A stretch of DNA of 38,204 nucleotides from Candidatus Blautia merdavium (GTDB taxonomy: Bacteria; Bacillota; Clostridia; Lachnospirales; Lachnospiraceae): NCBI GenBank assembly GCA_019119975.1, contig DWVZ01000047.1, forward strand, positions 1 to 38,204, read 5' to 3'. Numbering within the stretch: the first letter of the stretch is position 1; the number at the start of each line of letters is the position of its first letter. The position numbers and the translations under genes are program-made. This document shows positions 1-38,204 of the stretch, piece after piece. The notes below the pieces were generated by a model. It did not search any database. It saw nothing but the letters and a program-made list of their open reading frames with translations, and was not told where the DNA came from.

Positions 1-7
1 AGAATGC

Positions 8-13
8 TATAAT
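8..13 (+). promoter_or_regulatory. Possible -10 box for the acetyltransferase gene
   Basis: A consensus TATAAT hexamer lies 51 bases before the first start codon. Its -35 partner would fall outside the window, so the call rests on the -10 box alone. Confidence 0.3.
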
Positions 14-63
14 CAATGCATAGCGTAAGCCTATAACGCAGGTGGCAGGATAAGGAGGTTCGT

Positions 64-681
64 ATGGAGAGACCAACAATACCAGTATATCAGTATTTTC
101 AGGCGTGTTATAATCCCCAGCTGGAAAAGGAAATCGAAAAATGCAAAAAGAAATGCCATCAGTATAACCAGCTCTGCCCCACAGACAGAGAAGCTCAGCA
201 GGAAATCCTGAGGGACCTGATCGGCAATTTAGGAAAAGAAGTGGTGGTTACGCCGCCGTTTTGGTGTGATTATGGCTGGAACATTACATTGGGCGATTAC
301 TTCTATTCTAATCACAATCTGATTATCACAGACGGAGCTCAGGTGACTTTCGGATCCCATGTTTTTGTAGCGCCCAACTGCTGCTTTACCACAGCGGAAC
401 ATGCCCTTGACCCGGAGCAGAGAAAGGCAGGGATAGAGGTGGCGAAGCCGATTGCCGTTGGAAACAATGTGTGGATCGGCGCGGGAGCCACCATTCTTGC
501 GGGAGTGACGATAGGGGATAATTCTGTGATTGGCGCAGGAAGTGTTGTGAATAAGGACATACCGGCAGGTGTGATCGCGGCAGGGGTTCCCTGTAAGGTG
601 ATTCGGGAAATCACAGAAGAGGACAAGGAAAAATACCCCATGTATGATGGAGGAAATCTGTCACAGGTGCATAATCGCTAA
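64..681 (+). CDS. Sugar O-acetyltransferase (maltose/galactoside acetyltransferase family)
   Basis: Predicted to transfer acetyl from acetyl-CoA to a hydroxyl of a sugar in the cytoplasm. The 205-residue protein has the usual family length: an N-terminal maltose-acetyltransferase helical cap (about residues 5-60), then hexapeptide repeats forming a left-handed beta helix (for example NNVWIGAGATILAGVTIGDN). H113 in TTAEHALDPEQR matches the catalytic histidine of GAT/MAT enzymes. The start is set by TAAGGAGG seven bases upstream. The acceptor sugar cannot be read from sequence; members of this family are often annotated as maltose, galactoside or nodulation acetyltransferases. It stands alone, with a 145-bp gap to the next gene. 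Confidence 0.9.
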   Translation: MERPTIPVYQYFQACYNPQLEKEIEKCKKKCHQYNQLCPTDREAQQEILRDLIGNLGKEVVVTPPFWCDYGWNITLGDYFYSNHNLIITDGAQVTFGSHVFVAPNCCFTTAEHALDPEQRKAGIEVAKPIAVGNNVWIGAGATILAGVTIGDNSVIGAGSVVNKDIPAGVIAAGVPCKVIREITEEDKEKYPMYDGGNLSQVHNR

Positions 682-762
682 GAACGAAGAAAGGCGGGCT
701 TCCCTTAGTCTTCTGCGCATGATCGCCTGATGATAAGTCTTTTTAGGGATAAGGCTTTTGCA

Positions 763-791
763 TTGTACCCTCCGACATTTTGTGCTAAACT
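763..791 (+). promoter_or_regulatory. Putative promoter of the Lon-like AAA gene
   Basis: TTGTAC and TAAACT are separated by 17 bases, with a TGC extended -10 directly before TAAACT. The -35 box is poor. The position, 35 bases before the preferred ATG, favours the downstream start over the TTG used in the ORF track. Confidence 0.35.
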
Positions 792-826
792 GGTACCAGA
801 ATTTACGAATAGACAAGGAGTACCAT

Positions 827-2311
827 ATGCCAGTTTTTGATTTTAACCACTCACCCGAGGATCCAAGGGTCCCGGAATGTACCTATAACATTCTTTATTC
901 CAATGAGCCGGAAGCTTCTTCCTTTCACCCAATCCTGATCCTGGACAACAGCCAGGGGAAGCTGCGCCATCATTCCAGCGGTGTTTTCACCAATCCCATG
1001 AAAAGGACCGCGTTTGAATTTAAGGACGAAGAGGGCGCTGTCAGCGCCGATATCCTCCAGATTGACGCCCGTTTTGTCAGTCTTTTAAAATGGCTTGGCG
1101 AGAACCGCATCAACGTGCGGCTGTCCGGCGCCCTGCGGGAGGACGGATATTCTGTATACAAAATACGGGAGCTTGCTCTGGGCAGAGGCGGCAAGCTTTC
1201 TGCCGAAGACGGATTTCTCCAGTTTATGATCGAGCGTCTCTTGTCCAGCGATGCGCCTTCGGAGGAAATCCCAGATGAGGATGAGGAAGAGACCGGAGAC
1301 AGCATGAAGCTGACCAGCATTCAGAGTATTACGGATTTCATTACCTGCGCGGGAAGGACTCTGCCGGATAATATCCGGCTGTGGGCAAGGAGGAACCTGG
1401 CAGTGGCACGTTCCCATGAGGTGTCTCCGGAGGAGCGGCGCCATGCCCAGAGAGCCCTTTCGATCATGATGAATATCCAGTGGAAAGGCAATTATTTTGA
1501 AGCCATTGACCCGGTAGAAGCCCGCCGGATCCTGGATGAGGAGCTTTACGGCATGGAGTCAGTGAAGCAGAGGATCATCGAGACCATTATCCAGATCAAC
1601 CGCACGCATACGCTGCCTGCATACGGTCTGCTTCTGATCGGACCGGCAGGAACCGGGAAGTCCCAGATCGCCTATGCGGTCGCCAGGATCCTGAAGCTGC
1701 CCTGGACTACCCTGGATATGAGCTCCATCAATGACCCGGAGCAGCTGACCGGAAGCTCCAGGATCTATGCCAACGCCAAGCCCGGGATCATTATGGACGC
1801 CTTCTCCATGGCTGGGGAGTCCAATCTGGTGTTTATCATCAACGAGCTGGACAAGGCGTCGTCCGGGAAAGGCAACGGCAATCCGGCAGATGTGCTGCTG
1901 ACCCTGCTGGATAATCTGGGATTTACAGATAATTACATGGAATGTATGATTCCCACAGTAGGCGTCTATCCCATTGCCACAGCCAATGACAAGGATCAGA
2001 TCAGCGCGCCGCTGATGTCCAGATTCGCGGTCATCGAGATCCCGGATTATACACCGGAGGAGAAGAAGGTGATCTTCTCCAGGTACGCCCTGCCCAGAGT
2101 GCTGAAAAGGATTGGCATGAGGGATGGAGAATGTGTGCTGACTCCGGATGGACTGGACGCAGTCATTGAGCTGCACAGGAATACCAGCGGAATCCGCGAT
2201 CTGGAGCAGGCGGCAGAGCATATCGCTGCTAATGCTCTTTATCAGATTGAAGTGAATCATGTGGAATGCGTATCCTTTGACGGGGATATGGTGAGAGCCC
2301 TTCTTGGATGA
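827..2311 (+). CDS. Lon-like AAA+ ATPase without a protease domain
   Basis: The track ORF begins at a TTG at 758. The ATG at 827 is preferred because ACAAGGAGTACC precedes it, giving 494 residues. The N-terminal ~160 residues match no domain I recognise and end in an acidic linker (EEIPDEDEEETGD). The C-terminal half is an AAA+ module related to Lon: ELYGMESVKQRI helix, Walker A GPAGTGKS (272-279), sensor-1 region IATAND (N387) and sensor-2 SGIRDLEQ (R457). The Walker B reads VFIINELDK, so the usual Asp before the catalytic Glu is Asn339. No Lon Ser-Lys protease domain follows. Its role is unknown; a chaperone- or remodelling-type ATPase is an inference. No operon partner is obvious. Confidence 0.8.
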   Translation: MPVFDFNHSPEDPRVPECTYNILYSNEPEASSFHPILILDNSQGKLRHHSSGVFTNPMKRTAFEFKDEEGAVSADILQIDARFVSLLKWLGENRINVRLSGALREDGYSVYKIRELALGRGGKLSAEDGFLQFMIERLLSSDAPSEEIPDEDEEETGDSMKLTSIQSITDFITCAGRTLPDNIRLWARRNLAVARSHEVSPEERRHAQRALSIMMNIQWKGNYFEAIDPVEARRILDEELYGMESVKQRIIETIIQINRTHTLPAYGLLLIGPAGTGKSQIAYAVARILKLPWTTLDMSSINDPEQLTGSSRIYANAKPGIIMDAFSMAGESNLVFIINELDKASSGKGNGNPADVLLTLLDNLGFTDNYMECMIPTVGVYPIATANDKDQISAPLMSRFAVIEIPDYTPEEKKVIFSRYALPRVLKRIGMRDGECVLTPDGLDAVIELHRNTSGIRDLEQAAEHIAANALYQIEVNHVECVSFDGDMVRALLG

Positions 2312-2542
2312 CCACACCGCAACAGCATACAAAATAGAAGTCTTTGCCTGACAAATTTTACAGAGAAATTCATTGCAAAGAGGAAAGCATCTGATATAAC
2401 GAAACCGGGAGCAAAAAGCGGTGCACTTAATTACAGACCAAAGGGACACTCTGTACATAAAAAAGGTAAGCAGCCTGCTGGGCGAAATGACATTGCTGGA
2501 TTTGAAAGAAGAAACATAATATAATCGAAGGAGGGAATGCGG
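2312..2542 (+). other. Intergenic stretch with a possible short relic ORF
   Basis: No convincing terminator or promoter is seen. A 32-codon frame from a GTG at 2421 to a TAA at 2517-2519 encodes VHLITDQRDTLYIKKVSSLL and 12 further residues. A GGGAG lies upstream at modest spacing. The peptide looks protein-like (amphipathic helix) and may be the remains of a small regulator-associated protein, but support is weak. Confidence 0.25.
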
Positions 2543-2713
2543 ATGAAGAAAAAACAGATATTAAAGACAATATTTTATCTTTTGCTACTGGCGCTGATCA
2601 TCTGGATTCCCATGTCCAGTGTAATTATCGGTATAGGTTTATTTGGGGGATTCCTCTGGAAGCGGATGAAAGAGAAACCGGATTTGATGTTTAAGATAAT
2701 AAGGAGAAAATAG
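2543..2713 (+). CDS. Small single-span membrane protein, 56 residues
   Basis: This gene is too short for the ORF track. The start follows a strong GAAGGAGGGAATGCGG ribosome binding site. The product begins MKKKQILK, has a hydrophobic stretch at about residues 9-39 with a likely transmembrane helix (or two short ones around IPMSS), and ends in a basic tail (KIIRRK). The positive N- and C-termini do not clearly fix topology. No family is recognised. The clean Shine-Dalgarno and full-length hydrophobic frame support translation. It lies downstream of the AAA gene but 231 bp away, so co-transcription is uncertain. Confidence 0.55.
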   Translation: MKKKQILKTIFYLLLLALIIWIPMSSVIIGIGLFGGFLWKRMKEKPDLMFKIIRRK

Positions 2714-2738
2714 AATCACCTGTTAAAGCAGGTGAGAT
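2714..2738 (+). repeat. Hairpin resembling an IS200/IS605 right end
   Basis: TCACCTG and CAGGTGA form a perfect 7-bp stem around a TTAAAG loop, preceded by GAA and followed by GAG. The layout GAATC-hairpin-GAG resembles right ends (and omega-RNA 3' ends) of IS200/IS605 elements as I recall them. No transposase is adjacent and no U-tract follows, so it is a poor terminator. It could still be the 3' hairpin of the preceding small gene, whose stop codon it abuts. Confidence 0.35.
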
Positions 2739-3010
2739 GTTTGATTGACAGGTAAATTATAATTGAAATTAATCTGGATTCTTCCGGCATAAAAATGGAC
2801 TGAAAAACTGAATAGTATAACAGAACAAGTCTTGAAGGCAACCATTGCTGCCATTGCCAGAATTGGAACAGCGGCAGCCATGGGCAGGTAGACTGGAAAT
2901 GTGTGACATCTATATCAGTGCTTGCGGGGCTAATCAGTGTGCTTACTTCCATTGCCGATATCCCTGAGGTATCGGAAAACAATAAATCAAAAGAAGAATA
3001 CGTAATATGA
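2739..3010 (+). pseudogene. Coding-like relic stretch before hicAB
   Basis: Two protein-like segments sit in different frames. One (2808 to about 2889) reads LNSITEQVLKATIAAIARIG and stops at TAG. The other, from GTG 2903 to TGA 3010, reads VTSISVLAGLISVLTSIADI plus a charged tail. Their hydrophobic, helix-like composition suggests one small membrane-associated gene broken by a frameshift and point changes. No ATG start or good ribosome binding site was found. The second segment could alternatively be a real 35-residue peptide. Confidence 0.25.
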
Positions 3011-3046
3011 CGTATGAAAAGCGATTGAAATGCGTAAAAGTACGTG
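2999..3046 (+). promoter_or_regulatory. Two operator-like repeats before hicAB
   Basis: TACGT-AATATG-ACGTA (2999-3014) is an inverted repeat with 5-base arms and a 6-base centre. TGCGT-AAAAGT-ACGTG (3031-3046) has the same 5-6-5 layout with imperfect arms. The start-to-start spacing is 32 bp, about three helical turns. The second copy lies between the -35 and -10 boxes, as expected for repression by the ribbon-helix-helix antitoxin HicB. Confidence 0.5.
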
Positions 3047-3053
3047 ATATAAT
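3025..3053 (+). promoter_or_regulatory. hicAB promoter
   Basis: TTGAAA and TATAAT are separated by exactly 17 bases, with TGA forming an extended -10. The -10 box ends 32 bases before the hicA start codon. Confidence 0.75.
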
Positions 3054-3085
3054 AGAAACATGATAAGGAAAGGAGTTACATTAGA

Positions 3086-3274
3086 ATGCCAATGACACCA
3101 AAAGAGATGATAAAACATCTCAAAAAAAATGGGTTTGAGGAAGTAAGTCAAAATGGTTCTCATGTAAAAATGAGTAATCCGGTGACAAAAAAGACTGTGA
3201 TCATTCCTTATCATTCCAAAGTAATGAAAAAAGGCTTGGAGCAGGGAATATTGAAACAGGCAGGGCTGAAATGA
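3086..3274 (+). CDS. hicA: HicA-family toxin (type II toxin-antitoxin mRNA interferase)
   Basis: HicA toxins are small double-stranded-RNA-binding-fold ribonucleases that cleave mRNA on or off the ribosome. The 62-residue product covers a full family domain, MPMTPKEMIKHLKKNGFEEV through the C-terminal GILKQAG. The active-site histidine is H26 in the typical NGSHVKM motif. The first ATG is kept because AAAGGAG lies upstream at slightly long spacing; the ATG six bases on is the alternative. hicB follows after 35 bp, the canonical toxin-first order. Expression should come from the promoter at 3025-3053 under HicB autorepression. No residue that would inactivate the toxin is evident. Confidence 0.9.
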   Translation: MPMTPKEMIKHLKKNGFEEVSQNGSHVKMSNPVTKKTVIIPYHSKVMKKGLEQGILKQAGLK

Positions 3275-3309
3275 GCTTTGCCCCAGTAAAAATATCGGAG
3301 GTATGACGT

Positions 3310-3708
3310 ATGGAAAAATTATTTTATCCGGCAATTTTCCACAAGGCAGAGGAAGGCGGCTTTTGGATTTCATTCCCGGATTTTCCAGAATGCTTTACGG
3401 AAGGTGATGATATGGGGCAGGCATATGAAATGGCGGTGGATGCCCTGGGGCTTGCTTTGGTAAGTAGAAAAGAAGAAAAGGAAGAAATCCCAAAATCTAC
3501 AGATGTGGATCAGCTGAATGTGGAAGATGGAACGATTGTAATTGTAGAATTTGACATGATGGAATATCAGAGAAAACACAATTCTAAGGCAGTAAAAAAG
3601 ACACTTAGTATCCCAGAATGGTTAAATGAAGAAGCTACCGCTATGGGAGTGAATTTTTCTCAGGTGCTGCAAGAGGCGCTGATGAGTAAATTAAATGTAA
3701 ACAGATAG
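3310..3708 (+). CDS. hicB: HicB-family antitoxin with C-terminal ribbon-helix-helix domain
   Basis: HicB binds and neutralises HicA and represses the hicAB promoter. The N-terminal half (about 1-60) is the partial RNase H-like HicB fold: YPAIFHKAEEGGFWISFPDF, then GDDMGQAYEMAVDALGLAL. The C-terminal part (SIPEWLNEEATAMGVNFSQV onward) looks like a CopG/Arc-type ribbon-helix-helix DNA-binding domain. At 132 residues it is typical of the longer HicB class. The ribosome binding site is ATCGGAGG. The sequence around its start, TATGACGTATG, repeats 11 bases of the upstream operator exactly. A good terminator follows. Confidence 0.9.
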   Translation: MEKLFYPAIFHKAEEGGFWISFPDFPECFTEGDDMGQAYEMAVDALGLALVSRKEEKEEIPKSTDVDQLNVEDGTIVIVEFDMMEYQRKHNSKAVKKTLSIPEWLNEEATAMGVNFSQVLQEALMSKLNVNR

Positions 3709-3723
3709 ATAAAAGACGGGAAA

Positions 3724-3751
3724 GGGAGCTTGAAATCAGGCTCTCTTTTTT
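3724..3751 (+). terminator. Rho-independent terminator of hicAB
   Basis: GGGAGCTTG and CAGGCTCTC pair over 9 bp (with G-U pairs) around an AAAT tetraloop and are followed by six T. It begins 15 bases after the hicB stop. Confidence 0.85.
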
Positions 3752-3830
3752 GTGCAAAGCGCACTAGGTCAAGACCTGTTTAAAAGACTTAACCCCAGCA
3801 CTCCCAGTAAAGACCTACAGCCTTAAAATA

Positions 3831-3860
3831 TAAGGAATCTCCCCGGCTTACCACCGGGGA
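3831..3860 (+). repeat. Second hairpin resembling an IS200/IS605 right end
   Basis: GGAATC is followed by TCCCCGG-CTTACCA-CCGGGGA and then AGAAAA. The 7-bp GC-rich stem and preceding GAATC match the layout of the hairpin at 2714-2738. The upstream ACCTACAGCCTTAAAATATA resembles sequence I associate with the region after tnpB. No transposase ORF remains. A terminator function is possible, since ATTTTATC follows closely. Confidence 0.4.
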
Positions 3861-4037
3861 AGAAAATTTTATCATCTTTCTGTCAGGAATCGGATTCACT
3901 TGTATGTTGTTGCAGTATAGATAATCCACAAAGACAGAAAAGACGAAAAGAATCACCGGAACTCATTCCTGGATTCGGGCGTTTCCTATACGAATCGGCA
4001 AATTTATTAAAAAAAATATAAAAAAAGACGAAAAACG

Positions 4038-4069
4038 GGACAGCTGTCCTTGTGCAGAATCTATAGATT
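4038..4069 (+). promoter_or_regulatory. Two perfect 12-bp palindromes upstream of the Crp/Fnr gene
   Basis: GGACAGCTGTCC (4038-4049) and AATCTATAGATT (4058-4069) are each perfect palindromes. Their centres are 20 bp apart, close to two helical turns, and they lie 43-74 bases before the regulator start. They are candidate operators for the dimeric Crp/Fnr-type protein or another regulator. Neither matches the classic CRP (TGTGA-N6-TCACA) or FNR (TTGAT-N4-ATCAA) site. Confidence 0.4.
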
Positions 4070-4111
4070 TATTAAGATTAAGATAATTCTTTTGTATTGG
4101 TGGTGGATCTT

Positions 4112-4864
4112 ATGAGGAAAATGGAATTTTTTACAAAGTTAAAGTTATCAGCCTCCGTTTTAGACAGTAAAAAAGAACAATTATACAAACATTTCTGCAC
4201 GGCTCCGGACTGGCTGATCGAGTGCTGCCGTGTAGAAAAGCTGCCTCCGGATACGGTCTTTATTCGTGAAGGGGAGCCGGTACATACTATTTACTTTATT
4301 CTGGACGGAGTTTTTAAAGCTGTGGATTATCGGGCATTAGGGATAGAGTATGAATTCGCCCAGTTCTCAAAGGTGTACGCCATGGGCGGCATGGAGGTGA
4401 TCATGGATTTTAGGACCTACCGGACAAATTTAAGGACTTTGGATCAGTGCACAGCTATCACGCTGTCGAAAGCAGACTTTGAGAAATGGTTGATGACTGA
4501 TATTCATGCCATGCGGTATGAGGCGAAGATGATGGGAGAATATCTTTTGGAGCAGGGACGGCTGGCACGAGAATATCTATTCCTTCCGGGAGCTATCCGT
4601 CTGGCAAAAGTCCTGGTCCAGAGATACGAGAAAAAGGCGAAAAACGGTGTGCTGACCGCGGAAATGAGCCGCCAGAATATGGCGAACGAAACAGGATTCA
4701 GCATCAAAACGGTTTCCCGCGCCATCCGGACCCTGGTGGAGGAAGATTTGATCACCAAAAACGACAAGCAGATCCGAATTTCTTATGAGCAGTATTTAAG
4801 ATTAAAGCAGATGGTAGAAGAAATCGTCGCGCCAGCCACAGATGAGCAGGATCGATATAAGTAG
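4112..4864 (+). CDS. Crp/Fnr-family transcriptional regulator
   Basis: The track ORF starts at a TTG (4097). The ATG at 4112 is preferred, with GGTGG six bases upstream, giving 250 residues. The N-terminal part is a cyclic-nucleotide-binding-like beta barrel (LPPDTVFIREGEPVHTIYFI), followed by a dimer helix and a Crp-type winged helix (RQNMANETGFSIKTVSRAIR, then EEDLITKNDKQIRI). The FNR [4Fe-4S] cysteine pattern is absent, so oxygen sensing of that kind is unlikely. The effector is unknown. It lies 34 bp before a DUF1097 gene at the head of the nucleoside salvage genes, so control of that operon is a reasonable inference, not shown. Confidence 0.88.
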   Translation: MRKMEFFTKLKLSASVLDSKKEQLYKHFCTAPDWLIECCRVEKLPPDTVFIREGEPVHTIYFILDGVFKAVDYRALGIEYEFAQFSKVYAMGGMEVIMDFRTYRTNLRTLDQCTAITLSKADFEKWLMTDIHAMRYEAKMMGEYLLEQGRLAREYLFLPGAIRLAKVLVQRYEKKAKNGVLTAEMSRQNMANETGFSIKTVSRAIRTLVEEDLITKNDKQIRISYEQYLRLKQMVEEIVAPATDEQDRYK

Positions 4865-4898
4865 AAGGAAATTTTTTTGATAATAGGGAGACACTATC

Positions 4899-5369
4899 AT
4901 GAGAAACAGAAGTTCACTCTTCTGCCTGAGCCTTGTGACTGCCGTTCTTTGCGGAGCCTGGTCGGCAGCCGCAGCCTGGACGGGGCTCATTGGCTGGGCT
5001 GGATTTGCAGGATGTACCACCTATTTTTCCAGCGGTGAGCATGGGATCCGGGGGATCAAAAAATCCCTGATCCCCAACCTGACAGGCATCCTTTGCGGCA
5101 TGTGCATCCTTGGATTCGGGCATATGATTCCGCTTTTTCAAAGCACGGGAATCTGGTGTGCAGTCCTTACTTTTGTCATGTGCATCATTGCCAGATTTCG
5201 TCTGTTTTCGTTTTGTCCCGGGACATTTATGGGATGCTTTTCAACATTTGCCGCAGATGGAAACTGGCTGCTGCTGGCACCCTCTATTGCCGTTGGCGTC
5301 TGCCTGGGAGCAGCCTGTGAGTATGGAGGTACAAGGCTTTTTCAGGCGGTTGCTGGGGCTGAAGAGTAA
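4899..5369 (+). CDS. DUF1097 family membrane protein
   Basis: A 156-residue integral membrane protein, almost wholly hydrophobic, with about five predicted transmembrane segments (around residues 7-40, 58-78, 83-102, 107-125 and 126-145). Composition, length and the GWAGFAGCTTYFSSGE-like first loop fit DUF1097, whose molecular function is not established. The start follows AATAGGGAGACACTATC. It sits between the Crp-type regulator and deoC with short gaps, so it is probably co-expressed with nucleoside catabolism. A channel or auxiliary role in uptake is conceivable but unsupported by any motif. Confidence 0.75.
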   Translation: MRNRSSLFCLSLVTAVLCGAWSAAAAWTGLIGWAGFAGCTTYFSSGEHGIRGIKKSLIPNLTGILCGMCILGFGHMIPLFQSTGIWCAVLTFVMCIIARFRLFSFCPGTFMGCFSTFAADGNWLLLAPSIAVGVCLGAACEYGGTRLFQAVAGAEE

Positions 5370-5450
5370 TAAATTACCAGTGTATTTTTTGACACCGCAG
5401 AACAGGGTATCTGCGTGTCTGAAATAAAAAGAAAAAAGGAGAAAAAAGAA

Positions 5451-6137
5451 ATGAATTTAAGTGAAATTTTATCCAAATGCGATCACACACTTTTAACACA
5501 GACAGCTGTATGGGAGGACATCAAAGCACTCTGTGATGACGGAATGAAGTATAAGACCGCTTCTGTATGTATTCCGTCTGCCTATGTGAAGCAGGCAAAG
5601 GAGTACGTGGGAGAGAGACTGGCGATCTGTACCGTGATCGGCTTTCCCAACGGGTATGAAACAACCGCTGCCAAATGCTTTATGGCAGCTGACGCGGTGG
5701 AAAACGGCGCTGACGAAGTGGACATGGTCATTAATATCGGATGGGCAAAAGACGAGAAGTGGGATGAGATCACTTCTGAGATCAGAGAAATTAAAAAAGC
5801 ATGCAAAGGAAAAATATTAAAAGTAATCATCGAAACCTGCCTTTTGACTGAAGCAGAAAAGATCGCATTATGCAAATGCGTATCCGATTCCGGCGCTGAT
5901 TATATTAAAACATCCACAGGATTTTCCACTGCAGGGGCAACCTTTGACGATGTCAGGCTGTTTGCCGCACATGTGGCTTCCCATGTAAAAATCAAGGCGG
6001 CTGGCGGTATTTCCAACCTGGAAGACGCGGAAAAATTCCTTGCGTTAGGCGCAGACCGTCTGGGAACCTCCCGCATTGTCAAGATCGCCAAAGCAATGGA
6101 AGCCGGAGAAAAGGCAGAGGATGACGGAAGCTATTAA
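5451..6137 (+). CDS. deoC: Deoxyribose-phosphate aldolase
   Basis: Catalyses cleavage of 2-deoxy-D-ribose-5-phosphate to glyceraldehyde-3-phosphate and acetaldehyde in the cytoplasm. The track ORF starts at a GTG (5415); the ATG at 5451 is preferred because AAAAAGGAG sits nine bases upstream, giving 228 residues, normal for the family. Class I aldolase residues are visible: D91 in [11 protein letters not shown], Schiff-base lysine K153 in DYIKTSTGF and proton-relay K182 in KIKAAGGI. deoB follows after 27 bp and supplies its substrate. It is the terminal step of the nucleoside pathway encoded here. Confidence 0.97.
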
Positions 6138-6164
6138 GATAGGAAAAATCATCAGGAGGAGCTT

Positions 6165-7328
6165 ATGAAACGAGTATTTTTGTTTGTTCTGGATTCCTGC
6201 GGCGCGGGAGCGATGCCGGATTCAGAAGCGTTCGGTGATGTAGGGGTCAATACGTTGCGTTCCTGCGCAGCTTCTCAAAAGCTTCAGATCCCCAATCTGA
6301 TCTCCTATGGTCTTGGCAATATCCAGGGGCTTGAATTTCTGGGAACTGTAAAAGAACCGGCAGGCGCTTACGGTAAATTAGCGGAGCTGTCCATGGGAAA
6401 AGACACTATCATCGGACACTGGGAGATCGCAGGCATCATTTCCCCGGAGCCGATGCCCACATATCCTAACGGATTTCCGGACGAGGTCTTAGAGCCGTTT
6501 AAGAAGGCGACCGGCAGGGAGATCCTGGCAAATGCACCATGGTCCGGAACCGAGGTGATTCAAAAATATGGAGATGAACATGTAAAAACAGGCGCTCTGA
6601 TCGTCTATACTTCTGCGGATTCTGTATTCCAGGTGGCAGCCCATGAGGAAGTCGTTCCGCTGGAAAAACTTTACGAATACTGTGCCGCTGCCAGGAAATT
6701 GCTGAAAGGAAAACACGGAGTAGGACGAGTCATCGCAAGACCGTTTACAGGCAGATCAGGCGCCTATAAAAGGACACCCAACCGCCATGATTATTCTCTG
6801 GAACCGCCGGAGAAAACCGTATTAGACGCGGTCAAAGAGGCTGGTATGGACTCCATTGCAGTGGGGAAGATCCATGATATTTTTGCCGGTAAAGGGATCA
6901 CAGAACATGTATATAATACCTCCAATGCCAATGGTATGGAACACGCAATGCATTACGCAGAAAGCGAATTTACCGGACTGTGCTTCATTAACTTAGTGGA
7001 TTTTGATATGCTTTACGGGCACCGCAGAGATCCGGACGGTTATGCGCTGGCATTGAATGAGTTTGATCAGTTTCTGCCTAAATTCATGGAGCAATTACAC
7101 GAAGACGATGTGGTCATCATTACGGCAGATCACGGCTGCGATCCGGCATACACAGCCACAACCGACCATACGCGGGAGTATGTACCGCTGCTGATCCTGG
7201 GAGAAAAAGTTAAGCCTAAGGACCTGGGAGTCCTGAATGGATTTCACAATATAGCGGCGACGGTTGCCGAGTTGTTGCAGGTTGATTATGAAACCTCCGG
7301 CAGGAGTCTGGCTGGAGAGATCCTATAA
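6165..7328 (+). CDS. deoB: Phosphopentomutase
   Basis: Interconverts ribose- or deoxyribose-1-phosphate and the 5-phosphate, linking nucleoside phosphorylase to DeoC. The 387-residue length is normal. It belongs to the alkaline phosphatase superfamily with two Mn ions: FVLDSCGAGAMPDSEAFGD (N-terminal metal Asp), GKDTIIGHWEI (catalytic Thr region), and the C-terminal metal motifs TADHGCDPAYTATTDHTRE. The start follows ATCAGGAGGAGCTT. The nucleoside transporter gene begins 25 bp downstream. Confidence 0.97.
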   Translation: MKRVFLFVLDSCGAGAMPDSEAFGDVGVNTLRSCAASQKLQIPNLISYGLGNIQGLEFLGTVKEPAGAYGKLAELSMGKDTIIGHWEIAGIISPEPMPTYPNGFPDEVLEPFKKATGREILANAPWSGTEVIQKYGDEHVKTGALIVYTSADSVFQVAAHEEVVPLEKLYEYCAAARKLLKGKHGVGRVIARPFTGRSGAYKRTPNRHDYSLEPPEKTVLDAVKEAGMDSIAVGKIHDIFAGKGITEHVYNTSNANGMEHAMHYAESEFTGLCFINLVDFDMLYGHRRDPDGYALALNEFDQFLPKFMEQLHEDDVVIITADHGCDPAYTATTDHTREYVPLLILGEKVKPKDLGVLNGFHNIAATVAELLQVDYETSGRSLAGEIL

Positions 7329-7353
7329 ATTATTCTGGTGCAGGTGAAATGTT

Positions 7354-8550
7354 ATGAAATTTTTAGTGAATGTAATTGGTATTCTTGTAGTAATAGCAAT
7401 CTTATTTCTTATTTCCTGGAACCGGAAACAGATTCAGTGGAAGAGCGTCCTGAAGGGGCTTATTGCCCAGTTTATTATTGCGATTCTGCTGGTGAAGGTT
7501 CCGGTTGGAAAGATGATCGTTTCTGCGATCTCTAACGGTATCACGGCGGTTATCAACTGCGGGGCAGACGGTCTGAGCTTTGTTTTCGGAGATCTGCTGG
7601 ACGCTTCATTTGCCAATGTGTTTATTGTTCAGGTGTTAGGGAATATCATTTTTGTTTCAGCATTGGTCAGCGTATTGTACTATATCGGAGTTCTCGGATT
7701 TGTCGTGAAATGGATCGGCAAAGCAGTGGGAAAATTAATGGGGACAACCGAAGTGGAAAGCTTTGTGGCAGTGGCGAATATGTTCCTGGGGCAGACGGAC
7801 AGTCCCATTCTTGTAAGTAAATATTTAAAGAGCATGACAGACAGTGAAGTTATGGTGGTACTGGTATCCGGCATGGGAAGTATGTCCGTTTCCATCCTCG
7901 GCGGATATCACGCACTGGGAATCCCCATGGAACATTTGCTGATCGCCAGCGCCCTGGTACCTGTTGGAAGCATTCTGGTTTCCAAAATGATCCTTCCTCA
8001 GACAGATACGCCGCTGAACATTTCTGATGTAAAGATGGACAATAAAGGAAACAATTCTAATGTGATCGAGGCGATTGCTGAAGGCGCCGGGATCGGTATG
8101 CAGATGGTTCTTGCCATCGCTGCTTCTTTAGTAGGTATTATTGGGATCGTTGCTGTCATTAATATGTTTCTGGGGATGGCAGGCATCCGTCTGGAGCAGA
8201 TTTTTTCCTATATCTTCGCGCCCATTGGATTTCTGATGGGGCTTGACGGAAATGAGATCCTTATGGAAGGAACCTGGTTAGGCAATAAGCTGATCTTAAA
8301 TGAGTTTGTAGCGTTTCAGGATCTGGGATCGGTGATCCAGGAACTGGATTTCAGGACTTCTATGATCTGCTCCATTTCCCTATGCGGATTTGCCAACATT
8401 TCAAGCCTGGGCATTTGTGTTTCCGGTATTGCAGTGCTGTGCCCGGAGAAAAAGAGTACGCTGTCCCGTCTGGTTCTGAAAGCGATGATCGGCGGTGTGT
8501 TTGTCAGCATACTGAGCGCGATGATCGTTGGGCTGATCACTTTATTTTAA
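7354..8550 (+). CDS. nupC: Concentrative nucleoside transporter (CNT/NupC family)
   Basis: Cation-coupled nucleoside symporter of the cytoplasmic membrane. The 398 residues carry the N-terminal Nucleos_tra2_N helices (residues 1-95), a gate domain, and the C-terminal transport domain, with about eight to ten hydrophobic segments. The signature around VANMFLGQTDSPILVSKYL matches the CNT motif, usually GQTE-type, here with Asp. GSMSVSILGGYHALGIP continues the substrate-binding region. AGGTGAAATGTT precedes the start. The overlapping 65-residue frame at 7338 is a shadow. Flanking deoB and udp support nucleoside transport. Confidence 0.92.
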   Translation: MKFLVNVIGILVVIAILFLISWNRKQIQWKSVLKGLIAQFIIAILLVKVPVGKMIVSAISNGITAVINCGADGLSFVFGDLLDASFANVFIVQVLGNIIFVSALVSVLYYIGVLGFVVKWIGKAVGKLMGTTEVESFVAVANMFLGQTDSPILVSKYLKSMTDSEVMVVLVSGMGSMSVSILGGYHALGIPMEHLLIASALVPVGSILVSKMILPQTDTPLNISDVKMDNKGNNSNVIEAIAEGAGIGMQMVLAIAASLVGIIGIVAVINMFLGMAGIRLEQIFSYIFAPIGFLMGLDGNEILMEGTWLGNKLILNEFVAFQDLGSVIQELDFRTSMICSISLCGFANISSLGICVSGIAVLCPEKKSTLSRLVLKAMIGGVFVSILSAMIVGLITLF

Positions 8551-8625
8551 TTCCGCGACTACATAAAAAGTCTGGTTTTGCGCGGTACTGGTGAAAAAAT
8601 AGATTGATTATAAAGGAGAATGATT

Positions 8626-9399
8626 ATGCAGGAAACAGAAAAATTATACCATCTGAATTGTGTAAAAGGAGATGTGGGACGTTATGTGCTTCTTCCCGGT
8701 GATCCGGGACGCTGTGAAGCCATTGCGAAGCTTTTTGATGATCCGGTCCATATCGGCATGAATCGGGAGTACAATATTTGGACAGGGACCTTATTGGGAG
8801 AAAAGGTTTCTGTCTGCTCTACCGGCATCGGCGGCCCGTCTGCGGCAATCGCCATGGAAGAGCTGGTGCAGATCGGAGCAGATACCTTTGTCCGGGTAGG
8901 CACATGCGGCGGTATCCACCTGGATGTGAAGCCGGGAGACATTGTGGTTGCCACAGGCTCCATCCGCTATGAGCATACATCTTTAGAGTACGCGCCCATT
9001 GAGTATCCGGCAGTGGCTGATTTCGGCATCGCCTCCGCTTTGAAAGCAGCCAGTGAAGAACTGGGCTACTGCACACATACAGGTGTGGTGCAGTGCAAAG
9101 ACGCTTTCTATGGTCAGCACAGTCCCGAAAAATCTCCGGTCTATTATGACCTTCTCCAGAAGTGGGAGAGCTGGAAGCGGTTAGGAGTAAAAGCCAGCGA
9201 AATGGAGTCCTCCGCACTATTTGTCGTAGCGGATGCCCTGCATGTGCGCTGCGGTTCCTGCTTCCACGTTGTATGGAATCAGGAAAGAGAAAAGGCAGGA
9301 ATGTTTATGCCTATGACAGAAGACACCTCCGGCGCCATCAAAGTCGGCGTTGAGGCGATTAAAAAACTGATCCTGGAGGACAGGGCTTCAAAGAAATAA
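8626..9399 (+). CDS. udp: Uridine phosphorylase
   Basis: Phosphorolyses uridine (and often deoxyuridine or thymidine) to base plus (deoxy)ribose-1-phosphate, the substrate of DeoB. It is an NP-1 family protein of 257 residues from the second ATG; that start is chosen because AAAGGAG is eight bases before it but too close to the ATG at 8620. Signature blocks are [11 protein letters not shown] (phosphate site), [26 protein letters not shown], and SEMESSALF (ribose-binding Glu-Met-Glu-type motif). Close resemblance to E. coli Udp blocks favours uridine over purine nucleoside specificity. It is the last gene of the salvage operon; no strong terminator was found after it. Confidence 0.92.
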
Positions 9400-9440
9400 A
9401 AAAGGCTAAAAGTCTCCCGGCAGACGGCGGATGGTTCTTG

Positions 9441-9469
9441 TTGCAGTTTTTTCATTTCCATAGTATGAT
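9441..9469 (+). promoter_or_regulatory. Promoter of the DUF624 gene
   Basis: TTGCAG and TATGAT are separated by 17 bases. The -10 ends 34 bases before the chosen start at 9504. Confidence 0.6.
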
Positions 9470-9503
9470 AGGTAAATAACAAAAACGAAAGAAGGAAATG
9501 AGA

Positions 9504-10241
9504 ATGGACAGGTTATTCAGCTTGAACAGTCCGGTCATTGTATTTCTCACCAAGGTGGGGGAGCTGATGATCTTAAATGTGCTGACCATCCTGCTGTGCC
9601 TGCCGGTGGTGACAGCCGGAGCCGCGCTTACAGCGCTGTATTATACCACCATACGGATGGTGAGAGATGAGGAGACCTATATCTTTAAAGGCTACATGAA
9701 GTCCTTTCGGGAGAACCTGAAGCAGTCGGTGATCATCTGGTTGATCGTGCTGGCTGTGGGGTGCCTGCTTTACTATGATTTCTTCGTGCTGGTGCAGTTC
9801 CCCGCATCTGCCCTCAGGACAGCGGGTCTGGTGATCCTTACCCTGGTGACGGTGTGTTTCACGGCTATGGCAGTTTATGTATTCCCTGTGCTGTCCAGGT
9901 TTGAGAATACAGTAAAGAATACGATGAAAAATGCGTTTCTGATGGGAATCTTCAATCTTCCCAGGACCATTTTAGTGGTTCTGATCCATCTGGTGCCCAT
10001 TACCATGATCCTGCTGACGCTGCAGGCAATGCCGGTGATCTTTCTGTTTGGATTCTCCGGAGTGGCGTTTTTAAGCAGCTATTCCTTTTCCGCGATCTTC
10101 AAACGGTATGAGCCAAAGGAAGATCCGGATCTGATGAAGTGGAAACCGCTGTCAGAGGAAGCTGAGGAAGCGGCGGCAAAGAAAGGGGAACAGCTTGCCG
10201 CGGAAAGAGACGAGGCGGCAGTCCAGGAGAACGGACAGTAG
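9504..10241 (+). CDS. DUF624 (YesL-like) membrane protein
   Basis: A 245-residue membrane protein with about five to six hydrophobic helices. The N-terminal segment FTILLC-like (NVLTILLCLPVVTAGAALTA) followed by ALYYTTIRMVRDEETYIFKG is typical of DUF624/YesL. The start at the second ATG is preferred, with AAGGAA eight bases upstream; the ATG at 9498 is the alternative. The C-terminal ~40 residues are charged and cytosolic-looking (EEAEEAAAKKGEQLAAERDE). The biochemical role is unknown, but YesL-type genes commonly accompany CUT1 oligosaccharide importers and YesM/YesN regulators, as here. Confidence 0.85.
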   Translation: MDRLFSLNSPVIVFLTKVGELMILNVLTILLCLPVVTAGAALTALYYTTIRMVRDEETYIFKGYMKSFRENLKQSVIIWLIVLAVGCLLYYDFFVLVQFPASALRTAGLVILTLVTVCFTAMAVYVFPVLSRFENTVKNTMKNAFLMGIFNLPRTILVVLIHLVPITMILLTLQAMPVIFLFGFSGVAFLSSYSFSAIFKRYEPKEDPDLMKWKPLSEEAEEAAAKKGEQLAAERDEAAVQENGQ

Positions 10242-10299
10242 AAGCGTTCCGGATTTTTCCGGAAAAATGAAAACATCATTAACGAAGATTTTATCACAG

Positions 10300-10360
10300 A
10301 ATCAGGGGCTGCGCCCCGGCAGAGGTACAGAAATCTGCCGGGGCAGCAGCCCCTGATTTT
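10300..10360. terminator. Bidirectional terminator between convergent genes
   Basis: AATCAGGGGCTGC-GCCCCGGCAGA pairs with its complement over about 24 bp with a single bulged base, around a 10-base loop. TTTTGTCTTTT follows on the plus strand. It separates the convergent DUF624 gene and sulfatase. The T-tract is weaker on the minus strand. Confidence 0.85.
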
Positions 10361-10433
10361 GTCTTTTGCAGCGTTCCTTCCCCGGTAGGTTTCAGATAGA
10401 TTTTGCTCCTGGATAACCGGGGAAGAAGTGTGC

Positions 10434-11876
10434 CTAATGAAAGGTATCTACGCTGTAATCGTGGTAGTGGAACCCGAACCACCTGCCTGGCATATCGCCG
10501 GGGAAGCGGGGGGCTTCGTAGGTTTTGAAGCTTCCGCTTTCGGTGAGTGCTTCCGGTGTGTGGGCGGCAGTGTGCTCCAGCAGCAGTTTCCACAGATGCT
10601 CCCGGATTTCCTGATAAGCGGGATCCTGGGACAGGTCGTGCTGTTCCATGGGATCTTTCTTAAGGTCAAAGAGCAGACAATGATCCCCCACCGCAGAGTA
10701 TACCAGTTTTATGCGGCGCTCCATGGCGCAGAAGTTCCGGTTCAGGCTGTTGCCGAAGAAAATCCGGTCCCTGGAGAGGGAATCTGGTTTTAACAGGTTC
10801 TGTCCGGTTACGGGAACCGGGGAGGAGATGCCTGCCATAGCGAGGATGGTAGGGTACAGGTCAGCCAGATCCGCAGGCGCGTCCACAACACAGTTATGAG
10901 GCAGCTGTCTTCCCTGAGGCGGCATGATCAGCAGCGGTACATGGGCAGAACCTTCAAAGAACAGGTTTTTCTGGGACATATGGTGGTCGCCCAGCATCTC
11001 CCCGTGGTCGGAGGTGAAGATCACCCAGGTGTTTTTGAGAAGATCCAGTTCCCTCAGGGCGCCGAAAATGCGTCCCAGCTGGTAGTCGATCTGTGTGATG
11101 CAGGCATAATAAGCGCGCCTGCTTGCCAGCCTCTGCTCTTTGCCTAAGAGATGCATATTGGTATTTTCATAAGCGCCTGCCAGGAAGCCCTGCGGAGTGT
11201 CCTCCACCGTTTCGGACCAGTCCCCTATGACTGGCGCAGGCAGCGGGATCCCATCGTATAAATCCCAGAAATCCCGGCAGGGATCAAAGGGCGGATGAGG
11301 CTTGGTGAAGCTGCTCCATAAGAAGAAGGGACGTGTCTCATCCCTGGTCTCCAGAAAGTCAATGGTCTCGTCCGCGATCCAGGTGGTGATGCTGTCTTTG
11401 ACATCTGCGGTGGAGAGTACCGGTTCCATTTCACATTCGCCGATGCCGTGGACCTTAGGACGGGCGGTATCCTGCTTTTTGTCGTACTGCCGCATATAGT
11501 CCAGGGGCAGACGCATTTCTTCAAAACCATAGTGGGCACGTGCCGGTTCAAAGTGCATTTTTCCCTTAGCGCAGGTCTGGTAGCCGTGATCGGTCAGTAC
11601 GGCAGGAAGCGTGCTGCGCTCCCGGGTGCACTGGGACATAAAGGCAGCATGGGTGGCATTGCTGACTACGCCGCTTTCGTACCCCTGTCTTCCGGTCATG
11701 ATGGTGGTCCTTGAGGGGACGCAGATGGGGCAGGCAGCATAGCAGCTGGTGAAGCTTACGCCCATAGCGGCAAGGTAATTCAGATGAGGGGTAAAGATGC
11801 TCTGGTTGCCCCAGGCGTTCAGCGTATCAAAGCGCTGCTGGTCGGTGGTGATCAGCAGAATATTGTCTTTCGGCAT
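10434..11876 (-). CDS. Type I sulfatase (sulfatase 1), no signal peptide
   Basis: Formylglycine-dependent sulfate ester hydrolase. The track ORF extends to 11939, but the domain begins MPKDNILLITTDQQRFD, so the ATG at 11876 is chosen (480 residues); the AGGAAAGGA upstream has rather long spacing. The signature CVPSRTTIMTGR places the residue to be modified at C52, a Cys-type sulfatase that would need an anaerobic sulfatase-maturing radical-SAM enzyme, not present in this window. Metal ligands are visible in TTDQ and FTSDHGEMLGDHH. No secretion signal is seen, so it probably acts on imported sulfated sugars. It is transcribed divergently from the transporter genes. The exact sugar is not readable. 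Confidence 0.92.
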   Translation of the reverse strand: MPKDNILLITTDQQRFDTLNAWGNQSIFTPHLNYLAAMGVSFTSCYAACPICVPSRTTIMTGRQGYESGVVSNATHAAFMSQCTRERSTLPAVLTDHGYQTCAKGKMHFEPARAHYGFEEMRLPLDYMRQYDKKQDTARPKVHGIGECEMEPVLSTADVKDSITTWIADETIDFLETRDETRPFFLWSSFTKPHPPFDPCRDFWDLYDGIPLPAPVIGDWSETVEDTPQGFLAGAYENTNMHLLGKEQRLASRRAYYACITQIDYQLGRIFGALRELDLLKNTWVIFTSDHGEMLGDHHMSQKNLFFEGSAHVPLLIMPPQGRQLPHNCVVDAPADLADLYPTILAMAGISSPVPVTGQNLLKPDSLSRDRIFFGNSLNRNFCAMERRIKLVYSAVGDHCLLFDLKKDPMEQHDLSQDPAYQEIREHLWKLLLEHTAAHTPEALTESGSFKTYEAPRFPGDMPGRWFGFHYHDYSVDTFH

Positions 11877-11975
11877 AGTTTTTCTTGATTCCTTTCCTGT
11901 AAATTTTGACGAAAATCCGGAAGGAAACCTGCGGGGCATAAACCGCCGGAGATCCGGACCGTGTATGTATTCTCC

Positions 11976-12004
11976 ATGATAAACACAAAAGCAAAGACTG
12001 TCTA
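11976..12004 (-). promoter_or_regulatory. Promoter of sulfatase 1
   Basis: On the minus strand TAGACA and TATCAT (each five of six consensus bases) are separated by 17 bases. The box lies about 100 bases before the preferred ATG. Confidence 0.6.
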
Positions 12005-12290
12005 TCTAAAAAACAATAGATTTAGATCAGGATTTGATAGTATGCAGTAATAAAATGACAAAGTAAAAATAGGTCGATAAGTGGAAAATAGGTGAAAAAT
12101 TGTGCAATTTATACAAAGAATATAAGAAAAAATTGGTTGCCGGACATCATATTTTTATGATGGTATATAAGAAATGTTAGATATACAGATAAAATTGACT
12201 GTTGTATAATATCTTCATCGGGCAACTTGAGCAGAGCGTGAGTTTTTATTGTGAAAGATGTCTAAAAAATTTTATCAAAAGGAGGGGCTT
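12004..12290. promoter_or_regulatory. Divergent control region between sulfatase 1 and the sugar ABC genes
   Basis: An AT-rich region of nearly 290 bp without genes. Inverted repeats are ATCTAAA/TTTAGAT (12004-12010 with 12021-12027) and CATCAT-ATTTTT-ATGATG (12145-12162). A plausible plus-strand promoter is TATACA-17-TATAAT (12182-12210), with a consensus -10 but weak -35, as expected for an activator-dependent promoter. The AraC-type regulator encoded at 17644 is a candidate to bind here; that is inference. Confidence 0.5.
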
Positions 12291-13241
12291 ATGAAAAAAG
12301 AAGCAAAAACAAAGGAAAAGGTTAAGAAAAAACGCTGGACCAGAGATGACACAGAACTCTCCCTTTTAGCGCTTCCCACCACAGTGTGGTACCTGCTGTT
12401 CAGCTTCCTGCCCATGTTCGGTATCATTATCGCATTCAAAGATTACCGGGTAAACGGCGGATTCATCAACAGTATGCTCACCAGTGAGTGGAACGGAGTT
12501 GAGAACTTTAAGTTCCTGTTCGGAAGCGGCGACATTGGGATCATCCTGAGAAACACCATCGGGTACAACATTGTGTTCATCATCCTGGGTATTGTGGTTC
12601 CGGTTGCGGCGGCGATCGCTATTGGCTACATACACAGCAAGAGAGCTGCGAAGGTTTACCAGACAGCCATGTTCATGCCTTACTTCCTGTCATGGGTAGT
12701 TGTCAGCGCACTGATCTGGGCATTCCTGTCTTACGACAAAGGTCTTGTAAACGGATTGATCGCAAGCGGCGGCGGTGAAAGGGTACAGTGGTATATGAAA
12801 CCTGAGATCTGGCCTTTCTTCCTGGTATTTATGAACCTGTGGAAGAGTGTAGGATACGGAATGGTAGTTTACCTGGCGACCATCACCGGTATTGACAAGA
12901 CCTATTATGAAGCGGCATGTATCGACGGAGCTACCATCTGGCAGCAGATCCGGTTCATTACTCTGCCGCTGATGAAGACCGTTATCATCATGATGTTTAT
13001 CATGGCAGTAGGACGTATCTTCTACTCTGACTTCGGTCTGTTCTATCAGGTACCACGTGATTCCAACTCCCTGTACAATGTCACCTATACGCTGGATGTA
13101 TTCACATACAAACAGTTAAAGACAGCTACCACCGGAATGGCGGCGGCAGCGGCGTTTGTACAGTCCGTAGCAGGCTGTATCACCATTCTTACGGCAAATG
13201 CCATCGTGCGTAAGATCGACCGTGAGAGTGCAATGATTTAA
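12291..13241 (+). CDS. CUT1 sugar ABC transporter permease, LplB-like
   Basis: Inner-membrane permease for oligosaccharide import. The ATG at 12291 is chosen over 12258 because AAAAGGAGGGGCTT directly precedes it (316 residues). A basic N-terminal tail precedes six predicted membrane helices, and the cytoplasmic EAA loop reads EAACIDGATIWQQIRFITLP. The family (LplB/YteP-like) pairs with a YtcP-like permease and a large lipoprotein binding protein, exactly the two genes that follow. No ATPase gene is present; such systems often use a shared MsmK-type ATPase encoded elsewhere. Confidence 0.93.
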   Translation: MKKEAKTKEKVKKKRWTRDDTELSLLALPTTVWYLLFSFLPMFGIIIAFKDYRVNGGFINSMLTSEWNGVENFKFLFGSGDIGIILRNTIGYNIVFIILGIVVPVAAAIAIGYIHSKRAAKVYQTAMFMPYFLSWVVVSALIWAFLSYDKGLVNGLIASGGGERVQWYMKPEIWPFFLVFMNLWKSVGYGMVVYLATITGIDKTYYEAACIDGATIWQQIRFITLPLMKTVIIMMFIMAVGRIFYSDFGLFYQVPRDSNSLYNVTYTLDVFTYKQLKTATTGMAAAAAFVQSVAGCITILTANAIVRKIDRESAMI

Positions 13242-13252
13242 GGAGGGATATC

Positions 13253-14203
13253 ATGGCGGAAAATGTAAAAAAGAAAAAGAAACAAAAAGAAGTCCTGGAA
13301 GGCTTCGAGAAATTTAACCGTGTATCCAAGCCTACGAATGCTGTACTGCATGTGATCTTTATCCTGGCAGCGCTGGCGTGTGTAGTACCGGTGCTCCTGG
13401 TAGTAGCGATCTCCTTCAGCGCGGAGGAATCCATACAGCAGTACGGATACAGCTTTATTCCGAAGATCGTATCTCTGGAAGGATACGCATACCTGGTAAC
13501 ACAGGGCAAAATGATCCTGAGGGCTCTCGGAATCTCCCTGTTCGTTACCGTTGTAGGTACGGTCCTGGGCGTCCTGCTCACTACACTGATGGGCTATGTA
13601 CTTTCCAGACCTACTTACAAATTAAAAGGCTTCCTGACTATGGTGGTATTTATCCCTATGGTATTTAACGGCGGTCTTGTTTCTACATACGTTGTTGTTA
13701 CTCAGTTTTTAGGATTGAAAAACTCGATCTGGGCGCTGATACTGCCTCTGTGCGTATCTTCCTTTAATGTTATCATCTGCCGTACGTTCTTCCAGACGAC
13801 GGTGCCGGAATCCCTGATCGAATCAGCGAAAATGGACGGCGCCACCCAGCTGAAGATTTTCTTCAGTGTAGTGCTTCCCATTTCCCTGCCGGTGCTTGCA
13901 ACCATCGGACTGTTTCTTTCCTTTGCATACTGGAATGACTGGTATCAGTCACTGCTGTATATCGAAGATTCCAGTCTGTATTCCCTGCAGGCGCTGCTGA
14001 ACGCTATCCTGACCAATATTCAGGTGCTTGCGAAAAATGCGGCTGCTATGGGCGCCAGCCAGGCGGAAGTTCTGGCAAATATGCCTCAGGAATCTGCCCG
14101 TATGGCGATCGTGGTCTGCATCGTGCTTCCAATCGCATGTGCATATCCGTATTTCCAGAAATACTTTATTTCCGGTCTTACTGTAGGCGCAGTAAAAGGC
14201 TGA
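13253..14203 (+). CDS. CUT1 sugar ABC transporter permease, YtcP-like
   Basis: Second permease subunit of 316 residues, starting 11 bp after its partner with TAAGGAGGGATATC before the ATG. The N-terminus is strongly basic (KKKKKQKEV), followed by six membrane helices. The EAA-type loop reads ESAKMDGATQLKIFFSVVLP, and the C-terminus ends QKYFISGLTVGAVKG, the usual CUT1 ending. It forms the heterodimeric channel with the upstream permease. Confidence 0.93.
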   Translation: MAENVKKKKKQKEVLEGFEKFNRVSKPTNAVLHVIFILAALACVVPVLLVVAISFSAEESIQQYGYSFIPKIVSLEGYAYLVTQGKMILRALGISLFVTVVGTVLGVLLTTLMGYVLSRPTYKLKGFLTMVVFIPMVFNGGLVSTYVVVTQFLGLKNSIWALILPLCVSSFNVIICRTFFQTTVPESLIESAKMDGATQLKIFFSVVLPISLPVLATIGLFLSFAYWNDWYQSLLYIEDSSLYSLQALLNAILTNIQVLAKNAAAMGASQAEVLANMPQESARMAIVVCIVLPIACAYPYFQKYFISGLTVGAVKG

Positions 14204-14285
14204 TCGGAAAAGCAACTGAACATGATATTGATGGGACGAGGACCATTCAATATACAAATGTATCTTTAACAGGAGGACATATTTT

Positions 14286-15749
14286 ATGAAGAAGAAAAAC
14301 TTAAAGAGACTTTGTGCTCTGGGTCTGACAGGCGTTATGTCAGCGTCTATGCTGGCAGGCTGCGGCGGAAGCGGAGACTCTAACGGCGGCGGGGAATCCA
14401 AAGACGGAGTTCCCACACTGGTATGGTGGCTGGTAGGCGGAACCACACCGGACGGATTCAATGACATGGTATCTAAGATCAGCGATTATTCTGAAGAGAA
14501 GATCGGCGTAAGAGTAGACATTAAGATCGCCGGATACGATAACTACGACAGCAAATCCAATACCATCGCAAATGCCGGTGAATACTTCGACATTATGTTT
14601 GTCAACAACACCAACTATGGTAAATTTGTAAACCTGGGTATCCTGGAAGACATTACAGAGAGCGTTAAGACAGAAGCTCCGGATCTGTACGAGTTCATTC
14701 CGGAAGACTTATGGGATGGTGTTACTTACAAGGGCGGCATCTATGCGGTTCCAACCTACAAGGACTCTTCTCTGACACAGTTCTGGTACCTGGATGACGC
14801 TATGGTACAGAAATACGGCATTGACTATGAAGGCGTAACAACTATGGATCAGCTGGGCGACATTTTCAAAACTCTGAAAGAGGGCGAAAACAACCCGAGC
14901 TACTATCCATGTATGCTTGACCAGGGCGCACTCTGGAACGGATTCTTCAATGAGTACGACGGTCTGGCAGCAGGTCTTCAGCCAATGGGTGTGAAGATCG
15001 ACGACGAAAGCCGCAAAGTTATCAACGTATTAGAGCAGGATGATATCAAACACAATCTGGAATTACTCCATGAATGGTATCAGGCAGGCTACATTAACCC
15101 GGATGCAAACGTTCTGACAGAGAGCAGCAAAGGCCACACCTTCGGTAATGCACAGGGATGGCCGGCAGCAGTAAGCCAGTGGCAGGATTTACAGGGCATC
15201 GAAAAATACGATGCATGGAAAGTATTCGGTCCTATCTATACAACAGAGACAATCCAGGGTTCCATGAATGCGATTTCTGCGAACTCCAAGTATAAAACAG
15301 AAGCTCTTAAACTTCTTGAACTTGTAAATACAGACAAAACCTTCCGTGATATGCTGGCATATGGTATCGAAGGCGAGACCTTTGAATATACAGAGGAAGG
15401 AAGAGTAGAAAAGCTGACAGATACATGGTCAATCGGTAACTATACAATCGGAACATACTTCAATTTGTCAGGTCTGGCTGATGCTGACCCGGCTGAATAC
15501 GATCAGATCAAACAGCAGAATGAAGAAGCTACACAGTCTGTATGCCTTGGTTTCGCATTTGACTCTGAACCGGTACAGAATGAACTGGCAAGCTGCAAGA
15601 CTGTTTGGGATAAGTATAAATACGACCTGCTGACAGGTGCTTCTGATCCTAGCGAAGTTCTTCCTAAAGTAACCGAAGAGCTGAAAGCCCAGGGATTTGA
15701 AAAAGTTATGGAAGAAGCTCAGAAACAGCTTGACGAGTTCTTTAAGTAG
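14286..15749 (+). CDS. Extracellular sugar-binding lipoprotein of the ABC transporter
   Basis: A 487-residue solute-binding protein anchored to the outer face of the membrane. The signal peptide ends in lipobox LAGC with lipidated Cys26, then a Gly/Ser-rich linker. The mature protein has the family 1 binding fold (VPTLVWWLVGGTTPDGFNDM, and aromatic residues such as NEYDGLAAG and AQGWPAAVSQWQD typical of sugar sites). Length and layout resemble LipO/YtcQ-type oligosaccharide-binding proteins. A GGAGG ribosome binding site precedes the start, 82 bp after the permease. Specificity is inferred only from the adjacent sulfatase/GH20/GH38 genes. Confidence 0.93.
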   Translation: MKKKNLKRLCALGLTGVMSASMLAGCGGSGDSNGGGESKDGVPTLVWWLVGGTTPDGFNDMVSKISDYSEEKIGVRVDIKIAGYDNYDSKSNTIANAGEYFDIMFVNNTNYGKFVNLGILEDITESVKTEAPDLYEFIPEDLWDGVTYKGGIYAVPTYKDSSLTQFWYLDDAMVQKYGIDYEGVTTMDQLGDIFKTLKEGENNPSYYPCMLDQGALWNGFFNEYDGLAAGLQPMGVKIDDESRKVINVLEQDDIKHNLELLHEWYQAGYINPDANVLTESSKGHTFGNAQGWPAAVSQWQDLQGIEKYDAWKVFGPIYTTETIQGSMNAISANSKYKTEALKLLELVNTDKTFRDMLAYGIEGETFEYTEEGRVEKLTDTWSIGNYTIGTYFNLSGLADADPAEYDQIKQQNEEATQSVCLGFAFDSEPVQNELASCKTVWDKYKYDLLTGASDPSEVLPKVTEELKAQGFEKVMEEAQKQLDEFFK

Positions 15750-15807
15750 GATTATAAATAATAAGAAGTAAGAGCCAGGAATCGTGCAAATACGCGATAT
15801 GGCAAAT

Positions 15808-15841
15808 ACGCCCTCCGCATATCTGTGCGGAGGGCGTTTCC
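15808..15841 (+). terminator. Terminator or attenuator after the binding-protein gene
   Basis: A perfect 12-bp stem, ACGCCCTCCGCA/TGCGGAGGGCGT, closes a 6-base loop. The tail is only TTCC, so termination may be partial. It lies between the transporter genes and the two-component genes and could let the binding protein be made in excess. Confidence 0.65.
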
Positions 15842-15914
15842 GCGTGACAGGGATTTCTCCTGCAGAGCAGTACGGCTGGAGAGTCTGATCTATTAGATAT
15901 CGAGGTACAGGCAT

Positions 15915-17666
15915 ATGAGGAAAGACAGGAAACCGTTTCTGAAATATCGTATTCACAGGAAAAAATTTTTCTATCATCTGCTGACGGCAGTTCTTTTGTG
16001 CGTCATCCTGCTTGCGGGGCTTCTGGTGTTCTTTTCCGGAAGCTGGGAAAACCAGTATTCTCAGGCGGTACAGAAAAATTTTCTGGAGGCAGAGCAGAGA
16101 CTGGGGAGCATCGAAGCCTGGTCGGAGGCATATATCGAAGAGATATACCGCAACCGGAACGTGATGGATGACACCAAAGCAATGCTGAATGCAGAAACTT
16201 ATGATGATTATATGAAGCTGCGGGGTGAAAACAGCAAAAACTATGAGTACCAGCTGGCATACCTGCCCGGGAAACTGAAACGGCTGTTTGTGAATCCCCA
16301 GGCAAATATACGCTGCATTACCCTGGAAGGGGAAAACGGGGTAAAGACTATATGGCTGGATCCGGTATCCAATGATATGAGGCTGAAGTTTGAGCAGAAC
16401 GACGGACAGGAAGCAGAGCCCTGCTACGGAGATCTGGCGATCCTGATTTATACGGTCCGTGATTCCACCGCAGTGTCTAATGTGTATGGGCAGATGCGTC
16501 TGTGGGTTTCCAGCGAGGATATCTTTGGCGAGCTGCAGGCAGATCAGATGGGGGTATGGGAAGTCCTCTCCCAGGGAGAAGTTCTGACCGGAGGGGAAGT
16601 GACGGATAAGGAGAAGGAATGGCTGGAAGGAAACGGAGGCTTCCGCTTAAGTCCGGTGGTTTTCTGGAGACTGGAGTCCGCTCAGGCAGATTATGAGTAC
16701 CGGGCGGCTGTGGATTATCTGACGCTGCTGGGCAGGCATGAGAGTACCTTGTGGGTCGTGATTGTGGCGCTTGTGCTGATCGCCGCGGGCGGGGTATTCG
16801 TAGACTATCTGGGACTGCGTCAGGATGAGAAATTTCTCAATTACATTATGGGGACACTGGAAACCATGGAGGAAGGTGATTTTTCCCGGATCCGGCAGAG
16901 AAAATTTCCTGTACAGCAAAAGGAAAACGAGTATTCTCTCATCGCTTCCGCTTTAAGGGATGTGGGGCTGGAGCTGGAAACTTATATTAAGACAGAATAC
17001 ATATTAAAAATGAAAGAGCAGGAAACAGAAATGCGGGCGCTGCAGCATCAGATCAATCCCCACTTTCTGTACAATACGCTGGAGATGATCCGCTCTCAGT
17101 CTCTGCAGAGCGGAGATATCCGTACCGCGGACGCCATCGAGATGCTGGGAGCCCTGTACCGGGCGCGTATGAATAAACATAAGAGCATTCATCTGAAAGA
17201 GGAATTCCATTACCTGGAGCTGTATTTAAAGATCATGCAGCTGCGCTACGGGGAAGGCTTCCTTTACCAGGTGGAGCTGGAGCCGGAAGTGGAAAATGTA
17301 GAGACGCTGAATTTCTGGCTGCAGCCTTTGGCTGAGAATTTCTTTTCCCATGGATATGACCGGGCAAGTGAATTTAACCTGCTGATCGTGACCGGACATA
17401 AGGAGGGAGACGGCGTGCGGATCCAGGTAGTGGACAACGGACGGGGGATCGATCCGCAGGAGCTGGAGACAGTCCGAAGAAATATGTATGAGGGGAACGA
17501 TGATCCGGATGCAGACATCGGGCTTCGGAACGTGTATATGCGTCTCAGTTATTTTTATCCCGAAGGCTTTTCAATGACCATCGGAAATAATGAGGAGAGC
17601 GGAGTGGGTGTATCAATATTTATTCCGGGAAAGGCGGTGGAGGATGTACACACTTTTAATAGTTGA
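15915..17666 (+). CDS. YesM-type sensor histidine kinase
   Basis: Membrane sensor of the LytS/YesM class, 583 residues. TM1 lies at about residues 18-37, an extracytoplasmic sensor region at about 38-275, and TM2 at about 277-298, then a HAMP-like linker and the His_kinase domain with the QINPHFLYNTLEM motif (phosphoacceptor H383). The HATPase domain ends the protein with VVDNGRGIDPQEL and DIGLRNVYMRL. The extracellular region presumably senses the glycan directly or through the binding protein. The response regulator gene overlaps its 3' end by 23 bp. Confidence 0.93.
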   Translation: MRKDRKPFLKYRIHRKKFFYHLLTAVLLCVILLAGLLVFFSGSWENQYSQAVQKNFLEAEQRLGSIEAWSEAYIEEIYRNRNVMDDTKAMLNAETYDDYMKLRGENSKNYEYQLAYLPGKLKRLFVNPQANIRCITLEGENGVKTIWLDPVSNDMRLKFEQNDGQEAEPCYGDLAILIYTVRDSTAVSNVYGQMRLWVSSEDIFGELQADQMGVWEVLSQGEVLTGGEVTDKEKEWLEGNGGFRLSPVVFWRLESAQADYEYRAAVDYLTLLGRHESTLWVVIVALVLIAAGGVFVDYLGLRQDEKFLNYIMGTLETMEEGDFSRIRQRKFPVQQKENEYSLIASALRDVGLELETYIKTEYILKMKEQETEMRALQHQINPHFLYNTLEMIRSQSLQSGDIRTADAIEMLGALYRARMNKHKSIHLKEEFHYLELYLKIMQLRYGEGFLYQVELEPEVENVETLNFWLQPLAENFFSHGYDRASEFNLLIVTGHKEGDGVRIQVVDNGRGIDPQELETVRRNMYEGNDDPDADIGLRNVYMRLSYFYPEGFSMTIGNNEESGVGVSIFIPGKAVEDVHTFNS

Positions 17667-18405
17667 TGATGAACCGAATATTTTAGAGGGGATCAGCAGG
17701 CTGCTGGACTGGGAGTCTCTGGGATTTGACAGGATTTTTACAGCCAGGAGCAGCTTTGAGGTGATCTCCCATATTGAAGCGTGGAGACCGGATGTATGTT
17801 TGGTGGATGTAAGGATCGGAAATGAATTTGGATATGAACTGATCAACTGGCTTAAGGGAATTGGGGTGAAGTCTAATTACATCATGATGAGCGGATATGA
17901 TGAATTTGATTATGCCTGTGAAGCGATCCGCTGCGGAGCCCAGGATTATCTACTGAAGCCTATTGAAAGGCAGAAGCTTCAGGCGCGCATCGAACAGATC
18001 GTGGTGGAAAAGCTGCACGGTACCCTGCAGAAAAAGGAGAAAAAGAATATGGATCCTGTGTTGGGAAGAGAGTATGACAAGATGTCGTCTCTGATCCGCA
18101 AGATCGTAATGATCGTAGGCATGGAGTACGGACAGCACGTATCTTTAAGAAGCATTGCGGACCGGTTCCATATGAACGCCACCTATCTGGGACAGATTTT
18201 TATTAAGGAAACAGACATGAAGTTCTCGGAATACCTTATGGCGTACCGGATGTACGTGGCAAAGGAAAAGATCATCCATACAGATGAGAAAATTTTCATT
18301 ATTGCCAGTGACGTGGGGTATTCCAATATGAATTACTTTTACCAGCATTTTCATAATTACTACAAGATCACGCCTTCGGAAATGCGGGCGCAGTTCCGGG
18401 AATAG
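17644..18405 (+). CDS. YesN-type response regulator with AraC-family DNA-binding domain
   Basis: Partner of the upstream kinase. The ATG at 17644 is preferred over the track start (17590), because the receiver domain begins MYTLLIVDDEPNILEG (253 residues). The phospho-acceptor is D55 in CLVDVRIG, and the receiver ends near the conserved Lys in DYLLKPIE. The C-terminal ~100 residues carry two AraC helix-turn-helix motifs (RSIADRFHMNATYLGQIF; IIASDVGYSNMNYFYQHF). The linker is much shorter than in classical YesN. Overlap with the kinase gene implies translational coupling, and the sulfatase gene begins 14 bp later. It likely activates the locus, probably at the 12004-12290 region. Confidence 0.93.
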   Translation: MYTLLIVDDEPNILEGISRLLDWESLGFDRIFTARSSFEVISHIEAWRPDVCLVDVRIGNEFGYELINWLKGIGVKSNYIMMSGYDEFDYACEAIRCGAQDYLLKPIERQKLQARIEQIVVEKLHGTLQKKEKKNMDPVLGREYDKMSSLIRKIVMIVGMEYGQHVSLRSIADRFHMNATYLGQIFIKETDMKFSEYLMAYRMYVAKEKIIHTDEKIFIIASDVGYSNMNYFYQHFHNYYKITPSEMRAQFRE

Positions 18406-18419
18406 GGAAAGGAGAAGAC

Positions 18420-19895
18420 ATGAGAGTTTTATTTTTTGACATTGACACGCTGCGCGCCAGCCATATGGGATGCTATGGATATGGAAGAGACACGACTCCG
18501 GTTATGGACGCGGTGGCGCAGGAGGGAGTACGCTTTGAGGACTATTATTGTCCCAATGCGCCGTGCCTGCCGTCCAGGGCTTCTCTGGTCAGCGGACAGT
18601 ACGGCATCCACAACGGCATTGTAGGGCACGGAGGCACAGCGGCGGATATGCGCCTGCAGGGGGCTTCCCGCAGCTTTACCGATGATATGTCGGAGAGCGG
18701 GCTGTTCATGCAGTTTCGCAGGGCAGGATTCCATACGGTTTCCTTCTCCACCTTTGCGGAACGGCATTCTGCCTGGTGGTTTAACTCCGGGTTCCATGAG
18801 TGCTACAACGTGGGACGCAGAGGCGGAGAGTCCGCGGAGATGGTGACGCCCCAGGTGCTGGACTGGCTGGAGCGAAACGGAGAGCAGGACAACTGGTTTC
18901 TCCATGTCCACTACTGGGATCCCCACACTCCTTACCGGACGCCGGCAGACTATGAGAGCCGCTTTGAGGGGACGCCGCTGCCGGATGATTGGATCACAGA
19001 AGAAATCTTTGAGGAGCATCTGCGGCACATCGGTCCTCACGGCGCCAATGAGATCAATATGTGGAATGACGACACCTTTGCCCAGTGGCCCAAGCACCCG
19101 GGACACTTAAAGAGCAAGGCAGATGCAGATCACTTTATCAATCTTTACGATGACGGCGTGCGCTATACGGATGATAATATCGGACAGATCCTGGATCTGT
19201 TAAAAGAGAAAGGGCTGTACGATGAGGACCTGGCGATCATCATCACCGCAGATCACGGGGAGGACTTAGGAGAGTTCGGCGTCTATGGAGAGCATGGCAT
19301 GGCAGATGAGCCGGTGTGCCGGATCCCCATGATCATCAAATGGCCCGGCATGCAGAAGGGAACGGTGGCAAAAGGCTTCCACGACAATGTGGATCTGCTC
19401 CCTACGGTACAGGAGCTTTTGAAGGTGCCGAAATTTCAGGAGCGCTACCGCTATGACGGCGTGTCCTTTGCAGAGACCCTGCGGAGCGGGCAGGACTGTT
19501 CCAAGCCTTACGCAGTGCTGACCCAGTGCGCCCATGTGTGCCAAAGAAGCGTGCGGTTTGACGACTATCTCTATATGCGGACCGTCCACGGCGGCTATCA
19601 TCTGCTTCCGGATGAAATGCTGTTCGATGTGAAGAAGGATCCCCATCAGCAGCACAATCTGGCAGAGGAGAGACCGGATCTGTGCGCAAAAGGAGCGAAG
19701 ATGATCCTGGACTGGAACGACGCTATGATGAAGACTTCCAATTATGATTCGGATCCTATGTGGACCGTCATGAGGGAAGGCGGACCGGAGCATTGCAGAG
19801 GACACCTGAAGGAATATATGGAGCGGATCAAAGGTACGCCCAGAGAATACGGGATCCCACTGCTTCAGGAAAAATACGGAGAAGAAACAAAATAA
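18420..19895 (+). CDS. Type I sulfatase (sulfatase 2), no signal peptide
   Basis: Second formylglycine sulfatase, 491 residues, starting right at MRVLFFDIDTLRASHMGCYG with GGAAAGGAGAAGAC upstream. The signature CLPSRASLVSGQ puts the residue to be converted at C49. Metal-site Asp7 and Asp9 are in FFDID, and the C-terminal metal motif is TADHGEDLGEFGVYGEHG. Its N-terminal block differs clearly from sulfatase 1, so the two are not recent duplicates and may remove sulfate from different positions or sugars. No export signal is visible. It leads the glycoside hydrolase operon, in line with desulfation before hydrolysis. Confidence 0.93.
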   Translation: MRVLFFDIDTLRASHMGCYGYGRDTTPVMDAVAQEGVRFEDYYCPNAPCLPSRASLVSGQYGIHNGIVGHGGTAADMRLQGASRSFTDDMSESGLFMQFRRAGFHTVSFSTFAERHSAWWFNSGFHECYNVGRRGGESAEMVTPQVLDWLERNGEQDNWFLHVHYWDPHTPYRTPADYESRFEGTPLPDDWITEEIFEEHLRHIGPHGANEINMWNDDTFAQWPKHPGHLKSKADADHFINLYDDGVRYTDDNIGQILDLLKEKGLYDEDLAIIITADHGEDLGEFGVYGEHGMADEPVCRIPMIIKWPGMQKGTVAKGFHDNVDLLPTVQELLKVPKFQERYRYDGVSFAETLRSGQDCSKPYAVLTQCAHVCQRSVRFDDYLYMRTVHGGYHLLPDEMLFDVKKDPHQQHNLAEERPDLCAKGAKMILDWNDAMMKTSNYDSDPMWTVMREGGPEHCRGHLKEYMERIKGTPREYGIPLLQEKYGEETK

Positions 19896-19944
19896 AAAGA
19901 ACAAAAATAACAAAAATAACATGTAAGGGCAGAAGGAGAACACG

Positions 19945-21813
19945 ATGGATTTATTGCCGATACCCCGGAAAATAGTAAAGACAGAAGAACGGTATGAGAT
20001 CCGCTATGACGCGTGGCTGATAGCGGAGCCTTCCTGCAGCGAACTGGTAAAGCGGCAGGCAGGGATTTTTGCGAAAGAGCTGGAAAAGGAGCTGGGTTAC
20101 GGTCTGGCTTTTTCCAGAGGGACAGGAAGAAAAGGAGATATCATCATCCGCCAGGACGATACCTGCAGACCGGAAAGCTACAGGCTTAGGGTAAACGAAC
20201 AGGGTGTACTTCTGGAAGGGGAGGAGAAAGGGCTCTGGCACGGAATGCAGACCCTTTTGCAGATGATCCGCCAGGAGGGCGGCAGCCTGCCGGGCGTGGA
20301 GATCCAGGATGAACCGGCGCTTCCCAACAGAGGATATTATTTCGACTGCGCCAGAGGGCGCGTGCCCAAGCTTTCCTGGCTTAAGGAGCTGGCAGATAGG
20401 ATGGCGTATTATAAGATGAACCAGCTGCAGCTTTATATTGAGCATTCCTTTTTGTTCCGGGATTTCAGTGAGCTTTGGCGGGATGATACGCCGCTGACGG
20501 CTGCGGAGATCATGGACCTGGACGACTACTGCAAAGAGCGGGGCATTGAGCTGGTGCCGTCCCTTTCCAGCTTCGGACATCTGTATAAGCTGCTGTCCAG
20601 CCGGCAGTACTGTGATCTGTGCGAACTGGAGGATTCGGAGAAGCAGCCCTTCTCCTACCGGGCAAGGATGCACCATCACACCATCAATGCCGCGGATCCC
20701 AGAAGCGCAGAGCTGCTGAAACGGATGATCGGGGAATATATGGAGCTGTTTTCCAGCAGACAGTTTAATATCTGCGCGGACGAGACCTTTGACCTGGGAC
20801 AGGGCAGGAGCCGGAAGGCAGTGGAAGAACTGGGTAAATCCAGAGTTTACATCCATTATGTAAAGGAACTGGCACAGTTTCTGGTGGACCACGGAAGACG
20901 TCCCATGTTCTGGGGGGATGTGATCCTGAACTTCCCGGAGATGATCAAAGAACTGCCCAAGGAGATGATCTGTCTCAACTGGGGCTATCTGTGGAATCAG
21001 CGGGAGGAAGAGACACGCTGGATGGCAGAGGCTGGAGCGACCCAGTACTGCTGCCCGGGCGTGTGCGGCTGGAACCAGTTTATCAACCTGAACTGGAACG
21101 CTTATGAAAATAATAAACGGCTGGCTTCCTATGCAGTGAAATACGGCGCCATCGGTCTGCTGAATACAGACTGGGGAGATTTCGCCCACATGAACCACCC
21201 GGATTTCAGTAGGGCAGGGATGATCTATGGAGCCTCCTTCTCCTGGAATCCCCAGGAGATCCCGGTATTTGAAGAGATGAACCGCAGGGTGGAAACTTTG
21301 GAGTTTTCCGGAGCCTCCGGGAAATTTCTCAATACCGTGGCAAAGCTGCCGGAAAATTCTCTTTTCCAGTGGGAAGGGGCAGTGCGCTATATGGAGCTTC
21401 GCAAAGGGATCCAGGAGTTTGAGGAAAATCACCGGGAATACCTGGACGCCCGCAGAGATGAGATGAAACTGGCAGATGAGAAAAATGTCTGCATCCGTAT
21501 CATAGCGGCAGAGCTTTACCGCCTGTCCGGGACTTTCCCCAAGGGCAGCAGGAAGCTGATCAAGCCTTACCTGGTGGGAGCGGAAGCCATGAGGATCTTC
21601 AATGACATCGGCAAGGTGGTGTACCGGGAATACTGCGGTATGGAATTTGCAGATCTTCCGGATTGCATGGAGCTTGCCCAGGAACTGGAGACCTGGTTCT
21701 ATCATTACAAACAGGTCTACCGAAGTGTGAGCAAGGAGTCTGAGCTGTGGAGGATGCAGGAGATGATCTGCTTCTATGGAGATCTGTTAAGAGACTTGGG
21801 GAGGAACGCATAA
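19945..21813 (+). CDS. GH20 family beta-N-acetylhexosaminidase-like enzyme, copy 1
   Basis: Predicted exo-acting hexosaminidase using substrate-assisted catalysis. Of 622 residues, about 1-125 form the GH20b-like alpha/beta domain (LPIPRKIVKTEERYEIRYDA) and about 126-450 the TIM barrel. The catalytic pair is D279-E280 in FNICADETFDLG; the usual GH20 motif is closer to GGDE, so this belongs to a divergent branch. CLNWGY and CGWNQF supply aromatic residues that could line the HexNAc pocket. There is no signal peptide. The start follows AGAAGGAGAACACG. The next gene starts directly after its stop codon and encodes a paralogue. Substrate (GlcNAc, GalNAc or a sulfated form) cannot be fixed. Confidence 0.85.
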   Translation: MDLLPIPRKIVKTEERYEIRYDAWLIAEPSCSELVKRQAGIFAKELEKELGYGLAFSRGTGRKGDIIIRQDDTCRPESYRLRVNEQGVLLEGEEKGLWHGMQTLLQMIRQEGGSLPGVEIQDEPALPNRGYYFDCARGRVPKLSWLKELADRMAYYKMNQLQLYIEHSFLFRDFSELWRDDTPLTAAEIMDLDDYCKERGIELVPSLSSFGHLYKLLSSRQYCDLCELEDSEKQPFSYRARMHHHTINAADPRSAELLKRMIGEYMELFSSRQFNICADETFDLGQGRSRKAVEELGKSRVYIHYVKELAQFLVDHGRRPMFWGDVILNFPEMIKELPKEMICLNWGYLWNQREEETRWMAEAGATQYCCPGVCGWNQFINLNWNAYENNKRLASYAVKYGAIGLLNTDWGDFAHMNHPDFSRAGMIYGASFSWNPQEIPVFEEMNRRVETLEFSGASGKFLNTVAKLPENSLFQWEGAVRYMELRKGIQEFEENHREYLDARRDEMKLADEKNVCIRIIAAELYRLSGTFPKGSRKLIKPYLVGAEAMRIFNDIGKVVYREYCGMEFADLPDCMELAQELETWFYHYKQVYRSVSKESELWRMQEMICFYGDLLRDLGRNA

Positions 21814-23712
21814 ATGGACAGAATATGTGAAAGAGAAAAACTGTATCTGATCCCTGCGCCTAAAAAGATACAGATGGTGGAAGGGGAATTCTGCATGCCC
21901 TATACCGGGCGGATCGCGGCAGACCCTTCCTGTGACAGGCAGGTGCTGGAGTTTGCCGGGATTTTAAAGGATGCGATTCTGGAGCAGGCAGGGTTTTCCT
22001 ATTCGATCAGTCCTGAGACTGAGCGGGGAACGGCAGTGCTTATTCAGGACAGCGCGCTGGGAGAGCAGGAATACCGGTTAGAGATTTTGGAGGAGCAGAT
22101 CAGGATTACGGGAGGAAACCCTTCGGCAGTGCTGTACGGGATCCAGACCCTGCGCCAGATCCTCAGCCAGAGAGGGGGCTGCCTGCCTTGCCTGGAGATC
22201 CGGGACTGCCCGGACCTGGAACACAGAGGGCTTTATCACGACGTGGGCAGAGGACGTATTCCCAAGCTGTCCTGGCTGAAGGAGCTGGCAGATACCCTGA
22301 GCCGCTACAAGATCAATGAGCTGCAGCTCTATGTGGAGCACAGCTATTTATTCCCTGCCAACAGCGAGGTCTGGAGAGACGATACCCCGCTGACCGCAGA
22401 GGATATCCTGGAGCTGGACCAGTATTGTCTGTCCAGGGGTATTGAGCTGGTGCCGTCTCTGTCTACCTTCGGACATCTGTATAAACTGCTGTCCAGCAAG
22501 ACCTACCGCCATCTGTGCGAGATGGAAAACGCCGGGGAAGATCCCTTCAGCTTCATCGGGCGGATGGAGCATCACACTATTGATGTGACCAATCCGGAAA
22601 GCCTCAGCAAGGTGAAGGAGATGATCCGGGAATTTATGGGACTCTTTACCTCCCGGAAGTTCAACATCTGTGCGGACGAAACCTTCGACCTGGGAAAAGG
22701 AAGGAACCGCGCCCGGGCAGAGAAGGAAGGAACTGCCAGGATGTATATGGATTACGTGAAAGCGCTGTGTGAGTTCCTGGTGAGCAAGGGCAGGACGCCT
22801 ATGCTGTGGGGCGATGTGATGCTGGCGTTTCCGGAGCTGGTAAAGGAGCTTCCAAAGGGCAGCATCTGTCTGAACTGGGGTTATGCGCCCACCCAGACAG
22901 AGGATTCTACCAGAACCTATGCCCAGGTGGGAGTGAACCAGTACGTATGCCCGGGCGTGTCCGGCTGGAATCAGTTTATCAACCTGCAGGAGGCATCCTA
23001 TCAGAATATTTCCCGCATGTGCGGCTATGGAAAGAAATACGGCTGTAAGGGAATGCTGAACACAGACTGGGGGGATTTCGGACATATCAACCACCCGGAC
23101 TTTGGTATCCCGGGTATGATCTACGGCGCGGCGGCTTCCTGGAACGTGGAGGGACTGCCTTCCTATGAGGAGCTGAACCGCCAGATTTCCCTGCTGGAAT
23201 TCGGTGATCGTTCGGAAAAGATCACAGGGCTTACCGGAACCCTGGCAGTCCAGGACAGCTTCGGCTGGCGAAGCGCCGTCTACTATAAGGAGCGCTGGGA
23301 GCAGCTTTCCAGGGAGGAGTGCCTGAAAGTCCTGCTGGAGGAGACACCGGACATCCGCAAAGCGCAGGAGAAAAACCAGCAGATCCGTCAGTGCGTCCGG
23401 GAACTGACCAGATGCACGGCAGCTGTGGATCCTCACATGCGCAGACGCATCCAGCCTTATCTTCTGGCAGCGGAGGGTATGGAGATTTTCAATCACATAG
23501 GAAGCATCGTACTGGAACAGGCGGAGGGCAGCGAAAGCTGGGAAAACCGGGAGGAAGAACGGTCCCCCGAAAAGCTGGCTGCGGCTCTGGAAAACTGGTA
23601 TTATCAGTATCGTCTGCTGTGGCATACCGTCAGCAGAGAATCCGAATTATACCGGATCGGTGAAGTGATCTACTGGTATGCAGACTATTTAAGAGATTTA
23701 GGAGAAAGATAA
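21814..23712 (+). CDS. GH20 family beta-N-acetylhexosaminidase-like enzyme, copy 2
   Basis: A 632-residue paralogue of the preceding gene, beginning at the base after its TAA stop, with GGGAGGA upstream inside the first gene. It shares long identical blocks with copy 1 (PKLSWLKELAD, WRDDTPLTA, RGIELVPSLS, FGHLYKLLSS, FNICADETFDLG), so it arose by tandem duplication. The catalytic pair is D288-E289. The N-terminal domain begins YLIPAPKKIQMVEGEF, typical of GH20b. The N-terminal ~110 residues and the region after about 470 diverge more than the barrel, which may change specificity. It lacks a signal peptide and is likely translationally coupled to copy 1. Confidence 0.85.
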   Translation: MDRICEREKLYLIPAPKKIQMVEGEFCMPYTGRIAADPSCDRQVLEFAGILKDAILEQAGFSYSISPETERGTAVLIQDSALGEQEYRLEILEEQIRITGGNPSAVLYGIQTLRQILSQRGGCLPCLEIRDCPDLEHRGLYHDVGRGRIPKLSWLKELADTLSRYKINELQLYVEHSYLFPANSEVWRDDTPLTAEDILELDQYCLSRGIELVPSLSTFGHLYKLLSSKTYRHLCEMENAGEDPFSFIGRMEHHTIDVTNPESLSKVKEMIREFMGLFTSRKFNICADETFDLGKGRNRARAEKEGTARMYMDYVKALCEFLVSKGRTPMLWGDVMLAFPELVKELPKGSICLNWGYAPTQTEDSTRTYAQVGVNQYVCPGVSGWNQFINLQEASYQNISRMCGYGKKYGCKGMLNTDWGDFGHINHPDFGIPGMIYGAAASWNVEGLPSYEELNRQISLLEFGDRSEKITGLTGTLAVQDSFGWRSAVYYKERWEQLSREECLKVLLEETPDIRKAQEKNQQIRQCVRELTRCTAAVDPHMRRRIQPYLLAAEGMEIFNHIGSIVLEQAEGSESWENREEERSPEKLAAALENWYYQYRLLWHTVSRESELYRIGEVIYWYADYLRDLGER

Positions 23713-23725
23713 AGGAGTACAGAAC

Positions 23726-26700
23726 ATGTGGTTTCTTGATAAGAGAGTACAGGTTATTTGCGACGAGTTAAAGAAACTGGCAGTGGTGAAAACGCTGCCC
23801 ATGGAAAACATTACTTACAAAGAAGGAAGGTTCCTCTATCCTTCCCAGGCAGACAAAGACGAGACCTCGTGGAAGCCCTTCTGCCAGAAAACTATGAAGT
23901 GGTACGGACCGGATAAACACTACTGGTTCCGGGCGGATTATACGGTTCCCCAGGAGATGGAGGGGCAGACCATGCGCCTTCATGTGAAAACCCAGATCGA
24001 TGAGTGGGACGACGCCAGAAATCCCCAGTTCCTGCTGTTTGTCAATGACAAAGCCACCCAGGGACTGGATATGAACCACAGAATTGTGAATCTGACTTCC
24101 GACGCAGTGCCGGGGGAGACCTGGAGACTGGATCTTCAGGCGTATACAGGAACCCTTCACGGGGAGTTTGATATGATCATGGAGATGCAGCAGGTGGATA
24201 CCAGAATTGAGAAGCTGTACTTTGACCTGATCGTACCTCTCCAGGCGTTTACCCGTATGAAGAAAGAGGACAAGGTGCGTATGGATCTGGAAAACGTGCT
24301 CAACGAGACCGTGAACCTGCTGGATCTGCGCACACCTTATTCCGAAGGATTTTATGCCAGCTTGGAAAAGGCTCAGGCTTACATCGACAAAGCCCTTTAC
24401 GAGGATATGACCGGATATGACGAGGTAGTTGCCACCTGCATCGGACACACCCACATTGATGTGGCATGGCTGTGGACTGTAGAGCAGACCAGGGAAAAGA
24501 CTGCCAGAAGCTTTTCCACAGTGCTGAAGCTGATGGAGGAATTCCCCAACTATAAGTTTATGTCCAGCCAGCCCCAGCTCTATGAATTCCTGAAAGAACG
24601 CTACCCGGATCTGTATGCGCAGATCAAAGAGCGGGTAAAGGAAGGGCGCTGGGAGCCGGAAGGCGGCATGTGGCTGGAAGCCGATACCAACCTGACTTCC
24701 GGGGAGTCTCTGGTGCGCCAGTTCCTGTATGGGAAAAGATTCTTCAAAGAAGAATTCGGCGTGGATTCCAGGATCCTGTGGCTGCCGGACGTGTTTGGCT
24801 ATTCCGGAGCCCTGCCCCAGATCATGAAAAAATCCGGCATTGATTACTTTATGACAACCAAACTGGCATGGAACCAGATTGATAAGATGCCGTACGATAC
24901 TTTTCTGTGGAAAGGCATCGACGGAAGCGCCATTTTCACACACCTGGTGACCACACTGGGCGTGGGACAGAGCGAAGATGATTTCTTCACCACCTACAAC
25001 GGCATGCTCCATCCGGACGCGCTGATGGGCGGCTGGAACCGTTATCAGAATAAGGATATCAACAACGACATTCTGGTCTGCTACGGTTACGGCGACGGCG
25101 GCGGCGGTCCTACCAGAGAAATGCTGGAGACTTCTAAACGTATGGAAAAAGGCATCAAAGGTCTGCCGAAGGTACGCCAGGAATTTTCCAGAAAATATTT
25201 TGACGAACTGTATGACCGGGTAAAAGACAGCCGCAGGCTGGCTACCTGGGAAGGGGAACTGTATTTTGAATATCACAGGGGAACCTATACTTCCATGGGC
25301 AGGAACAAACGCGCCAACAGAAAGAGCGAGATCCTGATGATGAATCTGGAGCTCTTGTCCCTTCTGGCAGCGGAAAAAGGCGTGGATTATGATACAAAAG
25401 CCATGGAAAACATGTGGAAGGTGCTCCTTTTAAACCAGTTCCACGACATCCTTCCGGGTTCTTCCATTCAGGAAGTCTATGAAGTGACGAAGAAAGAATA
25501 CGAAGAAGTGGAAAAGAACGGCAGCGCCATGCTGGAGGAACGGATGCAGGTGCTTGCCGGAGAGGGAGAGAATGTAACCGTCTTTAATACTCTTGGCTTT
25601 GACCGCAACGATGTGGTGCGTCTGCCGGGCAGCGTGCAGGGAGCCCTGGAAGATGAGGATGGAAAGCTCTACCCGGTGCAGGAGCTGGGAGATGCTTCCG
25701 TGGTTTATCTGACAGACCTGCCGTCCAAAGGGCAGAAATCCTACAGGATCCGGGAAGGCGCTCCTGTGGCATCTCCTTTCCAGAGGGAAGGAAACTGCCT
25801 GGAGACTCCTTATTATCGGGTGGAACTGGACGAAAACGGTTTTTTCACCTCTCTGTTCGATAAGGCAAACGACAGAGAGATCGTACAGGAAGGAAAGAAA
25901 GCAAACCTGTTCCGCATGTATGAAGACAAGCCGATGCATTACAACAACTGGGACATTGACATTTATTACTCAGAAAAATTCTGGGATGTGACCGAAGCCA
26001 CGAAGATCCAGTGGACTATGGAAGGCGCTGTGTGCGCGGTGCTGGAGATCGAGCGTCCGGTCAGCAGATCCCTGATCCGCCAGAAGATCTATTTCTATAA
26101 GGATACGCCCAGAATTGATTTCGAGACCTATGTAGACTGGAAGGACTGCCAGCATCTTCTGAAGGTGCACTTCCCGGTGGATATCCATACAGACGAGGCG
26201 TCCTTTGACGTGCAGTTCGGCAATCTGACCAGGAAGGTGCATACCAATACCAGCTGGGACAGAGCCAGATTCGAGTCCTGCGGTCAGAAGTGGATGGATC
26301 TGTCCGAGGGGCATTACGGTGTCAGCCTGCTTAATGACTGCAAATACGGTCATTCGGTAAAAGATTCCGACATTGCCCTGACACTGATCAAATCCGGAAA
26401 TGAGCCCAACCCTGTGGCAGACCAGGAAGAGCACTGGTTCACCTACTCTCTGTATCCGCACAAAGGAAACTTAAGAGAGTGCGATACAGTAAGAGAGAGC
26501 TACTGCCTGAACTTCCCTGCCCTGACAGCGCTTCATACGGCAATGGGAGAGACGGCTTCTCTTCTGTCTGTGGACCAGAAAAATGTCATGGCAGAGACTG
26601 TGAAGCCAGCAGAGGACGGCAATGGCGTGATCCTCCGTGTTTATGAATACGAAAACGCCAGAACCAAAGCAGCCATTACCTTCGGCATGGGACACAAGAT

Positions 26701-26827
26701 CGCCAGCGTGCAGGAATGCAATCTTATGGAAGAGCCGGAAGGCGGTCTGCTGGAACACACAGAGGAAAGCTTTGCCTTTGTGATCAAGCCTTATGAGATC
26801 AAGACCTACCGGGTGGTATTTCAGTAA
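23726..26827 (+). CDS. GH38 alpha-mannosidase
   Basis: Zinc-dependent retaining exo-alpha-mannosidase, 1033 residues, the normal size of bacterial cytosolic GH38 enzymes. An N-terminal beta domain (1-230) precedes the catalytic (beta/alpha)7 barrel. Zinc ligands H243 and D245 are in GHTHIDVAW, the nucleophile is D355 in WLPDVFGYSGALPQI, and QFHDILPGSSI carries the later conserved His. The C-terminal ~450 residues are the GH38 beta-sandwich domains. The start follows AAAGGAGTACAGAAC. Position after two GH20 genes suggests removal of mannose exposed once HexNAc is taken off, as on trimmed N-glycans; that order is inference. Confidence 0.95.
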   Translation: MWFLDKRVQVICDELKKLAVVKTLPMENITYKEGRFLYPSQADKDETSWKPFCQKTMKWYGPDKHYWFRADYTVPQEMEGQTMRLHVKTQIDEWDDARNPQFLLFVNDKATQGLDMNHRIVNLTSDAVPGETWRLDLQAYTGTLHGEFDMIMEMQQVDTRIEKLYFDLIVPLQAFTRMKKEDKVRMDLENVLNETVNLLDLRTPYSEGFYASLEKAQAYIDKALYEDMTGYDEVVATCIGHTHIDVAWLWTVEQTREKTARSFSTVLKLMEEFPNYKFMSSQPQLYEFLKERYPDLYAQIKERVKEGRWEPEGGMWLEADTNLTSGESLVRQFLYGKRFFKEEFGVDSRILWLPDVFGYSGALPQIMKKSGIDYFMTTKLAWNQIDKMPYDTFLWKGIDGSAIFTHLVTTLGVGQSEDDFFTTYNGMLHPDALMGGWNRYQNKDINNDILVCYGYGDGGGGPTREMLETSKRMEKGIKGLPKVRQEFSRKYFDELYDRVKDSRRLATWEGELYFEYHRGTYTSMGRNKRANRKSEILMMNLELLSLLAAEKGVDYDTKAMENMWKVLLLNQFHDILPGSSIQEVYEVTKKEYEEVEKNGSAMLEERMQVLAGEGENVTVFNTLGFDRNDVVRLPGSVQGALEDEDGKLYPVQELGDASVVYLTDLPSKGQKSYRIREGAPVASPFQREGNCLETPYYRVELDENGFFTSLFDKANDREIVQEGKKANLFRMYEDKPMHYNNWDIDIYYSEKFWDVTEATKIQWTMEGAVCAVLEIERPVSRSLIRQKIYFYKDTPRIDFETYVDWKDCQHLLKVHFPVDIHTDEASFDVQFGNLTRKVHTNTSWDRARFESCGQKWMDLSEGHYGVSLLNDCKYGHSVKDSDIALTLIKSGNEPNPVADQEEHWFTYSLYPHKGNLRECDTVRESYCLNFPALTALHTAMGETASLLSVDQKNVMAETVKPAEDGNGVILRVYEYENARTKAAITFGMGHKIASVQECNLMEEPEGGLLEHTEESFAFVIKPYEIKTYRVVFQ

Positions 26828-26869
26828 AGACAGGCAGATACATTTGGCTCAAGCCGGGAGGAAAAGAAC

Positions 26870-29257
26870 ATGAAAGAGAAGTTTCGGGACAGCAGTTTGT
26901 CTCCCCGGGAGCGGGCAGAGGACCTGCTGGGGAGACTCAGTACCAGAGAAAAAGTCGGACAGCTGAACCAGCGCCTTTATGGATTCCATGCGTATGAATG
27001 CCGGGAGGGGAAAGTTTCCCCTTCCCCGGAATTTCTGGAGGAAGTGAAGCGCTGGGGCGGGCTGGGTGTGCTTTACGGACTTTACCGGGCAGACCCCTGG
27101 TCCGGGAGATATTATGAAAACGGTCTTTGGGGCGAACGGGCAAAGGAAGCCTACAACCTGCTCCAGCGCATCGTGATAGAGAATTCCAGATTCGGCATTC
27201 CCATGCTGCTCTCCACGGAGTGCCCCCACGGGCATCAGGCGCTGGACGGATACCTGCTTCCGGTGAATCTTGCCATGGGAGCAGCCTTCCACCCGGAGCT
27301 GGCAGAGCAGGCATACCGGGTGTGCGCGGACCAGCTCGCAAAGCTGGGGGTGGATCTGGCGCTGATCTCCATGCTGGATGTGCTCCGGGATCCCAGATGG
27401 GGCAGGAGTGAGGAATGTTTCGGAGAGGATCCTTATCTGGCAGCCAGGTATGCCCGGGCAGTAGTGAAGGGGATGCGCTCTGGCGGTGTCGGCGTGGTAG
27501 CAAAGCATTTCGCTGCCCAGGGGGAAACCACCGGAGGCGTCAATGCCAGTGCGGCAAGGATTGGGGAGCGGGAATTAAGAGAGATCCATTTTCCGCCCAT
27601 GGCTGCGGCGGCAGAGGCAGGCGCGGCAGGGGTCATGGCAGCGTACAATGAGATCGACGGCATCCCCTGCCACGCAAATCCCTGGCTGCTGGGACAGGTG
27701 CTGAGAGAGGAAATGGGCTTTGACGGCATTGTCATGGCGGACGGATTCGCGGTGGACCGGCTGGAAGTCCTGACGCAGAGCACACTGGCAGCAGGCGCCC
27801 AGGCGCTGAACGCAGGAGTGGATGTGTCCCTGTGGGACGAAGGCTTTACCAGGCTGGAAGAGGCGCTGGAGAAGGGGCTGATCTCAGAAGAGCGTCTGGA
27901 TGAGGCTGTGCTGCGGGTATTGGAGCTGAAGTTTGAGAGAGGACTTTTTGAGCATCCTTATCTTGGAGAAGATACCGGAGAGGATGGGGGAAGCGTGCAG
28001 GCTGCGGCGGACTGCCGCACAGAAAAGCTGTGCTGCGGTGACGGACAGCAGGATGGAGCGCAGAATCCGAAGCCGGAACAAACAGAGAGTCTGGAGCTTG
28101 CCAGAGAATCAGTAATCCTGCTGAAAAATCAGGGAGAGATCCTGCCGCTGCCAACGGACAAACCTCTCCGGATCGCGCTGATCCACCCCGGCGGCGAAGA
28201 TGTATACAGCCAGCTGGGCGACTATACGCCTCCGGTCCGGGAGGGAAGTTATGTCACCCTGGAACAAGGGTTGAAGGAAGCGGTGAAGCGGTATCCTCAG
28301 CTCAGCCTTACCATCTGCGGGGAGCAGGGAACAGAGGAAGGCTGCCGTGCCGCAGCTTTGGCAGCTTCCCAAAGTGACGCAGCAGTCCTCCTGCTGGGCG
28401 GAAGTTCCAGCAGGTTCGGGGAAGTGGTCTTCGATAAAAACGGGGCTGCCATTACCCAGGGCGCTCCCTGTATGGACTGCGGCGAGGGCGTGGACCTTTC
28501 CAGCCTGCAGCTGCCTGCGGACCAGCTTCGCGTGGCACAGGCAGTGTACAGCCAGAAGACTCCGGTGATCACCATCGTCAATGCAGGGCGTCCCTATGAT
28601 ATCAGCCAGATCGCGGAGCGTTCGGAAGGGATCCTCTACAGCTTTTATCCCGGTCCCTGGGGCGGACAGGCGCTGGCGGAGATCCTGCTGGGAGAGGTTT
28701 CCCCGTCTGGAAGGCTTCCGGCGTCCCTGCCCTCCGGCTGCGGAAGGCTGCCCGTCTACTATAATTACCGGGCATCTTATGATGCCATGCACTACTGTGA
28801 CGGAAAGGACGGCGCTCTGTATTCCTTCGGATACGGACTGGGATACGGGGAAGTCTCCTACAGCAATTTTCAGGTCACAGATAAGAAAACCGCAGCAGGA
28901 ACCCCAGAGGAAGGAGTCTTTGCGGACGAGGGACTTTTGGCAGACGAACAACTTTTTGCAGAGATCCGGTTCCGGGTGGAAAATACCACGGACAGGCAGC
29001 TGTGGGCAGTCCCCATGCTGTTCATCAGCCGCAGGACCGGATGCGTAGTGCCGAGAGCGGCGGAGCTGAAAGGATTTACTAAGGTTCTGCTGAAGCCGCA
29101 AGAAGTGAAAGAACTCTGTCTGAAGCTTACAGAACAGAAGATGAGAGTCTGGGGCAGGAACGGCTGCTATGAGCCGGAGACAGGAGCGGTGATTCTGGAA
29201 ATCCGGGACGGAAACAGGAAGCTCTGGACGGAGGAAGTCCGGGGGAAGAAGGACTAG
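26870..29257 (+). CDS. GH3 family beta-glycosidase
   Basis: Retaining exo-beta-glycosidase of 795 residues. It has a GH3 N-terminal barrel (about 1-340; KHFAAQGETTGGVNASAA and GVMAAYNEIDGIPCHANPW), nucleophile D291 in GIVMADGF, a GH3 C-terminal alpha/beta domain (about 410-640; LLLGGSSSRFGEV, FYPGPWGGQALAEILLGEV) and a fibronectin III-like end. The motifs match the beta-glucosidase/beta-xylosidase type, not the NagZ type (no KHFPGHGDT), so hexosaminidase activity is less likely. An acidic, low-complexity insert at about 365-400 joins the two domains. No signal peptide. GGGAGGAAAAGAAC precedes the start. Confidence 0.93.
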   Translation: MKEKFRDSSLSPRERAEDLLGRLSTREKVGQLNQRLYGFHAYECREGKVSPSPEFLEEVKRWGGLGVLYGLYRADPWSGRYYENGLWGERAKEAYNLLQRIVIENSRFGIPMLLSTECPHGHQALDGYLLPVNLAMGAAFHPELAEQAYRVCADQLAKLGVDLALISMLDVLRDPRWGRSEECFGEDPYLAARYARAVVKGMRSGGVGVVAKHFAAQGETTGGVNASAARIGERELREIHFPPMAAAAEAGAAGVMAAYNEIDGIPCHANPWLLGQVLREEMGFDGIVMADGFAVDRLEVLTQSTLAAGAQALNAGVDVSLWDEGFTRLEEALEKGLISEERLDEAVLRVLELKFERGLFEHPYLGEDTGEDGGSVQAAADCRTEKLCCGDGQQDGAQNPKPEQTESLELARESVILLKNQGEILPLPTDKPLRIALIHPGGEDVYSQLGDYTPPVREGSYVTLEQGLKEAVKRYPQLSLTICGEQGTEEGCRAAALAASQSDAAVLLLGGSSSRFGEVVFDKNGAAITQGAPCMDCGEGVDLSSLQLPADQLRVAQAVYSQKTPVITIVNAGRPYDISQIAERSEGILYSFYPGPWGGQALAEILLGEVSPSGRLPASLPSGCGRLPVYYNYRASYDAMHYCDGKDGALYSFGYGLGYGEVSYSNFQVTDKKTAAGTPEEGVFADEGLLADEQLFAEIRFRVENTTDRQLWAVPMLFISRRTGCVVPRAAELKGFTKVLLKPQEVKELCLKLTEQKMRVWGRNGCYEPETGAVILEIRDGNRKLWTEEVRGKKD

Positions 29258-29277
29258 GAAAAGAAGAATTAGGGGAG

Positions 29278-29479
29278 AAACTTTGCACAGAGAAAGTTAC
29301 GAGAAAAAGAATTGGGGGAAAACTCTGTGCAGAGGAAATGCAGGGAAAAAGAATCCGGAAAACTATATACAGAGGAAATACAGAGAAAAGAATCCGAAAA
29401 AACTCTGTACAAAGGAAATGCAGGGAAAAGAATCTGGAAAACTTTGTGCAGAAGAAATTCCGGAAAAAAGAAGAAAAAG
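29278..29479 (+). repeat. Imperfect tandem repeat, about 40 bp unit, five copies
   Basis: Units begin near 29278, 29320, 29360, 29400 and 29440. The core is AAACTCTGTGCAGAGGAAAT followed by GCAGGGAAAAAGAATCCGGA. Copies 2-4 are exactly 40 bases, copy 1 is about 42, and copy 5 degenerates into A/G-rich sequence. The plus strand is strongly purine-rich. There are no spacers, so it is not a CRISPR. It fills the only large gap in the hydrolase operon. Confidence 0.85.
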
Positions 29480-29577
29480 ATCGGCAGGACGGAAAAACTG
29501 TCGCTGAAAGGGCAGAGACATCTGCCGCAAAAGAGAAGAGAATATTAATGGAAAATGCAGGAGAACTAGAGCTATGA
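29338..29577 (+). other. Possible 79-residue basic ORF made from the 40-bp repeats
   Basis: This frame (MQGKRIRKTIYRGNTEKRIR onward) runs through the repeats and its stop overlaps the ATG of the next gene in an ATGA junction. Because 40 is not a multiple of three and the tract is poor in T, all three plus frames are open here, so an open frame is weak evidence. No clear ribosome binding site precedes it. It is listed because the ATGA overlap could couple translation into the GH38-like gene; most likely it is not a real protein. Confidence 0.15.
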
Positions 29578-31967
29578 ATAAAATCAAGGACGTATATATT
29601 ATTCATCATTCTCATACGGATATTGGGTATACCGATCTTCAGGAAACTGTGATCTTTCATCAGATCCACCATATCCGCAAAGCAATGGAAATCATTGAAA
29701 AAGGCTATGCTGAAAACAGTGCGGAAAAAGATTTCCGATGGAACTGTGAGACTTATTTCTGCGTGGAACGTTTCCTGGAAAACGCCGGGGAAGAAGAACG
29801 CGCCAGATTCTTTGATCTGGTAAAGAAGGGGAATATCGGGCTGTCAGCCAATTACCTGAACTTTAATGATCTGGTAGACTGTGAGATGCTGGGCAGAAGG
29901 CTGGACAGCATGAAAGAATTCCTTGCCGGACAGGACATTCAGGTAAAGACAGCCATGAACGCGGATATCAACGGAATCTCCATGGGACACAGAGACGCCC
30001 TTCTGGACTGCGGCGTGGAATTTCTCTTTACCAATATCCACTGCCACCACGGCATGTATCCCCTGTACCAGAACCAGACCCCCTATTTCTGGGAGGCAGC
30101 AGACGGACGCCGCCTGCTGGTATGGAACGGAGAGCATTACAATCTGGGCAATGCGCTTGGTCTGGTCTATAACCGGAATGTAAACTTCATGACAGAAAAT
30201 TATTTCGGAAAAGCCAAAGGAGAAGATCCCCTGGAAGAGCTGCATAAGAAGCTGGGAGACAGCATCCGGGAATATGAAGAGAACGGATATCCTTATGACT
30301 TTTACATTACCAGCGTGTCCGGCGTGTTCAGCGACAACGCTCCGCCGAACCCCAATATCATCCATACCGTGTGCCAGTTCAATGAACGGTACGGTGAAGA
30401 AGTACAGCTCCATATGGTGACTCTGGAGCAGCTGTATGAACGGATCAAAGACAGCTTAAAAGACGCGCCTGTCTATCAGGGAGATTTAAATGACTGGTGG
30501 GCAAACGGTGTGGGGAGCACCCCTTACTCCGTAAAGCTCTATAAAGAAGCCCTGCGTTTCCATCACATCAGCGACCGGCTGGAAGAGCATACCGGTTTCG
30601 CACAGGAGGATCTGAAGAGACAGGCAGAAGAGCGCCTGTTCCTTTACGCAGAGCACACCTGGGGACATTCCGCCAGCATCACCAATCCCTATGATACCAT
30701 GGTGCTGAATCTGGATACCCGCAACACCAGCTACGCCTCTGCAGGGCACGAACTGGGAGCCATGAGAAAGAAAGAGCAGTGCCGCAGGCTGGGAGATGTC
30801 CTGAGCTACTATAGCCTGAACGGACAGGTAAAAGCGATCTCCTTCTCCGGAAAAGCAGGATATTTCCCTGTGGAATTTTATGTGGAGACCATGACCATGC
30901 CGGGGGCTGTGATCACAGACCTGAAGACCGGCGAACAGCCTAAAATACAGCTTTCCCCTCATCCAAGAGGCGTGCTGATCAGCTTTGTCTCCTGGTTTGA
31001 GCCGGGAGAAGAGAAGGTATTCAGCTACCGGGAGTCTGTGCCTGCCGCTCAGGGACAGTTTACCAGGACCGCTTATGTAGGCGCGGAAAGAGTGCGGGAT
31101 ATCGTTAATACCTATGATGCCGAGACCTACCGCCTGCCTTATGAGATCGAGAATCCCTGGTTTAAGATCCGCTACCAGGTGGGAGAAGGCATCCTGTCCT
31201 TCTTCAACAAAAAGACAGGAACCGAAATGCTGCCGGAAGGCGAGATCCCCTTCTTTACCCCCATCTATGAGGAAACCGAGATCCGCACAGATGTGTATGA
31301 GGAAAGAAGACTCCTGGGAAGAAACATCCGGGGACTCCATGCAAAAGCATCGGCAGGAAAGTTAAAAGACGTCCGGGTGCTGGAGCAGGGAGAAGTCTTT
31401 GTCAGCATTGAGCTGGAATTTGCCCTTCCGGGAACAGATTTCTGCTCCGTGATCCTGAAAATGTACCGGGAACTTCCCAAGGTGGAATTCCGCTTAAAGA
31501 CTGCCAAACAGTTAAGCAGCTCCATCGAGAGCCTGTATCTGCCGCTGACTTTAAAACTGCCGGATACCGAGCTTTATATCCACAAGGGCGGCGTACCCAT
31601 GCGCCCGGGCATCGACCAGCTTCCGGGAACCTGCATGGAATATTATATCGCGGATGAAGGTCTGCTCTTCCGGGGAGAGGAAGGAAGCATGCTGGTGCAG
31701 ACATTGGATACTTCTCTGATCTACCAGGGAGAGATGCGCCACCATCCTATTTGTCTGTGCGACCGCAGACCGGAGAATAATCAGCGCCCGGTCTACAGCT
31801 GGATCATGAACAATACCTGGGAAACCAACTTCCAGATCGATCTTTCCGGATATGGTGAATTCTGCTACAGTGTGGAATTTGTCCAGGGAAACAGCCTGGA
31901 AGAAGACCTGTGCAGACTGAAGGAAAATGATATGGGAATCGAAACCTTCATCACAGCCCAGGAATAA
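29574..31967 (+). CDS. GH38-like glycoside hydrolase, short form
   Basis: A 797-residue protein whose N-terminus begins directly with the GH38-type barrel: VYIIHHSHTDIGYTD (putative zinc ligands H14 and D16), TAMNADINGISMGH (candidate nucleophile D131) and YAEHTWGHSASI (conserved His). It lacks the ~230-residue N-terminal domain of the larger mannosidase in this operon and is only distantly similar to it. The C-terminal half looks like the beta-sandwich region. The start follows GCAGGAGAACTAGAGCT. An alpha-mannosidase-type activity is inferred; a different sugar or linkage is possible in this divergent group. Last gene of the operon, followed by terminators. Confidence 0.78.
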   Translation: MNKIKDVYIIHHSHTDIGYTDLQETVIFHQIHHIRKAMEIIEKGYAENSAEKDFRWNCETYFCVERFLENAGEEERARFFDLVKKGNIGLSANYLNFNDLVDCEMLGRRLDSMKEFLAGQDIQVKTAMNADINGISMGHRDALLDCGVEFLFTNIHCHHGMYPLYQNQTPYFWEAADGRRLLVWNGEHYNLGNALGLVYNRNVNFMTENYFGKAKGEDPLEELHKKLGDSIREYEENGYPYDFYITSVSGVFSDNAPPNPNIIHTVCQFNERYGEEVQLHMVTLEQLYERIKDSLKDAPVYQGDLNDWWANGVGSTPYSVKLYKEALRFHHISDRLEEHTGFAQEDLKRQAEERLFLYAEHTWGHSASITNPYDTMVLNLDTRNTSYASAGHELGAMRKKEQCRRLGDVLSYYSLNGQVKAISFSGKAGYFPVEFYVETMTMPGAVITDLKTGEQPKIQLSPHPRGVLISFVSWFEPGEEKVFSYRESVPAAQGQFTRTAYVGAERVRDIVNTYDAETYRLPYEIENPWFKIRYQVGEGILSFFNKKTGTEMLPEGEIPFFTPIYEETEIRTDVYEERRLLGRNIRGLHAKASAGKLKDVRVLEQGEVFVSIELEFALPGTDFCSVILKMYRELPKVEFRLKTAKQLSSSIESLYLPLTLKLPDTELYIHKGGVPMRPGIDQLPGTCMEYYIADEGLLFRGEEGSMLVQTLDTSLIYQGEMRHHPICLCDRRPENNQRPVYSWIMNNTWETNFQIDLSGYGEFCYSVEFVQGNSLEEDLCRLKENDMGIETFITAQE

Positions 31968-32014
31968 AGGAAAAAAGAATAGGCTGCAGGGGTGAAAGCC
32001 GCCTGCAGCGCCGG

Positions 32015-32054
32015 AAAACCGGGATGTCTCAGAGAAAAAGGCATCCCGGTTTTT
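32015..32054 (+). terminator. Terminator of the hydrolase operon
   Basis: AAAACCGGGATG and CATCCCGGTTTT form a perfect 12-bp stem around a 15-base loop and run into TTTTT. It lies 48 bases after the GH38-like stop codon. Confidence 0.88.
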
Positions 32055-32108
32055 CTGTGCCGGAGACAGCCGAGGAGAGACGGATTTGTCTGAATCTTTC
32101 TGAAAATA

Positions 32109-32137
32109 TTGACGGGAATGCTGAGAACGGCTATAAT
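32109..32137 (+). promoter_or_regulatory. Strong promoter upstream of the AAA/PD-(D/E)XK gene and glmS
   Basis: TTGACG and TATAAT are separated by 17 bases. It is 90 bases before the AAA gene and is the only near-consensus promoter found between the preceding terminator and glmS. Confidence 0.75.
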
Positions 32138-32227
32138 TACGGAAACTGTTAGATGAATCATTTCTTACAGACGGTAAGGTGTATGAACTAGAAAAATTGG
32201 CTGCAGTAGGAGGAGTGTGGGATAAAA

Positions 32228-33814
32228 ATGGGAATTTATGTAAACCCTCCAGCGGATGGATTTGAAGAAATTTTAAAAGGCGGACTCTATGTAGATAAAA
32301 CAGGATTGATCGAATACATGAATGGGGTTATGGGGACTGCCAGAAAACTTACTTGTTTCAGCCGTCCAAGACGTTTTGGGAAATCCTTTGCGGCAAAAAT
32401 GCTTGCGGCATATTATTCCAGAGGCGCAGAAGCAAAAGCGCTGTTTGAAAATCTGGAGATTGCCAAAGCCCCGGACTTTGAAGAAAATTTAAACCAATAC
32501 GATGTCTTGTTTCTGGATATTACCTCTTTTCTTACCATGTCAGGGTCTGTACAGGAGGTAGTAAAGGAACTGCAAAGCGAAGTGATCGCTGAGCTGAAAC
32601 GGCTGTTTCCTGATCTGATCGAAGAAAAAAACAGATATCTGATGAAAGCGCTCATGCAGATTCACGCCGGGACAGGACGGAAATTTTTTGTGATCATTGA
32701 TGAATGGGATGCTCTTTTTCGTGAAGCCCAGAAGGATGAAGCTGTCCAAAAGGAGTATATCCAGTTCCTTCGCAGCCTTTTTAAAAGCAGCCTGACCGCC
32801 CAGGTGATCGCAGGCGCTTATATGACGGGGATTCTTCCCATAAAGAAATATGGGACTCAGTCTGCGCTTACAGATTTTAAGGAATATACTATGCTGGAAC
32901 CGGGACCGCTGGCAGAATTTGCCGGATTTACAGAGGCAGAGGTCCGGTATTTGTGCGCGTCCCATAACCTGGATTTTGCACAGGTCAGCAGGTGGTATGA
33001 CGGTTATCAGTTTGAATCGATTGGTCATGTGTACAGCCCAAACTCCATCATTGAAGCGGTGTATAATCAATCGATCAGCAATTATTGGACGCAGACAGAA
33101 ACGTATGAATCCCTGAGGATCTATATAGACTTGAATTATGACGGGCTGAAGGATGCAGTGATCAATCTGATCGGCGGACAAAGATGCAGGATAGACGCAG
33201 GATCTTTCCAGAATGATATGACGTCTTTCAAAAGCAGGGACGATGTATTTACGCTTCTGGTGCATTTGGGATATCTTGCCTATGATAAAAAGAAAAAAGA
33301 AGTATTGATACCCAATGAGGAAGTCCGCGGGGAATTTGTCCGTGCAGTAAAAAACGGAAAAAGAAGGGAACTGGTCAAAGCGGTCGAGCTGTCAGACCAG
33401 CTGCTGAAAGCAACCATTGACGGAGAAGAGGAGATGGTTGCACATTTACTGGAAGAAGCACATCTGGCGAATACGTCTCCGAAATTTTATAATAATGAGC
33501 AGGCGCTTCGTTCTGTGGTCCTTATGGCATATCTCAGCTGTATGGATCATTATCGCAGATTTGAAGAAATCGCAGGGGGAAAAGGATACCTTGATATGCT
33601 TTTCCTGCCGGACCGAGATTCTTCTAGGCCGGCTTTGCTGATTGAACTGAAATGGGATAAAAGCGCAGAAGAAGCCCTCAGCCAGATTAAGAACAATCAA
33701 TATCAGACTGCGGCAAAGCAGTATGGATACCAGGGAGAAATACTGCTGGTCGGAATTAATTATAATACAAAGACCAAACAGCATACTTGTAAAATAGAAC
33801 ACGCTTTTGTATAA
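32228..33814 (+). CDS. AAA-ATPase-like / PD-(D/E)XK nuclease-like protein (DUF1703 type)
   Basis: A 528-residue protein with the AAA-ATPase_like module: YVDKTGLIEYM near the N-terminus, P-loop variant FSRPRRFGKS (about 44-53) and Walker B FFVIIDEWDALF (about 153-164). The C-terminal PD-(D/E)XK_9-like domain has MLFLPDRDSSRPALLIELKW, with the D...ELK pattern. Proteins of this build are abundant and variable in gut Clostridia and Bacteroidetes; their function is unsettled, with defence or mobile-DNA roles proposed by similarity only. AGGAGGAG lies upstream at longish spacing. It is only 20 bp before glmS and shares its promoter. Confidence 0.88.
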   Translation: MGIYVNPPADGFEEILKGGLYVDKTGLIEYMNGVMGTARKLTCFSRPRRFGKSFAAKMLAAYYSRGAEAKALFENLEIAKAPDFEENLNQYDVLFLDITSFLTMSGSVQEVVKELQSEVIAELKRLFPDLIEEKNRYLMKALMQIHAGTGRKFFVIIDEWDALFREAQKDEAVQKEYIQFLRSLFKSSLTAQVIAGAYMTGILPIKKYGTQSALTDFKEYTMLEPGPLAEFAGFTEAEVRYLCASHNLDFAQVSRWYDGYQFESIGHVYSPNSIIEAVYNQSISNYWTQTETYESLRIYIDLNYDGLKDAVINLIGGQRCRIDAGSFQNDMTSFKSRDDVFTLLVHLGYLAYDKKKKEVLIPNEEVRGEFVRAVKNGKRRELVKAVELSDQLLKATIDGEEEMVAHLLEEAHLANTSPKFYNNEQALRSVVLMAYLSCMDHYRRFEEIAGGKGYLDMLFLPDRDSSRPALLIELKWDKSAEEALSQIKNNQYQTAAKQYGYQGEILLVGINYNTKTKQHTCKIEHAFV

Positions 33815-33834
33815 ACAGAGAGGAGTAAATCAAT

Positions 33835-35673
33835 ATGTGTGGAATTGTAGGTTATACAGGAAATCATCAGGCGGCGCCCATCCTTTTGGACGGACTTTCC
33901 AAACTGGAGTACCGGGGCTATGATTCAGCCGGGCTGGCTGTGAGAAACGGCGATGCCGTGGCAGAAGTCATCAAGGCGAAGGGAAGACTGAAGGTTCTGG
34001 CAGAGAAAACCGACGACGGCGCCTGTGTACCCGGCACCTGCGGTATCGGGCATACCCGCTGGGCAACCCATGGAGAACCCTCCGAGACCAATGCCCATCC
34101 CCACATGAGCGAAGACGGAAACGTCATTGCCGTGCACAACGGCATCATTGAAAATTATCAGGAATTAAAGGATAAGCTGACCCGCAAGGGATACACCTTC
34201 TATTCCTCTACAGATACAGAAGTGGCTGTGAAGCTGATAGACTATTATTATAAAAAATACCTGGGAACTCCCGTCGATGCCATCAACCATGCCATGGTGC
34301 GTATCCGCGGTTCTTATGCCCTTGCCATTATGTTTAAAGAATATCCGGGAGAGCTGTATGTGGCGAGAAAAGACAGCCCCATGATCCTGGGCGTGGCAGA
34401 CGGTTCCTCCTACATTGCCTCTGATGTGCCGGCAATCCTGAAATATACCAGGAACGTTTATTACATCGGCAACATGGAAATGGCATGTGTGAAAAAGGGA
34501 GAGATCACCTTCTACAATCTGGACGGCGATGAGATCCAGAAGGAAATGAAAGTCATTGAATGGGATTCCGAGGCAGCAGAAAAAGCAGGATACGAACATT
34601 TCATGATCAAGGAGATCCACGAGCAGCCCAAGGCAGTGGAGGATACCTTAAATTCTGTCTTAAAAGACGGTGAGATCGACCTGTCCGAAGTGGGTCTGGG
34701 GGAAGAGGAGATCCGTAAGATCAGCCAGATCTATATTGTTGCCTGCGGGTCCGCCTATCATGTGGGCGTGGCTGCCCAGTATGTGCTGGAGGATCTGGCG
34801 AAAATCCCGGTGCGTGTGGAGCTGGCTTCCGAATTCCGTTACCGCAATCCGATCCTGCCGGAAGACAGTCTGGTGATTGTTATCAGCCAGTCCGGGGAGA
34901 CGGCAGACAGTCTGGCAGCCCTGAGAGAGTCAAAACAGATGGGCATCCGTACTCTGGGAATTGTAAATGTGGTAGGTTCTTCTATTGCCAGGGAAGCAGA
35001 CAATGTATTCTATACTCTTGCCGGACCGGAGATTTCCGTTGCTACCACCAAGGCATACAGCACCCAGCTGATCGCGGCTTATGTGCTGGCAGTCCAGTTT
35101 GCGAAGATCCGAGGAGCGATTTCCCAGGAACAGTATGAAGGCTATATCCGGGAACTCCAGACCATACCTGCCAAGATTGAGAAGGTTCTGGATGATAAAG
35201 AGCGGATTCAGTGGTTTGCTTCCAAACAGGTCAATGCAAAGGATGTTTTCTTCATCGGCAGGGGAATTGATTACGCCATCAGCCTGGAAGGCAGCCTGAA
35301 AATGAAGGAGATCAGTTATATCCATTCCGAAGCTTATGCGGCAGGAGAATTAAAGCACGGAACTATTTCTTTGATCGAAGAGGGAGTTTTGGTCATTGGT
35401 ATCCTGACCCAGAATGATCTGTATGAAAAGACGGTTTCCAATATGGTAGAGTGCAAGAGCCGGGGCGCTTATCTGATGGGACTTACCACCTTTGGACATT
35501 ACAATATCGAGGATACGGCAGATTTTACCGTCTATATCCCTAGGACAGACAGCCATTTCGCCACCTCGCTGGCAGTGATCCCACTGCAGCTTTTGGGATA
35601 TTATGTCAGTGTGGCAAAGGGTCTGGATGTAGATAAGCCAAGGAATCTGGCGAAGAGTGTTACAGTAGAATAA
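33835..35673 (+). CDS. glmS: Glutamine-fructose-6-phosphate aminotransferase
   Basis: Makes glucosamine-6-phosphate from fructose-6-phosphate and glutamine, the first step of UDP-GlcNAc and peptidoglycan synthesis. The 612-residue length is normal. The N-terminal glutaminase domain starts MCGIVGYTGNHQ, with Cys2 as nucleophile after Met removal, and contains HTRWATHGEPSETNAHPH. Two SIS isomerase domains follow (SQSGETADSLAALRESK; GRGIDYAISLEGSLKMKEIS), ending KSVTVE. GAGAGGAG precedes the start. The 20-bp gap to the upstream ORF leaves no room for a glmS ribozyme in the leader. It could also balance amino-sugar supply against the hexosaminidase locus next door, but as a housekeeping gene its position may be coincidental. 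Confidence 0.98.
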   Translation: MCGIVGYTGNHQAAPILLDGLSKLEYRGYDSAGLAVRNGDAVAEVIKAKGRLKVLAEKTDDGACVPGTCGIGHTRWATHGEPSETNAHPHMSEDGNVIAVHNGIIENYQELKDKLTRKGYTFYSSTDTEVAVKLIDYYYKKYLGTPVDAINHAMVRIRGSYALAIMFKEYPGELYVARKDSPMILGVADGSSYIASDVPAILKYTRNVYYIGNMEMACVKKGEITFYNLDGDEIQKEMKVIEWDSEAAEKAGYEHFMIKEIHEQPKAVEDTLNSVLKDGEIDLSEVGLGEEEIRKISQIYIVACGSAYHVGVAAQYVLEDLAKIPVRVELASEFRYRNPILPEDSLVIVISQSGETADSLAALRESKQMGIRTLGIVNVVGSSIAREADNVFYTLAGPEISVATTKAYSTQLIAAYVLAVQFAKIRGAISQEQYEGYIRELQTIPAKIEKVLDDKERIQWFASKQVNAKDVFFIGRGIDYAISLEGSLKMKEISYIHSEAYAAGELKHGTISLIEEGVLVIGILTQNDLYEKTVSNMVECKSRGAYLMGLTTFGHYNIEDTADFTVYIPRTDSHFATSLAVIPLQLLGYYVSVAKGLDVDKPRNLAKSVTVE

Positions 35674-35705
35674 GCAGGGAAACAGGTGAAATAGATATAA
35701 GAGAA

Positions 35706-35754
35706 AAAACAGCAGCAGGTTCCGCCGCAAAAGCGGAATCTGCTGCTGTTTTTT
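35706..35754. terminator. Terminator after glmS, shared with the convergent GH36-like gene
   Basis: AAAACAGCAGCAGGTTCCGC pairs with GCGGAATCTGCTGCTGTTTT over 20 bp with one G-U pair, around a CGCAAAA loop. T-runs flank both sides, so it can serve both convergent genes. Confidence 0.92.
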
Positions 35755-35783
35755 GCGTATTTTATGGCGCGCGTTTCTAACTG

Positions 35784-37574
35784 TTATAGGTCGGCAGCCC
35801 GGAACCTGAGAGACCCGCCGGAAGGAACAGTCAGTTCCCGAAGGCTGCCAAGGTTTTCCGAAGACTGCTGGGAAACTTTGTCGCCACAGCAGTCAAATAC
35901 GGTAAGTTCGCCCATGAGTTTTCCGGAAGAAAGGATAAACACAGTATTTTCGGCAGTCCCATTAAGCATCCAATATTCCTGCAGCCCGCTGTTTTCCGGG
36001 AACCGCACTGCCTGACGGCTGTTATAAACAGCGCAGATCCAGATACCGTTTTTTTGCGCGCACAGAACTGGATACTGTCCAAGAGGGCTGGAAGGAGTAA
36101 AGGTTCCGGTAAGCAGTACGTCCCTGTAGGCAACAGAAAAATGAAGATAGTGTTCCAGTGCCTTTTTCTGCCGGCTTGTCAGATCGTTGAGCCGGACCGA
36201 AATCTGCAAAGTGGAGAAGATACAGTTGATCAGCTGTACTGCGGCATTTTCGGCAGTTTCATCAGCAGACCACATGATCATATCAGAGTGTACAGCGGTA
36301 GATCCGCTGAGCAGCTTTAGGTCTGTTATGGCAACCCGGTTAGTAATGCCGGACATAGGGCAGTCACCTACACGGAAAATGTTGCCGAAACGGCGCATCT
36401 GGGGACCGATATAATTCTGCCGGAATTCAATGAGCAGTTCCGGTTTTTCTTTTTTCAGTGTCCTGCTGATTTCCAGCATCAGACAATAAACGGCATCCTG
36501 TATTTCACAGAAATCCATCTTTTTATTCCATTGCGGTGTATCCGGGTAAGAGTGGAAACTGTCTATGAAATCCAGTTTAAATCCATCTAAATCCCAGTCT
36601 TTCAGAGCTTTTTGATAAGTAGATATCAGATATCTGCGAACGGCAGGATAACGGGGATCTAAAACACCCGTATGAAGAACGGGGTCATAGTGAAGGAGCA
36701 TATTCTCAAAAGAACTCCATGTCTTAGAATATTCTCCCATAAACGGGACACTATACCATATCATGCACTTCATTCCTAAATCATGGATTTTGCGGATGTG
36801 AAGAGAAAAATCAGGAAATTTTCCGGTCTCCGGATTCCAGTCTCCGCAGAATCCATAGCCGCGGTTATTATCAGCCGTCTGCCATCCATCATCAATGATC
36901 ACTCCTCGCATACCCATTTCCGCTGCTGTTTCATACTCTTTTGTAAGGGATTGGTCGGTCATATTCTGGTGGTAAGCATACCATGTAGAATACATTGGCA
37001 GACGGGCAGAGTCCGGTATTTCCATGGGAGCATCCGGCAAAAGAGCATCCCACCAGTATACGGTGTCCCTAAGTACTTCACCAAAAGCAAGAGATCTCTG
37101 ATCAAAACGTACAGAAATCTGCTGGGGATTTACAGGTGCAGACAGATACACCACGATATGAAGAGTCAGCTCGCCGGTTTCTTCGTGTACTCCTGCCAGA
37201 AGATGTACATTTTTAGAAACTTCACTGATAGATATCGTACAGACATTCTTGTCCTGTCCATCAAAAAAGCAGATTACAGGAGCGGAATGGCTCAAATTGA
37301 TTTCTGACGGACAAGTCCAGTCTCCAATCAGCTGCTTGCGCAAACCAGAGTCAGGAAGCCATTGCCCAATGATACCGGCACCCTTTATTTGAGTGTACAA
37401 GTGGATGAAAGGCCGATCGGGGAGAGGAAGCTGAGGGATTAGTTTCAGCTGTCCTTTTGCAGAGATATCATATGCATATTCAAAATGATATTCTGTGATT
37501 CCTCCTGCAGAATTTTTTGCGGAATGGATGAAATGTAATTGGTTTATATTTTGGTTTAGTTTCAATTCTTGCAT
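35784..37574 (-). CDS. GH36-like alpha-galactosidase (melibiase superfamily)
   Basis: Retaining alpha-glycosidase of clan GH-D, 596 residues. An N-terminal beta-sandwich (about 1-185) precedes the barrel. RGVIIDDGWQ (D228, D229) contacts substrate, the nucleophile is D335 in DGFKLDFID, and the acid/base is probably D404 in FRVGDCPMSG. At about 600 residues it is shorter than typical 700-residue GH36 alpha-galactosidases, so another alpha-linked sugar is possible. No signal peptide is seen. GGAGG sits six bases before the ATG. It is divergent from a sugar-binding lipoprotein gene, suggesting a second import-and-digest unit running beyond the window. Confidence 0.85.
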   Translation of the reverse strand: MQELKLNQNINQLHFIHSAKNSAGGITEYHFEYAYDISAKGQLKLIPQLPLPDRPFIHLYTQIKGAGIIGQWLPDSGLRKQLIGDWTCPSEINLSHSAPVICFFDGQDKNVCTISISEVSKNVHLLAGVHEETGELTLHIVVYLSAPVNPQQISVRFDQRSLAFGEVLRDTVYWWDALLPDAPMEIPDSARLPMYSTWYAYHQNMTDQSLTKEYETAAEMGMRGVIIDDGWQTADNNRGYGFCGDWNPETGKFPDFSLHIRKIHDLGMKCMIWYSVPFMGEYSKTWSSFENMLLHYDPVLHTGVLDPRYPAVRRYLISTYQKALKDWDLDGFKLDFIDSFHSYPDTPQWNKKMDFCEIQDAVYCLMLEISRTLKKEKPELLIEFRQNYIGPQMRRFGNIFRVGDCPMSGITNRVAITDLKLLSGSTAVHSDMIMWSADETAENAAVQLINCIFSTLQISVRLNDLTSRQKKALEHYLHFSVAYRDVLLTGTFTPSSPLGQYPVLCAQKNGIWICAVYNSRQAVRFPENSGLQEYWMLNGTAENTVFILSSGKLMGELTVFDCCGDKVSQQSSENLGSLRELTVPSGGSLRFRAADL

Positions 37575-37607
37575 TTTTATCCTCCATAAGATTACTGTAT
37601 GTTTACT

Positions 37608-37636
37608 AAAATATCATAAAAAAGTTAAGAGTTCAA
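37608..37636 (-). promoter_or_regulatory. Promoter of the GH36-like gene
   Basis: On the minus strand TTGAAC and TATTTT are separated by 17 bases, and the -10 lies 33 bases before the ATG. Confidence 0.6.
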
Positions 37637-37698
37637 TGGTATTTAGTTAAAAATATTTGGTAAAAATCAGGTATAATGACGAAAAAGTAGAAAAGTAA

Positions 37699-37727
37699 TT
37701 GACATATATAGGAGATAATGCTATATT
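37699..37727 (+). promoter_or_regulatory. Promoter of the second sugar-binding lipoprotein
   Basis: A perfect TTGACA and TATATT are separated by 17 bases. The -10 lies 86 bases before the start codon, leaving a leader that contains two TTTAGT repeats. Confidence 0.75.
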
Positions 37728-37813
37728 TAATTTACGCAATAGGCGGCCGCGTTTATTTGATAACATGAAGTTTAGTGAATAAAATTTAGTAAACTTAGAA
37801 AGGATGGTAAAAC

Positions 37814-38204
37814 ATGAAAAAGAAGTTGGTGTATGTCGTTACGGGTCTTCTTGCAAGCATGTCAATTCTTGGAGGATGCGGGCAGGAATCAGAGAATAGC
37901 AGCGGAGCAGGCACTTCTCAGGGGGAAACTTCTTCAGATGAAACAAAAAGCTCCGAAGAAGTAGTAGAGATTACTTATACCTCCAGAGGGAATGCAGATG
38001 AGATTAAGGTTTACCAGCAGGCGGTAGATGCGTTTAATGAAGCACAGGATAAGATCCATGTTAATTTTGAAGTATCTCCTTCGGACGGATATAATCAGCA
38101 GCTGATTACACAGCTGGCAGGAGGAACTGCTGCGGATGTTATTTTTGTAGAGGATACCATTATCAGTCAGTTAGTGAATAATGGGACAATTGCAGATCTG
38201 ACAG
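37814..38204 (+). CDS. Sugar-binding lipoprotein, ABC transporter (truncated by window end)
   Basis: The first 130 codons of a solute-binding protein; the frame is open to the last base. The signal peptide MKKKLVYVVTGLLASMSILG ends at a lipobox with Cys22 (ILGGC), followed by a Ser/Gly/Glu-rich linker. The mature start EITYTSRGNADEIKVYQQAV and the block QQLITQLAGGTAADVIFVED are typical of family 1 extracellular sugar-binding proteins. AAAGGATGG precedes the ATG. It is not a close copy of the binding protein at 14286. Permease genes would be expected just beyond the window. Confidence 0.88.
   Translation, partial: MKKKLVYVVTGLLASMSILGGCGQESENSSGAGTSQGETSSDETKSSEEVVEITYTSRGNADEIKVYQQAVDAFNEAQDKIHVNFEVSPSDGYNQQLITQLAGGTAADVIFVEDTIISQLVNNGTIADLT

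Follow-up and report, generated by a model that had tools for sequence, protein, structure and literature searches.

What glycan does a Lachnospiraceae bacterium take up through a locus that pairs two sulfatases with GH20 and GH38 enzymes, and where in the cell is that glycan taken apart? We addressed this question in Candidatus Blautia merdavium, in a window of 38,204 nucleotides (the whole stretch of DNA that was analysed). We think it probable that the locus is substrate-induced, imports a sulfated N-glycan-type oligosaccharide and dismantles it in the cytosol. Its closest known counterpart is the streptococcal NgtS-P1-P2/CPL/TCS07 system, of which it would represent a sulfatase-bearing variant.

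A Pfam search recovered all the genes that an earlier note on this DNA had listed, each in its place, and agreed with the families named there: an importer made of two permeases and a lipoprotein, a YesM/YesN-type regulator pair, and seven enzymes (two sulfatases, two GH20, one GH3 and two GH38-type enzymes, the second GH38 being recognized weakly). Catalytic motifs or domains are recognizable in all seven. Sulfatase 1 (S1) lies on the minus strand (10434-11876; likely start ~11876 in an ORF that opens at 11939), divergent from the plus-strand genes for ABC permease A (12258-13241) and permease B (13253-14203), both BPD permeases (PF00528). These are followed on the plus strand by the solute-binding lipoprotein (SBP; 14286-15749; DUF3502, PF12010, 91 bits), the YesM-type sensor kinase (15915-17666; His_kinase/HATPase, PF06580, 79 bits) and the YesN-type response regulator (17644-18405; Response_reg and HTH_18, PF00072 and PF12833), whose likely start is ~17644 in an ORF that opens at 17590. 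The gap between S1 and permease A holds a divergent promoter-like pair (12004-12210; minus-strand site 12004-11976, plus-strand site 12182-12210), made up of mere matches to a consensus; shuffled sequences give at least as many. A plus-strand gene for a YesL-like DUF624 membrane protein (9498-10241; PF04854, 72 bits) adjoins the locus; its membership is uncertain, and none of the three syntenic genomes described below showed it next to the core.

The binding protein provides the first indication of what is imported. It carries a lipobox (LAGC, Cys26), and its closest solved relatives are structures of pneumococcal NgtS (5swa/5mlt/5suo; E ~1e-49, 28% identity). Unlike in NgtS, where Trp386 stacks on the Man-GlcNAc disaccharide, the corresponding residue is a Tyr, as in 8/8 SBPs aligned; the position is still aromatic, which we count in favor of the N-glycan reading. 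Among 397 genomes of the family (Lachnospiraceae) searched for relatives of this SBP, seven encode proteins 38-42% identical to it; six of these seven carry a GH38 or GH125 alpha-mannosidase beside the SBP gene, and three a GH130 that is 73-75% identical to one best-matching solved Uhgb_MP. The relationship to NgtS, together with the recurrence of alpha-mannosidases and GH130 beside its relatives, supports the predicted import of an N-glycan-type fragment by homology and gene context. Several observations count against it. DUF3502 SBPs may bind other glycans, since one from Clostridium rhizosphaerae (27% identity) is encoded near GH112/GH39, and the locus contains neither a beta-1,4-mannosidase nor a GH130 for the Man-beta-1,4-GlcNAc core. 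The importer has no ATPase gene within the locus. A hydropathy scan found a hydrophobic N-terminal segment in none of the seven enzymes, in line with the earlier note, which had seen no signal peptide on them.

Both sulfatases, S1 (PF00884, 165 bits) and S2 (18420-19895, plus strand; PF00884, 153 bits), are of the Cys type and contain a C-x-P-S-R motif (CVPSR in S1, CLPSR in S2). The genome encodes an anSME that scores above the cut-off (384 bits) and would serve to activate them. Family and motif thus far suggest sulfatase activity, and desulfation would take place in the cytosol. S1 has orthologues in the same divergent position in three other genomes (79% identity in G022, 70% in G088 and G402), and S2 is 73-85% identical in the same three syntenic loci. 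Elsewhere, S1 lies beside a GH125 in one genome (G093, locus L167), a point in favor of the sulfated N-glycan reading; in two others (G135 and G431) its neighborhood proved to consist of housekeeping genes, which counts against that reading.

The glycosidases are assigned with unequal firmness. GH20a (19945-21813) and GH20b (21814-23712), both on the plus strand with PF02838 and PF00728, share 49% identity and the catalytic D-E dyad within a CADET motif. GH20a is 54-73% identical to the GH20 of the syntenic loci, and GH20b 44-45% to those of GH130/GH38 loci. As for the sulfate-binding motifs of 6-sulfo-GlcNAcases (YYINR, YLNR, SN and others), none of the longer ones listed was spotted in the two proteins by eye, and this specificity is undecidable in GH20 from sequence alone (PMC11659886). 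A GH20 structure model reached a pLDDT of 68, too weak for a fold search. GH38a (23726-26827, plus strand) has all four GH38 Pfam domains and is an Ams1/Bl_Man38-type alpha-mannosidase (solved matches 6lz1, 502 bits, and 7ufs, 428 bits). The role of the beta-xylosidase/beta-glucosidase-like GH3 (26870-29257, plus strand; PF00933, PF01915 and an Fn3-like domain), whose closest solved match is the beta-xylosidase 7zb3 (355 bits), is the weakest assignment in the pathway.

GH38b (29574-31967, plus strand) is modular and matches only the N-terminal GH38 domain (PF01074, 41 bits). It is nevertheless a GH38 by fold: its AF2 model has a pLDDT of 83 and the top 40 Foldseek hits are all GH38 (E down to 9e-29), which rules out a new non-GH38 family. 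The HxD metal motif is found in GH38a and GH38b alike, and residues H14, D16, D131 and H361 of GH38b are invariant across 32 sequences; read from the order of the motifs, they would provide the HxD metal motif, the Asp nucleophile and the distal His. Its relatives occupy 58 loci in gut and some soil Clostridia, few of them with sulfatases, so GH38b is not sulfoglycan-specific. A 1415-aa protein encoded near GH38b in locus L030, considered as an endoglycosidase candidate, proved to be an LRR protein.

Gene content, motifs, conserved synteny, the relationship between the SBP and NgtS, and the GH38 fold of GH38b are directly established; for the order of action, the substrate, the position of the sulfate and induction, we infer the following. 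The YesM/YesN pair would sense the glycan, and the lipoprotein would capture the oligosaccharide fragment for permeases A and B, which, presumably with an ATPase encoded elsewhere, would take it up whole. In the cytosol, the formylglycine sulfatases S1 and S2, activated by anSME, would strip sulfate esters, after which the GH20s would cleave terminal beta-HexNAc and the GH38 enzymes alpha-mannose. GH3 probably cleaves a beta-linked side sugar such as beta-1,2-xylose or beta-glucose. A cargo with sulfated LacdiNAc antennae (GalNAc-4-sulfate-GlcNAc-Man), improbable as we hold it to be, would explain the presence of two GH20s, the association of sulfatases with GH38 and the lack of a beta-galactosidase or sialidase.

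Gene order across genomes, a comparison suggested in the earlier note, shows which parts belong together. The core, with S1 divergent from permease A-permease B-SBP-kinase-regulator and S2 and a GH20 further downstream, recurs in G022, G088 and G402, which belong to two further genera (permease identities 72-84% for A and 74-82% for B). The outcome that the earlier note had named as refuting, a lack of joint conservation, thus does not hold for the core. S1 is found together with the SBP in 6 of the 397 genomes (0.22 expected) and with GH38b in 5 (0.14 expected). The G022 locus shows no GH38 within the 20 kb examined, which counts against the N-glycan reading. GH38b and GH3 are present or absent independently among the loci, and a single pathway for all seven enzymes is tentative. 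The earlier proposal that a sulfated HexNAc-mannose oligosaccharide, such as an N-glycan fragment, is imported intact is supported in part: for the import-first arrangement, the cytosolic enzymes and an N-glycan-like substrate. It is tentative as regards a sulfate on GlcNAc-6, or on an N-glycan of any kind. The G022 locus ends with an anchored DUF5722 protein; a search of the Blautia genome for DUF5722 gave no match, but its controls were silent too.

The alternative that best withstands these data, although we consider it unlikely, is the import of plain (unsulfated) or high-mannose/plant-type N-glycans, with GH3 as a beta-1,2-xylosidase for plant or invertebrate N-glycans and the sulfatases in a side role or acting on other substrates. 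The match of GH3 to a beta-xylosidase fits it, and a beta-1,2-xylosidase for plant N-glycans in Bacteroides is a GH3 whose gene has a GH2 and a sulfatase gene as neighbors (PMC9522356). Sulfatase-free loci with an NgtS-like SBP, GH38 and GH130 are also common in the family: loci L029, L031, L168, L169 and L172 encode the same SBP and permease families, a UhgbMP-like GH130, GH38a (up to 72% identity) and GH20b (45-51%), with GH3 and GH38b in some, and differ from ours in lacking sulfatases, in having GH130 and, for most, in having LacI in place of YesMN. However, both sulfatases are kept with the importer and a GH20 in 4/4 core loci while GH38a and GH3 vary, and S1 and S2 co-occur strongly (7/397 genomes against 0.28 expected). 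A more doubtful possibility is that two neighboring modules serve separate substrates, one comprising the importer, S1, S2 and GH20a and the other, for alpha-mannosides, GH20b, GH38a, GH3 and GH38b. GH38a is indeed 72% identical to that of the GH130-type locus L029 versus 58-59% to those of the sulfatase loci, and GH38b has frequent partners of its own (GntR, ROK and M6P-isomerase-like genes). GH38b is also preceded by a 316-bp gap with purine-rich direct repeats of ~40 bp (29317-29472), which makes its co-transcription uncertain. Against this division, the block from permease A through GH3 (12258-29257) is tightly packed, with intergenic gaps of at most 165 bp, mostly 0-82 bp; GH38a lies within the sulfatase/importer operon in G088 and G402 too; and the L029 type itself has an NgtS-like importer. 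Least probable of the three is the import of a sulfated mucin O-glycan or GAG fragment with the GH38 enzymes as passengers: mucin use typically involves GH20s and sulfatases, and the best solved match of S1 is 7oz8 (220 bits), which we take to be BT1918, an S1_46 3-O-sulfo-GlcNAc sulfatase, but the locus, as read by Pfam, lacks a beta-galactosidase, a fucosidase, a sialidase, a GAG lyase, a GH88 and a GH89, O-glycans and GAG chains are not known to contain the alpha-mannose on which GH38 enzymes act, and alpha-mannosidases recur beside both this SBP family and sulfatases. The S1_46 3-O-sulfo-GlcNAc sulfatase has been tied to heparin/heparan sulfate use (review PMC10154612).

Several known systems come close to the locus as we prefer to read it. 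The streptococcal system combines the NgtS-P1-P2 importer, EndoD, TCS07 and the CPL enzymes (GH20, ROK, GH38, GH125, GH92 and GH29; PMC5215778, PMC7075642). The locus shares with it an NgtS-related DUF3502 SBP, the accompanying pair of permeases, regulation by a two-component system and cytosolic GH38 and GH20; it differs in adding two sulfatases, a GH3 and a second GH38 of divergent sequence, in having a GH38a that is not SpGH38-type, and in the absence of GH85 from the genome and of GH92 from the locus, with GH125 located elsewhere in the genome. The Bifidobacterium longum N-glycan operon (three GH38 and a GH125; Bl_Man38 structures 7ufr-7ufu) likewise provides Gram-positive demannosylation by Ams1-like GH38, to which GH38a is related through its match to 7ufs, whereas the review describes no sulfatases for it (PMC10154615). 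Gut enzymes acting on the terminal GlcNAc-6-sulfate of N-glycans are known as well, namely the GlcNAc-6-sulfatase F1-ORF13 and the 6-sulfo-hexosaminidase F10-ORF19 (PMC8379841). These come from Bacteroides/Phocaeicola relatives and do not form an ABC-import operon; what they have in common with our locus is the combination of a sulfatase with a hexosaminidase. The Bifidobacterium breve glycosulfatase cluster, reportedly devoted to GlcNAc-6-sulfate use, is also said to be Gram-positive and import-first with cytosolic desulfation, and differs in its monosaccharide substrate and in having no mannosidase. The earlier suggestion of an undescribed system must therefore be narrowed, because import-first N-glycan use by Gram-positive bacteria is known (PMC5215778, PMC7075642, PMC10154615); the sulfatase-bearing form alone appears undescribed in the literature searched. 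We propose only tentatively that this is the first Gram-positive pathway to handle sulfated N-glycans import-first, the intact sulfated fragment being taken up and then desulfated in the cytosol.

If right, this would give gut Firmicutes a route to sulfated glycoprotein glycans, a resource whose use is usually attributed to Bacteroides, which employ secreted or periplasmic sulfatases. It would also suggest cross-feeding, with fragments released by other microbes and imported still sulfated. The two sulfatases and two GH20s are candidate enzymes for the site-specific analysis of sulfated N-glycans, and the GH38b group offers a widespread, sequence-divergent GH38 for characterization. Endoglycosidases were checked in the genome family by family only: no GH85 (the EndoD family) was found in the 92%-complete assembly, while a control genome did give a match, and the single GH18, which has Cu_amine_oxidN1 and SH3 domains, looks cell-wall-type and is no convincing endoglycosidase; this counts against our preferred reading. 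The fragment may therefore come from other microbes. The GH130s of the genome sit in a mannan-like cluster outside the locus, and a GH125 is found on contig C165. In favor of our preferred reading, two sulfatases are combined with a GH38, a GH125 and a sensor kinase at another locus of this genome as well.

We propose that the locus at 9441-32054 works like the streptococcal N-glycan system formed by the solute-binding protein NgtS, the CPL enzymes and the two-component system TCS07, but without two streptococcal features that we tested for, a GH85 and Trp386, and it is therefore best regarded as a variant of that system. An NgtS-type importer controlled by a YesM/YesN-type kinase-regulator pair would take up a sulfated N-glycan-type fragment, which would then be desulfated and exo-trimmed in the cytosol. 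Import of the NgtS type is very likely and an N-glycan-type cargo is probable, while a sulfated N-glycan is somewhat favored as that cargo. Our literature search, which had most subscription papers out of its reach, found no description of sulfatases in such a locus.

All genes listed in the earlier note were recovered by Pfam. Sulfatase 1 lies on the minus strand, divergent from permease A, and the genes from permease A to the GH3 share a single strand with intergenic gaps of at most 165 bp. GH38b follows a 316-bp gap that contains about four purine-rich direct repeats of roughly 40 bp each (window 29317-29472). Both sulfatases carry the C-x-P-S-R motif, both GH20s the D-E dyad and both GH38s the HxD motif. 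The same note had seen no signal peptides, and a hydropathy scan agrees, with a hydrophobic N-terminus in none of the seven enzymes; the solute-binding lipoprotein (SBP) has a lipobox. Cytosolic activation of the Cys-type sulfatases is possible, since the genome encodes the sulfatase-activating enzyme anSME (384 bits, well over the cut-off). Contig C59 (L003/L134) encodes, within a few kb of the gene for anSME, an extra sulfatase-like protein with CIAAR in place of CxPSR. The locus is adjoined by an AAA-ATPase_like/PDDEXK_9 protein (window 32228-33814), a 27% relative of which (L132:3982-5676) adjoins sulfatase 1 in family genome G402. A 596-aa minus-strand protein (35784-37574) weakly matches Melibiase (GH36-like, only 32 bits) and is possibly a divergent enzyme.

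The best solved matches of the SBP are all S. pneumoniae NgtS (E ~1e-49, 28% identity), whose ligands include Man5GlcNAc and Man1GlcNAc (PMC5215778). The NgtS stacking Trp386 aligns to a Tyr, which all eight aligned SBPs share and which is not N-glycan-specific, as it also occurs in the SBP of a GH112/GH39 locus. The gene neighbors of SBP relatives are more telling on substrate than this position: a GH38 or GH125 lies beside the SBP in 6/7 family genomes with 38-42%-identical SBPs. In three of those six there is also a GH130 that shares 73-75% identity with one matched best, among solved structures, by Uhgb_MP, a beta-1,4-mannosyl-N-glycan phosphorylase (PMC10619541); this assignment is not absolute, because a mannooligosaccharide phosphorylase follows closely (467 vs 485 bits). 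GH38a matches yeast Ams1 and the Bl_Man38 enzymes that Bifidobacterium longum uses on N-glycans (PMC10154615), and TCS07, the corresponding streptococcal regulator, switches on importer, GH20, GH38 and GH125 on a glycoprotein (PMC7075642).

Further, independent pairings of sulfatases with alpha-mannosidases lie outside the window. A second locus of the same genome (contig C165, L135:1-16000) encodes a regulator, a YesM-type kinase, a GH38 (40% identical to GH38a), a GH125, two further sulfatases and an Opp-like ABC transporter, and sulfatase 1 of another family genome (G093) adjoins a GH125. This recurrence favors a sulfated mannose-bearing glycan as cargo. We found neither a releasing endoglycosidase nor a core beta-mannosidase: a family search of the genome, whose assembly misses ~8%, returned no GH85, its sole GH18 carries Cu_amine_oxidN1 and SH3 domains, and the GH130s detected belong to a mannan-like cluster. 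Cross-feeding, a family outside those searched or the missing part of the assembly could explain this absence.

GH38b scores only 41 bits against Pfam GH38N and has no credible match among PDB sequences. Every one of the top 40 Foldseek matches of its AlphaFold2 model (pLDDT 83, alignment with 32 homologues) is a GH38 alpha-mannosidase, with identities of 9-14%, and H14, D16, D131 and H361 are invariant among homologues. Across 58 loci in Clostridia of the gut and, in some cases, the soil, GH38b is not tied to sulfatases; its frequent neighbors, a GntR regulator, a ROK kinase and a protein partly resembling mannose-6-phosphate isomerase, are consistent with mannose release. Near GH38b in L080 (8163-9944) and 16 other loci, such a protein, 579-593 aa long and without Pfam match, resembles mannose-6-phosphate isomerase 1qwr in its C-terminal half and occurs with GntR/UTRA and ROK. 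In Clostridium rhizosphaerae (L056), GH38b has a GH112 phosphorylase, a GH39 and a 766-aa protein without Pfam family as neighbors, which suggests that it also acts outside N-glycan use.

Sulfatase 2 orthologues at 74-85% identity occur in 3 of 397 Lachnospiraceae genomes (G022, G088 and G402), all of which keep the order divergent sulfatase 1, permease A, permease B, SBP, kinase, regulator, sulfatase 2 and a GH20. The other 19 genomes of the genus that the window comes from all lack sulfatase 2; the locus is thus patchy, as would fit a trait often gained or lost. Family-wide, and ignoring kinship, sulfatase 1 co-occurs with sulfatase 2 orthologues in 7 genomes (0.28 expected) and with GH38b in 5 (0.14 expected), counts that include the same-genus pairs G088/G402 and G135/G431; in the latter pair sulfatase 1 lies among housekeeping genes, unlinked to the importer. 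The G088 and G402 loci additionally hold GH38a, a ROK kinase and a GH1, and that of G022 a GH3, a GH2 with mannosidase Ig domains and, at its end, a membrane-anchored DUF5722 protein (L107:41-1879), a candidate extracellular glycan-releasing enzyme. Elsewhere in G022 (C6, L108; C12, L174; C36, L175) are a second sulfatase 2 (83%) by another ABC importer and two more NgtS-like SBP paralogues (63-68%).
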